The position numbers were made by a program, and so were the translations under genes. A stretch of DNA of 64,000 nucleotides from Bdellovibrio sp. BCCA (GTDB lineage Bacteria; Bdellovibrionota; Bdellovibrionia; Bdellovibrionales; Bdellovibrionaceae). The stretch lies in contig NZ_JBBNAC010000001.1 of the NCBI RefSeq assembly GCF_037996825.1, positions 2,170,001 through 2,234,000 on the forward strand, given 5' to 3'. The notes under the pieces were generated by a model, which saw nothing but the letters and a program-made list of their open reading frames with translations, was not told the DNA's origin and did no database searches. This document shows, in pieces, positions 1 to 64,000 of this stretch; the stretch's first letter is position 1, and each line of letters opens with the position of its first letter.

Positions 1-474
1 ACATTTTTCTTTGCGACACTCTTAGCCGGAACCGTGTTTGCTTATCCCAACGTGGGAGACAAAGTTCAATGGACAGGCACCGTGAAACAACCTGATGGTT
101 CGTTAATGGAAGTAAAAATCATCAAAGAAGTGACGAGCTTTAATAAAAAAGAAAATAAGTGGACTGTAAAATACGAAGCAACAATGGGAAGCGAAACTTC
201 GACTCAGCTCATTCAAGTGGACAATCTCTACTCCCCTGACCGCTACAAAGAAATGATGGCCAATTGCATGCTTCAAGGCGGAGTTGTTGAGAAAATCTCT
301 ACACCAGCTGGCAACTACGACACTTGCAAAATGACGACGGTCGCATCCGATGGGAGCACTGTTGAAAAATGGTGGGGAAATATTCCATTCGGTGTTGTGA
401 GCAAAAATACCCGCACCAACAACACCGCTCTTTTGAAAAAACCTGATCTTAATTCTGTGATCGCAGGACTCTAA
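1..474 (+). CDS. Exported protein of unknown function, 5' end outside window
   Basis: The frame is open from base 1, so the start codon lies upstream of the window; a GTG at 34 is inside the signal peptide and is not the start. The first visible residues are a hydrophobic run (FFFATLLAGTVFA) ending in a good signal peptidase I site before YPNVG, so the mature protein is probably periplasmic or secreted. About 145 mature residues follow, with two cysteines (in MANCML and DTCKM) and a WWGNIPFG segment near the end. I do not recognise the family. It converges on cysS with about 60 bases between the stop codons. Confidence 0.75.
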   Translation, partial: TFFFATLLAGTVFAYPNVGDKVQWTGTVKQPDGSLMEVKIIKEVTSFNKKENKWTVKYEATMGSETSTQLIQVDNLYSPDRYKEMMANCMLQGGVVEKISTPAGNYDTCKMTTVASDGSTVEKWWGNIPFGVVSKNTRTNNTALLKKPDLNSVIAGL

Positions 475-483
475 ACAGACAAT

Positions 484-513
484 GAAGCTGCTTCAGCTTC
501 GGGCCGCCGGCCC
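484..513. terminator. Stacked hairpins between convergent genes
   Basis: Two adjacent perfect hairpins: GAAGCTG (484-490) with CAGCTTC (494-500), and GGGCC (501-505) with GGCCC (509-513). More GCCGGC-type self-complementary sequence follows to about 535. There is no clear T-tract, so this may be a factor-assisted terminator or a small extragenic palindromic element serving both the exported gene and cysS. Confidence 0.4.
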
Positions 514-537
514 TACGCTCTGCCGGCGTCCGCCGAC

Positions 538-2007
538 CTACTTCGTTACTTCCCAGAAGCTGCCTTCTGGAGTGTCGCTCACTGAAATACCCATTTCGGT
601 GAGCTTCGCGCGCAATTCGTCAGACTTCGCAAAATCTTTGGCGGCGCGGGCTGCTGTTCTTTCTGCAATCACAGCTTCCACTGCCGAGCGCTCAATTTTC
701 ATTTGCGCAAGCAAACGGCTGTCTAGATCTTGCAAGAATGCTTGAGCTGGTTGTTGGAACAAGCTCATCAAGGCACCCACGCGATGAACGAAGTTACGAT
801 ACGCCAGTGCTTTTCCCTGAACTGCTGGATTTACTTTTAAACCACGACGAACTTGATTGTTAAACTGACGAGTCACTTCAAACAACGCCGCAAAAACTTC
901 TGGAGTTCCGAAGTCGTCATTCAACGCTGTTGTTACTTTATCCCAAGCTTCCTTCGTGATTTTTTCAAAACCAGGTTCAGGTGGTAAAATACTATAATCA
1001 GATCCAGAAATAACTGGGAGATAACTTTCTGCCACGGCAAGTGCTGAATAAATCCGCGCAAGTCCTGTTACTGCACGACCAATAGAATCATCCGAGAAAT
1101 CACTGACACTGCGATAATGCACATTGAGCATCATCCACTTGTAAACCTCCGGCGGATTCACCTCCAGGAACTCACGCATAGAAACGATATTCCCCAAAGA
1201 CTTCGACATTTTTTGAGAACCGAAGTTGATCATATTCCAGTGCATCCAGTACTTAACGAACTGCTTATGAGTGCAGCCTTCACTTTGCGCGATTTCATTT
1301 TCATGGTGCGGGAAAATCAAATCCATACCGCCACCATGAATATCAATCTGATCACCAAAAATATCTTTGATCATCGCTGAGCATTCAATATGCCAGCCCG
1401 GACGTCCAGGCCCCCATGGAGAAGGCCAAGAAATTTCGCCCGCTTTCGCAGACTTCCAAAGAGCAAAGTCTTCAGCATTGTGCTTCTTTTCATCCACATC
1501 AATGCGAGATCCCGCTTGTTGATCTTCCACTTTGCGACCACTCAATTTTCCGTATCCATCAAAAGATGAAACGGAGTAGTTCACGTCGCCGTCGGCCTGA
1601 TAAGCCATTTTATTTTCAATTAATTTCGAAATCACAGCACGAATGCCGTCCATGTGCTCAGTGACTTTCGGATTGAAGTCATGAGGACGTAAACCCAATG
1701 TCGCAAAATCTTTTTTGTATTCAGCGATATAAAGTTCCGAAACATCTCCCGCCGATTTCCCCATTTCATTGGCGCGCGCGATGATTTTATCATCCACATC
1801 GGTGAAATTCAGAGCGTACTGAACTTTATAACCAAGCTCCTCCAACCAATTGCGAACCAGGTTAAAAAATACAACACCGCGAAAGTTTCCCACGTGCAGG
1901 AAATTATAAACCGTCGGACCGCAGACGTAGATTTTCACTTCACCTGGAGTGAGCGGTTTAAATTCCTCTGTCTGGCGACTGAGCGTGCTGTAGATTTTTA
2001 AAGACAT
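538..2007 (-). CDS. cysS: Cysteinyl-tRNA synthetase
   Basis: Class I aminoacyl-tRNA synthetase that charges tRNA-Cys in the cytoplasm; 489 residues, normal for the family. The signature FLHVGN (HIGH equivalent) lies at residues 36-41 and KMSKS at 266-270. The four zinc ligands expected from the E. coli enzyme are visible at C29, C209, H234 and E238. The C-terminal part is the usual helical DALR-type anticodon region. The ATG lies only 7 bases after the gltX stop, so the two genes are almost certainly co-transcribed. Nothing is odd or missing. Confidence 0.97.
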   Translation of the reverse strand: MSLKIYSTLSRQTEEFKPLTPGEVKIYVCGPTVYNFLHVGNFRGVVFFNLVRNWLEELGYKVQYALNFTDVDDKIIARANEMGKSAGDVSELYIAEYKKDFATLGLRPHDFNPKVTEHMDGIRAVISKLIENKMAYQADGDVNYSVSSFDGYGKLSGRKVEDQQAGSRIDVDEKKHNAEDFALWKSAKAGEISWPSPWGPGRPGWHIECSAMIKDIFGDQIDIHGGGMDLIFPHHENEIAQSEGCTHKQFVKYWMHWNMINFGSQKMSKSLGNIVSMREFLEVNPPEVYKWMMLNVHYRSVSDFSDDSIGRAVTGLARIYSALAVAESYLPVISGSDYSILPPEPGFEKITKEAWDKVTTALNDDFGTPEVFAALFEVTRQFNNQVRRGLKVNPAVQGKALAYRNFVHRVGALMSLFQQPAQAFLQDLDSRLLAQMKIERSAVEAVIAERTAARAAKDFAKSDELRAKLTEMGISVSDTPEGSFWEVTK

Positions 2008-2014
2008 ATTTCAC

Positions 2015-3496
2015 CTATGTTTTCGCCAATGCCTGCTCTGCGCGAGCAATCAAAGATGTTTTCTTAATAAGAGGCACAAGGATCTTCAATTCAGCTCCGT
2101 GAGGTTTTCCGATCACCGCCACACGAATTGGCATAAAGAGATTTTTCCCTTTTGCACCTGTCTTGTTTTTCACTTCGTCTTGATACTTCAAGAACTCATC
2201 TTCCGTCATAAAATCAGAAGGATGCGCTTTCACAAGTTCCAACCACGCCGTCAAAACAGCCTTTGTCGGCTCCCATTTCAAAGTCTCATCAGCCTCTGGC
2301 AAAATCACATAAGACTTGTCATTCAGAGGTCTGTAAAGCTCCACGGCATCAGCCAAAATTTCCATATACGGCTTAAACAAAGCAATCGACTTATCTTGCC
2401 ATACAGGATCTTGCGGAAGTTCCATTTTCTCACGCGCCAAGAACGGCTGAATCGCTTTCCAAAGTTCTGCATTCGGAAGCGCACGCAAGTGCATCGAGTT
2501 CATCCACTTAAATTTCACACGGTCAAAGATCGCGCCTGATGGATTCAAACGAGAAATATCAAATGCCTGCTTCATATCTTCCACAGTCATGATCTCTTTG
2601 CCTTCGGGATGTGACCAACCAAGAAGAGCGATGAAATTCAAAACGGCGGAAGCCAAGTAGCCTTCTTCTTTCAACTGGCCGCAAGCCACAGCGCCTTTGC
2701 GCTTAGAAAGTTTTTGACGATCTTCATCCAAGATCAAAGCCATGTGACCGAACTCTGGTAATGGCCAGTTCAAAGATTCATAGATCATCATTTGGCGCAA
2801 AGTATTTGGAAGATGTTCTTCCGCGCGGAAGACGTGCGTGATCTTCATCAAGTGATCGTCAACAACACAGCAGAAGTTATAAACAGGCATACCATCAGAG
2901 CGTAAAAGAACAAAATCGCCCACCATGTCTGATGGGAACTTCACTTCTCCACGCACTAGATCTGTAAAGATATAATCTTTCGCAAGACCTTTTGTTTTGA
3001 AACGAACAACACCTTTGTTGCCTGCCTTCAAATGATCCAACGCTTTTTGCAAGGACCAATCTTGATAGGGAGAATTCACATGCGGAGAGCGGCCGGCAGC
3101 CAAAGCCTCGGCTCTTTGTTTTTCAATTTCTTCATCAGTCAAAAAGCAGTAATAAGCTTTGCCCGCTTCAAGAAGTTGGTCCGCATATTTTTTGTAGATA
3201 TGTTGGCGCTCACTTTGACGATAAGGACCGTTAGGACCGACGTCTTTTAAAGTTCTTGGATCCACCCCTTCATCCCAAAGAAGGCCCAACCACACAAGAT
3301 CATCCACAACTCCACGAAGAGATTCTTCTGTTGAGCGCGCTTCATCCGTGTCTTCAATACGAAGAATAAATTCGCCACCGTTTTTCTTGGCAAAAAGATA
3401 GTTGTAAAGAGCGGTTCTAGCTCCGCCGACGTGCAAATATCCCGTCGGAGAGGGGGCGAAACGAACGCGAGGATGTGGGGCGATTTTTGAGGTCAT
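2015..3496 (-). CDS. gltX: Glutamyl-tRNA synthetase
   Basis: Class I synthetase of 493 residues that charges tRNA-Glu (in many bacteria also tRNA-Gln). FAPSPTGYLHVGGARTA, containing the HIGH-type motif, is at residues 13-29 and KLSKR at 262-266; RIEDTD is at 46-51. It is the first gene of a two-gene unit with cysS. Only 80 bases separate it from carD and these hold a good carD terminator, so gltX must have its own promoter there or depend on read-through. Confidence 0.96.
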   Translation of the reverse strand: MTSKIAPHPRVRFAPSPTGYLHVGGARTALYNYLFAKKNGGEFILRIEDTDEARSTEESLRGVVDDLVWLGLLWDEGVDPRTLKDVGPNGPYRQSERQHIYKKYADQLLEAGKAYYCFLTDEEIEKQRAEALAAGRSPHVNSPYQDWSLQKALDHLKAGNKGVVRFKTKGLAKDYIFTDLVRGEVKFPSDMVGDFVLLRSDGMPVYNFCCVVDDHLMKITHVFRAEEHLPNTLRQMMIYESLNWPLPEFGHMALILDEDRQKLSKRKGAVACGQLKEEGYLASAVLNFIALLGWSHPEGKEIMTVEDMKQAFDISRLNPSGAIFDRVKFKWMNSMHLRALPNAELWKAIQPFLAREKMELPQDPVWQDKSIALFKPYMEILADAVELYRPLNDKSYVILPEADETLKWEPTKAVLTAWLELVKAHPSDFMTEDEFLKYQDEVKNKTGAKGKNLFMPIRVAVIGKPHGAELKILVPLIKKTSLIARAEQALAKT

Positions 3497-3509
3497 GGAT
3501 GCTCCAAAA

Positions 3510-3541
3510 TAAAAAAGGCTTGGTCTTTAAAACCAAGCCTT
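3510..3541 (-). terminator. Intrinsic terminator after carD
   Basis: Perfect 10-base stem: AAGGCTTGGT (3515-3524) pairs with ACCAAGCCTT (3532-3541) around a 7-base loop. Read on the minus strand it is followed by a T-run ending at about 3511. It ends only 14 bases before the gltX start codon. Confidence 0.85.
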
Positions 3542-3576
3542 GAATTTATTATGTTTTTTGGAGTTCGTCCAGCGGC

Positions 3577-4071
3577 TTACGCGGTGATACCGAAGATCGC
3601 TTTGACTTCTTCTTCTTTGAAAAGCTCTTCTTGGCTTGTTGCCAAAGTGAGTTCTTTTAGAAGAAGGCTACGAGCGGAATCAAGCATCTTGCGCTCGCCG
3701 AAGGAAAGCTCTTTGTCCGCTTTTAGAAGGAACAAATCGCGTAAAACTTCAGCAATTTCAAAAACAGAACCTGTCTTGATTTTCTCCATGTACTCGCGAT
3801 AACGGCGATTCCATGTTTGGTTGTCGATCTTGATGTCTTTTTCTTTGAGAATACCTACAACGCGTGCTGCTTCTGTCTTAGAAATAATAGGACGAAGTCC
3901 CGCAGATTTAACGTTCGTTGTTGGAATCATGATTTTCAGGCCCGTGTCCACTAACTGCATATTGTAGAATGTTGTCTTTGTGCCCAACATTTCTTTGGTT
4001 TCAATAGAAACCACTTTAACAACGCCATATCCAGGATAAACTGCATTATCACCGATACTAAACGTTTGCAT
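3577..4071 (-). CDS. carD: CarD/CdnL-family RNA polymerase-binding regulator
   Basis: 164 residues. The N-terminal RNA polymerase interaction domain begins FSIGDNAVYPGYGVV, the typical CarD/TRCF RID opening, followed by a helical C-terminal domain with the conserved W of NQTWNRRYREY. Family members bind the polymerase beta subunit and stabilise open complexes at rRNA and other promoters. A strong ribosome site (GGAGG, 7 bases before ATG) and flanking terminators on both sides indicate a single-gene unit. Confidence 0.93.
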   Translation of the reverse strand: MQTFSIGDNAVYPGYGVVKVVSIETKEMLGTKTTFYNMQLVDTGLKIMIPTTNVKSAGLRPIISKTEAARVVGILKEKDIKIDNQTWNRRYREYMEKIKTGSVFEIAEVLRDLFLLKADKELSFGERKMLDSARSLLLKELTLATSQEELFKEEEVKAIFGITA

Positions 4072-4190
4072 TCGAGAACCTCCCCCTGAAATTAGATAGG
4101 GTTACGACCTTCAACGTTCTATCAAATTTGACACAAGTTATCAAATCAGAGCACCGTGTCTGGAAATAATTTCAGAGGATTTTTCAAAAG

Positions 4191-4221
4191 AAAAAAGCCC
4201 GGAATAAACCGAGCCTTTTTT
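4191..4221. terminator. Terminator after the subtilase gene
   Basis: Stem AGCCCGG (4196-4202) with CCGAGCC (4209-4215), one G-T pair, flanked by A-runs on the left and T-runs on the right, so it can work in either direction. It lies between the subtilase stop and the carD upstream region. Confidence 0.75.
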
Positions 4222-4255
4222 AGTAATACCAATAACTTATAACGATAAACTAGAA

Positions 4256-6397
4256 TTACAACTCAGTAGCTGTATAAACAAGTGCATAAGCCTGAGCGCC
4301 GTTCTTGCCCTGAGGAACTTTATAACCCTTTACAGTCAATTTGTAAGTTCCAGCCGGAAGGCCTGCTTTTTCGATCATTTCAAGGTTGTTGATGTGATCG
4401 TTCATGCTCAATGTTTGACCGTTAGGCATCGTCAAAACTAAGTCCAAGTCATTTACTAGAGCTTGAGCGGCATTCGCCGAACCTGGAGCATCTGTCCAAA
4501 CAAGGTTCGCGTAAAGCTTGCCAGTGCCAGTCAAAGTAAACTCATAAGAATCCTCAGATCCTTGCGCGACACCGTTACGGTTGTCGATCAACTTCGTTTT
4601 TGGTCCCAAGTTCAAAACATTGGAAACATCCACACGACCGTAACCTTCGTCAGAGTTCGGGCGACGAGTCAAAATCTCCTGACCACGAGCCGCACCGATC
4701 TCACCGAATTGCCCCGGATACATATCAACTGCTGTGTGAATCATCACGGCTTTCATCAAAGCGCCTGATGGATTTTGCACGCCCAACTTTTCAATCACGA
4801 TTTGACGAGCCACTGCCGCAGCACCTGCCGTCAACGGCGTTGCCATTGAAGTACCGCCCGACCAAACGTAGTCTTTGTTGTAAGCGCCCCACAAATCAGA
4901 AGCGTCTTTCACTTGAGATTTAACGCTCAAGATGTTTGTTCCCGGAGCCACGATGTCTGGTTTCACACGGCCATCACTTGTAGGTCCACGAGAAGAGAAC
5001 ATCGCCAAACCATTTTCGTTGTTAGAGATGTAATCGCTGTAGATAGGTTCCGCTGGCCATTCATCTTTAGCTGCTCTTAGTTTGCTGATTGGAACTTGGA
5101 TACCACCTGTAGAAACTTTGTTTTCAGAAGCTCCCACAGTGAGAACGTTTTTCGCTGTTCCTGGAGACGCCATGGAGTTGGCATCGATACGGCCGTCCTT
5201 GTTTTTATCTGCGCCAGAGTTACCAGCCGCAAATAGGATCAACATATCAGGATTTGCGTAAAGCCATTCGTCAACTTGGATTGCGAAGTTGTCGTAAGCA
5301 CCAAAAGTACGAGCACCACCCCAAGAGTTTGTATGGATGCGAGCGCCTTCAGAGTATGCTTTTGTGAAAAGATCACCCAGTTTCGAAGGAACGCTTAAGT
5401 TTTTAAGCATTGGCGACCACATACCTTCAGCCACCATTTTTGCTTCGTAAGCTCCGCCTTTAAGAAGACCTTTTGAAGCTGTTCCGCGACCCATCACAGA
5501 TCCGGCAACGTGAGTTCCGTGACCCATTGGATCGTCCCAAGTTTTAGACCACAAACCGAATGGGTAACCTGAAGTCACTCCACCTGCGAAGTCTTGATGA
5601 ATAGAAGCTACGTTTCCAGAATCCAAACCTGTGTCAGCCATGGAAACGATCTGACCGCGGCCTGTGAAGCCTTGTGCCCAAGCGGCATCAAATTTCATCA
5701 CGCGAGTTCCAGGCTCGTCACCTGTTAGATCCGAGTAATCGCCTGCCGCTGTTGCGTGAACATCACCAGCAATATCTTGATCCATCACGAAGTGAAACAG
5801 TTCGATCTCTGGAGTTGGTTGAACGTTTTCAACACCTGTCAATGCTGCCACTTGAGCTACTGATCCGCGAGGAACCAAAGCCATAATAGACTTTCCACCA
5901 ACAACTTGAAGTTCTACTTGAGGATTTAGTGCCGTCATTTGAGAAGCGATTTTTTCAGCCTCAGAAGACTTAAAGATCTTCACTAAGACACTTTGAACCG
6001 TGTCTTTATTAAAGATGCTCGCCACTTCGAACTGAGAACTTACTTTATAAGAAGGAGCATATTTAACCACTGCTTGAACTTCTGGGTGGTTATTCTTGAA
6101 AGAAACTAGATTTGCGTAAGTACCGCGAACCACTAAAGCATCATCTGGAAGATAACCGAAAACTTCAAACTGTCCTTTAAGTTTTGCTTTGTCAGCTTCT
6201 GTGATCGCCTTTTTAAATTGCACGATGTACTCAGTCGCCTGAGTTTCCATCATCCAAGATGCGGCGTAGTTGTTAGAGATTTTATTCGTATCAATGGCGC
6301 CTGCATTCAGTTTCAAAACTGTGCCGGCACTTGCTGCACTCACTGTTAACATCGCAACAGCGGATGCCACTGTGATATTTTTCACAAGATGATTCAT
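4256..6397 (-). CDS. Secreted subtilisin-like serine protease (S8) with C-terminal beta domain
   Basis: 713 residues. A signal peptide (cut after about residue 24, AASAG) is followed by an inhibitor-like propeptide to about residue 200. The catalytic domain shows the complete set: D255 (MADTGLD), H293 (GHGTHVAG), oxyanion N393 (AAGNSG) and S517 (GGTSMATP). After about residue 595 comes a beta-sandwich domain like the P/PPC region of KP-43-type alkaline proteases. It probably degrades proteins outside the cell or in the prey. It has its own ribosome site (AGGGGGG) and terminator, so it is likely a single-gene unit. Confidence 0.95.
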   Translation of the reverse strand: MNHLVKNITVASAVAMLTVSAASAGTVLKLNAGAIDTNKISNNYAASWMMETQATEYIVQFKKAITEADKAKLKGQFEVFGYLPDDALVVRGTYANLVSFKNNHPEVQAVVKYAPSYKVSSQFEVASIFNKDTVQSVLVKIFKSSEAEKIASQMTALNPQVELQVVGGKSIMALVPRGSVAQVAALTGVENVQPTPEIELFHFVMDQDIAGDVHATAAGDYSDLTGDEPGTRVMKFDAAWAQGFTGRGQIVSMADTGLDSGNVASIHQDFAGGVTSGYPFGLWSKTWDDPMGHGTHVAGSVMGRGTASKGLLKGGAYEAKMVAEGMWSPMLKNLSVPSKLGDLFTKAYSEGARIHTNSWGGARTFGAYDNFAIQVDEWLYANPDMLILFAAGNSGADKNKDGRIDANSMASPGTAKNVLTVGASENKVSTGGIQVPISKLRAAKDEWPAEPIYSDYISNNENGLAMFSSRGPTSDGRVKPDIVAPGTNILSVKSQVKDASDLWGAYNKDYVWSGGTSMATPLTAGAAAVARQIVIEKLGVQNPSGALMKAVMIHTAVDMYPGQFGEIGAARGQEILTRRPNSDEGYGRVDVSNVLNLGPKTKLIDNRNGVAQGSEDSYEFTLTGTGKLYANLVWTDAPGSANAAQALVNDLDLVLTMPNGQTLSMNDHINNLEMIEKAGLPAGTYKLTVKGYKVPQGKNGAQAYALVYTATEL

Positions 6398-6484
6398 AGA
6401 TTTCCCCCCTCTACGAGGAAAATCAGATCACGACCGAAGTCGTGGAGCAATAAAGAATTCTAATTGCGCCGCGGCTAAAGAAAG

Positions 6485-6558
6485 AGGTACCTGCTTCCCT
6501 CCGTGCAAAAACAGAACATATCAATGTACTTTTTCAACACGGAGGGAAGCAGGTACCT
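6485..6558. repeat. Long perfect inverted repeat
   Basis: A 21-base arm at 6485-6505 is exactly repeated in inverse at 6538-6558 around a 32-base spacer that is itself A-rich on the left and T-rich on the right. Each arm contains the palindrome GGTACC. The right arm touches the stop codon of the downstream exported gene. There is no strong T-tract on the minus strand side, so it may be a terminator, an mRNA-stabilising hairpin or an extragenic palindromic repeat. Confidence 0.85.
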
Positions 6559-6969
6559 TTAGAGTTGGTGAGCCATCACGGCGAGAGACAGATTTCCAGC
6601 AGTTCTTCCTTTGGAATTCATGCCAATTTCCATCTCTTGATTTTCGGGAGCAAACAATTGTGCTCTCTCAGTGGCCTTAGCTTGCCCACGCACACGTTTT
6701 GTTACGAGAACATCCATGTAAAGACCGTTTTTTTTATTCACCTGAGATTTTTTTGCGAAAACTTCAACCAAAGTTTCTGTTTGTCCGTCATCAGAGAACT
6801 GACTTACGAAACTTTTTTTGCCGGATTTGGCTACCGTATTAATAGAGATCGGAGATTGCCCCTTAAGCCCCACGCGCATGCTCACTTGATAATTTCGAGT
6901 CGCAGCCCAAGAAGAGTTCACAGAAATTAAAAACGAAGCCGTAACAATGCTGAGAATACTTTTTTTCAT
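6559..6969 (-). CDS. Small exported protein of unknown function
   Basis: 136 residues starting at the ATG at 6969; an in-frame GTG 9 bases upstream sits too close to the AAGGA ribosome site, which is well placed for the ATG. A signal peptide (MKKSILSIVTASF..., cut after SSWA) is followed by a beta-rich, cysteine-free domain. Family not recognised; length and composition suggest a periplasmic or secreted beta-sandwich. It ends directly at the inverted repeat 6485-6558. Confidence 0.8.
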   Translation of the reverse strand: MKKSILSIVTASFLISVNSSWAATRNYQVSMRVGLKGQSPISINTVAKSGKKSFVSQFSDDGQTETLVEVFAKKSQVNKKNGLYMDVLVTKRVRGQAKATERAQLFAPENQEMEIGMNSKGRTAGNLSLAVMAHQL

Positions 6970-7133
6970 TTGAACCACATCCTTGTGATTTATAAATCAA
7001 TAGTGACAAGGTTTTTTGTCGTGTTCAAGCGGAATATCGAAAAAAATAAATTTGCGGAACAGCAGTTTATTCGCAAGTTCCGTGCGAAAGAAAAAGCCCT
7101 TCCCCCGCAGAAAAAAGCTTACGGAATAATATT

Positions 7134-10100
7134 TTAATTTTTCAAACACGTGTAGTAGTCAAGGGCATCTCCCGGTGATGTCTGCATCATTAGTAAAGTT
7201 CTAGTATATCCCGCGGGACAAGAAGTTGTTACGTCAACCCCGCGACAATTTGCACTCCCTCTAGGAGAATAATATCCACAATGTGTGCCCGGAGGATTGA
7301 AGTCAGACCATAAAGTTCCATTGCAATACTCCATGATATTTTCTGTGGAGTTATAGCGTGTTGTTCCTTTGTTTGAAGTACTGCACGCTGAGCTATCGGA
7401 TCCGACACGCACGCCCCCATTCACATCCAATTTCGCCACAGGAGTTGTTGCCCCGATGCCGACATTTCCTCCATTGGATGGGTTCAAAAGAACATATCCT
7501 ATCGCTCCCGTACCGGTCGCCCCTCCACCACTAAGCGAAACGTTTCCGCCGTTTGCATTGGTGCTTCCTCCACTTCCGGCATTGAGCGTTATACTGCCAC
7601 CTGGGGCAGTATAAGCGCCGACTCCGGCACTTATACTAATACTTCCACCCACGTAAGCCATGTTAGTGGCCGTATTGGAATTTCCTGCGCTGATTCCAAT
7701 GCCGCCACCCATGCCTTCGGCCGGTGCCATACCGGCATTGATGGTCACACCACCACCGTATCCCGATGTGGTTCCACCCGCGCCTGCTACCAGCGCAAAG
7801 CCTTGTCCGCTCGATGTCGTCGCTCCTGACGCTCCTTGAATATGTGTCGGCAAATTAGCTCCCGGAACTTCACAGACTCGGCAAGAGCTGCCACCACATG
7901 TAGCCAACAAGGTTCCCGGGCCACTTGCACCAAGATCATTCCAAGAAGACGGACAAGATGAAGACATCACCCGCGAGTTGATCGGAAGAGCCACCGCCGA
8001 AGCAGGGCTTTGACATGAAGTAAAGTTTTGAGATTGATAACCGGCAATCGCAGTTCCTGTTGCAGCTCCTAGATTAGTCCATCCGGAAGGACATGATTCC
8101 ATTAATACGACAGAACTGGCTGGAATCAAAGAACTCGAAGTCGGGCTTTGACATTGGTGACAGCTTACTCCGTTACAGGTGACTAGACCAGTTCCACCTC
8201 CAGTCATGCCGTTGTCGGTCCATCCAGCCGGGCATGATGCCATTAAAAGAACCGTGTTTGCAGGAACAGAGTTTGATTGCGCCGTCATGGATATCCAATT
8301 CGTTCCAGAGCAATATTCCATAATACCGATCGTTGAGTTAAAACGCATCGCCCCCGCAAGAGAACTCGAACACGTGATGGCTTCTTCACCAACGCGAACA
8401 GCTCCTGTAACTTCCAGTGCGGTAGCCGGAGTCGCGGTTCCAACCCCGACATTGCCACCATTGTAATAAATTTTTCCAGATCCACCATCAGCCCAAGCCG
8501 TCGCAGAGGCTGGCAAGCGGGCGTTGTCAATAACTCCCGCAGTAATTGCCGAAGCATTTAATGAACCGATTGTCTGACAAGTGAATGCATCTGTAAGAGC
8601 AGACCATTGTATTTTTTCATTCGCTGCACACACGGCTGTTAACTGTTGGGCTCCCGCTGCTGTTCTTAAATCTCCGAAATTTAAGAAGGCCGCAGCGAGG
8701 CTCGTTCCATTCCAACGATAAACTTTTCCAATGTCAGCACCAGGAATAGTCCCAGTGCTCACAGCATTTCCTTGAATTTTCGCAACCGCAGGATTGGGAT
8801 ATGTTCCTGACAAATCTCCGCCAGCAGAACCTGTTGGAGTACGCGCATCCGTAAATCTTGCATCATTGCCCGCCGCTAAAGTATTCACCGCAGTTCCTAC
8901 GTTGGCTGTAATCACGGGAGTTGACGTTGTCGTCGCAACAGACAAGTAGGCATTGGCAGACGTGACTTCCGTCACAGTCCCAGGATTTCCCGCTGCCGGA
9001 GTTTGCCATGTTGCCAAACCCACAGCATCTGACGTTAACACTTTTCCAGCGCCAGGTGTGCCGCCAGTGATTTTCACTTGACCCACAACCTCAAGACTCG
9101 CGCCGGGACTGGCTGTTCCAATACCAACTCTTTGATTAGTTCCTGATAAAACCAATGTTGGAGTTGCTGAGGCATCATTTCCAGCGAAGAATTGAATATT
9201 TTTATTTGGTACAGGCTGAATAATATTTAACCCATTATTAGATCCGCCCGCGCGAATAAAGACACTGCCTGCTGTCCCGTAAGTTGGCAATGATGTATTG
9301 TTAGCTCCCAAAACTCCGAACGAATAAGCTGTCGTGCCGTTGCTCAATTGAATTTGCATGCCGGCTGATGTCCCAGCACTGTTGTTGGATCCCACCAAAG
9401 CGGATTTAATGGCATCCGTGTTTGAAACCACTTCCAGAGGATTAGTCGGACCTGTCGTTCCGATCCCCACATTGCCGGAAGCATCAATCGTCATTCGCGT
9501 ATTGGTAGGCGCGTTGAGATCGAGGTTCGAGCTCGTTGCAAAACTCATAGGGCCGCTAGCCAGCAAAGATGTTCCCGCTGTTCCCGCGGCGACAACAAAT
9601 TTGTGACCGGAACCGCTGGAGTTGGAAACTAAAAAGCCCGTTGCGTAAGTGCCGCTTCCGTTATTATCAACACGTGCGACATAATCAGTGGAGCTAATAG
9701 GAGTTTTAGACACGTGAAGTTTCGATCCTGGCGAACTAGAACCAATACCCACATTTCCACCTGAAGGTGTCATCCAAATATCATTGTTAGAGTTATTAAA
9801 TTCGATCGCTGTATGGTCTGTAGAAGCGTAGTAGTTATTGATCCATAAATTCGTGTTTCCGCCATTGCGAACTCGGAAAGAACCTTTCATTGTACTTGAG
9901 GATGGCGCTATTCCCGTAGAGGCAACATGTAAGTTATATCCACCACCGTTAGCCGAAGCTCCCGTATAAACCAAGTTGGTTCCTTCAGAATAACTTCCAT
10001 TGCTAGAGTAAGTAATAACATCGCCACGAACATCCAGCGTTCTTACTGGAGACGTAGCACCAATTCCAACACTCCCTGAGGAATCAATGCGCACACGTTC

Positions 10101-13100
10101 ACTTCCGCCAGTGCTCAAACCAATTGCATCTTGCGCGGGCAAGAAAAGCCCCGTGTTGTTTCCAGTATCACTCGAGAATGTAACACCAGGTGCTGCTGCT
10201 GTCCCGCTAGCTGCCTTCAACGCGCCTGTCATTGCAACAGTACCGTCGGCTTTAAAGTCACCACTTCCCGAAGCTGGAGAAAGCCAGCTTAAAGTGCCAG
10301 TGCCATTTGTACTTAAAACCTGTCCATTTGTTCCATCGACATCTGGCAATGTCCAAGTGACATTTGTTCCCACTGTCGCAGGCGCACGAAGCCCCACATA
10401 ATTCGAAGAATCAGAATCCGCAAATCTCACAGAGTTTTGCGCATTCATTTGAATGTAGTTCGAGAAAGCTTTCGCACCACTGATCGTTTGAGTCGTTGTT
10501 TTATCAACAAGTCCCGCAGCATCCGGAGAACCACTGGACCAAGTGGTCGCACCCGTTGCATACACAACGTTGCCTGCACTTCCGGCAGCCAAAGACGTGA
10601 CGGCTCCTGTTCCAGATCCGACTAAAAGATTTCCAGATCCCAAGGAGCTTGCACCTGTACCACCGTTGGCAACAGGAACAAGACCCGACAAATCTGTTGC
10701 GGCATTAACAGCCGCATTCACCCAGTTTGTTCCATCATATCTCAGCACTTGACCCGCTGAGTACGCAATTGGAACTACACTTTTTCCTTTGATCTTATCA
10801 ACAATCGTAGCATTGTAAGCGCCGCTGACATCACCAGAGAAAGTTGTCGACGTTCCAAGCTTAGCATTAAATGAGTCGTAATCTGTTTTAGAAATAAGAC
10901 CTGCAGTCACACTTGAAGCAGAAGCCATTGGAATGTTTAATGTGTGTGCCGATCCCGAAGAGGACCACTCTGGTGCATTGCCCGAAGTCCCAGGAGTTGC
11001 AAATGTTTGAGTATTTCCAGTCAAACCATTCAAAGAAGTAATCCCAGCTCCACTGGCAGCAAAAGCAGTCCAAGCTGTGCCATTACAATATTCGACATTG
11101 CCACTATTATAACGAATGGCTCCCGCAATTCCCGCAGCACATGCTGTTGAATCAGTACCGACGCGAACTGCGCCCGCAACATCGAGTTTTGTCGCTGGTG
11201 AACTTACACCGACTCCGACATTGCCAGTGCCATCTTTGATCGTCAGTCTGGTGTTTGACCAGCTCGTTTTTAAAGCCAAGTCAGCTCCATTAAATCCGTA
11301 AACAGCACCGCTAGAGTTATTCATTCCACCATTGATTTGCGCAGAATTACCAGTGATGGTTCCATTCACGTCCAACTCAGAACCTGGATTTGATGTATTG
11401 ATTCCGACCCAACCATAGCTTTTAATGCGCATAGCTTCGACAAGGGCCGCTGAGTCCGTTGTCAGAAAGGCTAGGTCCCCTTTACGAGTTGTTCCATTTC
11501 CTGTGTAGATCGACGACACTGCTGCAACCTCATTCGAAGTTACACCATTATATCGAGGATAAAATCCAATGCGCCCAATTTCAGAATCTGCTGCCTGATT
11601 ACTTCCAGAATTATTATTGATGAAACTCATTGCAACAGCAGCGTCATTTTGAATAGCTAATTTCGTCGCGGGAGAACTCGTCCCAATCCCCACATCCCCA
11701 TCGGATTGAATAGTTACTCTTTTCGTCATGGTGCCTGTGTCAGCTCCTCTTGTGCTCAGGAAAAGATCGCCGTAGTGGTTCGTCTGGTCTGTATTAACTG
11801 TACCAATCTGACCAACTTGAATACTGCCACCATCAGCAAAGCTGAGTACGTTCATTGTATTATTTGTCGCCGAAGTGTTTCTCAATATCAGCCCATACTC
11901 AGCTGGCACTAATGTACCGTAGTTTGTTTGAGTACTTGTAACCTCCGACTGAAGTCGCGAAAGCGGATTGCTTGTACCGATTCCCACGTTACCGGACGTA
12001 TTGATTGTCATGCGTGTGCTGTTGTTGGTTTTGAATCCCAGTGAGTTTGCATCGTTGGTTCCCAATGAAGCCGCGCCAAAACTATTTCCGCCATTTTTAA
12101 AATAAGTCGAATCGTAAGCATTCGCAGGAAGGTCTGCTGTTGCAATTGGTCTAAACGTCGGAGCCCCCGCACTGCCATTCGGAGCCGCTAAGAATGTATT
12201 TGCAGTTTTTGATGAATAAGTGATTTGTGAATCACCAATAGCGATCGTCGAACAAGCTAAAGTGTCATTCAAAGAAACCCATGTGAGTGTTTGTCCCGCA
12301 GTACAAGCTGTCGCGGGAAAAGCCGTGCTCGTAGGAACGACACTTGAATGAATGTCCGACAAACTCAAATAACCTGGAGCATATTGAGTCGATCCATCAT
12401 AGCGAAGCACATGTCCTGCTGCTGAAGGAGTTGTGGAACTCACAGCCATACCTTGAATTTTTGCGACAGTCGGATTTGGATAAGTACCGCCTAAGTCTCC
12501 ACCCGCACTTCCGCCAGGAGCCACTCCGGAAATCGTAACGTTGGTAGCTGCTGTCAAACGTCCTTGAGCATCAACCGTAAACGACGGAACTTGTGTCGCC
12601 GATCCATATGAGCCCGTTGTCACCGCTGTATTTGCAAGCCCAATAGTTCCGCTTCCCGTGATCGTACCACCACTAAGACCTGTTCCTGCCGTGACTGAAG
12701 TGACAGTTCCGCCCGTTCCGCCAGCAGAGCTGACTAGATCCCAAGAAGATCCATTGTATCTATAAATTTTTTGCGAATCCGTCGCGACGAAAAGATCCCC
12801 ATCCGCTGGAGTCCCTGGTTTACTTGTATCAAGACCTGCAGAGATATTTCCGACGCCCCCAGCGTTTTTAACGGCGTCAGTAATTCCATATCCAGATAGT
12901 GTGGTTGGAACTCCGCCTGTGATTTTACTCCAATTTAAATTTGGAATATCCGCGGCAACTAAAGCCGCACTTCCAGAAGTCACTCGACCTTGGGCATCCG
13001 TAGTCACTTTATAGTAGGTTCCCGCAGTTCCTGTATTTACCAAGCTGAGCGTCGTTGATCCAGCCGAAGAGGTCACATCACCTGAAAACGCTGGCAGACT

Positions 13101-14645
13101 TGCCGCTGGAATTGCTCCATTTAAATCTGCGGCATTGAGTGTTGAATTCACAAATGCAGTTCCATCGTACTTAAGATACTCACCACTCGCAGGAGTTGTA
13201 ATCGTCAAAGTACTACCTTGAAGTTTTGCTACTGTAGCTGGAGCAGCCCCTGGCCCACTGGCTGTCACATCCCCCGCCAGAGATGTCACATAGTTGCCTG
13301 CAGGTTGTTTATTATTAAAAGTATTCCAATCAGCAGAAGACAAATAACCGGCACTACCACTTCCCGCTTGGGAGATTGACACAACAGGTGTACTCGTTCC
13401 CGTCGCAACACTAATGGGTGCTGTGCCGGAAACATTTGTGACCGTTCCAGTACCAGCACTATCGCTAGCTGGAGCCCACTTGGCACCATCAAACTTCAAT
13501 ACTTGTCCTGATGTAGGTGCTACGGCATCAACCTCAACGCCTTTGATTTTATCAACACTGACAGCACCGATAGATCCGCTCACGTCCCCTGCAACGCCCA
13601 CATTAACGGACTGGCACTGAAAGTTACCAGCAACGGAATTCCAGTACATGGTTTGGCTTGACGTACATGAAGCAGAACTGACATAAGAATTGAAAGCACT
13701 TTGAGTTAAGTATGTCGAACTTAAATTCGCAACATCTGAAATTGCGACAGTGGCATTCACCCAATTCGTTCCATCATATTTTAAAAACTGCCCCGATGTC
13801 AGAGATGAAACAGCTACTGATGTCCCATTGATTTTTGCCACTGAAGGATTTGGATAGGTTCCAGATAAATCCCCACCGGCAGTTCCAGTCGGAGTCCGTG
13901 AATCACTAAAGCGGTTGTCATTTCCTTGCGCCACAGTTCCAGCCGCGGAACCAAAGACAACTCCCACCGTTTTCGTTGTCGTACCAGAAACACTGACTCC
14001 GGCCCCAGCGACAACATCGGTAACGACACCCGATCCACCTGCATCCGTGACACAATTGAAATTAGTTCCATCAAAAGTAATAACTTGTCCTGCACTACAA
14101 GCGGAACCAGGAACATGTGTCTTTTGAACAAAGTCATCAGGGCCCAAAGTTCCTAATTTTGCAGCTGAATAAGCGGAATGAGAAAATGGTACGGAACGAA
14201 TAACGTTGGAAGGACTGATTTGTTTCCATCCCGTGCCATCATGAAACTGTACTTTTAAAATACGAAGATCATCTTCTAAAGCCGTATAAGTAGATCCACC
14301 AGAACAAGCATGATCCACAGAATTTATGAAGGCTTGAGAGATTTTATAGACAGGACCTGTTGGAAATAATCTAGTTCCGCTTCCAATGGCCACATCAAAA
14401 ACACCATTGGAGTTTGTCATGTTGATGCCGTCAACTTGTTCACGATAGATCACGCAACTTCCATTGGGATTGGCAATCTCAAAAAGAAAGCTGACGTTAT
14501 TGTATTCTAAGCCTGTGCCGTCCGATTTTAATATACGTCCTTGATAGGTTAAGCTTTCCGGAGTTGCTTCTGCTCTTTGAAGCGGAAAGCAAAGAATTGA
14601 AACTAGAACGACCGTGATTTTTGTGAGACTCCAACTACATTCCAT
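7134..14645 (-). CDS. Fibre 1: giant MAT-type trimeric adhesive fibre protein without S74 chaperone
   Basis: 2503 residues. A hydrophobic signal region is followed by the shared base domain ([13 protein letters not shown], then MTNSNGVFDVAIG, RSVPFSHSAYS). The long shaft is built of short repeats such as [23 protein letters not shown] and about ten copies of GNVGIGTSxP, as in phage tail fibres. About residues 2125-2260 hold three cysteine-rich modules (SCPAGW...CNGVSCHQC type), and about 2265-2385 a glycine-rich repeat region. Unlike its neighbours it has no C-terminal peptidase S74 domain; it ends in another cysteine-rich tip (NCRGVD, SCPAGYT, YYTCLKN). Known members are surface or vesicle fibres used in prey recognition. 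No clear ribosome site precedes the ATG. It follows fibre 2 after 108 bases. Confidence 0.9.
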   Translation of the reverse strand: MECSWSLTKITVVLVSILCFPLQRAEATPESLTYQGRILKSDGTGLEYNNVSFLFEIANPNGSCVIYREQVDGINMTNSNGVFDVAIGSGTRLFPTGPVYKISQAFINSVDHACSGGSTYTALEDDLRILKVQFHDGTGWKQISPSNVIRSVPFSHSAYSAAKLGTLGPDDFVQKTHVPGSACSAGQVITFDGTNFNCVTDAGGSGVVTDVVAGAGVSVSGTTTKTVGVVFGSAAGTVAQGNDNRFSDSRTPTGTAGGDLSGTYPNPSVAKINGTSVAVSSLTSGQFLKYDGTNWVNATVAISDVANLSSTYLTQSAFNSYVSSASCTSSQTMYWNSVAGNFQCQSVNVGVAGDVSGSIGAVSVDKIKGVEVDAVAPTSGQVLKFDGAKWAPASDSAGTGTVTNVSGTAPISVATGTSTPVVSISQAGSGSAGYLSSADWNTFNNKQPAGNYVTSLAGDVTASGPGAAPATVAKLQGSTLTITTPASGEYLKYDGTAFVNSTLNAADLNGAIPAASLPAFSGDVTSSAGSTTLSLVNTGTAGTYYKVTTDAQGRVTSGSAALVAADIPNLNWSKITGGVPTTLSGYGITDAVKNAGGVGNISAGLDTSKPGTPADGDLFVATDSQKIYRYNGSSWDLVSSAGGTGGTVTSVTAGTGLSGGTITGSGTIGLANTAVTTGSYGSATQVPSFTVDAQGRLTAATNVTISGVAPGGSAGGDLGGTYPNPTVAKIQGMAVSSTTPSAAGHVLRYDGSTQYAPGYLSLSDIHSSVVPTSTAFPATACTAGQTLTWVSLNDTLACSTIAIGDSQITYSSKTANTFLAAPNGSAGAPTFRPIATADLPANAYDSTYFKNGGNSFGAASLGTNDANSLGFKTNNSTRMTINTSGNVGIGTSNPLSRLQSEVTSTQTNYGTLVPAEYGLILRNTSATNNTMNVLSFADGGSIQVGQIGTVNTDQTNHYGDLFLSTRGADTGTMTKRVTIQSDGDVGIGTSSPATKLAIQNDAAVAMSFINNNSGSNQAADSEIGRIGFYPRYNGVTSNEVAAVSSIYTGNGTTRKGDLAFLTTDSAALVEAMRIKSYGWVGINTSNPGSELDVNGTITGNSAQINGGMNNSSGAVYGFNGADLALKTSWSNTRLTIKDGTGNVGVGVSSPATKLDVAGAVRVGTDSTACAAGIAGAIRYNSGNVEYCNGTAWTAFAASGAGITSLNGLTGNTQTFATPGTSGNAPEWSSSGSAHTLNIPMASASSVTAGLISKTDYDSFNAKLGTSTTFSGDVSGAYNATIVDKIKGKSVVPIAYSAGQVLRYDGTNWVNAAVNAATDLSGLVPVANGGTGASSLGSGNLLVGSGTGAVTSLAAGSAGNVVYATGATTWSSGSPDAAGLVDKTTTQTISGAKAFSNYIQMNAQNSVRFADSDSSNYVGLRAPATVGTNVTWTLPDVDGTNGQVLSTNGTGTLSWLSPASGSGDFKADGTVAMTGALKAASGTAAAPGVTFSSDTGNNTGLFLPAQDAIGLSTGGSERVRIDSSGSVGIGATSPVRTLDVRGDVITYSSNGSYSEGTNLVYTGASANGGGYNLHVASTGIAPSSSTMKGSFRVRNGGNTNLWINNYYASTDHTAIEFNNSNNDIWMTPSGGNVGIGSSSPGSKLHVSKTPISSTDYVARVDNNGSGTYATGFLVSNSSGSGHKFVVAAGTAGTSLLASGPMSFATSSNLDLNAPTNTRMTIDASGNVGIGTTGPTNPLEVVSNTDAIKSALVGSNNSAGTSAGMQIQLSNGTTAYSFGVLGANNTSLPTYGTAGSVFIRAGGSNNGLNIIQPVPNKNIQFFAGNDASATPTLVLSGTNQRVGIGTASPGASLEVVGQVKITGGTPGAGKVLTSDAVGLATWQTPAAGNPGTVTEVTSANAYLSVATTTSTPVITANVGTAVNTLAAGNDARFTDARTPTGSAGGDLSGTYPNPAVAKIQGNAVSTGTIPGADIGKVYRWNGTSLAAAFLNFGDLRTAAGAQQLTAVCAANEKIQWSALTDAFTCQTIGSLNASAITAGVIDNARLPASATAWADGGSGKIYYNGGNVGVGTATPATALEVTGAVRVGEEAITCSSSLAGAMRFNSTIGIMEYCSGTNWISMTAQSNSVPANTVLLMASCPAGWTDNGMTGGGTGLVTCNGVSCHQCQSPTSSSLIPASSVVLMESCPSGWTNLGAATGTAIAGYQSQNFTSCQSPASAVALPINSRVMSSSCPSSWNDLGASGPGTLLATCGGSSCRVCEVPGANLPTHIQGASGATTSSGQGFALVAGAGGTTSGYGGGVTINAGMAPAEGMGGGIGISAGNSNTATNMAYVGGSISISAGVGAYTAPGGSITLNAGSGGSTNANGGNVSLSGGGATGTGAIGYVLLNPSNGGNVGIGATTPVAKLDVNGGVRVGSDSSACSTSNKGTTRYNSTENIMEYCNGTLWSDFNPPGTHCGYYSPRGSANCRGVDVTTSCPAGYTRTLLMMQTSPGDALDYYTCLKN

Positions 14646-14753
14646 ATGTATAGTAGTTCGGCAGAATGATCACAGTCATGAAGCTGTAAAAACTCGATTA
14701 AAATTATATCGTTGCTTTTTCAAAAACTCGCAACAACACAATCTGAATTTAAA

Positions 14754-17700
14754 TTATTTTAAAGACTTTTCCATTCGTTCGAGACGCAATTTAAATTCAG
14801 CATTCTCTTGTTTCATCATTTCAACGGTCTTTTTGAGTTCAGCATTTTCTTTCTCTAAAACTTGCTGTCCCTTTTTCAGCTGAAAATTATCAATCCTTAA
14901 CGAAGCGATATCGCGAGTGTTGCGATCTATTTTCAAAGATAAATCTAACATCTGTCTTTCACTGGCCCTACACATCCCGTAAAGCTCTTTTGTTGATTGA
15001 ATCAAAGGTGAAACCAATGCCGCGTAATCCACCATCTTGTAACCAGAGTCTGGATTTTCAATAACTGTTGTCGGAAAAACTTTTTCCACTTCTTGCGCGA
15101 TCACTCCGATGTCATGGCGACCAGGACTTAAGGCTTTTTCATTCCAATCGAATTCCACACCGCGAAGACTTAAAATCTTTGCCAGTGCATTGGGAATTTC
15201 TTTGATATTCGTTTTAAGTCTTCTATCAGACGTACAGTTCGTTGCACCAGATCCACCACCAAGCGTACAGTCCGTCGAACCTTGCACGCGAAGATTGCCA
15301 ACGACATGAAGTTTTTCCGATGGAGCCGTCGTTCCAATACCTACGTTCCCACCAGAGCTGGCAATAACAACATTTCCGTAAGCACCGGCTCCTCCTGGAG
15401 CACCCCCATTTATAATCGCGTTACCACCATTAGCATCTGTGGCTCCTCCGGCTCCTCCGACAAGAGATACGGCTCCACCTTGATAAGCTCCGGATCCGGC
15501 ACCTCCAGCAACTGTAGCTGCACCTCCAGCTCCTAGAGTCGCACCACCATTACCACCTGTGAGCGATGCAGCTCCACCTTGTCCTGAAGATGCTCCGGTT
15601 CCACCCGTGATAGTGACTCCTCCGCCTCGTGATAAAATGGGACTTCCACTAAAAAATGCTCCCACACCACCCGTGATTAACACATTACCACCAGTTTTGC
15701 TTGTGGCCGCCGCGACGGCATTACCTGCTGTGAGAACAATGTTTCCACCGACATTGCTCGTACCCGCCGCTGCATTTTGTCCGATGAGATTAATTGCTGA
15801 ACCCGCTCCAGAAGCATTCGTTCCACCTTGAACATCAAGAGGGCCTGCAGGAGAAGCCGTGCCGATACCGACGTAACCAGATGAGCGGATGGTCATTCGA
15901 GTTGACAAGCCACCTCCGGTCGGCTTCGTATCAAAGTCGATCCGACCATCATCAGTGCTGGATTCGGCGATAAATCGTACGCGTGCGACGGATATATCTC
16001 CACCACTAGCATTATTTACGACGTTGATATAAGCTAGATTGTTTCCCCCACCCGACCTACTGCCTTTTAAAGATATTTGAGAATCACCGGCCCCAGCTGT
16101 ATTGTTAGTTTCGACCATCAAGGCAGGATATTGCGTTCCCGCGACGTGTAATCGCACAGAGGGGGACGTTGTTCCTATCCCAACGTTACCATCTGGATTA
16201 ATTCTCATACGTTCAACGTAAGCCGTTGCACCATCAGGAGTCGTCGAGAATGATAAATAAGCTGGCGTATCCGAATTACTTGTCCATGCTTTCGAAGCAA
16301 ATCCTTCAATTCGCGCCTGGCCTTTACTTGTTTCAGTGTCCGCGCCAAAACCAAGGACCCCCATTCTCTGCCCAGCAGCCGTCGGAAGCGCTGTTGAATT
16401 ACTCCAAATTCCCGACTGTCCAATCCCAGCTGAAACTTGCAGTGGCGCTGTTGGGGCTGTTGTCCCGATACCCACTTTACCAGTTCCATCAATACGCATT
16501 CGCTCAGCACCATTAGTATAAATCGTAATAGGATTCGCTCCGCCATTATAAAGATTCAGAGTATTGGGAGCCGTGGTGTGGCCCGTTCCCCGAAGCTGGA
16601 GACCACCGGATATTGTTCCATTATCAAGAATATATCTAGTGTCTCCGGATGCACCAGCATCGTCATTTTTCACGTGAACCGAAACAGTTCCATTGACCGC
16701 TTGATATAAATCCAACAAATAGCCCGGGTTATTCGTTCCGATACCAACATTGCCACCGCTTGGCGCGATGATCACTTTGCCCTTCGTCACATCCGAGGTG
16801 GAATCCAAAGTCAAATTTCCACTTGCGGCAGCTCCACCGTAAATGATTGGAGAATAAATACTTGTTCCAGAAGAAATGCTGCCGCTGGAATAAATATTTC
16901 CGTCAGCGTTAATATTTCCACTAACACCAACACCACCACTCACGACTAAGGCACCATTATTTGACGCCGTTGAAGCTTGACCACTTGTCAATGTCATCAC
17001 ACTTGGAGAAGTCACTACGCCTGTACCTGAAGCTTGCAGTGTCACATTTTGATTTGTTCCACCCGCAGCCACTGTCACGGCGCCAGATGAATTTGTTGTG
17101 ATGTTTGATCCACCGGCAGACGTTGTTAAGCTGACCCAAGCGCCATTCTGATAAACTTCAGGTAAATTCGTTGTGGTATTATAGCGAAGCATCCCGTTCA
17201 GCGGAGCCCCCGGCTGTTGCGCCGTCGTTCCATTTGGTAAACGGAGAGCATCTGTCTTAGATCCGATATCAAGTGAAACGGAGGGAGAAGATGTGCCGAC
17301 ACCGACATTACCCGACGAGCTGATACGCATTCTTTCAGTCAGAGCAGAAACATCATTTCCATCATTGACTTTGAAAACGATACTCGATGGCGTCACACCC
17401 GTAGACCAATCAGAATCCGTAACGATAGCAATATTGCCTGCCGACACTCCTGTGCCAGCCGTATCAACAATCCCACTTCCACCAAAGGTCACGATCGTAT
17501 CCCCGGAAAGAACAGGCGAATAAGTACTACTCGTCGCGCCTCTGTTTTTCACGCCCCATATTCCCGAGCCCGAATTATGATTCCCGTAGCGAGTCGCATA
17601 AATAGAGCTGTCTGCCCAACCAGTACCTAAAACATGGAGTTTCGACTCGGGTAAGGATGTTCCAATACCCACGTTTCCACCCATAACAGAAACACCTGAA

Positions 17701-20039
17701 CCAGACGACAATCTTTCTATGTAAGTATCTGGAGGATTCGTACCGTCGCCGAATGAAACTCTGCCAGCGCCACTGATGGCCAGACGATCATTGGCGTCGC
17801 CGCTAACTCTTGAACGAATTGCATTATTTGAACCCGCAGCTGATTCAGCAATTATTTGCGCATCTTTGGTAACGCGAATCTTGCGAACCGAATCAACATC
17901 GTTCACAGAAAGAAGATCAATAGTTGCGCCGGAAGTTTCATTAACTTCCAGCTTCGCAGTGGGGCTTGCGATTCCCACTCCGACATTTCCTGAAGGATCA
18001 ATTGTCACTTGGGTCGAATTATTAGTTTTGAATGCCAAAGAATTATTATCGTTAGTTCCCAAAGTAGCAGAGCCACCAAAACTGTTCCCGCCATTTTTAA
18101 AATAGGTCGAGTCATAAGCATTTGCTGGTAAATCCGCTGCTGCAATCGTTCTAAACGTTGGTGCGCCAGCACTTCCATTGGGTGCAGCCAAAAATGTATT
18201 CGCCGTTTTTGAAGTATAAGTGATCTGTGTATCGCTAATTGAAATATTAGAACAAACCCAAGATCCCGACGGCGAAGAAAACGTCAACGTCTGTCCTGAG
18301 GCACAATTCGCCGGCATTTGTCCCGCATTGATTTTGTTTGAAAGCTGAGTTGATAAGCCCGAGATATCAGAAATTCCTAAGGCAACGTTGATCCAGTTGG
18401 TGCCATCATATTTTAATAGTTCACCTGAAGCTAAAGTCGTGATTACAATGGGCTTCGTCTGAATTTTACCAACGGTAGAGATACCCGCATTTGTGATCGT
18501 GACGTCTCCGCTTAAAGTCACAGCGGTTGCTACGTTAGAACTGCTACCTATCCACACTTTTCCGTCTGCAAGAGCAGAAGATTGTTTATTATTAAAATTA
18601 TCGTAGTCCGTCTTATTAATCAAACCTGCCGTTACGCCCGCACCTGATGCCATTGGAATATTCAAAGTATGCGCATCACCCGCAGAATTCCAATTGGGAG
18701 CTGTCCCTGCACTCCCCGGAGTTGCCAATGTCTGTGCATTCCCTGTCTGGCCATTGAAACTTTGCAGACCACTGCCTGCAACACCTAGAGTTTTCGCCGA
18801 AGATCCATCCCAATATTTTACTTCATTTGTCGTTGAGTTATACCAAACTTTACCCTTATCCGCAGTTGCCAAACCAGAGGGATCGGAACTGTTATTGGAA
18901 AGATGTAAGCTCTTCCCAGCAGCCATTGTGACATATCCAACATTCGTTAAATTATTGTTGGACATCTCAATAGCACCGGTCATCGTGCCGCCAGCTAATG
19001 GCAATTTCGCGCTATCATCAATATTGCGACAAGTGAAGACACCCGTCGCAATATTGTAGCTCAAAGTTTGTTGGGAACTATCACAAGTGACAAGACTGCT
19101 TTTCGCAACTTTTCCATCCAGCGTTGTTTGCAAATTGCTGACGTCACTGACGGCAAGAGCGGATGGAGTCCATGAGCCAGAGTTGTATTTTAAAAATTCG
19201 CCATCATTTGGAGTTGTCGCCGAAATAGTCTTACCTTGGATTTTTACGACGGAAGGACTTGGCAATGTTCCAGATAAATCTCCGCCAAGAGCAGTCGCAC
19301 TTTGAAATGCGCCCGTGATACGACTGTCATTACCCGCAGCCAATGTACTGGCCGTCGTTCCGACACTCACAGACACTTGCGCCGTACTTCCGGACATCGT
19401 CACCGTAACGGGAGACGTCCCTGTTACATTCGTTACGACACCCGAAGCTCCCGCATCGTTTTGACAGACAAAATTAGTTCCATCGAAAGTCAGATATTGA
19501 TTCGCTCCGCAAGTTGTCAGAGATGTTTTTAAAACAAAGTCGTTGCTTGTTTTATCACCCAGTTGTTGCGCCACTTTTGAATATGCAGCATAAGGCACAG
19601 AGCGAATATCACTGTCCGGAGAAATCAACTTCCATCCTACAGCATCCTTGAACTGCACGCGAAGTTTTCGTTTATCTCCGTCCGCCGAAGTATATGTACC
19701 ACCAGCGGCACAGTTAAATGTCTTTGTATTATCAAAAGCTTCTAGAAGAGTGAACGTCGGAGACGCAGGAAAACTTTTAGTTCCAGTACCAATAGGAATA
19801 TCAAAAACTCCATTGGAGTTTCTCATATCATTTACTTGCGAAACTTCACGATAAAGAACACAAGTTCCTGTTGGATTTGTGATCTCAAATTGAAACTGGA
19901 CCGCTTCATACTCCAGAGGACTTCCGGAAGAATCAAGAATACGACCTTGATAGGTCAGAGAGCCAGGGCTTGCGTAAGCACTGGAATGAAAAGAGAAAAT
20001 AGCTGTGAATGCAATGGCGAAAAAAGCTGTTACGTACAT
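14754..20039 (-). CDS. Fibre 2: MAT-type trimeric fibre with S74 intramolecular chaperone
   Basis: 1761 residues. Signal peptide (cut near SSAYA), then the base domain with [13 protein letters not shown] and RNSNGVFDIPIG. The shaft has about eight GNVGIGTxxP repeats. A glycine-rich repeat block at about residues 1421-1565 (units like GGAASLTGGNGG) resembles the one in fibre 1. From about residue 1594 (SDRRLK) comes a peptidase S74 endosialidase-type chaperone (GVIAQEVEKVFP) followed by a long coiled coil to the C-terminus. In the S74 family this domain trimerises and can cut itself off at the Ser-Asp motif; the motif is intact here, cleavage is inferred. First of a tandem pair with fibre 1. 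Confidence 0.92.
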   Translation of the reverse strand: MYVTAFFAIAFTAIFSFHSSAYASPGSLTYQGRILDSSGSPLEYEAVQFQFEITNPTGTCVLYREVSQVNDMRNSNGVFDIPIGTGTKSFPASPTFTLLEAFDNTKTFNCAAGGTYTSADGDKRKLRVQFKDAVGWKLISPDSDIRSVPYAAYSKVAQQLGDKTSNDFVLKTSLTTCGANQYLTFDGTNFVCQNDAGASGVVTNVTGTSPVTVTMSGSTAQVSVSVGTTASTLAAGNDSRITGAFQSATALGGDLSGTLPSPSVVKIQGKTISATTPNDGEFLKYNSGSWTPSALAVSDVSNLQTTLDGKVAKSSLVTCDSSQQTLSYNIATGVFTCRNIDDSAKLPLAGGTMTGAIEMSNNNLTNVGYVTMAAGKSLHLSNNSSDPSGLATADKGKVWYNSTTNEVKYWDGSSAKTLGVAGSGLQSFNGQTGNAQTLATPGSAGTAPNWNSAGDAHTLNIPMASGAGVTAGLINKTDYDNFNNKQSSALADGKVWIGSSSNVATAVTLSGDVTITNAGISTVGKIQTKPIVITTLASGELLKYDGTNWINVALGISDISGLSTQLSNKINAGQMPANCASGQTLTFSSPSGSWVCSNISISDTQITYTSKTANTFLAAPNGSAGAPTFRTIAAADLPANAYDSTYFKNGGNSFGGSATLGTNDNNSLAFKTNNSTQVTIDPSGNVGVGIASPTAKLEVNETSGATIDLLSVNDVDSVRKIRVTKDAQIIAESAAGSNNAIRSRVSGDANDRLAISGAGRVSFGDGTNPPDTYIERLSSGSGVSVMGGNVGIGTSLPESKLHVLGTGWADSSIYATRYGNHNSGSGIWGVKNRGATSSTYSPVLSGDTIVTFGGSGIVDTAGTGVSAGNIAIVTDSDWSTGVTPSSIVFKVNDGNDVSALTERMRISSSGNVGVGTSSPSVSLDIGSKTDALRLPNGTTAQQPGAPLNGMLRYNTTTNLPEVYQNGAWVSLTTSAGGSNITTNSSGAVTVAAGGTNQNVTLQASGTGVVTSPSVMTLTSGQASTASNNGALVVSGGVGVSGNINADGNIYSSGSISSGTSIYSPIIYGGAAASGNLTLDSTSDVTKGKVIIAPSGGNVGIGTNNPGYLLDLYQAVNGTVSVHVKNDDAGASGDTRYILDNGTISGGLQLRGTGHTTAPNTLNLYNGGANPITIYTNGAERMRIDGTGKVGIGTTAPTAPLQVSAGIGQSGIWSNSTALPTAAGQRMGVLGFGADTETSKGQARIEGFASKAWTSNSDTPAYLSFSTTPDGATAYVERMRINPDGNVGIGTTSPSVRLHVAGTQYPALMVETNNTAGAGDSQISLKGSRSGGGNNLAYINVVNNASGGDISVARVRFIAESSTDDGRIDFDTKPTGGGLSTRMTIRSSGYVGIGTASPAGPLDVQGGTNASGAGSAINLIGQNAAAGTSNVGGNIVLTAGNAVAAATSKTGGNVLITGGVGAFFSGSPILSRGGGVTITGGTGASSGQGGAASLTGGNGGATLGAGGAATVAGGAGSGAYQGGAVSLVGGAGGATDANGGNAIINGGAPGGAGAYGNVVIASSGGNVGIGTTAPSEKLHVVGNLRVQGSTDCTLGGGSGATNCTSDRRLKTNIKEIPNALAKILSLRGVEFDWNEKALSPGRHDIGVIAQEVEKVFPTTVIENPDSGYKMVDYAALVSPLIQSTKELYGMCRASERQMLDLSLKIDRNTRDIASLRIDNFQLKKGQQVLEKENAELKKTVEMMKQENAEFKLRLERMEKSLK

Positions 20040-20148
20040 AGTACATTACCTATCGGTAAAGATTTTTTTACACTAAATAGAAAGCACCCCAAAATTGTTG
20101 CTTAAAATTTGAAAGCCACATCAATTATCAAAATATATTCACGTTCTA

Positions 20149-20586
20149 TTATAAATCTATTAATTGCATCGTCTTGAGAGAATCCCGAGTGCAAATTTTC
20201 TCGACCTCTCTAAATATACCGTCGTTGGATTTTCCATCTTTGTACTTCGGATAAAAATACGCGAAGCTGTTTAATAAACAATCTGCATTTTTTTTAGCGC
20301 TGCAGTAGCTTTCGGAGATTTTGAAAGCATGGTTTCTTGAAACTGCATAGTAATTATGAGAATTCATATAGCCATAAAAATAGCCAAATGCTTTCCTTAA
20401 ACAGTCTCCGTTCTCGACTTTTACACAATACTCTTTCGCAGCCTTCGTCGCGTCTTTTTTGGACAAATTCTTGTAATATGCCGATTGAAAATAAATATAA
20501 GCTTCATCGAAACATGACTTTTCAATTTCTTCAGAAAATGACAACTCAGAGAAAAATACAATTACGCAGATCGCAAATGTTTTCAT
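20149..20586 (-). CDS. Small exported protein with three Cys-pair helical repeats
   Basis: 145 residues with a signal peptide (MKTFAICVIVFFSELSFS). The rest is three degenerate repeats of about 37 residues, each opening with a cysteine (SCFDEAYIYF, DCLRKAFGYFYG, DCLLNSFAYFYP) and closing with a cysteine (KEYC, ESYC, EKIC). Paired cysteines around two helices recall Sel1/TPR-like disulfide repeat proteins, but I cannot name a family. Its ATG overlaps the stop of the upstream 30-residue frame (ATGA), which suggests translational coupling. Confidence 0.75.
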   Translation of the reverse strand: MKTFAICVIVFFSELSFSEEIEKSCFDEAYIYFQSAYYKNLSKKDATKAAKEYCVKVENGDCLRKAFGYFYGYMNSHNYYAVSRNHAFKISESYCSAKKNADCLLNSFAYFYPKYKDGKSNDGIFREVEKICTRDSLKTMQLIDL

Positions 20587-20675
20587 AGAGCCGCAAAAGT
20601 GGTTCCAGCAAAAGTGACCACGTACTGAGAAGCGATTAAGAACAAGAAAATCTTTTTTAAATAAGAGCTTTTCAT
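20583..20675 (-). CDS. Candidate 30-residue membrane or signal-like microprotein
   Basis: A short frame from ATG at 20675 to TGA at 20583. It begins MKSSYLKK, followed by a hydrophobic stretch (IFLFLIASQYVVTFAGTTFA) and ends AL. Its stop overlaps the start of the following exported gene as ATGA, and it starts 10 bases after the stop of the upstream 497-residue gene. The context favours a real coupled microprotein or leader over chance, but it is short and there is no homology evidence. Confidence 0.5.
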   Translation of the reverse strand: MKSSYLKKIFLFLIASQYVVTFAGTTFAAL

Positions 20676-20685
20676 AAAATACCCA

Positions 20686-22179
20686 TCAATTGTTCAAGAG
20701 AGTGTTTTTGTTATCCTGATAGCGATTCTTCACTTTTTCCCAATTTGATTTTCCGCCGGAACCTGTAACTTCTTTTACCCACGCCTCTTGTCCCCCCACT
20801 CCCTTGTTGGGATCTTTAGCGCCTCCGGGAAGATACGCCCGATATTGAGAACTGGAAGAACCCGATGAAAAAGAAGACCCGAAACGTCCTCCGCCGCCAC
20901 CGCCACTGGCTCCATCAAGAACATTTGAATTTAGTGATTTTTTGTTCGCGCCATCATGACCTCCCGGAGCCGCCCCAGAGCCCCCGCCAGCGCCACCACT
21001 TAGGCCTGCAGAACTTCCTGCGGGAAGACTTCCGCCACCACCATCACTGCTGCTTGGATTTCTGAAACCATCAATTCCGTTTGGAGTGTTACTTAAACCA
21101 GGCCCCTCGGATTTCGCTTGAAGATTGTTTTTATCAGTTGCTCCCGTTTTTATTCCACTGCTGTCAGTCAGAGCGCTTTTTTGCAAAGTATTCGCGCAAC
21201 CCGCTGTGCGAGGATTTTTTATGCAAATGCATTCAGGTGAATTGGGATTTCTGCAAACGCATTCTTCTGTTTTTGCTTTAGTAGAATCCGAACACATATC
21301 AGCAGCAGCAACTGAGGCTGTTCCTCGAGAGGCTTCTTCACAAGCTGAGGCTTGCTTCATTGAATCAATCATCGAGGCTATACCCGTGACGGCGGAAGCG
21401 ACCATATTTACGTAGGAATACGTGCATGCAACATTTTTCAGGGCGATAGATTTATTCTCAGTGTCTATCTTTCCCTTCTCGTCATTATCTTTATTCGCAA
21501 TTGATTTAATCTCTTCAAACTTTGCATCTCTAAGCGCGATGAAGTCTGCACAGGCCGACAAAGCCGTTCCCATCTGCACAGCAGGTGTCTTCGGGTCCAC
21601 ACTGCAACTAAAGGATTCATGCGCGTTTACGATTTCAAGAATACGTTTGAGATTTGTTTGAACAGTGGAACACGATAACTCGCATGCCGCCCTCGCTGTT
21701 GAACAAGCAGTCACATAGGCCGTCAAACCTGCTTTAACGGTAGACATGGCTTGGCCCATACCACTACAAGAGTCATTGATCCCAAACGCAGCTCCAAACA
21801 TATTTGCATAGATATTCATTTGATTGAGTGTCTCTTGAAGCTTTGGACTGGTTTTCTCGCTACAAACATAGGAAGCGGCACTCTGAGTCTTTACACAGGC
21901 CCCGTGTCCGTTGGAATACCACGATGCCGCACTATCTAATGCCTTGAGACTTTCGGGGTTATTGATCATAACGCCCAGTACAGGCATTTTTTTTGCTTCT
22001 TGCACAATCAGCGATGTCGCCGCTTTCACTTTTTGCGCTTCGTCCGTATAACCACCATCACTAACCTTGATTCGAGCATCTTCACTTGTATTCACGACGG
22101 AAGGGGCGCCTTCTTCAGAGAATCCCACCGAACTCATCAACAACGACGTCGAAAGAAAGAAAATCCAGAATGACTTCAT
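20686..22179 (-). CDS. Cysteine-rich exported protein with Gly/Ser-rich tail
   Basis: 497 residues from the ATG at 22179, well placed after GGGGAG; a GTG one codon upstream is less likely. Signal peptide (MKSFWIFFLSTSLLMSSVGFS), then a helical domain with many cysteines (STARAACELSCS, ECVCRNPNSPECICIKNP) likely to form disulfides in the periplasm. About residues 340-450 are low-complexity Gly/Ser with runs such as GGGGGG, and the end is charged. Family not recognised. It leads a probable three-gene unit with the 30-residue frame and the triple-repeat protein. Confidence 0.8.
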   Translation of the reverse strand: MKSFWIFFLSTSLLMSSVGFSEEGAPSVVNTSEDARIKVSDGGYTDEAQKVKAATSLIVQEAKKMPVLGVMINNPESLKALDSAASWYSNGHGACVKTQSAASYVCSEKTSPKLQETLNQMNIYANMFGAAFGINDSCSGMGQAMSTVKAGLTAYVTACSTARAACELSCSTVQTNLKRILEIVNAHESFSCSVDPKTPAVQMGTALSACADFIALRDAKFEEIKSIANKDNDEKGKIDTENKSIALKNVACTYSYVNMVASAVTGIASMIDSMKQASACEEASRGTASVAAADMCSDSTKAKTEECVCRNPNSPECICIKNPRTAGCANTLQKSALTDSSGIKTGATDKNNLQAKSEGPGLSNTPNGIDGFRNPSSSDGGGGSLPAGSSAGLSGGAGGGSGAAPGGHDGANKKSLNSNVLDGASGGGGGGRFGSSFSSGSSSSQYRAYLPGGAKDPNKGVGGQEAWVKEVTGSGGKSNWEKVKNRYQDNKNTLLNN

Positions 22180-22262
22180 CACATCTCCCCTTTGTTGATG
22201 CTCTTGATCTGTTTTTCATGTCGGTAAACAAATTCTGTTTTTGAAGAGGGTATTTCAAGTAT

Positions 22263-22289
22263 CGTTGCCCTAAAAAGCAAAAAGCAACG
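22263..22289. promoter_or_regulatory. CGTTGC/GCAACG hairpin after the metalloprotease gene
   Basis: CGTTGC (22263-22268) pairs with GCAACG (22284-22289) around a 15-base A-rich loop, immediately after the metalloprotease stop codon. It could be a 3' stabiliser or terminator. The same GTTGC/GCAAC stem recurs elsewhere in the window. Confidence 0.4.
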
Positions 22290-22290
22290 A

Positions 22291-23547
22291 CTACGGACCT
22301 ACTGTCACAGGCAAACTATAATCTGAAATATTCCCAGAATAATCGACAGCTTGAATTCGATAAGTGTAACTCATTCCCTGCAGCAAATAAGAATCATCGA
22401 ATGCAGCACCTGGCACTACAGTATATAGAATACCGTTACGTTCAATCAAATACTTTTGGACACCGCGATCATCATTGGAAGACGACCACGACAAGTGAAT
22501 AACTGTCGTCGTTACTGCACGTCGACCTTTCCCCGAAGTGACAGTTTTCACGGAGGCTTGCAAATTCAAAGGGACTGATGGCGCAGTAACATCCGGAGTA
22601 CTCACTTCAATATGAACATTGCCATAGGTTGTATCTCGTGAAAGCAACTGCACTTTAAATGCACCTGTTGGATCTATCCAGACTTCCCCAGCTTTCACAG
22701 TCCCAACAAGATAGGATCGGGTTCCCAAACCAGCCCTATGCACACTAATGGAATCTAAAAATCCCGAACTTAAAATGGAATCAAATCCAAGGCCGCGACG
22801 ATACGACAAATAATAAGAATCCGTTGTTCCAACAATAGGGACCTTAACAGCTTGAAGATCGTTAACATCTTGTTCCAGATGAGCAACTCTGTAATCAGCA
22901 ATCGTTCCCACCATGCCGCTCATGTTCGCAATACGCGACGACGGAATCCATCCCATAGCAATCTTATGAACAGAGTTAAAGTGAGGTGTTGATGAAGGAT
23001 CCCCCATCACGTCGGAATGATCCGCATACTCGCCACCAGCGCTGGACGCATGATTCATCCCAAGACTATGACCAAGCTCGTGAGCATAAACCATCGAGTT
23101 GCTGCATCCACTGCTATCAATGAAAACTTTATTACCGCCAGTAAAGGCAGCCCCCGTCCAACCACATTTTAAAGAATTAGGAGGAAGAACGTAAACTCGC
23201 TTCTGAAACAGATTAAGATCATAACCTGCCTGAGTTGCAACCGCATCACCACTAGATGACAGACTGTTTAAATCACAGTACGCTGGTGCTGCAATTGTCA
23301 TGGCCTCTGTTACTGTGCCTTGAAATCCGACTTTTCCAAACGAGTTTTCTTGATAGTATTTATTAACTGAGGAGCTGCCGCTAAACATCAAACTATCAAC
23401 TTGGGATTTCGTGCAGACTTGCTTCGAAGTTGGAAAGTTTAATAAAATCACCAGTGTCTTTTGAACCCCGGCTCCAACTGTCGAAGTTTCATATGTTGAA
23501 GATGACACCGGCTCCGAAGATAGAAGCGCCAGTGAAGAGCTCTCCAA
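22291..23547 (-). CDS. Gametolysin-like (M11-type) zinc metalloprotease with C-terminal Fn3 domain
   Basis: About 418 residues from a TTG at 23547. The zinc motif HELGHSLGMNH is at residues 156-166 (H156, E157, H160, H166), followed by EYADHSDVMG, the Met-turn arrangement of M11 gametolysin-type metzincins. About residues 325-415 form a fibronectin type III domain (PSVPLNLQASV...YRIQAVDYSGNIS). No signal peptide is present in this frame, odd for such an enzyme; one lies immediately upstream in a different frame (23558-23848). It is either translated by coupling or by frameshift with that segment, or is a damaged gene. A decayed copy of the Fn3 end lies at 54876-55061. Confidence 0.8.
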   Translation of the reverse strand: MESSSLALLSSEPVSSSTYETSTVGAGVQKTLVILLNFPTSKQVCTKSQVDSLMFSGSSSVNKYYQENSFGKVGFQGTVTEAMTIAAPAYCDLNSLSSSGDAVATQAGYDLNLFQKRVYVLPPNSLKCGWTGAAFTGGNKVFIDSSGCSNSMVYAHELGHSLGMNHASSAGGEYADHSDVMGDPSSTPHFNSVHKIAMGWIPSSRIANMSGMVGTIADYRVAHLEQDVNDLQAVKVPIVGTTDSYYLSYRRGLGFDSILSSGFLDSISVHRAGLGTRSYLVGTVKAGEVWIDPTGAFKVQLLSRDTTYGNVHIEVSTPDVTAPSVPLNLQASVKTVTSGKGRRAVTTTVIHLSWSSSNDDRGVQKYLIERNGILYTVVPGAAFDDSYLLQGMSYTYRIQAVDYSGNISDYSLPVTVGP

Positions 23548-23557
23548 AATACTGCCT

Positions 23558-23848
23558 TCAACAGATCAACAACAAGGTGCCGCCACCGGAATCAACGCCA
23601 CCCTGCTGAAGCTGATTCTTGTTTAGTTGCTTCAGTTTTTGCGACAGATTTTTTTCTAGCTCAAGAAGATCTAATTTATCAGCCGCGATAACTGAGTGAG
23701 AGATATTCTTGGTCTCTATAACGTTTGGATAGCTCTTAAGGACGAAAATGTCCCTTTTAGATGATATGTCAAAAGTTTGAGCAGGAGCCGCTTTAGAGCT
23801 CAGAATGAATCCTGCTAGAAGTGTGAGGGCCAGTATAATTTTGCTCAT
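23558..23848 (-). CDS. Exported N-terminal segment, probably the detached front of the metalloprotease
   Basis: 96 residues with a clear signal peptide (MSKIILALTLLAGFILSSKAA), a short helical stretch (KNLSQKLKQLNKNQLQQ) and an end GGVDSGGGTLLLIC. It stops 10 bases before the TTG of the metalloprotease. The downstream frame lacks a signal peptide and opens only just after this stop (a TGA in the downstream frame lies about 25 bases before its TTG), so the pair looks like one pre-pro-protease split by a frame change close to the junction. It could also be a small exported protein in its own right; the GGG-LLxC ending resembles GNGGGALLC in the protein at 37080. Confidence 0.6.
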   Translation of the reverse strand: MSKIILALTLLAGFILSSKAAPAQTFDISSKRDIFVLKSYPNVIETKNISHSVIAADKLDLLELEKNLSQKLKQLNKNQLQQGGVDSGGGTLLLIC

Positions 23849-23938
23849 ATCTTATGCTAGGGATTTAGCAAAATTTAGACCGCAAATCGCAGACACAAAA
23901 TGACTCCATCTCGCTGCCAAATATTTCCCAAGCAACAG

Positions 23939-24730
23939 TTAGTTTGTAACCTCCAAATAGGGATAGCGTTTTTGAAGTCGCTTGATAACACCCTTCTTTT
24001 CTAAATTCTCAAATGCTTTGCGGAGCGTTTCTGCTAACTCAGGACTGCTCGTCTTTGATAAGCCAAATGTGCGATGCCCTAAATCAGATAAGCGCACAAT
24101 TTTTTCCATTTTGACTTTTGCATAAACGGGATTTTCTTTAACTACTTCCTTTTGAACATAATCCAACACATCTTCATCGATGGCCATATAAGGCATCCGG
24201 TGTCCCATCAATTTCATCACCAGCATTCTATCGTCCACAGTTTCATCCAAGGTGGCACCCAGTTTTTGTAGATCTTCAGCCCATGAATATCCTCGCGTCA
24301 CCCCGACGACTTTTCCTTTCAGTTCCCCTTTCGACTTCAACTGAAGCTGGGCTGCTTTTTCTTTTAAAGCATAAATCCAAATACTGCGGGTCATTTTCGG
24401 ACCGATCCAATTAAAATATTTTTCACGCTCCACTGGAACAGTTCCCAAGGGGTACATCAAGATGTTCGGGTTTTCGGTAGAGATTTTATAAGCTCTTTTC
24501 CAGGGAAAGACTTGAATAGGTGTATTGGCAAGGTCTACTTTTCCCTCTTTTTTAAGTTCGAGTAAAAGTTCGTCGACGATTTCAGTCATAAAACCTGCAG
24601 GTTTTCCTTTTTCATCGATATAGCTAAATGGCGGAAAATTTGCCGTCATAATCTGAAAAGAGGGGGTTTTCTTTTGGGCGAAAAGCGAAGGGCTCAGCAA
24701 AAGTACAAAAATAAAAGAGAGATATTTCAC
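23939..24730 (-). CDS. Periplasmic solute-binding protein, family 3
   Basis: 263 residues from a GTG with an AGAAGGA ribosome site. Signal peptide MKYLSFIFVLLLSPSLFA, then an SBP_bac_3 fold: TANFPPFSYIDEKGKPAGFMTEI, the hinge region FPWKRAYK, and KGKVVGVTRGYS opening the second lobe. Such proteins bind amino acids or similar small molecules for ABC uptake or sensing. No permease or ATPase gene lies nearby. It is divergent from a second, distinct member. Confidence 0.88.
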   Translation of the reverse strand: MKYLSFIFVLLLSPSLFAQKKTPSFQIMTANFPPFSYIDEKGKPAGFMTEIVDELLLELKKEGKVDLANTPIQVFPWKRAYKISTENPNILMYPLGTVPVEREKYFNWIGPKMTRSIWIYALKEKAAQLQLKSKGELKGKVVGVTRGYSWAEDLQKLGATLDETVDDRMLVMKLMGHRMPYMAIDEDVLDYVQKEVVKENPVYAKVKMEKIVRLSDLGHRTFGLSKTSSPELAETLRKAFENLEKKGVIKRLQKRYPYLEVTN

Positions 24731-24909
24731 GACAGTATTTCCTTCTTACTAATCAGATACGGGAGTGCGACTTTTTTAGCAACATCAAACTCACAGAAGG
24801 GAAATTCAAACATGCGGGCAAGATTTGTCATTTTATGGACATCGTTTCGTGAACTAAATTGCGGTGGATTTTTTCACTTCTTCCTCTTAGCATTCTACAT
24901 GGAGGCGGT

Positions 24910-25704
24910 GTGAAAACTCTGAATTCCATAGCTGTTTTATTTTTTCTATTGCTAGCGGCTTACACAGCTTACGGCAAAGAAACCATTCGTATTTCTACAG
25001 GAGAATGGTCGCCGTTTATTTCTGAGTCCTTAGAAAACAATGGCTTGATTGCTCAAATCACGCGAGAAGCGTTCGTACGCGTTGGGTTTGACATAAAGTT
25101 GGGATTTTTCCCTTGGGCACGCGCCGGCGAACTTTCCAAATCCGGCGAGTGGGATGGCACCATCGCTTTTGTCAGACTTAAAGAAAGAGAAAAAGCTTAT
25201 TACTACAGCGATGTGATCTACACGGGCCAATATGTGTTCTTTCATCTGAAATCATATCCTTTGCAGTGGAACGATTATACTGATCTTAAGAATATCACTA
25301 TCGCCTCCACCCGTGGATACGGAGGCATGGGAGAAAAATTTCTTCAGGCCGAAAAAAACGGCGTCATTAAAGTTCTAAGGCTCACGTCGGACACTCAGAG
25401 TTTTAATATGCTCCTAACCCAGCGAGTGCAAGCCGTGCCGAGCGATTTAGAAGTCGGTTATGTCTACCTTAAAAAACTTTATGGAAAAGACGCGAGTAAA
25501 TTCACACACAGCCCGCACATTATCCATCGGGCTGACTACCATTTGGTGATTTCCAAAAAAATTAAAAATGGACCACAGCTTATTGATAAATTTAATGAGG
25601 GGCTGAAGCTTCTTCATAAGTCCGGAAGATACCAAGAAATACTGAAGTCATGGTACCGCAAACCCCTCTACAAAGAGGCTGTTCCCAACAGTTATTTAAA
25701 ATAA
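24910..25704 (+). CDS. Periplasmic solute-binding protein, family 3 (second copy)
   Basis: 264 residues from the GTG at 24910, which follows GGAGG; an upstream in-frame start at 24859 would place extra residues before a perfectly good signal peptide (MKTLNSIAVLFFLLLAAYTAYG). Family features: ISTGEWSPFISESLENNGLIAQI, FFPWARAGE, and ITIASTRGYGG at the second lobe. It shares lay-out and the FPW(K/A)RA segment with the divergent gene but is clearly diverged. No transporter partner is present, so it may be an orphan binding protein. Confidence 0.88.
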   Translation: MKTLNSIAVLFFLLLAAYTAYGKETIRISTGEWSPFISESLENNGLIAQITREAFVRVGFDIKLGFFPWARAGELSKSGEWDGTIAFVRLKEREKAYYYSDVIYTGQYVFFHLKSYPLQWNDYTDLKNITIASTRGYGGMGEKFLQAEKNGVIKVLRLTSDTQSFNMLLTQRVQAVPSDLEVGYVYLKKLYGKDASKFTHSPHIIHRADYHLVISKKIKNGPQLIDKFNEGLKLLHKSGRYQEILKSWYRKPLYKEAVPNSYLK

Positions 25705-25714
25705 AAGAATAAAA

Positions 25715-27400
25715 CTATTTGTTTTTCGGTTTTTTGTGACTCACCTTTTTTTTGATTTTATTTTCATGGTATTCGGTGATTTTCAAAGTCGGAAAACTTT
25801 GCAGATGAACTATATGATGCGTCTCTTGCTTCGGAACATATTTAAAGCTGTGCGGAATATAAGCTTCTTTATAAATATCAACTTGATAAACTTTATTCTG
25901 TTCCATAGCCAATGAAACTGGAACAGCTAACGAATGAGCCTGTCCATCAACTAACATTGTTGCTCCACTCGGAACTGATGAAAATGTAATAGAGACCATT
26001 CTCGCGGGCGCGACAATGACTTTCTTTTTTTTAAAGAACCGCTCTTGAAAGGCCTCATTAAACTCTCTCAATGTGTTCTTATAACTAGCTAAATCCAGGC
26101 TATAGCTTGGGACGCTGGCATTTGGAAAATAAACCCGAAAAGCCACACTCGCAAAGCACCCAATAACTACGAAAACCAATCCAAAGAACATCCTTCCTAA
26201 AGGAATTCTTTCGTTTTCGCTAACGACCCGAAGTTGATCCATTCTCAAGACTTTTTGAGGCGGCAATCGTGGCGATAAAAAAGGGTTCACCCTCTTTAGG
26301 GTCAAAATGGTTTTTTCCAGCATGGAAACCGACTTTGGGTGCGTCTGTTTTACAGAGGGCTCCTGTCTGAACGTCTTCAACTCTTCGAATGAACTTAAAT
26401 ACTGTCGGACAAATGAGCGATATTTTAAGTGGTCACTCAACTCTTGAGAGGAAAACTGCGGATACACGCGATTAAGAATAAAATTAAGATCTTTTATGAG
26501 TTCCCGCGCTCCTTGATATCTGAACTCCGGCTTATGATGAAGAAGTTTTTCTAGAATCTTTTTCGAAAAATCGATGCGATTAGATTCTGCAAAGTTGAGA
26601 TTATCTATCTTATACTCTATCACCTTTTTGCGAACTTCTTCGATACTGCTGCCTGAAAAGAATCGACGGTTTGTTAATAACTCCCAAAAAATAATTCCCA
26701 GAGAAAAAAGATCCGTGCGATGATCTATGGGCTCTCCGTGAATTTGCTCAGGACTCATGTAGACGACTTTGCCTTTTACAACACCGTGGGTTGTATGCTC
26801 GGATGCCGACGCCTTGGCGATTCCAAAATCAATCACTTTCACTTCGCCATCAAAGGTAAGCATAATATTATGCGGACTCAGATCTCTATGAATAAGATTC
26901 AATGGCTTGCCACTGGAAGGCTCCTGCACATGAACGGCATAATCTAATCCTTCGGCGATCTCTTTGATAATATAAAAAACCAAGGGAAGGTCGAGCAATT
27001 CTTCGCTCTCACGCAGATAAGCGATCAGTTCCCGAAGTGAAACTCCGTGGATGAACTCCATCACGAAATAGGCTTCGGAATTCACCATTCCAAAATCGAA
27101 GGTCTGCACAATATTTTGATGATTTAGGCACGCCGCAATTCGCATCTCATCCAGAAACATCTGCCTCATCTCCTGACTGTCTAAATAATCCGGAAGAGTT
27201 TTCTTCAAAGCGACAATCTTACCCAGGCCATGACTTACTGTGGATCTGGCCAGAAACACTTCTGCCATTCCTCCTTTGGCGATGGATTTTAGGATTTGAT
27301 ACGAACCAATACTTTTCACATATACAAAGATAAAAGCTTTTCGTTCGATAGGCGCTAACAGGAACTCACCCCACGACCATAAACCGTTGCTCAATTGCAT
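25715..27400 (-). CDS. Membrane-anchored Ser/Thr protein kinase with periplasmic PEGA-like domain
   Basis: Hanks-type kinase. Numbering from the ATG at 27400: glycine loop IAKGGMAEVFLA at about 40-52, VALK lysine K66, catalytic HRDLSPHN with D173 and N178, DFG at 191-193, and MSPEQ. All catalytic residues are present, so it should be active. A membrane segment at about 403-423 is followed by a PEGA-like sensor region (ITFSSVPSGATMLVDG) and a basic tail. The start is uncertain: a GTG at 27319 gives VKSIGSYQILK, the more usual kinase opening, and neither start has a good ribosome site. It is divergent from a three-gene envelope operon that may be its target or regulator. Confidence 0.92.
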   Translation of the reverse strand: MQLSNGLWSWGEFLLAPIERKAFIFVYVKSIGSYQILKSIAKGGMAEVFLARSTVSHGLGKIVALKKTLPDYLDSQEMRQMFLDEMRIAACLNHQNIVQTFDFGMVNSEAYFVMEFIHGVSLRELIAYLRESEELLDLPLVFYIIKEIAEGLDYAVHVQEPSSGKPLNLIHRDLSPHNIMLTFDGEVKVIDFGIAKASASEHTTHGVVKGKVVYMSPEQIHGEPIDHRTDLFSLGIIFWELLTNRRFFSGSSIEEVRKKVIEYKIDNLNFAESNRIDFSKKILEKLLHHKPEFRYQGARELIKDLNFILNRVYPQFSSQELSDHLKYRSFVRQYLSSFEELKTFRQEPSVKQTHPKSVSMLEKTILTLKRVNPFLSPRLPPQKVLRMDQLRVVSENERIPLGRMFFGLVFVVIGCFASVAFRVYFPNASVPSYSLDLASYKNTLREFNEAFQERFFKKKKVIVAPARMVSITFSSVPSGATMLVDGQAHSLAVPVSLAMEQNKVYQVDIYKEAYIPHSFKYVPKQETHHIVHLQSFPTLKITEYHENKIKKKVSHKKPKNK

Positions 27401-27541
27401 ACACAAGCAACGCTCGATGTGGCGTCAAGGTAATAGGCAAATTCCAATCTTTAGACATTTGGTATGACCTTAAATTCCTACCAAGCACCAAACTCCCTGT
27501 GCACCGATATTGCACGTACACTGAATATCCGAGGAGGTTAT

Positions 27542-27812
27542 ATGGTTTTAAAAATTCTTTTATGTGCGGCTATTCTTAGCTCTGTAGCCTGTGCCTCCAC
27601 CCGCCGAGTTTTCTCGTCTTGGGGCGATCCCACAAAATCTGTGTATATTACGGATGTCACACAAAAGCCCTCTCGCGGAATCGCAAGCCAAAGAAACTAA
27701 GTCACTCATCAGAGATGTTGCATCAAAAGAAATGAAGCAACAGTTCCTTGGCAGTGGCAGACAAATCTCGACTACTCGATATAATTTGTTACGGCTTACA
27801 CTGTTTTTGTGA
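27542..27812 (+). CDS. Small lipoprotein gene with apparent +1 frame break
   Basis: The ATG at 27542 has a GGAGG site and encodes MVLKILLCAAILSSVAC, a lipoprotein signal peptide with the cysteine at residue 17. This frame stops at 27700 after 52 residues. The +1 frame is open across the same region and continues (AESQAKETKSLIRDVASKE...) to a TGA at 27810-27812 that overlaps the GTG start of the next gene (GTGA). A fused product of about 90 residues would fit the operon better than the short form. The break lies somewhere between about 27640 and 27700. Alternatives: programmed frameshift, a mutation or sequence error, or a genuine short lipoprotein. Confidence 0.6.
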
Positions 27813-28345
27813 ACAAACAAATCATCTTCAGCACATTTGCAGGTATTTTGATTGGTTTTATAATTGGAAAGGTCACTGACAGACCTACTCCTTTAAACAA
27901 TATCGAGTCTGCACCGCCGTCGATACAGAAGCAAGAGTCTGCACCAGAAAAGATCGTCTACAAAGAATGCCCCACGGATCCTACTGATAGTATTTTACCT
28001 GCCCCAAGTCTTTCGGCAAATTTAGCAACTCCGCTTCTTTCTAATCACGAAGGTGAAGTCCGCGTTGCTTGGAATGCGGTCCCTCACGCCACCCGCTATC
28101 GCTTGCAAGTTTTAGATCCTGTAGGGAAGGTTGTAAAAACTTACACCACTCCGCGTACGACGATTTATCTCAAAGAATTAGCGTATAACGAAAGCCTTCC
28201 ATTTACGCCCTACTCGGTTGTTCTTTCTACGATCAACCGAAAGAATGAAGAAGGTGCCATAAGTCCACGATACGAAGTTCGTATTCGTCCTCTGAAAAAT
28301 CTTACAGCGCCCTCTATCAACGAAATTACGATCGAGAACGAATGA
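27809..28345 (+). CDS. Membrane-anchored Fn3-like protein
   Basis: 178 residues from a GTG that overlaps the preceding stop. An N-terminal membrane anchor (IIFSTFAGILIGFIIG) is followed by a Pro/Ser-rich linker and one fibronectin III-like beta domain (GEVRVAWNAVPHATRYRLQVLD). Its stop overlaps the next start (ATGA), so the operon is tightly coupled. The protein probably sits in the inner membrane or is exported, facing the periplasm. Confidence 0.75.
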   Translation: MNKQIIFSTFAGILIGFIIGKVTDRPTPLNNIESAPPSIQKQESAPEKIVYKECPTDPTDSILPAPSLSANLATPLLSNHEGEVRVAWNAVPHATRYRLQVLDPVGKVVKTYTTPRTTIYLKELAYNESLPFTPYSVVLSTINRKNEEGAISPRYEVRIRPLKNLTAPSINEITIENE

Positions 28346-30360
28346 AGAATCGTTCTTGGGCGAACCTTTTGACTTTGTTTATCCTCTTAGTGGTCGCAGT
28401 CCCCTTCTGGGTGCAATCCAGGGACGATTCATATATTGATCTATTGCAAGACGGCGCCTTAGAAAATATCAATACTCTTGAAGATGAAATCCAAACTCGT
28501 GACGCGGCTTTAGAAATGAAAGACATTCAGGTCGACACGCAAGATGGTTTAAAACAAGACACTCCCGCTCGAAGTATCCGAGTCACATTAGGAACTGTTG
28601 AAAACGCTGCTTTTTACGAAGCACAGGTCGTTCCGTACAAACATATTTGGGCGCAACCGATGCAGTTCACAGTCCCGACCGCAGAACCCATCATTCGTCT
28701 TCGATTAAATCCCGGACAATATCAAATTCGCACAAGATCTTTGAGCGATCAGAGGATGCCTGGGCCTTGGGGGCCTTACAAAGCTTTCTGGGTTAATTTT
28801 TCTCCTCTGCGCAGTGCCTTTCCAAAACCTAACTCTGTGGTGGAAGCGAAATCAGATAAAAATGAAACCATCACTTTTGAATGGCCTAAAAAAGACGGTG
28901 CTAAGTTTTATTTATATATTCTGAAAAACCATAAAGGTGAAAACTTAAGAATACTTCTAACAAAACGAAACTGGTTGCGGGAGTCTTTGCAGCCCGAATC
29001 CCAATACTATTGGTCTGTTCTGCCGGTGCAAAATAAATCCCACGCCCTCTCGCTCTTAAAACAAACAGGTGGGGTTTCGTGTCACCGTTTTTCTCTTGTA
29101 AAAGCGACGGAAGGCGGGCGAGTTCTTAACGTGAAGGTGACGGCGAATAATAAAGCTGAAAAATATCAATTCGAAGTCGTTAGTGTGAGCAAAAACAATG
29201 AAACTTCAGAACCTTCTACCTATGATTCCTTTAGCCCTGGCGTTGCCTTAAAGCTAGCCCCCGGTGAATATGAAATTCGGAGTCGCTATATTTTAGAGGG
29301 CAATACACCTTCGGAGTGGAGTGCCCCTTCAAGCTTTTTCATTGCAAGATCGGCTCCTCGCCCGCTCAGTCCTGAACCACAAAGCACCGTGGAGTCCACC
29401 GACGATCTTAAATCTCAAACACGTTTTGAATGGTTGGCCGACAAAGGTGCTGATCGATACGAGTTCTCATTGTTTGCAGATGACGGCTCCCTAATTGAAA
29501 CAAAAATCACACAAGATCCTTGGGTTATTTTAAATCTTCCTGCGGGACAGCGATACAAATGGTCTGTGAAGGCTTTATCTCCAAGGGAAAAGTCAAATCC
29601 GGTGGATCGCGCTCCCGCTTCTGCTACAGAATTTGCAATTAATAATTATGTGAAACTGGATTTAGGTGTCTCGGAAGAATCTTCTCAGTTTTACGGTTGG
29701 GCTCGACAGATTTCTTCTTTCTCAAGTTTAAAAGGCGCCAATTATGATTTGAATTCAATTGTTAATCAGACTCTTTACTCTGGTGAAACAGAGGGAGCCA
29801 TTGGTTATTGGCATCGCAAATCGCGCTTAGGTGTTCTTGGTCAAGTGGGTACTTCTGGAGTTATTATTGACGGCCAATATCATGCCTACAACGACGCTGG
29901 AATTCATTTGGGATATCGCCATATTCTTGCCAACGGTGCTCGCCTCCGATTTTGGTTGGGATATGCCTATAAAGAAATACCGGAAGTTTTAACTCATCCG
30001 TTTACTTCTCAAGTTGATGTGAAACTTTTAAAAAGCATGGGTCCTGAATTGAGAACCGCGTATTTTGCTTCAATTACGGAGCGTATCGGTTATCAGATTC
30101 AAGCTTCGTATTATCTTGGCACTCAAGATCTTGGAACACCTAATGGGCTGTCGCAAAAAAATCGTTATTCTTATAAGGGCAGCCTCTTTGGCACCTATCA
30201 ATCAGATGAGCTTAACAAATGGCTTATCGGTTACACTTACAATGTCGAGCATGCAGAGTATGCGACCAATGATCCTATCGGACTTCCGAACACTGTCGAA
30301 TTGACAGGACATTATTTAAGTTTGATGTATGAATTTGGATTGCAAGCTCCGTTAAAGTAG
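28342..30360 (+). CDS. Envelope protein with Fn3-like repeats and a C-terminal beta-barrel-like domain
   Basis: 672 residues. N-terminal hydrophobic anchor or signal (LLTLFILLVVAVPFWV), then four related beta domains with the recurring pattern (F/Y)EW..K.GA..Y...(EWPKKDGAKFYLYI, EWLADKGADRYEFSLF) and L.PG.Y..R.R. From about residue 435 the sequence alternates polar and hydrophobic residues with aromatic strand ends (LRFWLGYAYKEIP, WLIGYTYNVEHAEY, LSLMYEFGLQ), as in an outer-membrane barrel. It may link periplasm and outer membrane. Third gene of the operon opposite the kinase; it ends only 2 bases from the convergent glycine-rich gene. Confidence 0.75.
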   Translation: MKNRSWANLLTLFILLVVAVPFWVQSRDDSYIDLLQDGALENINTLEDEIQTRDAALEMKDIQVDTQDGLKQDTPARSIRVTLGTVENAAFYEAQVVPYKHIWAQPMQFTVPTAEPIIRLRLNPGQYQIRTRSLSDQRMPGPWGPYKAFWVNFSPLRSAFPKPNSVVEAKSDKNETITFEWPKKDGAKFYLYILKNHKGENLRILLTKRNWLRESLQPESQYYWSVLPVQNKSHALSLLKQTGGVSCHRFSLVKATEGGRVLNVKVTANNKAEKYQFEVVSVSKNNETSEPSTYDSFSPGVALKLAPGEYEIRSRYILEGNTPSEWSAPSSFFIARSAPRPLSPEPQSTVESTDDLKSQTRFEWLADKGADRYEFSLFADDGSLIETKITQDPWVILNLPAGQRYKWSVKALSPREKSNPVDRAPASATEFAINNYVKLDLGVSEESSQFYGWARQISSFSSLKGANYDLNSIVNQTLYSGETEGAIGYWHRKSRLGVLGQVGTSGVIIDGQYHAYNDAGIHLGYRHILANGARLRFWLGYAYKEIPEVLTHPFTSQVDVKLLKSMGPELRTAYFASITERIGYQIQASYYLGTQDLGTPNGLSQKNRYSYKGSLFGTYQSDELNKWLIGYTYNVEHAEYATNDPIGLPNTVELTGHYLSLMYEFGLQAPLK

Positions 30361-30362
30361 CA

Positions 30363-31385
30363 CTAAGGATAAGAAATTATCACTTGTCCTGCGACTCCTG
30401 GAGATGTTGAAGCTGCTGCTCCCCCTGCCGCCGAAGTTCCTGCTTCTGCCGAGTTTCCTGGCGTTGCTCCACTGCCAGCCGCGGTTGTTGTGCCGACGCA
30501 AGTTCCGCCGCCGCCGCCGCCACCTTTATTTCCAGCCGCCGTTGCATTACTTCCAGCGACGCCACAACCTCCACCACCGGCACCACCAATACCGTTGTTG
30601 TTACTCTCTCCGCCGCCACCGCCGCCACCACCACCGGCTATGACATGAATCACGCTTCCTGTGTTTCGGATGACAGACGTAGCACCACCGCCTCCGCCGC
30701 CACGATTGGCAGCAAGACCACCGCCGCCGCCGCCACCGTAATTTCCTTTTCCACCGGCGGTTCCCGTTCCTTGTGCTGTTCCGCCACTTATATTGCCTGA
30801 ACCTACACCATCAGCACCGGCGGCAGTTGTTCCCCCTGTGCCTCCGGCATATGCGCCGCTACCACCAATTCCTGTGCCAGCGCCTCCTGCTGTTCCTCCC
30901 TGACCAATGGTGATCGTGAAGGTTTCACCAGGGGTCAAACCCGTGAGCGTCTTCGTAGAGTAACCACCACCTCCGCCGGAACCTGACTTCGTAGAAGCGG
31001 CACCACCAGCGCCACCGCCACCGCCCCAAGCTTTGATCGTGATGGAAGTACAATTAACAGGAACAGTCCATGTCGTTGTATCTGAAGTGATCGTTTGGGA
31101 GCCTGGACTGCAGCTTTGGCAAAGTCCAATGGTCACTCCCGGAGGAGGATTACTATAAAAATTTGTCCATTCGGTTGCAGAAGATGTGGGAACAAAAATT
31201 CCGTAATTGTTGGAATTGGTGACTCTTTTGCAAACAGAGTATTCCGTGATTTCTTTGGGATTGTCCTGAGTAAAAGAATTCGGAGTCTGCGGGCAACTTG
31301 TCACACCCGTTGCGCAAATGATGTGTCCTGTATCCGCGTAAGTGAGAGATGAAAAAAAAGATAAAGCTAAAAACAGTTCGCGCAT
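30363..31385 (-). CDS. Secreted glycine-rich fibre-tip-like protein
   Basis: 340 residues with a signal peptide (MRELFLALSFFSSLTYA). About residues 20-105 carry cysteines (TSCPQTP, GLCQSCSPG); then WTVPVNCTSITIKAWGGGGG opens a glycine-rich region ending GVAGQVIISYP. That opening and ending are typical of glycine-rich domains in phage receptor-binding tips, which fold as stacked polyglycine helices. It follows fibre 3 by 13 bases with an AAGGA site, so it is the last gene of that operon and may cap or extend the fibre. Poly-Gly runs explain the repetitive DNA here. Confidence 0.82.
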   Translation of the reverse strand: MRELFLALSFFSSLTYADTGHIICATGVTSCPQTPNSFTQDNPKEITEYSVCKRVTNSNNYGIFVPTSSATEWTNFYSNPPPGVTIGLCQSCSPGSQTITSDTTTWTVPVNCTSITIKAWGGGGGAGGAASTKSGSGGGGGYSTKTLTGLTPGETFTITIGQGGTAGGAGTGIGGSGAYAGGTGGTTAAGADGVGSGNISGGTAQGTGTAGGKGNYGGGGGGGLAANRGGGGGGATSVIRNTGSVIHVIAGGGGGGGGGESNNNGIGGAGGGGCGVAGSNATAAGNKGGGGGGGTCVGTTTAAGSGATPGNSAEAGTSAAGGAAASTSPGVAGQVIISYP

Positions 31386-31398
31386 AAAGAAAAATTCC

Positions 31399-34300
31399 TT
31401 ATCTTTTTTGTTCCATAATCATATTGCGAATTTCTTGAATCTCTTTACGCAAATCTTCATTTTGTTTTTTAAGCTCTTGCACTTCGGCTTTTAAAGACGC
31501 TACATCGCGGGTGTTTTTATGTATGACTTCTTCATGAGCCACACATATCCCATAAAGTTCTTTGGTTGCTTCAATTAAGGGAGAAACAACGTTTCCGTAC
31601 TTCACAGCCTTAAATCCCGTTCGCTCATCTGTGACCACGAGATCTGGCTCTACTTGCTCTACTTCTTGAGCGATGAGACCCACTTCTGGTTTGCCATCTT
31701 TAATCCAGTTAAAACGAACGCCCCTGAGTTTGAGGATTGTATCAAGACCTGACATCGTCACAATGTCTTTTTTAAGACGACGATCTGACGTGTAGTTATA
31801 ACTTGGCGCTGAAATACTTGTTGTTACCGTGAGTGTTCCACCGACAGAAGCATTTCCACTTGTCGTGACAGAAGCCACAGAAAGAGCAGCGGAAGTGCTG
31901 ACGTCCGCTCCGGTGATTGTGCCGTCTGTGATATCCGCAGAAGCCACGGAATTTTTAGTCGCGAGAGTTCCAAGGCCTGTGATATCGGAATTTGAAAGTT
32001 GCGCGGCAGTCCAACTTGCTCCACCCCAACGAAGAGTTTGTCCTGTTGTTGAACCATTGGAAATTGAAATCACCGGAGCCGCGCCACCTGAACTTGCAAG
32101 TGGTGCGGTCGCCGTAACTCCTGTCACATACGTCGTTGGTGCCTGACAGGCCCAACCTGTGGCCGTCCACGTTGCGACGTTGCCCGTAGTTCCACAGGCA
32201 AAATCAAAAAACTTTCCTGTGTTGTCTTTAATAACAAGTCCTGAGGTTGCAAGGTTAACTCCGCCATAATTTAGATCTGTACCTAAAATAGTTCCGTCTA
32301 AGATCTTCGCCGTCGTAATCGCATTTGCTGCAATTGTTGCTGCCGCAGATCCGGGACCTGATGCCGTTACGTCGCCCGTTAATGCTGTCACGTAATTACC
32401 AGCGGCTTGTTTTGAATTGAATGCATCGTAATCTGTTTTACTTAAAAGACCCGCCGTTGTTCCTGCCGTTGCTGCCATCGGAATATTCAAAGTGTGAACA
32501 TCCGATCCTGAAGACCATCCTGGAGCCGTGCCTGTAGTTCCAATGGCAAATGTTTGTGTGGAGCCCGTTTGTCCACCAAGAGAAGTTAAGCCTGCGCCAG
32601 AAATTCCCAAAGCTTTCACCGCAGCTCCATCCCAGTATTTCACTTGACCTGTTGTTGAGTTAAACCAAGTTTTACCTTTATCAGCCGCTGTGAAACCCGC
32701 AATCAAAGTAGCTTCAGTCGCATTCGTATAGTTTCCTAAACCAATTGTTCCCGTCATGACATCACCCGCTTTATTAAGCGGTGTATACGTCAATGCTGTT
32801 GTGACGTCCGAAGAACTGATCGTCGCGCCAACAGTCACACGGCCTTTTGCATCCACAGTTACTTTTGAATATGTTCCTGCCGTGACACCTGAGTTCGCAA
32901 GAGTCGTCGTCAATGATCCCGCCGTAGAAGTCACATCACCGGTCAATGCTGGCATACGTGCTGCTGCCAATGTTCCAGTGGCATCCGCAGTTCCAAGGTC
33001 TACAGAATTTTTTGTCGCAAGAGTTCCAAGACCAGTAATATCAGAGTCGGAAAGCTGTGCCGCGACCCAACTTGCTCCCCCCCAACGAAGAGTTTGTCCC
33101 GCTGTTGTCCCATTAGAAATTGAAATCACCGGAGCCGCACCACCAGAGCTCGCCAAAGGAGCCGTTGCTGTAACACCAGTCACAGTTCCTGTTCCCGCAT
33201 TATCAGTGCCGCAGGCCCACCCAGTGCCATTCCATTTTAAAACTTCGTTCGCCGCACAAGATGGCAAAGGAGCCGTTGGTGCCTGACATGCCCAACCGGT
33301 CGCGGTCCAAGTCGCTACATCACCCGTCGTTCCACAATTGAAGTTAAAGAATTTACCGGTATTGTCTTTGATCACTAAACCTGATGTTACAGTATTCACT
33401 CCACCGTAATTTAAGTCTGCACCTAAAATAGTTCCATCCAAGATCTTTGCCGTTGTCACAGCGTTTGCTGCGATTGTCGTTGCCGCTGAACCTGGGCCCG
33501 AAGCCGTCACATCACCAGTCAATGCAGTTATATAATTTCCTGCTACTTGTTTTGAATTAAAGGCAACGTAATCAGCGTTACTTAAAAGACCCGCCGTCGT
33601 TCCTGCTCCCGAAGCCATCGGAATATTCAAAGTATGAATATCTGATCCTGAAGACCACGCTGGAGCTGTTCCTGCAGTTCCAGTACTAAATGTTTGTGTA
33701 GAACCTGTTTGTCCACCAAGAGAAGTTAAACCTGCACCAGAAATTCCCAGCGCCTTTGCCGCAGTTCCATCCCAGTATTTTACTTGACCTGTTGTCGAGT
33801 TAAACCAAGTCTTACCTTTGTCTCCACTGCCGTAGCCAGAAATCAGAGTCGCTTCAGTCGCATTGGTGTAGTTGCCTAAACCAATACTGCCTGTCATAAC
33901 ATCACCAGCTTTATTAAGTGGTGTGTAACCTAAAGCACCCGTGACGTCTGCGGATCCAATATTAGCTCCAACAGTCACGCGACCTTTCGTATCTACTGTC
34001 ACCTTAGAATATGTTCCTGCTGTCACACCTGAATCCACAAGTCCAAGGGCGCCTGCCGTGTAAGTCAATGGTCCATTTACCGTCACTGTCGAATAAGAAC
34101 CTGCCCCATTTTTTTGCACGATGCCTGTTCCTAATAAAGAAACAAGATCCGTTGCGAGAATATTCGTTAACTGACTTCCATCCACTCCCGGAAGTTTTGC
34201 GGCTCCATCCAGTTTTACGATTTTATTAGCCGTTGTTCCCGTGTTCACGCTTGCAACACCACTAGCGACACTCAACCCTGACGTCGTCGCATCGGTATCG

Positions 34301-35547
34301 AACTGAACAATACCTTTTGCAGAATAAGAAGCATCCGATGCCGTCCAGCCGACTCCATCATCAGCAACGACCCACTTTGCTCCATCGTATTTCAAAATTT
34401 TATTCGCAGTTAATCCGGTGTCGTCAACAACACGGCCTTTGATTTTATTGACTGTTAAATTAGTATAAGTTCCAGAAACGTCTCCGCCGAAAGCAGCACT
34501 GGTCTCAATCACTGTTCCTTGCGGTAACAACGTTTTTGCAGCAGTTCCGTCCCAATAACGCAATTGTCCCGATGTCGACTGAATCCACATCGATCCTGTG
34601 GCGCTGACACCTAACGATGCCAACTGTCCTACAAGAGTCGCATCTTGAGCTGCCGTATAAGCTCCCACTCCCACAGTTCCCGTTACTTTTAACGAGCCAC
34701 CAACATAGACATTTTTATTGGCGTCAATGCTCATGGCCTCTGCAGAACCCGTATAAAATTTTAGACCATTTGAGTTTTCATTGCTTTCAATACGTGCTCG
34801 TTGTGTCGTTGTACCACTGTAAAACTCAACAGAGCTTGTTCCTCCGGCTCCCGTCGCAGCTCCCAAACGAAGTCGTGGAGAATTTTTCTGAATATCCACG
34901 TCGGCCGTCGCGGAACTTGTTCCCACTCCGACATTTCCTGTTGTCGAGATATTTCCTGTATACGAATTGGAACCATCAATTTTCGCGTAAAGAGAATCAT
35001 GGTTGTGTAAACTGCTGGCATCAGATCCATTTAACAATGACGTTAAAGCCGCTTGAGTTACGGTTGCATCTTTCGCAATAAAATCAGCAGCGCGTTTTCC
35101 CTCTAGCATATTTGTATTAAACGAAAAAGGTGCGGCACCCACCGTCTGCATATCTGAAAACGGCACACCGTCGACAAGAACCTCAATACGGCGCCAATCA
35201 TTTGCGACCGGCACATAAACTCCCGAACACGAATCTGAAATGCCGGGAGAACTATTATTAAAAATATTTGCAAAGTTATTACCCGGACCTGTCGAATGTC
35301 CTGTTGCTCCAATAAGAACCGAAAAAATTCCGAAAGCATTTGGTGAAACGCTTTGGGTGTCTTCGTAAAGGTAACATGATCCAGTCGGAGGATAGATTCG
35401 GTATTTTACAGTGACCGGTGTGTTGATAGGAACTCCACCTGTGTCAGTAAGACGTCCTTGAAATGGAATGAGCTGAGGCACGCTGTTTCCAGCGAAAGCC
35501 ACTTCGGCCATTCCAATAATGAATGCGATAATAAATTTATGGGCCAT
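31399..35547 (-). CDS. Fibre 3: MAT-type trimeric fibre with S74 chaperone and a divergent base
   Basis: 1382 residues from the ATG at 35547 (AGGGA site; an upstream TTG is less likely). Signal peptide ends near EVAFA. The base domain differs from the other four (LIPFQGRLTDTGGVP, NAFGIFSVLIG). The shaft has only one GNVGVGT unit but two long copies of a module starting near KAGDVMTG and including TGKFFxF.CGTTG and WTATGWACQAP. The S74 domain begins at about residue 1254 (SDRRLKKDI, GLIAQEVEQVEP), then a coiled coil. Its start overlaps the end of the lipoprotein gene by 11 bases, and the glycine-rich gene follows. Confidence 0.92.
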   Translation of the reverse strand: MAHKFIIAFIIGMAEVAFAGNSVPQLIPFQGRLTDTGGVPINTPVTVKYRIYPPTGSCYLYEDTQSVSPNAFGIFSVLIGATGHSTGPGNNFANIFNNSSPGISDSCSGVYVPVANDWRRIEVLVDGVPFSDMQTVGAAPFSFNTNMLEGKRAADFIAKDATVTQAALTSLLNGSDASSLHNHDSLYAKIDGSNSYTGNISTTGNVGVGTSSATADVDIQKNSPRLRLGAATGAGGTSSVEFYSGTTTQRARIESNENSNGLKFYTGSAEAMSIDANKNVYVGGSLKVTGTVGVGAYTAAQDATLVGQLASLGVSATGSMWIQSTSGQLRYWDGTAAKTLLPQGTVIETSAAFGGDVSGTYTNLTVNKIKGRVVDDTGLTANKILKYDGAKWVVADDGVGWTASDASYSAKGIVQFDTDATTSGLSVASGVASVNTGTTANKIVKLDGAAKLPGVDGSQLTNILATDLVSLLGTGIVQKNGAGSYSTVTVNGPLTYTAGALGLVDSGVTAGTYSKVTVDTKGRVTVGANIGSADVTGALGYTPLNKAGDVMTGSIGLGNYTNATEATLISGYGSGDKGKTWFNSTTGQVKYWDGTAAKALGISGAGLTSLGGQTGSTQTFSTGTAGTAPAWSSGSDIHTLNIPMASGAGTTAGLLSNADYVAFNSKQVAGNYITALTGDVTASGPGSAATTIAANAVTTAKILDGTILGADLNYGGVNTVTSGLVIKDNTGKFFNFNCGTTGDVATWTATGWACQAPTAPLPSCAANEVLKWNGTGWACGTDNAGTGTVTGVTATAPLASSGGAAPVISISNGTTAGQTLRWGGASWVAAQLSDSDITGLGTLATKNSVDLGTADATGTLAAARMPALTGDVTSTAGSLTTTLANSGVTAGTYSKVTVDAKGRVTVGATISSSDVTTALTYTPLNKAGDVMTGTIGLGNYTNATEATLIAGFTAADKGKTWFNSTTGQVKYWDGAAVKALGISGAGLTSLGGQTGSTQTFAIGTTGTAPGWSSGSDVHTLNIPMAATAGTTAGLLSKTDYDAFNSKQAAGNYVTALTGDVTASGPGSAAATIAANAITTAKILDGTILGTDLNYGGVNLATSGLVIKDNTGKFFDFACGTTGNVATWTATGWACQAPTTYVTGVTATAPLASSGGAAPVISISNGSTTGQTLRWGGASWTAAQLSNSDITGLGTLATKNSVASADITDGTITGADVSTSAALSVASVTTSGNASVGGTLTVTTSISAPSYNYTSDRRLKKDIVTMSGLDTILKLRGVRFNWIKDGKPEVGLIAQEVEQVEPDLVVTDERTGFKAVKYGNVVSPLIEATKELYGICVAHEEVIHKNTRDVASLKAEVQELKKQNEDLRKEIQEIRNMIMEQKR
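31952..34042. repeat. Internal duplication within fibre 3
   Basis: About 31952-32902 and 33009-34042 are two similar copies. In the KAGDVMTG part the period is 1140 bases (compare ATCACC-CTTTATTAAG at 32761 and 33901); an extra piece near 33190-33270 makes the second copy longer. Confidence 0.85.
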
Positions 35548-36082
35548 AAACAATCCCTGTTATCCCCGTTTGTAAATTCATTGTTGGAGAACTAAAATGT
35601 CCGTCAGTTCCCGCAATACTTGATGTGAATTGAACTTTGCCTGATGTGTCTTCGATCGCGTTTGCTGACGAAACCACTTGAAATGAGGCCGAGGTTGCTG
35701 GCAATACGAAGCGAATACGTGCTTTGGCGGCGGCCGTATGCCCCATCTTTGTTTTCGCGCGAACGTAAATATCCAACAGACCGCGAACAATCAAATGAAC
35801 TGTAAATCGCCCACTGGCACAGTTATCAGCTAAGCGCTGCCAGCTTGAGCCATCAAAAGAGTATTCCAACCCATACGATTTAGTGTCGCAGGTTCCTACC
35901 AGTACAAATTTTGTGGTTGGAGTTGTCGTCGAATAGTTGTCTGATCCGTCAAAAGTGGGAACGCTCGTCTTGATAAGCTCTTCCGAGCTTGGTGATGGCG
36001 ACGGAGAACAGGCGGCCAGCGTTATTGTTAAGAACGCGGCGACCCCGTTATTAAGAATTAGATACTGTAACGAACGAGTCAA
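35537..36082 (-). CDS. Lipoprotein, first gene of the fibre 3 operon
   Basis: 181 residues from a TTG preceded by GAGGTGG. The signal peptide ends in a lipobox (TLAAC, cysteine about residue 25), followed by a Ser/Pro-rich linker and a beta domain with a disulfide-capable pair (GTCDTKSYGLEYSFDGSSW and ADNCASGR). The last 11 bases overlap the fibre 3 start, so the fibre is translationally coupled to it. It could anchor or assemble the fibre at the outer membrane; this is inference from position. Confidence 0.8.
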   Translation of the reverse strand: MTRSLQYLILNNGVAAFLTITLAACSPSPSPSSEELIKTSVPTFDGSDNYSTTTPTTKFVLVGTCDTKSYGLEYSFDGSSWQRLADNCASGRFTVHLIVRGLLDIYVRAKTKMGHTAAAKARIRFVLPATSASFQVVSSANAIEDTSGKVQFTSSIAGTDGHFSSPTMNLQTGITGIVYGP

Positions 36083-36164
36083 AATCCACCTCGCAATACA
36101 TAACGGTGTTTTTGACCGAACTTTGAAGAAAACATTTCGATTTGTTACACGATTCTAACTTTAC

Positions 36165-36283
36165 GAGTCTTTTTTGTGTTGCTCCGTCCATCGATCGGGT
36201 GAGCGCAACAGGCCCACTTACCTGTAAATAAATTACATTGGTGCGACTTATTCCATGAATTGCGCTCCTACCAATATCGGAGC
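36165..36283. promoter_or_regulatory. Hairpin-rich divergent control region between fibre 3 operon and TIGR02147 gene
   Basis: The 252-base region 36083-36334 must hold promoters for both directions. It contains a TGTTGC (36177-36182)/GCAACA (36205-36210) stem with inner GCTC/GAGC pairing, and GCTCC (36264-36268)/GGAGC (36279-36283) around TACCAATATC. The string GAGTCTTTTTTGTG at 36165-36178 recurs exactly at 43325-43338. Confidence 0.45.
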
Positions 36284-36334
36284 ATTTGACTCGGTTTACC
36301 TCATGCCTTACGCCCTTGGTGACACTGAGGGGAT

Positions 36335-37093
36335 ATGGAATTTTCCGATTTTTTAAAAGAACATCATGAGCGAAGAAAACTTCGAAATCCGCAATACTCC
36401 TTGCGCGCATTTGCTAGGGATCTTGGCGTGTCTTCGGGGCGCCTGACTGACTATCTGTCGGGTAATACAATTCCTAGCGAAATCACTCTGCAAAAACTTT
36501 CTTCATCATTAGCCCTTTCATCTCTTGAGATGGAATCCGTTAGAGAGCTTTTGGAAAAACAAAAGTACATGTCTCGCGGTCAGGGTTTTGATCGGCAACT
36601 TACAGAAGAAGAATTCAAACAGGTTTCTGACTGGAGATGTTGGTCTATCCTTTCGCTTTTTAAAAGCAGCGAATTTCAGCCTGAGATTTCATGGATTGCT
36701 CAAAAAACAAAATTCTCCGTTCGAGAAGTTGAAGAACACATTCGCAACTTAGAAAATGCGGGCCTCGTCAAACAGACGGAATATGGTTACGTTCGTACAA
36801 ATCAAAGAGTTACAACATCCAATGACGTGCCTTCGCAGGCCATTCGCCAGGCCCATAAGCAATTTTTAAAAATCGCAGAGTCAGCAATGGACAACGTTCC
36901 TGTCGACAAGCGAGATATGACCTCGATGACGATGTGTATTTCATTAGAGAACTTACCTAAGGCAAAAAGTTTAATTGCCGAATTTAGAGCGAAATTGAGC
37001 GAGCTTCTTGAGAGCGGTCACGCGACAGAAATTTACAATCTTAACGTTGCCCTTTTTCCGGTTTTACCACAGGACTCTTATGAAAATGAATAA
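36335..37093 (+). CDS. TIGR02147-family (DUF4423) regulator
   Basis: 252 residues. The N-terminus has the family pattern DFLKEHHERRKLRNPQYSLRAFARDLGVSSGRLTDYL split by helix-turn-helix geometry, followed by a winged-helix-like middle (SVREVEEHIRNLENAGLV) and a C-terminal domain with MTMCISLENLPKAK and NLNVALFPV. The family is common in bdellovibrios and Fibrobacter and is thought to act in transcription control, though its function is not established. It is divergent from the fibre 3 operon and overlaps the start of the next gene. Ribosome site GAGGGG. Confidence 0.88.
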   Translation: MEFSDFLKEHHERRKLRNPQYSLRAFARDLGVSSGRLTDYLSGNTIPSEITLQKLSSSLALSSLEMESVRELLEKQKYMSRGQGFDRQLTEEEFKQVSDWRCWSILSLFKSSEFQPEISWIAQKTKFSVREVEEHIRNLENAGLVKQTEYGYVRTNQRVTTSNDVPSQAIRQAHKQFLKIAESAMDNVPVDKRDMTSMTMCISLENLPKAKSLIAEFRAKLSELLESGHATEIYNLNVALFPVLPQDSYENE

Positions 37094-37772
37094 GTATGTT
37101 TCTACTCTCATTGGAACGGTGATGCTTTTAACAGGAACGTCTGCCCATTCACATTTAAGGCTTGGCGATGAGATTGGAAATGGCGGTGGAGCTCTTCTTT
37201 GTAAGTACGACCTCACTGGAACAACCGAAATTCTATTTTATGATGAATATGAAGCTAGGTTTCGCTATGATTATTACGTTTCACGCTTACCGGGCGACCA
37301 GTCTCCACAAGAAAGTGCCGTGGCTTTTTTAGAAGGTATTAAAAAATTCGATCCAGAACTATTTGAGATTGCTGCCCGTTATGCCAGGTCGTTTATTGGT
37401 GATGCTGCTTTATTAGTTGAAAGCCGCTTTTTAAATACACCCGATATTGGATTTGGATTTATTCCTAGCAACTGTCAATACATTCAGTTGATTATTCAAA
37501 AACCACCCATTTTCCCTGGGGATCTCAGATATTGGGTGGACTTTGATCATTGGCAGCTACTAACAAACAATCAAAAAGGCATCGCCATTGTTCATGAGGT
37601 CCTCTATCGTCACGCTCGAGAAACAAATCCTGACATGTCATCGTCTGAAGGACTTCGTCATTTTGTTGGATTGATCATCTCCAATCGTGTCTCCAGTTTA
37701 TCACAAGCTGAATATGACAAGTGGAAGCGTCTTGCGGGAATTTTGGATCGCGCTACCACCATTAATCCTTAG
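37080..37772 (+). CDS. Exported protein with GNGGGALLC motif
   Basis: 230 residues from the ATG at 37080, which follows AGGA by five bases and overlaps the TIGR02147 gene by 14 bases; an ATG at 37086 is also possible. Signal peptide (MNKYVSTLIGTVMLLTGTSAHS) precedes GDEIGNGGGALLCKYD, a motif I have seen in small exported bdellovibrio proteins without known function. A later segment IVHEVLYRHARE resembles, but does not match, a HExxH zinc site. It is co-transcribed with the regulator and its 3' end overlaps the convergent KH gene by 11 bases. Confidence 0.75.
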   Translation: MKMNKYVSTLIGTVMLLTGTSAHSHLRLGDEIGNGGGALLCKYDLTGTTEILFYDEYEARFRYDYYVSRLPGDQSPQESAVAFLEGIKKFDPELFEIAARYARSFIGDAALLVESRFLNTPDIGFGFIPSNCQYIQLIIQKPPIFPGDLRYWVDFDHWQLLTNNQKGIAIVHEVLYRHARETNPDMSSSEGLRHFVGLIISNRVSSLSQAEYDKWKRLAGILDRATTINP

Positions 37773-38112
37773 GAGCGTAATACGGAATTTCGATAATGGC
37801 TCTCATTCCATGCATTGCCATTATCGAAGAAATCACGACTCGCAGAGCATTGATACAGCGACCTTTGGTGCCGATCAACCTTCCAATGGATTCACGACAG
37901 CAGTCGACCTTAAAGACAGTTGTTCTTGCTCCCACATCATAGGTCACGCGAACACTCGACGGAACGTCAACGATACTTTTGATAATGGATTCTAACAACT
38001 CACGGGTTTCCTCTCGATGATCCAATTCACCTTCGGGTGGTAATTCTTCTGTTTGAGCGGGCTCGGAGGCTAAATTGCTTTTGCGAATCATCTTAATCAC
38101 TTTTATTTCCAT
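37762..38112 (-). CDS. KH-domain RNA-binding protein (KhpA-like) 1
   Basis: 116 residues. After a charged N-terminus (EELPPEGELDHREETRE) comes one type II KH domain with the GxxG loop in RLIGTKGRCINALR and the following ISSIMAMHGMRAIIEI. KH proteins of the KhpA type bind RNA with little sequence preference and act in post-transcriptional control. Strong AAGGGG site. The upstream region holds hairpins (38247-38292). Confidence 0.88.
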   Translation of the reverse strand: MEIKVIKMIRKSNLASEPAQTEELPPEGELDHREETRELLESIIKSIVDVPSSVRVTYDVGARTTVFKVDCCRESIGRLIGTKGRCINALRVVISSIMAMHGMRAIIEIPYYAPKD

Positions 38113-38246
38113 CGATTACCCCTTGAGAGTTCGAGTATTATTCAAATTATCGTATGTAATTTGGGATTCCTGAAGAAGACTCTGATTAAAACCCGCTAAC
38201 CGACAATGTTTCCGCTCCTCTTTTTTTAGGAACATATAGAGAAGGT

Positions 38247-38292
38247 GTGCTCCCGACGATCAGGGATCGTGCTCCTTGTTTTAAAGGAGCAC
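38247..38292. promoter_or_regulatory. Alternative hairpins upstream of KH gene 1
   Basis: GTGCTCC occurs twice (38247-38253 and 38269-38275) and both copies can pair with GGAGCAC (38286-38292). The second gives a 9-base stem, GTGCTCCTT/AAGGAGCAC. Between the two copies CGATC...GATCG can also pair. Mutually exclusive stems hint at a regulated leader, or a terminator for fibre 4, which ends at 38359. Confidence 0.4.
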
Positions 38293-38358
38293 TTTCAATT
38301 TCGGCAAATAAAATTTCAAGTGATAATTTGCGATTTCTTAGATCTTATACGAGGAAAA

Positions 38359-41300
38359 CTACTGGCAGAACTGATAGCTAGAATCTTTTTTGCACAATTC
38401 CGATTTCATCAATTGATTCTGTTCTTTCAAAGACTGAACTTCCTCCTTTAATGAGGCAAGGTCGGCCTTTTGTTCTTTTTGAGAATCCATCAATGAAATA
38501 ACAAGTGCATAAATTTCTTTAGTGGCATTCACCAGCATGTAAGAAAAGCCACTATAGTTAACGACTTTAATTTCTGTTTCTTTAGTATCTCCCGGATGCA
38601 TTTTCACCTGACGAGTTTCGACAAGTTCCGGTGCTACTTTTTCAAACTCTTGTGCAATAACTCCTAATCGATCGTGCGTGTCCTCTCGAGTTTCACCCAA
38701 ACCATTGTACTTATAATAAACCGGGCGAACTCCAAGGACCTCATTCAATCCCAAAGAAAAATTGCGAATGTCTTTTTTAAGACGAATATCGGAAGCGCAA
38801 GTACCGCTGGTACCGCCGTTATAACTCACACATCCTGTCGCCGTAATATTTCCTGACGAAGCCATAGAAGCGGCTTGCACGCCATTCTTACCTACGGCGA
38901 CCGTACCTTCTGCATAAATATCCCACGTATGAATGCCGCCTCCCCATCCACCAGGCATTGAAGTCAGACCAGCTCCGGGCGGAGTGACTGTCAATGTCGT
39001 ATCAGGCGCATTCGTTCCCATACCAATACTTCCGTTAGGATCGATGAAGAAACGGCTTTTATTGGCGACGTTATCGTGGATATAAAAGTTCTGTCCATTG
39101 TTGACGGAAGCATCTACTCCCATTTCAAATGTACTTGTTGCACTCTGCTTAAACTGAATGGCGCTTCGGCGATCCGTACCGCTGGCCGTAGCTATCGTCA
39201 AATAACTTGCTGTCGTACGACTGTTTCCGGCAATACCGGAACCAATCCCCAGGTTACCGACCACTTCCATTTTTACACCGGGTGTGCTGGTACCGACACC
39301 GACGTTGCCATTAGGAAAGGTGACTGATGAGATTGTGTTTGCAGAACGAGTTGCAACAATGGCAGGAGTACTAGCGCTCAACGCATCGTTGACAGTCTCT
39401 AATTGCCAAGTAGAGCCACCTGTTGCTCGCGCGCGCCAGTACTTGTTGTCAACTAAGGATGAAGAACGATACCAATATAAATACGGTTCACCAGCTCCGG
39501 GCTGTTCGATGGTGATACTTCCCGTCGGCCCCGAGACTCCGGAGCCTAGAATATGCAGCCGTGAAGCCGGCGTCGCAGTCCCGATACCGACGTTGCCCCC
39601 AGAAGCAATAGTCATTCTCGTTGCGCCACTGGTTTCAATGTTTAGATCATAAGCATCGTTTGTTCCTAACGTTGCCGTTCCAGCAAAACTATTTCCACCA
39701 TTACTAAAAAATCCAGATGCAGAGTAGTTCGTACAACCCATGACACCTGCAGCATCGAAGGTTAAAAGCTGTCCTACTGAACAGTTAAACGCTGTCACTG
39801 TCGAGCCCGTGCCATCACTCGCAAGAAGTCGGTTGGCAGTAAGTGAAGTGACACCTGTTCCACCTTTACTAACAGGAATCGTTGGAAGCTGAGACGTTGC
39901 AATAGTTCCGCCGATGTCTCCGAATCCCAGAAGGGCATTGACCCAATTAGTTCCGTCGTATCTCAAAGTCTGCCCTACTGCATAGGCAACAGGAGCCACA
40001 GACTTACCTTTGATTTTATCAACGCTGGTTGTGCTTGATGTGCCGCTGACATCTCCAGAGAATGTGGATGACGTTCCAAGTTTACCATTAAACGTATTCC
40101 AATCTGTGGAGCTTAAATAACCATTCGTCGAAGTATTCGCCTGAGAAATAGTGATGTTTGGAGTTAAGCCACCACTGGAAGATAAAGGTGCGCTAGCCGT
40201 CACAGTTGTCACACCATTTGAACCCGCTCCGTCACCAATTTTAACCCACGCAGCTCCTGTGTCTCGATAGAGCGAATTGTCATCCGAGCCGATATAAAGT
40301 CGACCTGCTGTTCCCGCTGCTGGGCGAGATGCCACGGTTCCTGTTTGTACACTTGGAGTTCCGCCGACATTCTGGATTGAATCCGTAATACCATAACCAC
40401 TCAACGTTGTTGGCTTGCCGGTTGTGATTTTACTCCAGTCAAGTGCAGGAATATCTGTTGCCGATAATGTTGTTCCTATTGTCACACGCCCTTGGGCATC
40501 TGTTGTGACTTTTGTATATGTGCCAGCCGTGCCTGTGTTTTTAAGAGTCAAAGCTCCTGCAGAAGACATCGTGGCGTCTCCGCTGATGGATACCGGCGCA
40601 TATTGAGTTGTTCCATCATAAACTAAAAACTGTGCCGCTGTTGGTGCTATTGTTGAAACCGCTTTGCCTTTGATTTTATCAACACTTGTTGAGTTGTAAT
40701 TTCCGGAAACGTCTCCGCTGAACGCTGTCGCCGTTCCAAGTTTGTTATTAAAGGTATTCCAATCCGTTGAAGTTAAAAGACCCGTCGTTGAAGTATTTGC
40801 CGTCGGAATGGCCACGTTACCTGCTGCAGTTAAACGACCTTGAGCATCGACTGTAAAACTTGGAACCTGTGTTCCTGAACCGTAAGAACCTGCTGTCACC
40901 GCTGTGTTTGCTAGAGAAATCGTTCCGGTTGTCGTTACAGGACCACCCGTTAATCCCGTACCGGTTGCCACGCTCGTAACAGTTCCTCCACTACCACTTG
41001 AAGAACCTACAACATCCCAGGAAGTTCCGTTATCGCGATAGATTTTAAAAGTGTCCGTTGCGACATAGAGACGTCCTGCTGTTCCTGCCGCACCTTTTGT
41101 CGCGTCCGTTCCTGATTTGATACTAGGGGTTCCCCCCGCATTTTGAACAGCATCGGTCACACCATAACCGCCAAGAGTTGTTGGTTTTCCCGTTGTGATT
41201 TTACTCCAATCAAGTGCGGGGATGTCTGTCGCTGATAATGTTGTTCCTGAAGTCACGCGACCTTGAGCATCGGATGTGACTTTTGTATATGTGCCGGCAG

Positions 41301-42984
41301 TACCGGTGTTTTTAAGAGTGGTCACACCAGTTGCTGACATCGTTACGTCACCACTGAGGGCAACAGGAGAATATTGAGTTGTTCCATCATAGACTAAAAA
41401 CTGCGCTGATGTAGGATTTGTCGCTGAAACTGAGATCCCTTTAATCTTATCGACACTTGTTGAATTGTAGGTGCCAGAGATGTCTCCACTGAATGACGTC
41501 GTCGTACCCAGCTTACCGTTAAATGTATTCCAATCTGTAGAAGTTAAAAGGCCCGTCGTCGAAGTGCTTGCGGTTGGAATTGCGACGTTGCTTGCGGCAG
41601 TCAAACGTCCTTGAGCATCGACTGTAAAACTTGGAACCTGTGTTCCTGAACCGTAAGAACCTGCTGTCACCGCTGTGTTTGCAAGCGAAATTGTTCCAGT
41701 CGTCGTGATCGTTCCACCAGTGAGTCCTGTGCCCGTCGCAACACTTGTAACAGTTCCGCCAGCATTGTTGTCGTTGGCCGGAGCCCATTTGGTTCCGTCG
41801 TATTTTAAAATCTGTCCTGCAGCTAATCCTGTTGTATCAACGTTAACACCTTTGATTTTGTTAACTGAAACAGCTCCGATGCTTCCGCTCACATCCCCGG
41901 CAACTGAAACGTTGATGGGCTGACATTGGAAAGAACCCGAAACCGAATTCCAATAAGGAGTTTCATAGGCGGCACAGTTTGCACTGCCCACAGCAGAGTT
42001 GAACGCAGCCACAGTGTGATAGTTATTCAAAGTTGAATTTAGATTCGTAACATCACTGATCGCAATCGCAGAGCCCAACCACTGAGTTCCGTCATATTTT
42101 AAAAACTGTCCGTTTGCAGGAGCGGCATTTGAGATCGCGACTCCCTGAAGTTTGACAACAGAAGGATTGGGATAATTTCCGCTTAAGTCGCCACCCGCTC
42201 CGCCTGTGGGCGTGCGAGCGTCCGTAAAGCGCGAGTCATTTCCTGCAGCCACCGTACCCGCCGTCGTTCCCACATTCAAAGTAAGTTGCGGTGTGGATGT
42301 TCCATTGGCGACAGAGATATAAGAATTCGCTGATGTCACGGAAGTAACTGTTCCTCCGGAAGCTCCTGTCACAGCTGCGCAAGAGAGAGCTGTTCCGTTC
42401 CAAGATAAAAATTCGTTTGCGTTACAAGTGGGCACTGTCGTCTTCAGTAAGAAATCACTCGCAATATTCGTTCCCAGTTTTTGTGCTGAAGCTGCATAGG
42501 CAGAATAAGGAACAGAGCGAATGATGTTGTCTGGAGAAATCAATCTCCATCCACTGCCATCGTGGAATTGCGCGCGCAACAACCGTCCGTCTGTATTAAT
42601 CGGAGCGTAAGTGCTGGAACCATCAGAACAGGTGTATCCACTACAAGCGCCGCAAGTGAATGTCGCTGAATTATTAAAAGCATCAAGAACGGTTGTGCCG
42701 CCAGCCAAAGGATAGTTGATCGTGCCCTTACCAATCGGAACGTCAAACACGCCTTTAGAATTGGCCATGTTAATGCCCGTCACATTCTCTTGATAGATAA
42801 CGCACTGACCGGAAGGATCTGTAATTTGAAAAATAAAACTGACGTTGGAAAACTCAAGTGGAGTGCCGTCGGATTTTAAGATACGGCCTTGATATGTCAA
42901 AGCGGATGGAGAAGCGTGAAGAGGCTCTGCCCATAAAAAAACAATCGCACTTAACAGAAGGACGTTCCGGATAAAGTGTTCCAT
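38359..42984 (-). CDS. Fibre 4: MAT-type trimeric fibre with S74 chaperone and terminal CX8C
   Basis: 1541 residues; AAGGAAG site before ATG. Signal peptide ends near PLHA, followed by the common base ([26 protein letters not shown]). The shaft contains a duplicated unit of 257 residues (period 771 bases) and three GNVGIGT-like repeats near the end. The S74 domain starts at about residue 1398 ([25 protein letters not shown]), followed by a coiled coil ending [12 protein letters not shown]. Fibre 5 ends in the same cysteine spacing. It is a single-gene unit with a long hairpin-bearing upstream region. Confidence 0.92.
40251..41758. repeat. Tandem duplication within fibre 4
   Basis: Two copies, about 40251-40985 and 41022-41758, with an exact period of 771 bases (257 codons); for example GTTGTGATTTTACTCCA at 40421 and 41192. 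Confidence 0.88.
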
Positions 42985-43463
42985 GTCTTCCTTATCGGAA
43001 GATTCTTAACCGATGTTTAACATCCAACGCAAAACTATTCGTATTAACTCATTAGTAATCTAGCTTGTCTCGTAATGAGACAAGCTAGATCCCTTAAACT
43101 TAAAAGAGTATTCACTTAAGAATATACGACCCCCAGCGACTCTCCCCTCAGAGTATTCTAAAACTTTCCCGTGCAAATTCATCGCAATAAGTCTAATCGT
43201 GGAAGCACTCGCTTCAACACTGCAGACCTCTTGATAAATGTTGATGAAAACTCTGACCAATATGGGAGCGAAGCCGTTCCAATTTCGACTCTGTATTCTT
43301 TGCTCCCGTACAATTGGGATCGTTGAGTCTTTTTTGTGTAGAAGAAATTTTCGTTTTCAAATTCTTAAACAGCTCAATCAAAATTTTTTTAGCCAACGTC
43401 ACCACGATGTTATGCAAGCAAGTGGCACAGCACATGCTTGAATGTTCAGTGGGGGTATTCAAG
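42985..43463. other. Long intergenic region with strong hairpins between fibre 4 and a secreted gene
   Basis: No credible gene is seen in these 479 bases. They include a perfect 12-base stem with 5-base loop (43060-43071 with 43077-43088), a direct repeat AGAGTATTC (near 43105 and 43150), GAAGC/GCTTC (near 43202), and a long interrupted stem in which CCAAT (43257-43261) and GGGAGCGAAG (43264-43273) pair with CTTTGCTCCC (43298-43307) and ATTGG (43313-43317). It then carries GAGTCTTTTTTGTG (43325-43338). Promoters for the divergent genes must lie here. Confidence 0.7.
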
Positions 43464-44183
43464 ATGACACAATCTAATTTAACTCATTCTTTTTTTATCG
43501 TTGCTGCGCTTTTCTTCGGAAATTTGGTGCAAGCCCAAACTCTTTCTTTAAATTACCCAGTAGGTGGCGAAACCATCATGGCAGGAACCAATCCCTCCAC
43601 TTCTGGTTCATCCTGGGAGACGACATATATTCTCTATAGCTGGAGTAATTTCACGAACACACCTATCGCCTTCGACATGTACAAAGGCAGTCAATTGGTC
43701 AACCGTGTTCAGTCGACTTATATATCGTTAGGTGGTTCCATGACGGCACACTGGGTTATTCCGGCGTGGCAAGAACCTGGTGCCGATTATCAAATCAAAG
43801 TTGTGAATTTAAATGATTCGTCAGTTCTTTCTCAAAGCGGCGCATTTTCTATTGTAGCTCCGCCCGTTCCCACTGTGAGTTGGATTTCACCGACCGCAGG
43901 GAAATGTTTTAAAAGATCAGGGAAAAAACCTCTTATTTATATGCAATGGTCAGCGGCTGGAGAGTTTGCGACTCTTCGACTTCCCGGCACGATTGAAATT
44001 CTAAAAGGCGAAACTGTTTATAAGACGGTCGTTGAAAATAGCTGGAATGCTCAACTTGTTTTAAGCCGTATCTCAGAGATGATTCCGAAAACTATGCCTC
44101 TGGGCAATGACTATAGAGTTCGTATCAGAACACCTTCAATGGGTTATGAGTTTGTCAGTCCTTACTTTGGGATCTGCAAGTAG
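43464..44183 (+). CDS. Secreted Kre9/KNH-like beta-domain protein
   Basis: 239 residues from the ATG at 43464 with GGGGG eight bases upstream; the longer upstream frame covers the hairpin region and is unlikely. Signal peptide (MTQSNLTHSFFIVAALFFGNLVQA), then LNYPVGGETIMAG and a beta sandwich ending LSQSGAFSIVAPP, the pattern of Ser-Thr-rich KNH-type surface domains. A second beta domain follows (WISPTAGKCFKRSG...PYFGICK) with cysteines near both ends. Role unknown; position between two fibre genes suggests a surface function. Confidence 0.75.
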   Translation: MTQSNLTHSFFIVAALFFGNLVQAQTLSLNYPVGGETIMAGTNPSTSGSSWETTYILYSWSNFTNTPIAFDMYKGSQLVNRVQSTYISLGGSMTAHWVIPAWQEPGADYQIKVVNLNDSSVLSQSGAFSIVAPPVPTVSWISPTAGKCFKRSGKKPLIYMQWSAAGEFATLRLPGTIEILKGETVYKTVVENSWNAQLVLSRISEMIPKTMPLGNDYRVRIRTPSMGYEFVSPYFGICK

Positions 44184-44200
44184 CCCCCGCTCGGGGGCTT
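44182..44200 (+). terminator. Terminator after the KNH-like gene
   Basis: AGCCCCC (44182-44188) with GGGGGCT (44193-44199), loop GCTC, then a short T-run. It starts inside the stop codon. Confidence 0.65.
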
Positions 44201-44281
44201 TGGGATCGGAAATGCAGACATGCATTTCACGCCGACTGAGTGAATGACGATTCCCGAATCTTCAGTGTACAAAAGGAAAGT

Positions 44282-47200
44282 TTATTTGCAAATGACAGCC
44301 TTCGGATCCTGCAAGCAGAGGTATACCTTAATTGCTTCCAACTCTTTCGTCTTGGCTGCGTTTTCTTGCTCGGATTTATCTATACGAACCTTCAGTTGCG
44401 CGTTCTCGGCCTTTACAGATGCAATCTCACGGTGAAGAGCCTGACTGTCGTCAAACCATCGGTGATAAAGGTCTTTAACGGCATTGATAAGAACGTAAGT
44501 GAAAGCGGTATAGTTCACCTGTTTGATTTCTGTCTTTTGATCATCCCCAGGATTCAGTTTTACTTTTTTAGTTACAATGAGCTGTGGTGCCGTCTTTTCG
44601 ACTTCTTGGGCGATCACTCCCAATTCAGGTTTTTCGCTGACAGGATGTCCACCAAGGCCGTTGTACTTAAAGAAGTGAGGATTGATACCCATAAGAGCGT
44701 CCAAACCCAAATCAAAGGACTGGACGTCAGTTTTTAAGCGCTCATCCGACGCGCACGTTCCGCTGGCAACCCCGGCACTCGAACGCAAGCAACCCGATGC
44801 ACTGATATCTCCCACGACATCCAATTTGTAACTAGGGTTCGTCTTGCCAATGCCAATGCTGCCAGCAAAGTAGTTCAAGTCATCCGTTCCCTCTTGATAG
44901 ATTCCATAAGCGGTCGTAGCTTGGATGTCTTGGATGCGAACGCCATAACCCGTCGCAATGGTACCTCCCCCAGAAAGTATAGCGATGTGTTCCCCCGTGG
45001 CTGTAGTGATGGCTCCAGCGAAAGCGGTGATCGCGGTGTTGACACCTTTGGCGCTACTAATTGAGCCCGTTCCATTCATTCGTAAACTGTTCTGAAGACC
45101 ATTCATTAATGTGACAGCTCCGCTTGATGTATGATCCATATAGGCATCAAATCCATTGAGCGAGCTGTATGCTGCGCTTCCGGTAAGCAAAATATTGCTG
45201 TAGACTCCACGGCCGGTAGTGCCGCCTGTACTCGTACTTAAGTTGCTCTCAAGCCGTCCAGCTGGGGCAGGCGTTCCAATACCGACGTTACCTGAACCTA
45301 AAATTGTCATTTTAAGTGAAGGCGTGTTGTCCGAAGTTCCAGTGGCACCAGATGTTGCTGTGTAGAATTCAATATTTGATGAACCAGTTCCCGTTGAAAT
45401 ACCAGACCTAAGCGCCAAGTCATTTCCGTTCGCATTCGTACTTGCAGCCGTCGCGCCACCTGCTTCAATTTGTAAGTCACCAAGGCCCGTCCCACGAGTT
45501 GATCCAATTTTTGCGCCTGTCGAAAGAGTAAGCGCATTCCCGGTTAACGGAGTCGTACCGAGCCCCAATCCCTTCCCAGCCGTGCTAAAGTTATAATAAG
45601 TGATACCGCCTTTGCGAATTTCGAGTCCAGCGGAAGTTGCGCGCAAGTCTTGTTCCGTCGAAGAACCCGTATCATACATTGTCAATGTCGGATTCGAATC
45701 GCTCACATAAAGTCTTGTAGTTGGGGTTGCCGTCCCTATACCGACATTGCCAGCGGCATCAATGCGCATACGTTCATTTACGTCGGCACTGCCGCCCGTA
45801 TAAAATCGCAAATTTCCTGAAGCGTTGTTCGAAACCACAGCAAGGCCTGTAGAGGAACTTGAAGTCAGAGCCGTACCACCTGTCTTTGCCGCTCCAGAAG
45901 CAGTATATCCAATGCTATATGCTTGAATGCTGATGTTTGCAGCTGAGGAACTTGCGCCCAAGCTCGCAACTCCGGCGGTTCCAGTACTTGGGTTGTAGAT
46001 ATAACTTGTTTCAATCCCGTTGCTGCTTCTCTCAAGATGTAAAAGAGCACTCGGAGTTGCCGTCCCGATACCGACGTTACCGCCAGCCACATTATAATAA
46101 ATATTACTTCCTGAAGTCGTCCATTGAGAGCCCGATGGTATCGCCGAGTTACAGATGATTGATCCCGTTCCATCAGAAGTACACATCGAGTTGTTCGTTA
46201 TACCACTCACACCAACCAAAGGAACACTGCCTGAAACTGTACCTGTGTTTTGAATTGCCGCGGTGCCAAGACCAAGATTTGATCTTGCTGCAACCGCTGT
46301 GGTCGCTCCGGTACCACCACCTGCGAGTCCCAATGTTCCAAATGCCGGCACGCCAGCTCCGGCAGAAATCAATGCTTGTCCCGAAGTTCCCGCAGCAGTT
46401 GTCATGGCTTTAGTTCCATCCATGTACAAGATACCACCAGCAGTTACGCCAAGAGTTCCGTTGTTAGTACCACCACGAGCGACAGGTAAAACTCCTGTTG
46501 TTAATTTGCTGACGTCATGATTCGGAAGCATCGCTGTTGTAAGCAAACCACTCGCATCCAATTTTGCAATTTTGTTTGCATCACCAGCTCCACCCGCTGT
46601 TCCCGAATTCAACGTCAATACCGGAGTCGTTGTTGTTGTTGCAACAGAGATGTCAGAATTCGCACTTGTCACACTCGTCACAGTTCCGCCACCACCAGAA
46701 GCAGCAATCGTGATTCCTCCGGAAGAGTTCGTCACTGTAATTCCGGAACCTGCTGTGATGTTAGCTAACGAGAATCCAGTTCCGTTACCAATAAGAAGTT
46801 GGCCGTTCGCCGCATTGGCGTCGGGATAACTTACAACTCTTTGCCTTGCTGGTGTACTGTTTGTCCAATACAGATTTGTTCCGTTACTTTCAATGTTACC
46901 ACTGACTGGAGTCGTGACCAAAGTTCCTGCGGGAATTCTCATTGGTGAAAGTGTCGTCGTACCAGTTGCCAATGTCAGCATACCTGTCATCGTGCCACCA
47001 GAAGTTTGCAACGCACCCGGTGCTGTCTGAGCCTGACACGCAAAACCAGCTGCTGTCCATGTCGGAACGTGCCCTACTGTCGAGCAGGCAAATTCATAAA
47101 ATTTGTTCGTACTATCCACCATGGCAAATCCAGTTGTCGCCGTATTCACACCTGTGAAATTCAAATCAGAACCGAGAATAGTTCCATCTAAAATTTTTCC

Positions 47201-50200
47201 CGATGTCACAGCATTCGCAGCAATCGTCCCGGCAACGGATCCAGGACCCGTCGCAGTTACATCACCCGTCAATGCCGTGAGATAATTTCCTGCAGGTTGT
47301 TTCGTATTAAATGCGTCGTAATCTGTTTTACTTAAAAGACCCGCCGTCGTTCCTGCCGTTGATGCCATTGGAATATTCAATGTGTGAGTATCGGAGGCTG
47401 AAGACCATGCTGGAGCTGATCCAGCAGTACCAATCGCGAATGATTGTGTTGAACCTGTTTGTCCTCCAAGAGATGTTAAGCCCGCACCAGAAACACCGAG
47501 TGCTTTCACAGCTCCATCCCAATATTTAATTTGATTTGATGTCGTGTTATACCAAACTTTACCTTTGTCGGCAGCAGTTAAACCTGCTGGATCACTCGCC
47601 AAACTATTCAAACCCAACAAACCTGTCATCACATCACCAGCTTTGTTCACTGGCGTGTAAGTCAATGCTGTCGTTACATCGGCGGCACTGATATTCGCAC
47701 CCACAGTCACACGGCCTTTAGCATCGACAGTGACTTTTGAATAAGTTCCCGCCGTAACTCCCGAGTTCGCGAGTGTCGTTGTTAATGATCCCGCAGTCGA
47801 AGTTACATCACCCGTTAATGCAGGCATACGCGCTGCTGCCAGTGTCCCTGTTGCATCCGCAGTTCCAAGATCTACAGAGTTTTTAGCAGCAAGAGTTCCA
47901 AGACCTGTTACATCTGAATTTGAAAGTTGAGCTGCAACCCAATTTGTTCCATTCCAACGGAGTGTTTGTCCTGATGTTGTACCATTTGAAATAGAAATTA
48001 CCGGAGCCGCTCCTCCTGAACTCGCTAAAGGTGCCGTTGCTGTCACACCAGTCACAGTTCCAGTTCCCGCATTGTCAGTTCCGCAGATCCAACCCGTGCC
48101 ATTCCATTTTAAAACTTCGTTATTCGCACAAGCCACGTTGTTAGGTTTATAAGAAAGATATTGTCCCGCTGCTGAAGAAACACGGTCCACGCGAACGTTA
48201 TTAACCGTCACCGCACCTAAGTTAGTGATAGCGGCATCACCTGACATGGTTTGTGCCACAGCTGCATTTGTTCCATCACCGATCCAAATTTTTCCATTCG
48301 CAAGCGAAGGTAACAATGGTGTCGGAGCCTGACATGCCCAACCTGTTGCTGTCCATGTGGCTACATTACCAGTCGTTCCGCAAACGAAATCAAAAAACTT
48401 TCCTGTGCTATCTTTTATAACTAGGCCTGACGTTGCCGTGTTGACACCACTGTAATTGAGATCGGCACCTAAAATAGTTCCGTCTAAGATTTTTCCTGTC
48501 GTTACTGCATTCGCTGCGATTGTCGCCGCTGCAGAACCAGGACCTGCTGCTGTTACGTCACCAGTCAATGCAGTTACATAATTACCTGCAGCTTGTTTTG
48601 CATTAAATGTATCGTAATCCGCTTTACTCAAAAGACCCGCTGTCGTTCCGGCCGTCGACGCCATTGGAATATTCAATGTGTGAGTGTCAGATGCTGAGTT
48701 CCATGCCGGAGCAGTTCCCGCAGTGCCCACTGCAAATGATTGTGTTGAACCCGTTTGACCACCAAGAGAAGTCAAACCAGCGCCAGAAATACCCAAAGCT
48801 TTGATGGCAGATCCATCCCAGTATTTCACTTGGCCTGTTGTCGTGTTAAACCACGTTTTACCTTTATCAGCAGCACCGAAGCCAGAGGTCAAAGTTGTCT
48901 CAGTCGCATTTGTGTAATTACCTAAACCAATGGCTCCAGTCATGACGTCGCCAGCTTTATTAAGTGGCGTGTATCCCAATGCCGTCGTTACATCTGCAGA
49001 ACCGATATTTGCACCAACAGTGACGCGACCTTTGGCATCGACTGTTACCTTTGAATAAGTCCCTGCTGTCACTCCTGAATTTGCGAGTGTCAATGCGCCC
49101 GTATTTGAAATCGTTGCATCCCCTGACATAGTCACAGGAGTCGCTGTATTAGAAGCGTTACCCACGATGATTTTACCATCAGCTAATGTCGAGCTTTGCG
49201 CATCCGTGATACCGTAACCCGCAAGAGTTGTCGGCTTCCCTGTTAGATCAGAGAAATTAAGCAAAGTGTTGACCCAATTTCCAGCGGCACTGTCATAACG
49301 AAGAACTTGGCCTGTGGCATAGGCACCAGGAACGACAGCCTTACCTTTGATTTTGTCTACGCTCATTGTGCTGGATGTTCCACTCACGTCACCGCTGAAT
49401 GGGGAAGAGGCACCAAGTTTGTTATTGAAATTCGAATAATCCGCATTTGAAATCGTACCGGCAGTCACACCAGCCGTAGATGCTGAAGGGATGCTGAGTG
49501 TATGCGTGCCACCTGACGAAGTGAAACCATAGGATGTTGCAGAAGACGCAGGAGCAAGACTTTGTGCGCCCGTCGTATCTCCATTGATGGAAGTAATTCC
49601 GCTGCCAGCCACTCCAAGAACTTGGGTACCAGAGCCATTTTGATATTTAAGGACTCCGCCTTCATACCAGAGACTGCCCACTGCAGGCGACGAAGGAGTC
49701 GTCGCATTGAATTTCACTGTGTCTGTAGAAACAGTGCCTGCACCCAAGGCTGTTACGTTGGAAATATTCTTGGTGCCCATGTCGATATCACCCGACATTG
49801 TACCGCCAGCTAAAGGCAACTTCGTGTTATCAGCTGTATTCAGAGTTTTCCAAGTTCCATCACCACTGAGATACTTCGTACCATCCGCAGTTCCGGAACC
49901 TAATCTTCCGACATTAAGAACACCACTTGTGATAGCAGAAGCATTCAATGAACCAATCGCTTGGCAAAGAAACTTATCAGTGATCACAGACCACACCATA
50001 GCTTCATTCGCAGCACAAGGAGAAGTCGGAATCATTTGCGTTCCACCCCAAGCATTGCGAATGTCTTGCATGCGCACGTACTCAGGCTTCCAGGTGTTTG
50101 TATCCCACAACATCACTTGACCATCTACTGGAAGCACGTTGGAGACATTGCGACCTTGGATATTTGCTACAGTGGGATTAGGATAGTTGCCGCTCAAATC

Positions 50201-52525
50201 TCCACCAGCAGCACCACCAGGAGCCGTGCCCGTGATAGTAATGTTACCAGCTGCAGTCAAACGACCTTGAGCATCTACAGTGAACGTTGGCACTTCCGTT
50301 GTAGAACCATAGTTCCCCGGAGTCACAGCCGTGTTTGCTAGATTTAGAATAACAGAGCCAGAAGCTCCTCCGCCATTAAGACCTGTTCCTGCCGTAACAC
50401 CAGTAATCGTACCGCCTGAACCACTGGCAGAACTGATCAAGTCCCATGCAGAACCGTTATAGCGATAGATTTTTTGTGAATCCGTTGCCACGAAAAGATC
50501 ACCCGTTGCCGGAGCCCCAGGTTTCGCAGAATCTGCACCAGACGAGATCTTACCAACGCCGCCACCATTCGTAACAAGACTATCGGAAATACCGTAGCCA
50601 CTTAACGTCGTCGGTGTACTTGAAATTTGCGACCACGGAATATTTCCCGTGATATCAGTGGAAGTTAAAGAAGCACTTCCTGATACGACACGACCCTGAG
50701 CATCCGTCATCACTTTATAATAAGATCCCGCAGTGCCCGTGGCTTTAAGACTTAATACGCCTGAGTTGCTCAACGTTGCATCACCTGACACAGTCACCGG
50801 CGCCGCAGTATTAGAAGCATCACCCACTAAGATTTTACCATCGGCAAGTGTTGAACTTTGCGCATCCGTAATACCATAACCCGCAAGAGTCGTCGGCTTC
50901 CCTGTAAGATCAGAGAAATTAAGCAAAGTGTTGACCCAATTCCCAGCGGCACTGTCATAACGAAGAACTTGACCTGAAGCGTATGCACCAGGAACGACAG
51001 CTTTGCCTTTGATTTTATCTACGCTCATTGTGCTGGATGTCCCACTCACATCTCCACTGAACGTCGAAGCCGTTCCTAATTTATTATTGAAGTTCGTGTA
51101 CTCAGTATTTGAAATCGTACCCGCAGTCACTCCACCTGTAGAGGCTGAAGGAATGCTTAATGTATGCGTACCGCCCGCTGTCGTGAATCCGTAAGAATTG
51201 GCAGAAGAAACTGGAGCAAGACTTTGTGCATTTGCTGTATCACCATTGATGCTTTGAACGCCGGATCCGGCAACGCCAACAACGACGGCAGCCGTTCCAT
51301 TCCAATATTTAATTTGATTCGTTGTTGAATTATACCAAACCTTACCTGTATCGGCCGCCGTCAATCCCGTTGGATCTGAAGTATTATTTGATAAGTGCAA
51401 AGATTTATTTGCCGACATCGTCATATAACCGATGTTCGTCAAGTTGTTGCTATTCATATCAATAGCACCACTCATCGTTCCACCAGAAAGCGGAAGCGCA
51501 TTAGTCGCAGAACCCACTGTCAAAGTACTTGGAGATGTACATTTCCAACCCGTTGCAACAGTCCAGGTAAGAAGCTCTCCTGCGGCACAATCCAAATGAG
51601 TTAAGGTTGCTCCCGTAGTTGAGTCCGTGGAGACTATACGATTCACACCAGGATTTGTAAAAAGTTTTGCTGTTGTTACAACACCATCTGCAATTGTTGG
51701 ATTCGGATAAGTTCCCGTAAGATCGCCACCTGCGTTTCCTGTCGGAATGCGAGCGTTTCCAAAACGAGGGTCATCACCCGCAGCAAGAGTGCCTGCCGTT
51801 GTTCCCGTTGTTACACCGACTGTTACGTTATTTGTTCCAGAAACTGTAACGGGACCACTTCCTGTAACAGAATTCACGACTCCGGTGACTGAAGAGCCAG
51901 TCACACAAGTGAGATTTCCACTCACCGTCGACAACACTTGTCCTGCCGCACAACTAGGAATGTTCGTTTTTAAAACAAAATCTGTCGGTAAATTATTTCC
52001 CAATTTTTGAGCCGATAAAGAGTATCCCGCAAATGGAACCGACCGAATCACATTGTCAGGAGAAATCGTTCTCCAACCACTGCCATCATAGAATTGCACT
52101 CTTAAACGGCGGCCATCACCTGCAGCGGGTGGATAATTCGCCGAAGTATCTGCACAAGTATAAGTACTGCCCACGACAGAGCACGCACCACAAGTGTACG
52201 TTCTATCGTTATTAAAAGAATCCAAAACGGAAAAAGATCCACCTAGAGGATATTGAATCGTACCATTTCCAATTGCCACATCAAACACACCGCCGGAATT
52301 CACCATGTTGTAACCAGAAACTTGTTCTTGATAAATTACGCAAGAACCCGCCGGATTCGTGATCTGAAAAATAAAGCTGACGCTGCTGTACTCTAACGGA
52401 GTTCCGTCGGTTTTAAGAATCCTTCCTTGATATGTAAGGGCTGTTGGAGCACCCCATGAAATCAGTGGAAAAAAGAGGAACGCTATTAAACTGCTGGTAG
52501 TTACGAACCGTTTGTGAGTTTTCAT
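44282..52525 (-). CDS. Fibre 5: giant MAT-type trimeric fibre with S74 chaperone and terminal CX8C
   Basis: 2747 residues from the ATG at 52525, which gives a signal peptide (MKTHKRFVTTSSLIAFLFF...ISWG); an upstream in-frame start at 52558 only adds a charged leader. Common base ([25 protein letters not shown]). The very long shaft contains two internal duplications (periods about 1314 and 1662 bases) and a module closely matching that of fibre 3 (KAGDVMTG, TSGLVIKDSTGKFFDF, WTATGWACQAP). Four GNVGIGT-like repeats lie near the C-terminal end. S74 begins about 155 residues from the end (SDERLKTDV, GVIAQEVEKTAP), then a coiled coil ending YLCLQDPKAVICK. Divergent from two TIGR02147 genes. Confidence 0.92.
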   Translation of the reverse strand: MKTHKRFVTTSSLIAFLFFPLISWGAPTALTYQGRILKTDGTPLEYSSVSFIFQITNPAGSCVIYQEQVSGYNMVNSGGVFDVAIGNGTIQYPLGGSFSVLDSFNNDRTYTCGACSVVGSTYTCADTSANYPPAAGDGRRLRVQFYDGSGWRTISPDNVIRSVPFAGYSLSAQKLGNNLPTDFVLKTNIPSCAAGQVLSTVSGNLTCVTGSSVTGVVNSVTGSGPVTVSGTNNVTVGVTTGTTAGTLAAGDDPRFGNARIPTGNAGGDLTGTYPNPTIADGVVTTAKLFTNPGVNRIVSTDSTTGATLTHLDCAAGELLTWTVATGWKCTSPSTLTVGSATNALPLSGGTMSGAIDMNSNNLTNIGYMTMSANKSLHLSNNTSDPTGLTAADTGKVWYNSTTNQIKYWNGTAAVVVGVAGSGVQSINGDTANAQSLAPVSSANSYGFTTAGGTHTLSIPSASTGGVTAGTISNTEYTNFNNKLGTASTFSGDVSGTSSTMSVDKIKGKAVVPGAYASGQVLRYDSAAGNWVNTLLNFSDLTGKPTTLAGYGITDAQSSTLADGKILVGDASNTAAPVTVSGDATLSNSGVLSLKATGTAGSYYKVMTDAQGRVVSGSASLTSTDITGNIPWSQISSTPTTLSGYGISDSLVTNGGGVGKISSGADSAKPGAPATGDLFVATDSQKIYRYNGSAWDLISSASGSGGTITGVTAGTGLNGGGASGSVILNLANTAVTPGNYGSTTEVPTFTVDAQGRLTAAGNITITGTAPGGAAGGDLSGNYPNPTVANIQGRNVSNVLPVDGQVMLWDTNTWKPEYVRMQDIRNAWGGTQMIPTSPCAANEAMVWSVITDKFLCQAIGSLNASAITSGVLNVGRLGSGTADGTKYLSGDGTWKTLNTADNTKLPLAGGTMSGDIDMGTKNISNVTALGAGTVSTDTVKFNATTPSSPAVGSLWYEGGVLKYQNGSGTQVLGVAGSGITSINGDTTGAQSLAPASSATSYGFTSSGGTHTLSIPSASTAGVTAGTISNADYSNFNNKLGASSPFSGDVSGTSSTMSVDKIKGKAVVPGAYATGQVLRYDSAAGNWVNTLLNFSDLTGKPTTLAGYGITDAQSSTLADGKIIVGNASNTATPVTMSGDATISNTGALTLANSGVTAGTYSKVTVDAKGRVTVGANIGSADVTTALGYTPLNKAGDVMTGAIGLGNYTNATETTLTSGFGAADKGKTWFNTTTGQVKYWDGSAIKALGISGAGLTSLGGQTGSTQSFAVGTAGTAPAWNSASDTHTLNIPMASTAGTTAGLLSKADYDTFNAKQAAGNYVTALTGDVTAAGPGSAAATIAANAVTTGKILDGTILGADLNYSGVNTATSGLVIKDSTGKFFDFVCGTTGNVATWTATGWACQAPTPLLPSLANGKIWIGDGTNAAVAQTMSGDAAITNLGAVTVNNVRVDRVSSAAGQYLSYKPNNVACANNEVLKWNGTGWICGTDNAGTGTVTGVTATAPLASSGGAAPVISISNGTTSGQTLRWNGTNWVAAQLSNSDVTGLGTLAAKNSVDLGTADATGTLAAARMPALTGDVTSTAGSLTTTLANSGVTAGTYSKVTVDAKGRVTVGANISAADVTTALTYTPVNKAGDVMTGLLGLNSLASDPAGLTAADKGKVWYNTTSNQIKYWDGAVKALGVSGAGLTSLGGQTGSTQSFAIGTAGSAPAWSSASDTHTLNIPMASTAGTTAGLLSKTDYDAFNTKQPAGNYLTALTGDVTATGPGSVAGTIAANAVTSGKILDGTILGSDLNFTGVNTATTGFAMVDSTNKFYEFACSTVGHVPTWTAAGFACQAQTAPGALQTSGGTMTGMLTLATGTTTLSPMRIPAGTLVTTPVSGNIESNGTNLYWTNSTPARQRVVSYPDANAANGQLLIGNGTGFSLANITAGSGITVTNSSGGITIAASGGGGTVTSVTSANSDISVATTTTTPVLTLNSGTAGGAGDANKIAKLDASGLLTTAMLPNHDVSKLTTGVLPVARGGTNNGTLGVTAGGILYMDGTKAMTTAAGTSGQALISAGAGVPAFGTLGLAGGGTGATTAVAARSNLGLGTAAIQNTGTVSGSVPLVGVSGITNNSMCTSDGTGSIICNSAIPSGSQWTTSGSNIYYNVAGGNVGIGTATPSALLHLERSSNGIETSYIYNPSTGTAGVASLGASSSAANISIQAYSIGYTASGAAKTGGTALTSSSSTGLAVVSNNASGNLRFYTGGSADVNERMRIDAAGNVGIGTATPTTRLYVSDSNPTLTMYDTGSSTEQDLRATSAGLEIRKGGITYYNFSTAGKGLGLGTTPLTGNALTLSTGAKIGSTRGTGLGDLQIEAGGATAASTNANGNDLALRSGISTGTGSSNIEFYTATSGATGTSDNTPSLKMTILGSGNVGIGTPAPAGRLESNLSTSTGGTTGRGVYSNILLTGSAAYSSLNGFDAYMDHTSSGAVTLMNGLQNSLRMNGTGSISSAKGVNTAITAFAGAITTATGEHIAILSGGGTIATGYGVRIQDIQATTAYGIYQEGTDDLNYFAGSIGIGKTNPSYKLDVVGDISASGCLRSSAGVASGTCASDERLKTDVQSFDLGLDALMGINPHFFKYNGLGGHPVSEKPELGVIAQEVEKTAPQLIVTKKVKLNPGDDQKTEIKQVNYTAFTYVLINAVKDLYHRWFDDSQALHREIASVKAENAQLKVRIDKSEQENAAKTKELEAIKVYLCLQDPKAVICK
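47026..51250. repeat. Two internal duplications within fibre 5
   Basis: About 47026-47800 matches 48320-49100 (period near 1300-1314 bases), and about 49140-49600 matches 50800-51250 (period 1662). The second pair looks above 90% identical over roughly 200 bases by eye. Confidence 0.8.
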
Positions 52526-52812
52526 ACATTCTATTTCGGTTCGTGGAATTAAATGCAAAAGGAATCGACAGCGATATCTGAATCCATGTGTGCGGGATCA
52601 GTATTTTTATCACGCTCCCAATATTGTGGGAGCATGTTTGCGAACGAGAGCGGTACATGAAGAGCGTCACCACCTTTTTGAGCGATCATCGCTCCCATCG
52701 CACCTGGAGCGATATTGTGAGGAGGCCCACAATCCACTTTTGACAATAATTCTTACGGATTCCTATTCTGCACTTAACGATAATTGAGAAAATAAGAAAT
52801 CGAGAAGCAGCA
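52526..52812. promoter_or_regulatory. Hairpin-rich divergent control region between fibre 5 and TIGR02147 genes
   Basis: Three strong hairpins: GCTCCCA (52614-52620)/TGGGAGC (52627-52633) around ATATTG; GAGCGA/TCGCTC (52680-52694); ATTGTG (52714-52719)/CACAAT (52728-52733). The first resembles the GCTCC-CCAATAT-GGAGC hairpin upstream of the other TIGR02147 gene. A 65-codon frame on the minus strand (52549-52746) is not convincing as a gene. Confidence 0.5.
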
Positions 52813-53613
52813 ATGAACTACACCGTGGACTACCTTCGTAAATGGCACAGCAGTATTCGCTCTAAAAACCCGTCATTTTCATTAAGAGCTTTTGCCAACA
52901 AGCTGGGTGTCTCTATCGGAAGACTTTCAGAGTATTTTTCTGGAAGCCGCCAGATTACCGCAGCCGCAATCGAACAAATTATTGAAAACATCAATGACAA
53001 CGCCATTGCGACCGAACTTCGCGAATGTGTCGCCAAAGATATTAAAGCGCGCAATGGGGAACTTTTCCGCGAAAACATTCTTGCCGATTCAACATTTGAA
53101 CAAATTAAAAATTGGCATAACTTTTCAATTCTCGCTCTTATCGGAACAGACGACTTCAGACCTGACCCCCAGTGGATCGCCCGTCGACTGCATCTGGATA
53201 TATCCATAGTCCATGATAGCCTGCAGAATCTAAAAAAACTGGGAATTATTTCCGACGATCAAGGTACATATAAAATTTCATCCGATTGTCTAGTGGCCGC
53301 AACAACAACACCCAGCTTGTCAATGCGGGAGCATCACCGGCAGATGTTCATGCAAGTCGCAGAAAGAATCGGCAACCTACCTAAAGGAATGAGTGACATA
53401 AACTCCATCACTTTGTCCGTACGACCAGACAAACTCCCCAAAGCCAAAGAAAAAATTCAAGCCTTTCTCATTGAAATGAGTGAACTCTTAGATATTGCAC
53501 CTCGCACAGAAGTCTACGGACTTTGCATCGGTTTAGTCCCTTTAAGCCGAATTGACGAAAGCAATGACACACTTAAAAACTTCCACAGCATTAAGGACTC
53601 AGTAGAATCATGA
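52813..53613 (+). CDS. TIGR02147-family regulator, first of a pair
   Basis: 266 residues. Family pattern at the N-terminus: YLRKWHSSIRSKNPSFSLRA, FANKLGVSIGRLSEYFSG (helix-turn-helix). A middle winged-helix-like part has LDISIVHDSLQNLKKLGIIS, and the C-terminal domain has the family ITLSVRPDKLPKAKEKIQAF and YGLCIGLVPL. Its stop overlaps the next start (ATGA), so the two regulators are made together and may form a heteromer. Divergent from fibre 5. Confidence 0.87.
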   Translation: MNYTVDYLRKWHSSIRSKNPSFSLRAFANKLGVSIGRLSEYFSGSRQITAAAIEQIIENINDNAIATELRECVAKDIKARNGELFRENILADSTFEQIKNWHNFSILALIGTDDFRPDPQWIARRLHLDISIVHDSLQNLKKLGIISDDQGTYKISSDCLVAATTTPSLSMREHHRQMFMQVAERIGNLPKGMSDINSITLSVRPDKLPKAKEKIQAFLIEMSELLDIAPRTEVYGLCIGLVPLSRIDESNDTLKNFHSIKDSVES

Positions 53614-54371
53614 ACTTATCGACGTTACTTCATAATGAGTTTGAAAAAAGAAAAAATAGAAATCAACGTTACAGCATCAGAGCTTTTGCAAAAAGTCTCG
53701 AAATGGAGGCCGGGGCCTTGCTTCGACTTATGCAAGGCAGACGGACTGCAAAGGATACAACGGCAATCTCTATCCTAAAAAAACTCGAAGCTCCGCTGGA
53801 AGTTCAGTCGCTAATCCTCCGGGAACTTGAAAACCGTCGACAGATGAATAAGAAAAGAATGATCGCTCCTCAAAAGAAGATTTTTCCAATACATGAGTTT
53901 GAGGACCATATAGACATTCACCATATTTATACCTTGGAAGCGCTAAACCTTCAACAATTCAAGAAGACACATCAGGTGCCAGCTCTTGCTTCCGCTCTTC
54001 GTATTTCACTAGACGAAGCGACCAATATCATTAATCTTCTGACAAAGCTCGGAGCCATTTCTGTTCTCGATGAGAATTTTGCAGTTGTTTATAAATCTTT
54101 TTCGGCCGTCCCTTATGATTTTCCCAGCGAAAAACGCAAGATGTTGCAAAAAGAATTCTTGAAAAAAGCACAAGAGGCAATTGATCTCTTTCCTCCTGAG
54201 TTAAGAGAGACAGATATGCTTTCTATTCCTATCTCCAGCAAAGATATTGAAAAAATTAAGATGATACTAAAACACACGTATTCCAAAATTCATAAGATTT
54301 CCGCAAAGAGAACCAAGCACAGCCACCTTTACAATCTTTGTTTGGCATTCTATCCAGTGGTGGTTCCGTGA
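53610..54371 (+). CDS. TIGR02147-family regulator, second of a pair
   Basis: 253 residues, more diverged than its neighbour. N-terminus LLHNEFEKRKNRNQRYSIRA, FAKSLEMEAGALLRLMQG; middle YTLEALNLQQFKKTHQV and LRISLDEATNIINLLTKLGA; C-terminal SIPISSKDIEKIKMIL and YNLCLAFYPV. It is basic overall. Overlaps the upstream regulator by four bases. A KH-domain gene follows after 117 bases that hold a T-rich hairpin. Confidence 0.85.
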   Translation: MNLSTLLHNEFEKRKNRNQRYSIRAFAKSLEMEAGALLRLMQGRRTAKDTTAISILKKLEAPLEVQSLILRELENRRQMNKKRMIAPQKKIFPIHEFEDHIDIHHIYTLEALNLQQFKKTHQVPALASALRISLDEATNIINLLTKLGAISVLDENFAVVYKSFSAVPYDFPSEKRKMLQKEFLKKAQEAIDLFPPELRETDMLSIPISSKDIEKIKMILKHTYSKIHKISAKRTKHSHLYNLCLAFYPVVVP

Positions 54372-54393
54372 CCATTTCAGTTTGATTAAGCAT

Positions 54394-54419
54394 GTTGCGA
54401 GCGAGTTCCCTGCCGCAAC
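54394..54419 (+). terminator. GTTGCG/CGCAAC hairpin with T-rich tail
   Basis: GTTGCG (54394-54399) pairs with CGCAAC (54414-54419), followed by CTATTTTCTTTTT. It may terminate the regulator pair or form part of the KH gene 2 leader. A stronger version of the stem precedes KH gene 3. Confidence 0.5.
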
Positions 54420-54488
54420 GCTATTTTCTTTTTATGCTACAACATTAAGAATATTTCGCGTTACTCTTCAAAGAGGAGAGATTTTCAA

Positions 54489-54869
54489 ATGACGATGAAA
54501 GTTCCAGAAGTAATTCGCAGACAGGCTAAAAAAGAAATTGATTGTCTTTCGCCCAAATCAAACGCGGCCATCTTACATTTGGATCAGTCACAAGATACTG
54601 TCAGAAAAAAAATTCTGGATATCGTCAACGCAGCACTCAAAACGCTTGTTGTTTCTCCTGATGATACACGTGCGGAAGTTCAAATTGGCGAACGAACGAC
54701 GATCTATTTAATTAAAACCATCCAACCCGATTTCGGTCGTATTCTTGGATCCGGAGGAAAGACCATCAACTCATTAAGAACCTTGGTCACAGCGATGGCT
54801 GCGAATCAAGGAATTCGAGCCATCGTTCAAATTGACAATGAAGAACAGTATTTTCTAGGCAATCGATAA
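54489..54869 (+). CDS. KH-domain RNA-binding protein (KhpA-like) 2
   Basis: 126 residues with an AGGAGAG site. N-terminal basic part (VIRRQAKKEID) then one KH domain: VQIGERTTIYLIKT, the GxxG loop in RILGSGGKTINSLRTLV, and MAANQGIRAIVQID. It is closer in layout to KH protein 3 than to KH protein 1. Immediately downstream lies a decayed fragment of the metalloprotease gene. Confidence 0.88.
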   Translation: MTMKVPEVIRRQAKKEIDCLSPKSNAAILHLDQSQDTVRKKILDIVNAALKTLVVSPDDTRAEVQIGERTTIYLIKTIQPDFGRILGSGGKTINSLRTLVTAMAANQGIRAIVQIDNEEQYFLGNR

Positions 54870-54875
54870 GTTGTT

Positions 54876-55061
54876 TCATGGAGTGATCGTCAAGGGTAAG
54901 CTATACTCCGAAATATTTCCCGCCGCATCCGCTGCTTGAATTCGATATGTATAACTCACTCCGCGTTCCACTTCGAAGTCATCAAACTCAGCTTTGGTCG
55001 CAGGTATTATTGCGTGAATCATTCCGTTACGCTCAATAACATAACGTTGAGTCCAGCTCCT
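54876..55061 (-). pseudogene. Remnant of a metalloprotease-type Fn3 C-terminus
   Basis: Minus-strand reading gives about 60 residues (YVIERNGMIHAIIP...VSYTYRIQAADAAGNISEYSLPLTITP) ending in a proper stop at 54876. This aligns throughout with the end of the metalloprotease encoded at 22291-23547 (YLIERNGILYTVVP...MSYTYRIQAVDYSGNISDYSLPVTVGP). A stop at 55062-55064 and unrelated sequence beyond cut the similarity off, so only the last domain survives. Confidence 0.85.
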
Positions 55062-55185
55062 CTATTATAAAATCCAAAACATCGCTTTGATCAAAACTCA
55101 GTCGAAAAATTTAAAAGCAACAGTGCATCTCGCTGAAATTTTATAGACATTATTTATGGCTGATAAAAATTTGGACATGACTAAA

Positions 55186-55265
55186 AGAGTCCATGACGTT
55201 GCTTGCTCCATTCATGGTCATTGCAAGCAACGATATGACGGTTCCCGGACTCTGGCAGTGTTGCC
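55186..55265 (+). promoter_or_regulatory. Structured leader upstream of the Glt-like operon
   Basis: Nested perfect stems: outer AGAGTCC (55186-55192)/GGACTCT (55247-55253); inner CGTTGCTTGC (55197-55206)/GCAAGCAACG (55223-55232) with a 16-base loop; then a small GGCA/TGCC hairpin (55254-55265). It ends 31 bases before the operon start codon, so it is probably a 5' untranslated element. No T-tract follows. Confidence 0.6.
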
Positions 55266-55296
55266 AAACAAAATACAAATTGTTGAAGTTGTGTCT

Positions 55297-56091
55297 ATGA
55301 ACTTACTTCGTATTCAGATATTTCTTTCCGCTGTTTTGTTCCTACTTTCAACAGAATCCATGGCGCAGGATGCAGCGGAGTCTGAACAAAAGGACATCGA
55401 TTTCGTTGAGAAACTTTTAGAAACAAAAGCCAACGAATTCAAAAGTGCGCCCTCCAAATCCTTCGAGCCTAAGCAAAAAACACAGAAGGCTGAGTACACT
55501 TCAGTTCAATCTGAAGGTTTTTTTTTGGACCTTGCGACCATTCAAAAAAACTATATGCCTAAAACAAATAGGATTCATTTAGGCGCCGGGTTTACCCTTC
55601 TACCTTCGGACGTTTTTTATCGCACAATCGGATTAAATTTAAAAGCAAGCTATCACTTCACGGAAACCTGGGGGGTAGAAGCCTTCGGATACCTTTTCAC
55701 CTCACAAGCCCGTGATGAAGTGAACAAGCTCGAATCCGTTCAGAAGCTTTCAGTAAAAAATCTAGTGTCCCTTTCCGCTTTTTATGGGCTCAACCTGTAC
55801 TTTAACTCTATCTATGGCAAGACCGCCCTTCTCAATTATCGCATCATTCCTTTTGAAGTTTATCAAACCGTCGGTCTCGGTAAAGTTCGCACTCACGATG
55901 ATGAAGAAACGACCAGCTTTCAAGTTGGTATCGGAGATATTTTTTCTCTTTCAAGATCTTCGGCCTTACGCATAGATCTCAACTGGGCATTTTACAATGC
56001 CCACAATTATCTCGGTGAAAAACAAGCATCGAACTCTCTATTTTTGACAGTCAGCTATGGACACTTCTTTCCGGAGCCAATCTACCGATGA
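55297..56091 (+). CDS. Outer-membrane beta-barrel protein of a Glt-like operon
   Basis: 264 residues from the ATG at 55297; the longer upstream frame runs through the hairpin leader. Signal peptide ends near ESMAQ. A charged helical linker (VEKLLETKANEF) precedes a barrel-like region with alternating strands (IHLGAGFTLLPSDVFYRTIGLNLKAS split by turns, LTVSYGHFFP at the end), matching the outer-membrane beta-barrel domain family found in Myxococcus-type gliding proteins GltA/GltB. First gene of four with overlapping ends. Confidence 0.8.
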   Translation: MNLLRIQIFLSAVLFLLSTESMAQDAAESEQKDIDFVEKLLETKANEFKSAPSKSFEPKQKTQKAEYTSVQSEGFFLDLATIQKNYMPKTNRIHLGAGFTLLPSDVFYRTIGLNLKASYHFTETWGVEAFGYLFTSQARDEVNKLESVQKLSVKNLVSLSAFYGLNLYFNSIYGKTALLNYRIIPFEVYQTVGLGKVRTHDDEETTSFQVGIGDIFSLSRSSALRIDLNWAFYNAHNYLGEKQASNSLFLTVSYGHFFPEPIYR

Positions 56092-57593
56092 CAAAAAATA
56101 TTATTATTTCACTTATTCTTTTGGGTAGCATCCCGGCATGGGCTCAATCGCAAAACAAAAATCAGGATTACCGAAAAGCCGCCAATCAATTTTATAAAGT
56201 TATTTTTTCTTCGCAAAGTACCGCAGAAGAAAAAATGAAAGCTCGATTTTATCTGGCCCAATCCCTTTTTAAACTAAAGCTTTATCAGACTGCCGCTTTT
56301 CCTTTTATCGTCGTGGCACAGAACGCGCCTCCAAAGCCCGCACAAACCGCCTTTGAAAACTTGGTAGAAATTTCTGAACGCCTTAACGACACAAGTCTCC
56401 TGGACTTCACGCTGAAAAAACTTGATTCGCAGAATCTGAATGAGATTGCCAAGGACCTCTACTTAAAACGTATGGCCCAAGCACTCATACGCGAAGGTAA
56501 ATTTAACGAAGCACTCGGTTTTATTCAGCAGGCTTTGCAACTTAAGTCCGACAGTGACGAGGCTTTATATACCGCCGCACTTATTCACTTGAAACAAAAT
56601 CGCACAGTTCAGGCACTGCCCTATCTAGAAAAACTCTACAACAAATATTATCAGAACCCCATCACAGATATACAAAGAGGCCGCGCCGCTGTCGCCCTAG
56701 CGCGTGCCTATTATCAAGCAAAGCGTTGGAATGAGGCACAGGCATTGTACCGAGAAATTCCCAAAGACCACCCTCTTTACCGTGAGTCTCAGATGGAATT
56801 GACTTGGTCTCTATTTCGTGCGGGGAAATTTCGGAGCGCAATGAGTGCGGTTCAAACTCTGCACACACCCTTTTACGAAAACTTTTATGATCCCGAGTCC
56901 TTGATTTTGCGGACTATTATTCTTATCTTCGTGTGCCAAAACGATGAAGCCGAGAAAGCTCTAGAAAACTTTCAAAAGAACTACACCTCGGCCTTCTCAG
57001 CTCTTTCAGATCTGAATAAGTCCACTGAGACACCGCAGTTTTATTTTTCTCAAATCGAAGAAGCCCAAAAGTATTTGAAAGATATCAAAAGTGGAAAACG
57101 TCCGAACTATAAAGGCCGTCTGCCTTTTTTTATCGTAAGATCCCTCTTAGATGTGCCGCCGCTTAAAAACAAGCTGGATTACATCGAGCGAATCCAAGAA
57201 GAAAAAAACCGTGTTTTAAAAATTTTTAGTCGTCCTGAGGATACTACGCTCCGCAAGTACGCCCTCAAAATCTTGGACTCGCGTCTGGCAAACGGCTCAA
57301 AGAGCGCTGGGGAATCACTTCGATATGCGCTTTACAATAAAGAACAGGAACTGGCGTTATTTACCGGCGACATCGGACTGTTGCGCTATGAGGTTTTGAA
57401 TGGGAAGAAGCAGGCGGCCCGCAAAGAATATATCAGACGAGTCAACAACTCCTCGTCTCAAATCAACGCGAGCGAGACACGAGACTTCTATGTAAAAAAC
57501 GGTTATCGCTATTGGCCTTTTGAAGGAGAATACTGGCGCGACGAAATCGGCAATTATCAATATTTAGGAGTAAATCGCTGTGTGGAAGAATAG
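56088..57593 (+). CDS. Periplasmic TPR protein of a Glt-like operon
   Basis: 501 residues with a signal peptide (MTKNIIISLILLGSIPAWA). TPR-like helical repeats span much of the protein (KARFYLAQSLFKLKLYQTA, GKFNEALGFIQQALQLKSDS, VALARAYYQAKRWNEAQALY). The C-terminal third is a helical domain ending YWPFEGEYWRDEIGNYQY. By position and type it resembles GltC of the gliding machinery; this assignment is inferred. Overlaps the upstream barrel gene (ATGA) and the downstream CglF-like gene (14 bases). Confidence 0.82.
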   Translation: MTKNIIISLILLGSIPAWAQSQNKNQDYRKAANQFYKVIFSSQSTAEEKMKARFYLAQSLFKLKLYQTAAFPFIVVAQNAPPKPAQTAFENLVEISERLNDTSLLDFTLKKLDSQNLNEIAKDLYLKRMAQALIREGKFNEALGFIQQALQLKSDSDEALYTAALIHLKQNRTVQALPYLEKLYNKYYQNPITDIQRGRAAVALARAYYQAKRWNEAQALYREIPKDHPLYRESQMELTWSLFRAGKFRSAMSAVQTLHTPFYENFYDPESLILRTIILIFVCQNDEAEKALENFQKNYTSAFSALSDLNKSTETPQFYFSQIEEAQKYLKDIKSGKRPNYKGRLPFFIVRSLLDVPPLKNKLDYIERIQEEKNRVLKIFSRPEDTTLRKYALKILDSRLANGSKSAGESLRYALYNKEQELALFTGDIGLLRYEVLNGKKQAARKEYIRRVNNSSSQINASETRDFYVKNGYRYWPFEGEYWRDEIGNYQYLGVNRCVEE

Positions 57594-57852
57594 TTTTATC
57601 CTGACTCTTATATTGACCCTTTCTTTAAGCGTCTGGAGCCAGACGAAGAAAGAGTCTGTCTCTGAAACAAATAAAAAAAGTCGTAGAGTGAAACTCAATT
57701 TTGAAGATGAACTCGTAACTGGCTCTACCGAAAAACCTGATATGAGCAGCTTCAATACCAAGACTGATTTCAACTACAAGAAACTGATTCGCGTGAGAGA
57801 AAACTTCGTCAATGAAATGGAAGCAGGAATCAATGATTTTAAAGGGAACTAA
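57580..57852 (+). CDS. CglF-like small gliding-motility protein
   Basis: 90 residues from a GTG with AGGAG nine bases upstream, overlapping the end of the TPR gene. Signal peptide (MWKNSFILTLILTLSLSVWS), a basic stretch, then KLNFEDELVTGSTEKPDMSS and YKKLIRVRENFVNEMEAGI. This arrangement (acidic strand, G-x-x-EKP, then K-x-LI-x-x-R-x-NF) matches my memory of CglF, a short outer-membrane-associated protein of adventurous gliding. The neighbouring barrel and TPR genes support it. Confidence 0.7.
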   Translation: MWKNSFILTLILTLSLSVWSQTKKESVSETNKKSRRVKLNFEDELVTGSTEKPDMSSFNTKTDFNYKKLIRVRENFVNEMEAGINDFKGN

Positions 57853-58552
57853 AAGATTTATTCTTCTTTCCATCATTTTTGCAACTCTCGCCTCTCGGGC
57901 CGAAGTTATCCAAATCGAAGCCGACGAACTTCCGGCAGAATCCGTTATTCCGATTTTAGATAGCAATATGGCCGTTAAAAATCGCTCTATCCCATTTTCG
58001 GGACGCCTTGAAATAGGCGTAATGACAGGCTCCGTAATAGATGAAATGTTTTTTAATAACACTCTCTGGGGCCTGCAACTTTTTTATTATTATAACGAAG
58101 ACTCGGCTTGGGGGATTAAATATGCTAATCGACTCAATGGAATTAGCTCTTACTCTGAACAGTTTCAGAATACCTCAGCTCAGCTCGATTTCCAAAAAGC
58201 TCCTACGCCATCAACAATAATGACAGCATCCTATCGATGGTCCTTTTTATACGGGAAAATGAGCGTCAGCAAAGACACTGTTGTACCCACCGTTCTTTCC
58301 ACTGAAACGGATATCGGAGTTCACAAAATGGGGTCTCAGAATTTACCATGGACTTCATTTGGTATCAGCCACAAAGTCTTCATTAAAAAGCATGTCGGCA
58401 TCGGCCTGTCCTACCGCCTTTTAATATATCAAACTCTGGATCCTGCTTCCGCAGATTTGGGATCAAGTGCGCCAACGCCTAGCGAGTCTGATTTTGATAA
58501 AAAAATTCAGATCAGCCAAAGTCTTGATGCAGCCCTGACATACATTTTTTAA
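57833..58552 (+). CDS. Second outer-membrane beta-barrel protein of the Glt-like operon
   Basis: 239 residues from the ATG at 57833, chosen because it gives a clean signal peptide (MILKGTKRFILLSIIFATLASRA) behind AGGA; an ATG at 57812 is possible. The mature part starts with an acidic linker then barrel strands (LEIGVMTGSVIDEMFFNN, LQLFYYYNEDSAWGIKYANR) and ends with an aromatic strand (AALTYIF), as barrel proteins do. It is a distant paralogue of the first gene of the operon and overlaps the CglF-like gene. Confidence 0.78.
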   Translation: MILKGTKRFILLSIIFATLASRAEVIQIEADELPAESVIPILDSNMAVKNRSIPFSGRLEIGVMTGSVIDEMFFNNTLWGLQLFYYYNEDSAWGIKYANRLNGISSYSEQFQNTSAQLDFQKAPTPSTIMTASYRWSFLYGKMSVSKDTVVPTVLSTETDIGVHKMGSQNLPWTSFGISHKVFIKKHVGIGLSYRLLIYQTLDPASADLGSSAPTPSESDFDKKIQISQSLDAALTYIF

Positions 58553-58600
58553 AAGCAAATACGTTTCTCAAACATTACAGCTTAAAGTAGAACTCACATA

Positions 58601-58633
58601 ATCCGTTGCGTTTGCCATCACGTCGCAACGGAT
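58601..58633 (+). promoter_or_regulatory. Perfect 10-base hairpin before KH gene 3
   Basis: ATCCGTTGCG (58601-58610) pairs exactly with CGCAACGGAT (58624-58633) around a 13-base loop, 36 bases before the KH start. It could end the Glt-like operon or act in the KH leader; only a weak T-run follows. Confidence 0.6.
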
Positions 58634-58669
58634 TTCACCCGAGAAGAAAACATTATGAAGGAGAGTTCA

Positions 58670-58984
58670 ATGAATAACTCGAGTGCAGCGCTAAACTTAG
58701 AACACACAACAGTAAACCAAGATGAAGTTCGTAAAAGAATCGCTGCTATCATCCTCATTGTTATGAAGGAAATGACAGCTGCCGACCATTCTCTCGACGG
58801 TAACTCGCTGAACGTAACTTACTATAAAGGTGAAAAAACCACCATCTATAAACTAGACATGCTTCCTGAACATCGTGGAAGAATTATCGGTTCAGCGGGA
58901 AAAAATATTCTATCTCTTAGGACTCTTGTTCAAGCCATGGCTGCCAGTCACGGATTTAGAGCCGTCATTGACTTAGTCGCATAA
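58670..58984 (+). CDS. KH-domain RNA-binding protein (KhpA-like) 3
   Basis: 104 residues from the ATG at 58670, preceded by AAGGAG at proper spacing; an ATG at 58655 would sit before that site. One KH domain: LNVTYYKGEKTTIYKLDM, the GxxG loop in RIIGSAGKNILSLRTLV, and MAASHGFRAVIDLVA at the very end. The last codons form the left arm of a hairpin whose loop contains the stop codon. Confidence 0.88.
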   Translation: MNNSSAALNLEHTTVNQDEVRKRIAAIILIVMKEMTAADHSLDGNSLNVTYYKGEKTTIYKLDMLPEHRGRIIGSAGKNILSLRTLVQAMAASHGFRAVIDLVA

Positions 58985-58997
58985 TCTGCGACTAAGT
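58971..58997 (+). terminator. Hairpin enclosing the KH gene 3 stop codon
   Basis: ACTTAGTCGCA (58971-58981) pairs perfectly with TGCGACTAAGT (58987-58997); the 5-base loop TAATC contains the TAA stop. Downstream sequence is only moderately T-rich. It may terminate transcription or protect the 3' end. Confidence 0.7.
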
Positions 58998-59096
58998 ACA
59001 TAATTCTTATTCGTTTAAATGGTTCCAGAGCTGAATTTCCATTCTTAAGAACGATTTTATAGCCCGGATTGTTGCTAGAGTTTTCCTAGCATCACG

Positions 59097-59516
59097 TTAA
59101 GGCTGTTGAACGCGATAAATGCCAGCCTCACAGTGAGAAGTGTCCCACGCACCCATGATACGAGCCGCATTGATTTTCACTCCACCATTTTCAAGCAATG
59201 TATAATTAATGGCAATTGTAGCCACCATATCACGCGGGAATTTGGCATCGTAAACAATATCGTAGTGTGCACTTACGACATTGCGATTTTCATATGTATG
59301 ATAGTTGTCTTCAAAATCTGTGTATGGTGTCGTCCCAACTTCGAGAGCTTTAGCGACAGCTCCTTGGCATTTTTTATTAAAGAGCTTCGTTACGAAAGTC
59401 TGAACTTCACTTGGAGTGAGGCTTCCCTTTTGAAATTGCACTGGAACTGTCTGTGCAAAAGCGAAAGACGATAAAGCAAAAAAAGCGATCATTGAATACG
59501 AAATAATTCTTTTCAT
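59097..59516 (-). CDS. Small exported protein of unknown function
   Basis: 139 residues with a GAGGAG site. Signal peptide MKRIISYSMIAFFALSSFAFA, then a mixed helix/strand domain (LTPSEVQTFVTKLFNKKCQG, VATIAINYTLLENGGVKI) ending AGIYRVQQP, with two cysteines (KKCQG, SHCEAG). Family not recognised. A small TGCTAG/CTAGCA hairpin (59073-59091) follows its stop. Confidence 0.78.
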   Translation of the reverse strand: MKRIISYSMIAFFALSSFAFAQTVPVQFQKGSLTPSEVQTFVTKLFNKKCQGAVAKALEVGTTPYTDFEDNYHTYENRNVVSAHYDIVYDAKFPRDMVATIAINYTLLENGGVKINAARIMGAWDTSHCEAGIYRVQQP

Positions 59517-59668
59517 TTTTTCTCCTCATTTTTATTTATTAGAGTGGGTGCACTATAATTCAAATGATCGAAAAAATCTCAACTATTCGGAAGTGTAATA
59601 GAACCCCTGAGGATTTTATCACTTCGTCAAAACTTCAAACGTTGCTATTTAGAATGAAGCAACAATCA

Positions 59669-60532
59669 TCAACGAGTACCAGTAAACCTTTGAAGTGCTT
59701 TAGGGAGAGGCCGACCTTTCGGTGTAATTGCACACACCTGCGTGAGCGCCTCAAATCCGGGAATCTCTAATTTCACCAAAGTTTCTCTTTCAAGGTACAA
59801 CTGCGGAACCAAGCTCCAATAAAGTCCTTGAGAAATCGCTTCGCACGCCACTTCATAAGAGTCATAGATGAATGTCGGTTTAAAGGGAATGCCTAGCTTA
59901 ACCATGGCGGGATGTTCTTCGCAAACTTCAATCCCAACAAAAGCTTTTGGAGAAGCTTGAGGGTACTTTGCTAAAGACTGAACAAGCTCATGGCCCTTCA
60001 GTTTTGTTAACGGATGATTTTTTCTAACGGCAATAACCAGATTTTCTTTACGAAGGGAATGAATGACCAGAGACGGAGACGCCGTTGGTGCAAAACAAAT
60101 CCCAAAATCCAGATCACCGCGCGCGACATTTTCAATGACTTGAGCCGAGCGCAGACTGTAATATTCAAATACGAGCTTCGGATGTTCCTCAGCAAGTTCT
60201 GTCAGTATGGGCACAAGGAAGGTTTCTGCCAAACCATGAGTCGCAGCCATTCTAAAAATACCCTCGAGCTCCACATTTTCTGACTGACATTCTTCTTTTG
60301 CTCGCGATAGCGCAACAAGATGGGGCTCAATTTTTTCTGCGAAACTTCGGCCCGTTGCTGACAAGCTGATAGACTTCCCCACTTTTTCGAAGAGAACTTG
60401 TCCAAGCTCCTCTTCAAGAGCCGCAATACTGTGGCTGATAGCACTGGGACTTACGTTCAGTCTCCGAGATGCTTTTCCGATGTGTTGCGTTTTTGCGGTT
60501 TCTAAAAAATAAGTAAGTTGATCGAGTTTCAT
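59669..60532 (-). CDS. LysR-family transcription regulator
   Basis: 287 residues. N-terminal winged helix-turn-helix typical of LysR: MKLDQLTYFLETAKTQHIGK, NVSPSAISHSIAALEEELG, GRSFAEKIEP. The remainder is a two-lobe effector-binding domain (GIFRMAATHGLAETFLVPIL...). It is divergent from an exported protein gene 98 bases away, the usual arrangement for a LysR regulator and its target. Confidence 0.93.
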   Translation of the reverse strand: MKLDQLTYFLETAKTQHIGKASRRLNVSPSAISHSIAALEEELGQVLFEKVGKSISLSATGRSFAEKIEPHLVALSRAKEECQSENVELEGIFRMAATHGLAETFLVPILTELAEEHPKLVFEYYSLRSAQVIENVARGDLDFGICFAPTASPSLVIHSLRKENLVIAVRKNHPLTKLKGHELVQSLAKYPQASPKAFVGIEVCEEHPAMVKLGIPFKPTFIYDSYEVACEAISQGLYWSLVPQLYLERETLVKLEIPGFEALTQVCAITPKGRPLPKALQRFTGTR

Positions 60533-60557
60533 GCCTGAAAACTATTCAACTAAAACG

Positions 60558-60601
60558 ATGAAATCAAATCATTTTATTTTATGAAAAAATCTTCCTATAG
60601 T
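60558..60601 (+). promoter_or_regulatory. Candidate LysR operator and promoter
   Basis: ATGA (60558-60561), TCAT (60569-60572) and ATGA (60581-60584) form overlapping inverted repeats in an AT-rich stretch; TATAGT at 60596-60601 could be a -10 element for the exported gene at 60631. Short motifs, so tentative. Confidence 0.3.
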
Positions 60602-60630
60602 CGGCTCAACTACTTAACCAAGGAGTCCAT

Positions 60631-61191
60631 ATGAAACTGCTTCAATTAACTGGAATCGTAAGCTTAATTTTTTCCTTCGCTCTGACTGTTCCGGCATTTG
60701 CCAAAAGCTCAAGTCGAGGCGTGATGCCTTGCACAGGCAAGGGTCTTCCAAGATGCATAAACCGCGGCCACAGAGTGACGTTGCCAGAAAATAATTCCGT
60801 TGAGACAGCCCTCACAGGAATTTATCATTCTGACTGTAAGATGATCAACGGCAATTATTCCTCTAGCATTGTGCGCATCAACTCTTCTTCAACATCATTC
60901 GTGATTGATATCCCAAGCGAAATGAACTTGATGAGTCCCGCCCTCACAACAACTGAATCTTATCCTATCGGAGTCAGCCGACTTCACAATTTAGGTGAGG
61001 GATTCCGCGAATATAAAGCAGGCTACCAAGGAGCTAACTTTATCCTCACGGTCTCTCAAGCACGTTTTAACGACGATCCCGTCGAATTGGCAGGCACACA
61101 AACAATTGAAAGAACTGGTGCTGGGGTTCTTGTCACTGAAGCAGATGGACAAGGTACTATCGTAAATCAGTGCACTTTGATTCCATATTAA
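60631..61191 (+). CDS. Exported protein, possible LysR target
   Basis: 186 residues with an AAGGAG site. Signal peptide MKLLQLTGIVSLIFSFALTVPAFA. The mature part starts with two cysteines (MPCTGKGLPRCINRGH), continues as beta-rich sequence (YSSSIVRINSSSTSFVIDI, FILTVSQARFNDDPVEL) and ends NQCTLIPY. Function unknown. Followed by a good terminator, so it is a single-gene unit, probably controlled by the divergent LysR protein. Confidence 0.8.
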   Translation: MKLLQLTGIVSLIFSFALTVPAFAKSSSRGVMPCTGKGLPRCINRGHRVTLPENNSVETALTGIYHSDCKMINGNYSSSIVRINSSSTSFVIDIPSEMNLMSPALTTTESYPIGVSRLHNLGEGFREYKAGYQGANFILTVSQARFNDDPVELAGTQTIERTGAGVLVTEADGQGTIVNQCTLIPY

Positions 61192-61203
61192 TTTTATTTA
61201 AGT

Positions 61204-61237
61204 AGCTGGAACTCTACTCTAAAGAGTTTCAGCTTTT
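61204..61237 (+). terminator. Intrinsic terminator
   Basis: AGCTG (61204-61208) and AACTCT (61210-61215) pair with AGAGTT (61223-61228) and CAGCT (61230-61234), with a G-T mismatch between the blocks, then a T-run. Confidence 0.75.
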
Positions 61238-61336
61238 AAACAAATTGTTGCTCGTATACTTCGAAGCAGCATCTTTAAACCCCTGATATTGACCCACCAC
61301 TTACTTTCAGTTAGCATGTCCTCCAAGGAGTTAAAA

Positions 61337-61639
61337 ATGAGATTACTTATCTATTTAGCAATATCCTTTGGAACGACAACGGTTCTGGCTGCAGAACTAG
61401 GAGCCATGACTCCTGATATTTGCAAAGTTGAATGCGAATGCTGGGGGCAATTTGGCGGAAGTTACGATGAGCGTCCCTCATTCTTAATAGGTGATGTTGA
61501 ATCCTGGGGATACTGCCCTACTCATATTAGCGAAGAGGAACTATTTAAATTCCATATCAAAAAGAATAAGGAAAAGTGTGATATGCTGGGAGAATCCTCT
61601 GCCTCCAGATACTTACGAAAGTGCAAAAAGAATTTTTAG
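61337..61639 (+). CDS. Small exported cysteine-rich protein
   Basis: 100 residues from the ATG at 61337 with AAGGAG; an upstream in-frame start at 61289 has no site. Signal peptide MRLLIYLAISFGTTTVLA, then CKVECECWGQFGG, GYCPTH, EKCDMLG and RKCKKNF. Six cysteines in about 80 residues suggest a disulfide-bonded secreted protein. Family not recognised. Confidence 0.72.
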   Translation: MRLLIYLAISFGTTTVLAAELGAMTPDICKVECECWGQFGGSYDERPSFLIGDVESWGYCPTHISEEELFKFHIKKNKEKCDMLGESSASRYLRKCKKNF

Positions 61640-61692
61640 ACTTTAAAGTGCCTGCAAAAGATGGAGACCATACAACTAAGAGCATGATCTAA

Positions 61693-61883
61693 ATGGAGGA
61701 AGTACCAGTTGCAGAACTGCAAATCCAAAAATGGGAATCGTCATGTCTCAGAGGTTTTACGGCAGTCCCTTATGGAACATTTGAGATGCAAGGTTACGGT
61801 AGATGGAAAGGATATACGACATGCATTGCTTAGATTACGAACCGCAACACTGTCGAAACTTTTAAGTCAGTGCTGCAAAATGC
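61693..61883 (+). pseudogene. Possible decayed short gene
   Basis: A 46-codon frame (61693-61833) encodes MEEVPVAELQIQKWE... with YGRWKGYTTCIA and then TAG. The same frame stays open on both sides (ending ...VETFKSVLQNAK at the terminator), apart from one upstream TAA. No ribosome site. It looks protein-like but unsupported. Confidence 0.25.
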
Positions 61884-61915
61884 AAAAAGGTCTGAGTTTT
61901 TGCTCAGACCTTTTT
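61884..61915. terminator. Strong bidirectional terminator
   Basis: Perfect 13-base stem: AAAAAGGTCTGAG (61884-61896) with CTCAGACCTTTTT (61903-61915), loop TTTTTG. It serves the minus-strand exported gene ending at 61936. Confidence 0.9.
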
Positions 61916-61935
61916 CAAAAACTTTGCGGTCGTTA

Positions 61936-62420
61936 TTATCTATCTGCATTACAAAGAGATGTACCTCCAATGAGGCCGCCTTGCCCAAACAACGCCACGT
62001 CGCGATTTACCTTTACAAGCATTAGAGGAATTGAACTATCAAGTTCTGCTCCGTCAATAGTTTGGCCGTCTTTAGGAAAAAGTAAAACATTGTTTTTACC
62101 GGTGCCATATACACTTTCATCGTCCGCTTTCGTAGCAAAGCGAATTTTGTTAAGTTTGATAGAAAGATTTTTTCTCACAGTAAGATCTTTTCCTGTCTTA
62201 ACGTCCACTTCTCGCAAACCCAGAATTTGAAGCTCGGATTTTTTGCATCCAGCTTGGCCTTCATTTTCATAAATACTGATCCTGAATCAGAAATCCAGCA
62301 CAACTCTTTAGCTTCACTCATCACAGAGTTTCCACTAGAGCCGACTTGTGTCGTTCCCGCGAAAGCTGAATTTGCAATTGTTGAAGCAACCATCATTACT
62401 ACCATCATCATTTTTTTCAT
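61936..62420 (-). pseudogene. Exported protein gene with a one-base frame break at a T6 run
   Basis: The ATG at 62420 (AGGAG site) starts a signal peptide (MKKMMMVVMMVASTIANSAFA) and about 60 further residues (SEAKELCWISDSGS, MKMKAKLDAK). That frame ends at 62175. The -1 frame continues naturally (SELQILGLREVDVKTGKDLTV...) to a stop at 61936, giving about 160 residues in all. The switch sits at six T's on the plus strand, 62239-62244 (AAAAAAT on the coding strand); one extra A would restore the frame. The C-terminal part ends GGLIGGTSLCNADR. It may be a mutation, an error, or slippage at the A-run. Family not recognised. Confidence 0.75.
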
Positions 62421-62696
62421 AAAATTCTCCTAATTTTTTTGCTTTTTATTTCACAATTAATATTTTTATCCGCGACCAAAGCATCTCGGTGAAACAATCG
62501 ACATACTCGAAACAGACGGTATACTTGCTATGACTTCAAGAGCCGTGCCATAGACTTAAAATCACCAAACAGCTTTATAAACTAGCTAATGATTTTACAG
62601 TTTAAACACGTACGCCAAATTGAAGGAGAAACAAAGAGGCGTACCCTTTGTTGGTTACTCTTGCACTATCAAAATAATCTGATAACGATAGGGAGC

Positions 62697-63505
62697 ATGA
62701 AACCCATCGTTAGCGACTACATCAATGTTTTTCAATTTCTTCAAGATCACTATGCTTATCGAAAAAGGACCGAGACGCAATTTTCTTACTCGATATGGGC
62801 CCAAGAACTAGGATTCAAAAATAAATCGTACATCCGATTTGTAACCTTAGGAAAAAGACCCATCAGTCCAAAACTTTTAGAAAATCTCAAAGTGAATTTG
62901 AGCCTTGATAATCATGAGAAAAAATTTTCGAAATTCTTTGTTATTATAGCCAAAGCTGCACCGATGAGAGGAAAATAGTTCTTGGTAAAGAACTTATACG
63001 ACTTATTAAGCAGTCTCCCCACCAGTTCGAAATTGAACATCATCATGAAATGCTGATGAATCCCGTCGCTTTAATGATTAGGACTCTTTTAACGTTTAAG
63101 GATTATAAAAAGACAAAGGAACAGTTGGCAGATACTCTAGAAGTTGAAACAGAAAAAATAACTGAGGCACTCGATATTCTACGCACTTTAGGTCTTATTG
63201 AAGAATGCGATGGACAATTCACAAGCACTCACAAAAATATTAAAATACCAGACAACTTTTCTAGTATGGGACTTGAACAGTTCTACAGAAAAAGTTTTCA
63301 TCAAGCTTCTTTATCCATCAACTTTCCAAAACCTTCCCGAAAACACCGAAGCTGGTTTGTGGCCTTAAATGAAGAAGATTTCAATAAATACACGAAAGAT
63401 ACTGAAGCAAGAATTCGCGAGAAGACTTTAGAAATGGATTCGGACCTTTTTGAGAATAAGCGGTTATATCAAGTGCTTTTTGCTATTTTACCGGTTTCCA
63501 AATAG
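62697..63505 (+). pseudogene. TIGR02147-family regulator with a frame break
   Basis: From the ATG at 62697 (GGGAG site) the N-terminus is typical of the family: YINVFQFLQDHYAYRKRTET, LGFKNKSYIRFVTLGKRPIS. This frame stops at 62978. The -1 frame is open from before the stop (DERKIVLGKELIRLIKQSP) and carries the rest: LADTLEVETEKITEALDILR, LGLIEECDGQF, WFVALNEEDFNKYTKD and VLFAILPVSK. A single base lost between about 62955 and 62975 explains it. Rejoined, the protein would be about 270 residues, normal for the family. Confidence 0.82.
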
Positions 63506-63593
63506 ACTTGAGATCAAAAAATTTTAGGCTGATTCCACCTATTTTATGAATACAAGGAATCTTAGTGGAACCGTTTGGACGTCTTAAAAATAA

Positions 63594-63614
63594 AAGCCCG
63601 CATTTCGCGGGCTT
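63594..63614 (-). terminator. Intrinsic terminator
   Basis: AAGCCCGC (63594-63601) pairs with GCGGGCTT (63607-63614), loop ATTTC; on the minus strand it is followed by TTTTATTTTT. It ends the gene at the right edge. Confidence 0.88.
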
Positions 63615-63624
63615 CAAGTCATTT

Positions 63625-64000
63625 CTAGCGACACTTTAATTGCGCCACCTCATCTGAAGAGAGCAATTGCTGATAAGCTTTTTCGACTTTGTTTTTTAAT
63701 ACTAAATGTTTCGTAGCTTCTTCGCCAATATAGGCAACAGCGGCGAAAGGCCACTCAAGAGTCGCGCCAATAGCTCCTGCCGTCGTCGTTTCACGGAAAG
63801 GATTTCTTGGTTCAGTTGGTGAAAAATTTGCTCCTGCTTGCAAGCCCAAATCCACTTGCGAAACAACTCCTTGTTCATTTTGAACCAAGATGTTTGCCAC
63901 ACAAGCTGCTGATGCGTTGTCTTGCTCAAAACAGCTGGCTTTGCCAACCGAAGCAATACATGAACCTTCCGGCACTTGGATCACGGAACCAAACGGCGCA
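63625..64000 (-). CDS. Protein of unknown function, 5' end outside window
   Basis: The frame is open to the right edge (APFGSVIQVPEGSCIAS...), so the start lies beyond 64000. Visible features are three cysteines near the front (GSCIAS, KASCFEQ, AACVAN), a glycine/alanine-rich hydrophobic stretch (TTAGAIGATLEWPFAAVAYIG) and a helical end with a final cysteine (VAQLKCR). Probably exported, judging by the cysteines. Family not recognised. Confidence 0.6.
   Translation of the reverse strand, partial: APFGSVIQVPEGSCIASVGKASCFEQDNASAACVANILVQNEQGVVSQVDLGLQAGANFSPTEPRNPFRETTTAGAIGATLEWPFAAVAYIGEEATKHLVLKNKVEKAYQQLLSSDEVAQLKCR

Follow-up and report, generated by a model that had tools for sequence, protein, structure and literature searches.

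Mosaic adhesive trimeric (MAT) fibres determine the prey to which a Bdellovibrio can hold on and which it can enter; a single cell has a dozen or more fibre genes to pick from, and the question raised by this locus is what controls them. The window, a stretch of 64,000 nucleotides from Bdellovibrio sp. BCCA, holds several MAT-type fibres, two of which belong to repeats of one layout: fibre gene or operon, divergent TIGR02147 gene, KH gene nearby. From that repetition the sequence-only reading proposed a control module for fibre choice, joining a transcription factor to an RNA-binding protein. Its coordinates for the fibre, TIGR02147 and KH genes all hold on re-checking, and its inventory of genes stands for those it listed, but it overlooked an exported-protein gene at 37080-37772. 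The genes are the following:

30363-31385, minus strand: glycine-rich gene, downstream in the fibre 3 operon (open reading frame; weak Gly_rich_2 Pfam match)
31399-35553, minus strand: MAT-type fibre 3 with C-terminal S74 chaperone (PF13884, E 8e-14)
35537-36082, minus strand: first gene of the fibre 3 operon, a small putative lipoprotein (LTITLAACSPS; open reading frame and translation)
36335-37093, plus strand: TIGR02147 #1, a DUF4423 protein with XRE HTH, winged helix and the recognition helix GRLTD (profile match and model)
37080-37772, plus strand: exported GNGG/HExxYR family protein, zincin-like (14 bp overlap with TIGR02147 #1)
37762-38112, minus strand: KH gene 1, KhpA-like, GxxG intact (PF13083, 65 bits)
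38359-42984, minus strand: MAT-type fibre 4 (PF13884, E 6e-13)
44282-52558, minus strand: MAT-type fibre 5, 2758 aa (PF13884, E 2e-10)
52813-53613, plus strand: TIGR02147 #2, transcribed away from fibre 5, with the recognition helix GRLSE (profile match)
53610-54371, plus strand: TIGR02147 #3, 4 bp overlap with #2 (profile match)
54489-54869, plus strand: KH gene 2, KhpA-like, GxxG intact (Pfam, 56 bits)

The fibre 3 operon is divergent from TIGR02147 #1, and KH gene 1 is convergent with both that regulator gene and its exported partner; KH gene 2 lies on the same strand as TIGR02147 #3, 118 bp downstream of it. The true start of fibre 5 is probably a later ATG, at about 52525. Two further features were absent from the earlier reading: a third KH gene in the window, at 58655-58984, and, 13 kb beyond the window end, a further locus of the same genome (L271) where a fibre and a TIGR02147 gene diverge. 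There, and also in the HD100-like locus L267, a gene for a small lipoprotein precedes the fibre gene.

TIGR02147 #1, #2 and #3 score 115, 94 and 62 bits against the whole-protein NCBIfam profile (curated cut-off 50), and the family's arrangement, an N-terminal HTH followed by a DUF4423 region, is present: HTH_3 and DUF4423 both match in #1, the HTH_3 match in #2 falls below cut-off, and Pfam finds no HTH match in #3. The model of #1 combines a HigA-like HTH (Z about 10) with an ArsR/MarR-like winged helix (Z about 9); a PDB sequence search with TIGR02147 found nothing. A defence or toxin-antitoxin role, suggested by the HigA-like HTH, was considered and rejected: PADLOC yielded no credible match, giving for TIGR02147 a weak winged-helix similarity to Csa3/CasR and nothing more, and the partner protein is exported. 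Fibres 2-5 carry PF13884, as long modular exported proteins with an S74 end, and some of them (3 and 5) share shaft segments. The exported partner, whose gene usually adjoins a TIGR02147 gene, belongs to an undescribed family that may be zincin-like: Foldseek returned no significant match for it, and its VIA rows, at Z 3-4, are mostly zincins.

The two KH proteins have the PF13083 domain with an intact GxxG (GRLIGTKG in KH 1, GRILGSGG in KH 2), but they are not orthologs of core khpA: they score well under the core copies found elsewhere (87 bits) and group with variable paralogs. The expansion of such KhpA-like paralogs is limited to this genus, in which a genome may hold up to about 13 KH matches; outside it, most members of the order have one KH match and many TIGR02147 genes. 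The clade of KH 2 (96/81) is common to L124, L102, L106 and L112, and recurs, in differing orientations, together with the supported clade of TIGR02147 #3 (100/100), most of whose loci have KH genes.

Is the layout more than coincidence? It had been suggested that neighbourhood frequencies be compared with shuffled gene order; here expectations were taken from coverage and distance shells in place of shuffling whole gene order, with eight same-genus genomes for discovery and 16 further genomes for replication. In the discovery set, KH genes lay within 1.5 kb of TIGR02147 genes in 12 of 48 cases (0.88 expected, P 2e-10), fibre starts were divergent from TIGR02147 genes at 1.5 kb or less in 7 of 99 (0.38 expected, P 1.5e-7; MAT counts and positions are S74 matches, so that fibres lacking S74 are missed), and KH genes near both formed five triples (0.14 expected). 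These counts include two open reading frames of genome G005 added by hand, one of them a plain XRE HTH without DUF4423; a recount without both gives 11 KH-TIGR02147 pairs, four triples and six divergent fibres, still far above expectation. A first circular-shift test on S74 coordinates did not find the MAT-TIGR02147 signal, because S74 lies several kilobases from the fibre start. In the replication set 18 of 82 KH genes were paired with TIGR02147, the density dropping about tenfold past 1.5 kb; after collapse into ortholog clusters, 23 of 52 KH clusters had a TIGR02147 link, as against 3 of 52 in a shell of equal length at 4-5.5 kb. Gene maps place divergent fibre-TIGR02147 pairs also in HD100-like G006, G001, G000 and G005. 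The repeated layout is thus beyond chance in all three forms, pair, divergence and triple; across the genus the divergence of fibres from TIGR02147 and the pairing of TIGR02147 with KH both depart strongly from random, and the pairing is replicated in new genomes.

To call the module one for fibre choice specifically is, however, to claim too much. Although the proposed module has this genus-wide association behind it, an S74 fibre is absent from the surrounding 3 kb in 22 of 31 KH-TIGR02147 pairs, many fibre-TIGR02147 divergences (L267-L271) have no KH gene, and most fibres have no TIGR02147 gene. TIGR02147 is the hub of these neighbourhoods, and 'fibre choice' is one use of it among others.

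A second kind of evidence comes from inverted repeats beside these genes, listed here with a half-dyad and a promoter-like site:

36264-36283, no strand: dyad GCTCCTACCAATATCGGAGC, candidate operator, 52-71 bp upstream of TIGR02147 #1
38271-38290, no strand: dyad GCTCCTTGTTTTAAAGGAGC, in the gap separating KH 1 from the end of fibre 4
43258-43269, no strand: half-dyad CAATATGGGAGC, upstream of fibre 4 (17 such sites in 4 Mb)
52614-52633, no strand: dyad GCTCCCAATATTGTGGGAGC, in the fibre 5/TIGR02147 #2 interval
52691-52710, no strand: second dyad GCTCCCATCGCACCTGGAGC, 77 bp from the dyad at 52614
52740-52769, plus strand: promoter-like TTGACA-18-TATTCT for TIGR02147 #2 (consensus scan alone)

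The 4.01 Mb genome has seven GCTCC-N10-GGAGC sites, four of them in the window (36264, 38271, 52614, 52691). The sequence-only reading had GCTCC/GGAGC hairpins around a CAATAT core in both divergent regions and passed over the half-dyad; the core is found in two of the dyads (36272, 52619), and a third has it in reverse, immediately alongside (52712). The dyad at 38271-38290, with 9-bp arms, is terminator-like and its function ambiguous. In HD100-like G006, G009 and G019, TIGR02147 genes again have such dyads ahead of them, and the regulators there share a GRL[ST] recognition helix; dyad sites fall in 8 of 130 regions upstream of TIGR02147 genes (1.2 sites expected). An exact dyad precedes 5 of 9 GRL[ST] regulators and 2 of 104 others (P 1.8e-5, for a motif picked after three of the five positives had been seen); it is missing at the other 4 of 9, and relaxing the search to mismatches found no extra GRL[ST] cases. 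The longer form GCTCCCA...TGGGAGC occurs at 17 sites in 40 genomes, 11 of them away from TIGR02147 loci. As DNA operators for a subclass of TIGR02147 regulators, the dyads seem to make better sense than as RNA hairpins bound by KH proteins.

Fibre, TIGR02147 and KH neighbourhoods are, then, probably a local control unit, and the best reading, to which we give a probability of roughly 0.55, is TIGR02147-centred control of the regulator itself, a divergent surface operon and an exported partner, with KH proteins repeatedly recruited. That is, each TIGR02147 regulator would bind operators of the inverted-repeat kind (here GCTCC-N10-GGAGC) close to its own promoter; it would control itself and the divergent operon (MAT fibres 3 and 5, perhaps 4 via the half-dyad) and, usually, the co-transcribed exported GNGG/HExxYR protein; KhpA-like paralogs would have been recruited to such units more than once, their likeliest job being post-transcriptional control, of stability or translation, of the unit mRNAs. 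A narrower version is rather doubtful: that TIGR02147 and a dedicated KhpA paralog, in many cases joined by an exported zincin-like protein as sensor or partner, form a genus-specific, repeatedly assembled two-level cassette that sets which surface fibre is made, so that every fibre locus would have a switch of its own at both the transcriptional and the post-transcriptional level.

The strongest alternative grants TIGR02147 its neighbours, and supposes that the KH proteins are general KhpA-like RNA chaperones acting elsewhere, merely driven by the local regulator and with no special link to fibre mRNA. This is possible, if tentative. KH enrichment near fibres apart from TIGR02147 is unclear in the eight discovery genomes, and KH paralogs adjoin HTH-TPR regulators (L099, L100, L118, L122) and small XRE regulators (L087, L113, L123) where fibres are absent. 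In addition, Bd2626, a UPF0109 (KhpA-type) protein, and Bd3700, a DUF4423 protein, are both higher in intraprey growth (PMC12546842), the Bd numbers being unmatched to loci here. In the replication set, however, fibres are denser close to KH genes, with seven at 1.5 kb or less and two at 3-7 kb, and at L250 two TIGR02147-exported-KH cassettes lead, in the same direction, into a MAT gene.

An improbable alternative is hitchhiking: all three kinds of gene would be fast-turnover accessory genes gathered in plastic regions, close to one another without function. Copy numbers do differ strongly between genomes, and fibres 3, 5 and the L271 fibre have shaft segments in common at 65-87% identity; these loci therefore recombine. 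But the association is lost sharply past 1.5 kb, not spread over tens of kilobases; the KH-TIGR02147 pairs (18 codirectional, 9 divergent, 4 convergent) include overlapping genes and few convergent ones, and these features, with co-inheritance at the level of clades, favour function. TIGR02147 #1 and #2, moreover, are just 31% identical; therefore the repeat is not explained by simple recent segmental duplication.

Weakest, and very improbable, is an RNA-level switch in which KH proteins bind the dyads as hairpins: the dyads can form stem-loops, their spacing varies (9, 10, 16-17) as in hairpin loops and both KH proteins keep GxxG, but both dyads precede the only good promoter-like match for TIGR02147 #2 and would therefore fall outside its transcript, the dyads track the recognition-helix class of the regulator, no enrichment was found upstream of KH genes (2 of 131, 1.0 expected), and an Rfam search of the whole window gave no match.

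On the TIGR02147-centred reading, candidate regulators can now be named at specific fibre loci, including one of the model strain (HD100-like L267), together with a candidate operator sequence; and a genus-specific KhpA-like expansion tied to transcription factors opens post-transcriptional control of predation to direct test.

Each component resembles something known. The regulators lie above the curated cut-off of the TIGR02147/DUF4423 paralog family, named in NCBIfam from Fibrobacter, and contain DUF4423; the family has no function on record, and in the literature searched DUF4423 appears as a table entry only. Core KhpA (KH_KhpA-B, PF13083; UPF0109) is a single conserved gene. The window proteins are like it in consisting of one short KH domain in which GxxG is intact, but KH matches here are multi-copy, have N-terminal extensions and often stand beside HTH regulators; in pneumococcus, KhpA pairs with KhpB/EloR (PMC6403258). 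The fibres are like the MAT fibres of Bdellovibrio bacteriovorus (PMC10769870) in being long and exported, with modular shafts and a C-terminal S74 chaperone; in the searched passages of that paper MAT genes are given neither a regulator nor an operon, and their TIGR02147/KH neighbourhood is new here. Finally, divergent local regulators with inverted-repeat operators are known, of the LysR or XRE type. As in those, the regulator of the present units is transcribed away from the gene it likely controls, and dyads lie in the interval; what is added is a neighbouring gene for an RNA-binding protein, and a partner that is exported and zincin-like.

The layout that recurs in this window, a fibre operon divergent from TIGR02147 (DUF4423) regulators with a KhpA-like KH gene nearby, had been proposed in the sequence-only reading as a control module for fibre choice. 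All the genes named there were found at the coordinates assigned to them, and the layout is confirmed, and strengthened by comparison with other genomes. The proposed module is supported in part: the pairing of TIGR02147 with KH genes holds, with TIGR02147 as the hub of the unit and KH proteins as its recurrent partners; fibre control does not define the unit, but is one application of it. The features concerned are these:

31399-35553 (-), fibre 3, MAT-type
36335-37093 (+), TIGR02147 #1
37080-37772, member of an exported family with GNGG and HExxYR motifs
37762-38112 (-), KH 1
38359-42984 (-), fibre 4
43058-43090, perfect dyad upstream of fibre 4, ATCTAGCTTGTCTC-GTAAT-GAGACAAGCTAGAT, 14-bp arms
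43258, half-dyad upstream of fibre 4, CAATATGGGAGC, related to the GCTCC...GGAGC dyads
44282-52558 (-), fibre 5
52813-53613 (+), TIGR02147 #2
53610-54371 (+), TIGR02147 #3
54489-54869 (+), KH 2
58655-58984, KH 3, a third KhpA-like gene, adjoining a TPR/exported gene cluster and with no TIGR02147 neighbour

The 4.01 Mb genome (G000), of which the window covers C1 positions 2170001-2234000, has 28 TIGR02147, 10 KH (PF13083) and 15 S74 fibre matches. A further TIGR02147 match at 62709-63502, with three stops in its second half, is probably a decayed gene.

Association was measured in eight same-genus genomes, in counts that include two hand-added ORFs of G005, one of which turned out not to be DUF4423. 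With core KhpA, KhpB and the other conserved KH gene excluded, 12 of 48 KH paralogs have a TIGR02147 gene no more than 1.5 kb away (0.88 expected, P = 2 × 10−10); 7 of 99 fibres begin divergently at most 1.5 kb from the start of a TIGR02147 gene (0.38 expected, P = 1.5 × 10−7), and for five KH genes a fibre and a TIGR02147 gene are both found no farther than 3 kb away (0.14 expected, P = 3.5 × 10−7). KH genes were not clearly enriched near fibres generally in these eight genomes (3 versus 1.1 at 1.5 kb). The KH-TIGR02147 association was replicated in 16 additional same-genus genomes: TIGR02147 occurs no more than 1.5 kb from 18 of the 82 KH genes, its density being 0.082/kb at 0-1.5 kb versus 0.003-0.013 farther out; fibres in these genomes number 7 at up to 1.5 kb from KH genes and 2 at 3-7 kb. 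When KH genes are collapsed at 60% identity, 23 of 52 clusters have TIGR02147 within 1.5 kb, as opposed to 3 in a shell of the same length from 4 to 5.5 kb; eight have both TIGR02147 and a fibre nearby. The 31 KH-TIGR02147 pairs are codirectional (18), divergent (9) or convergent (4).

MAT-TIGR02147-KH triples comprise the two window loci, L102, L124 and its ortholog L236, L111, L202 and L250, variously arranged. At L102 (G005) MAT and TIGR02147 diverge, and the end of TIGR02147 shares a single base with KH; at L124 and L236 KH is the divergent gene and MAT is next in codirectional position; at L250 two TIGR02147-exported-KH cassettes precede MAT, all in one direction. MAT-TIGR02147 divergence occurs KH-less at L267 (G006), L268, L269, L270 and L271, and a small putative lipoprotein gene comes first in L267, L271 and the fibre 3 operon. 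L271 (5166-14793), 13 kb beyond the window end, is this genome's third fibre-TIGR02147 divergence: a 2527-aa fibre and the lipoprotein gene stand opposite TIGR02147 and its exported partner. That TIGR02147 is 55% identical to #3, and fibres 3, 5 and that of L271 have shaft segments in common (65-87% identity). S74 domains also occur on proteins with a pseudopilin-like N-terminus (GFSLVE; L207 1083-3052, L274 9713-11449), which differ from normal MAT fibres.

KH 2 clusters with KH genes of L124, L102, L106 and L112 (support 96/81), and TIGR02147 #3 with those of L018, L106 (two copies), L124, L091 and L098 (100/100); both partners are thus common to the window, L106 and L124, in three differing arrangements. 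TIGR02147-linked KH genes are spread across several clades, so the pairing was gained or kept many times. Other KH paralogs adjoin HTH-TPR regulators (L099, L100, L118, L122) or small XRE regulators (L087, L113, L123); these belong to other clades, and KH-HTH pairing therefore extends beyond TIGR02147. Family and order members outside the genus have 1-3 KH matches despite up to 28 of TIGR02147, which makes the KH expansion genus-specific.

The inverted repeats reported for the divergent regions are present (36264; 52614, 52691). GCTCC-N10-GGAGC has seven sites genome-wide, four of them in the described regions (these three and 38271); the reversed pattern, taken as a control, has two. With the half-dyad at 43258, the element lies upstream of fibres 3, 4 and 5; none was seen in the region upstream of fibre 2. 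Exact dyads precede 8 of 130 TIGR02147 genes, where 1.2 sites would be expected, although one of these cases is an edge artefact; they precede 2 of 131 KH genes (1.0 expected). The strict GCTCCCA...TGGGAGC has only 17 sites in 40 genomes, of which five are upstream of TIGR02147 in G000, G006, G009 and G019 and a sixth is at another position within the G009 locus. Two GCTCCC...GGGAGC dyads apiece occur at L267, in a genome we take to resemble strain HD100, and at L197 of G009, the latter 76-77 bp apart as in the window; L166 of G019, from a different family, has one. An exact dyad accompanies 5 of the 9 regulators with GRL[ST] in the recognition helix, versus 2 of 104 others (P = 1.8 × 10−5), the motif having been selected once three of the five positives were known.

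Such repeats could act as RNA hairpins or as DNA operators. A promoter-like TTGACA-18-TATTCT for TIGR02147 #2 lies downstream of both dyads; taken with the counts above, this favours operators in the DNA. The AlphaFold model of TIGR02147 #1 (pLDDT 90.6, pTM 0.65) is of DNA-binding architecture: it combines a HigA-like HTH (Z ~10) with a winged helix resembling those of ArsR/MarR (Z ~9), and has a long terminal helix. TIGR02147 most likely acts as a local transcription factor with the dyads as operators; the KH role we infer to be post-transcriptional. GTTGCG...CGCAAC repeats directly upstream of KH 2 (54394-54419) and KH 3 (~58605-58629), with similar ones ahead of KH genes at L106, L119, L254, L256 and L251, make 7 of 125 (1.2 expected; some of the seven orthologous), and may form an autoregulatory leader.

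A codirectional ORF begins at the gene end of 80 of 118 distinct TIGR02147 genes. Most of these ORFs encode members of a single exported family, marked by a GNGG-like motif and by an invariant HE within [AL]LxxHExxYR (44 distinct members), which abuts or overlaps most TIGR02147 genes order-wide. The family is undescribed, with no above-cut-off match in Pfam or NCBIfam; its confident model (pLDDT 89.5, pTM 0.83) has weak, zincin-like structural matches. It is absent from the fibre loci of the KH 2 clade (window, L102, L124), where KH or a fibre takes its place.

TIGR02147 is not mentioned in the literature searched, and the regulation-related passages of the MAT paper name no regulator of MAT genes (PMC10769870). 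DUF4423 is named in a single paper there, for a protein raised during growth in prey, and the same table has a UPF0109 (KhpA-type) protein (PMC12546842).
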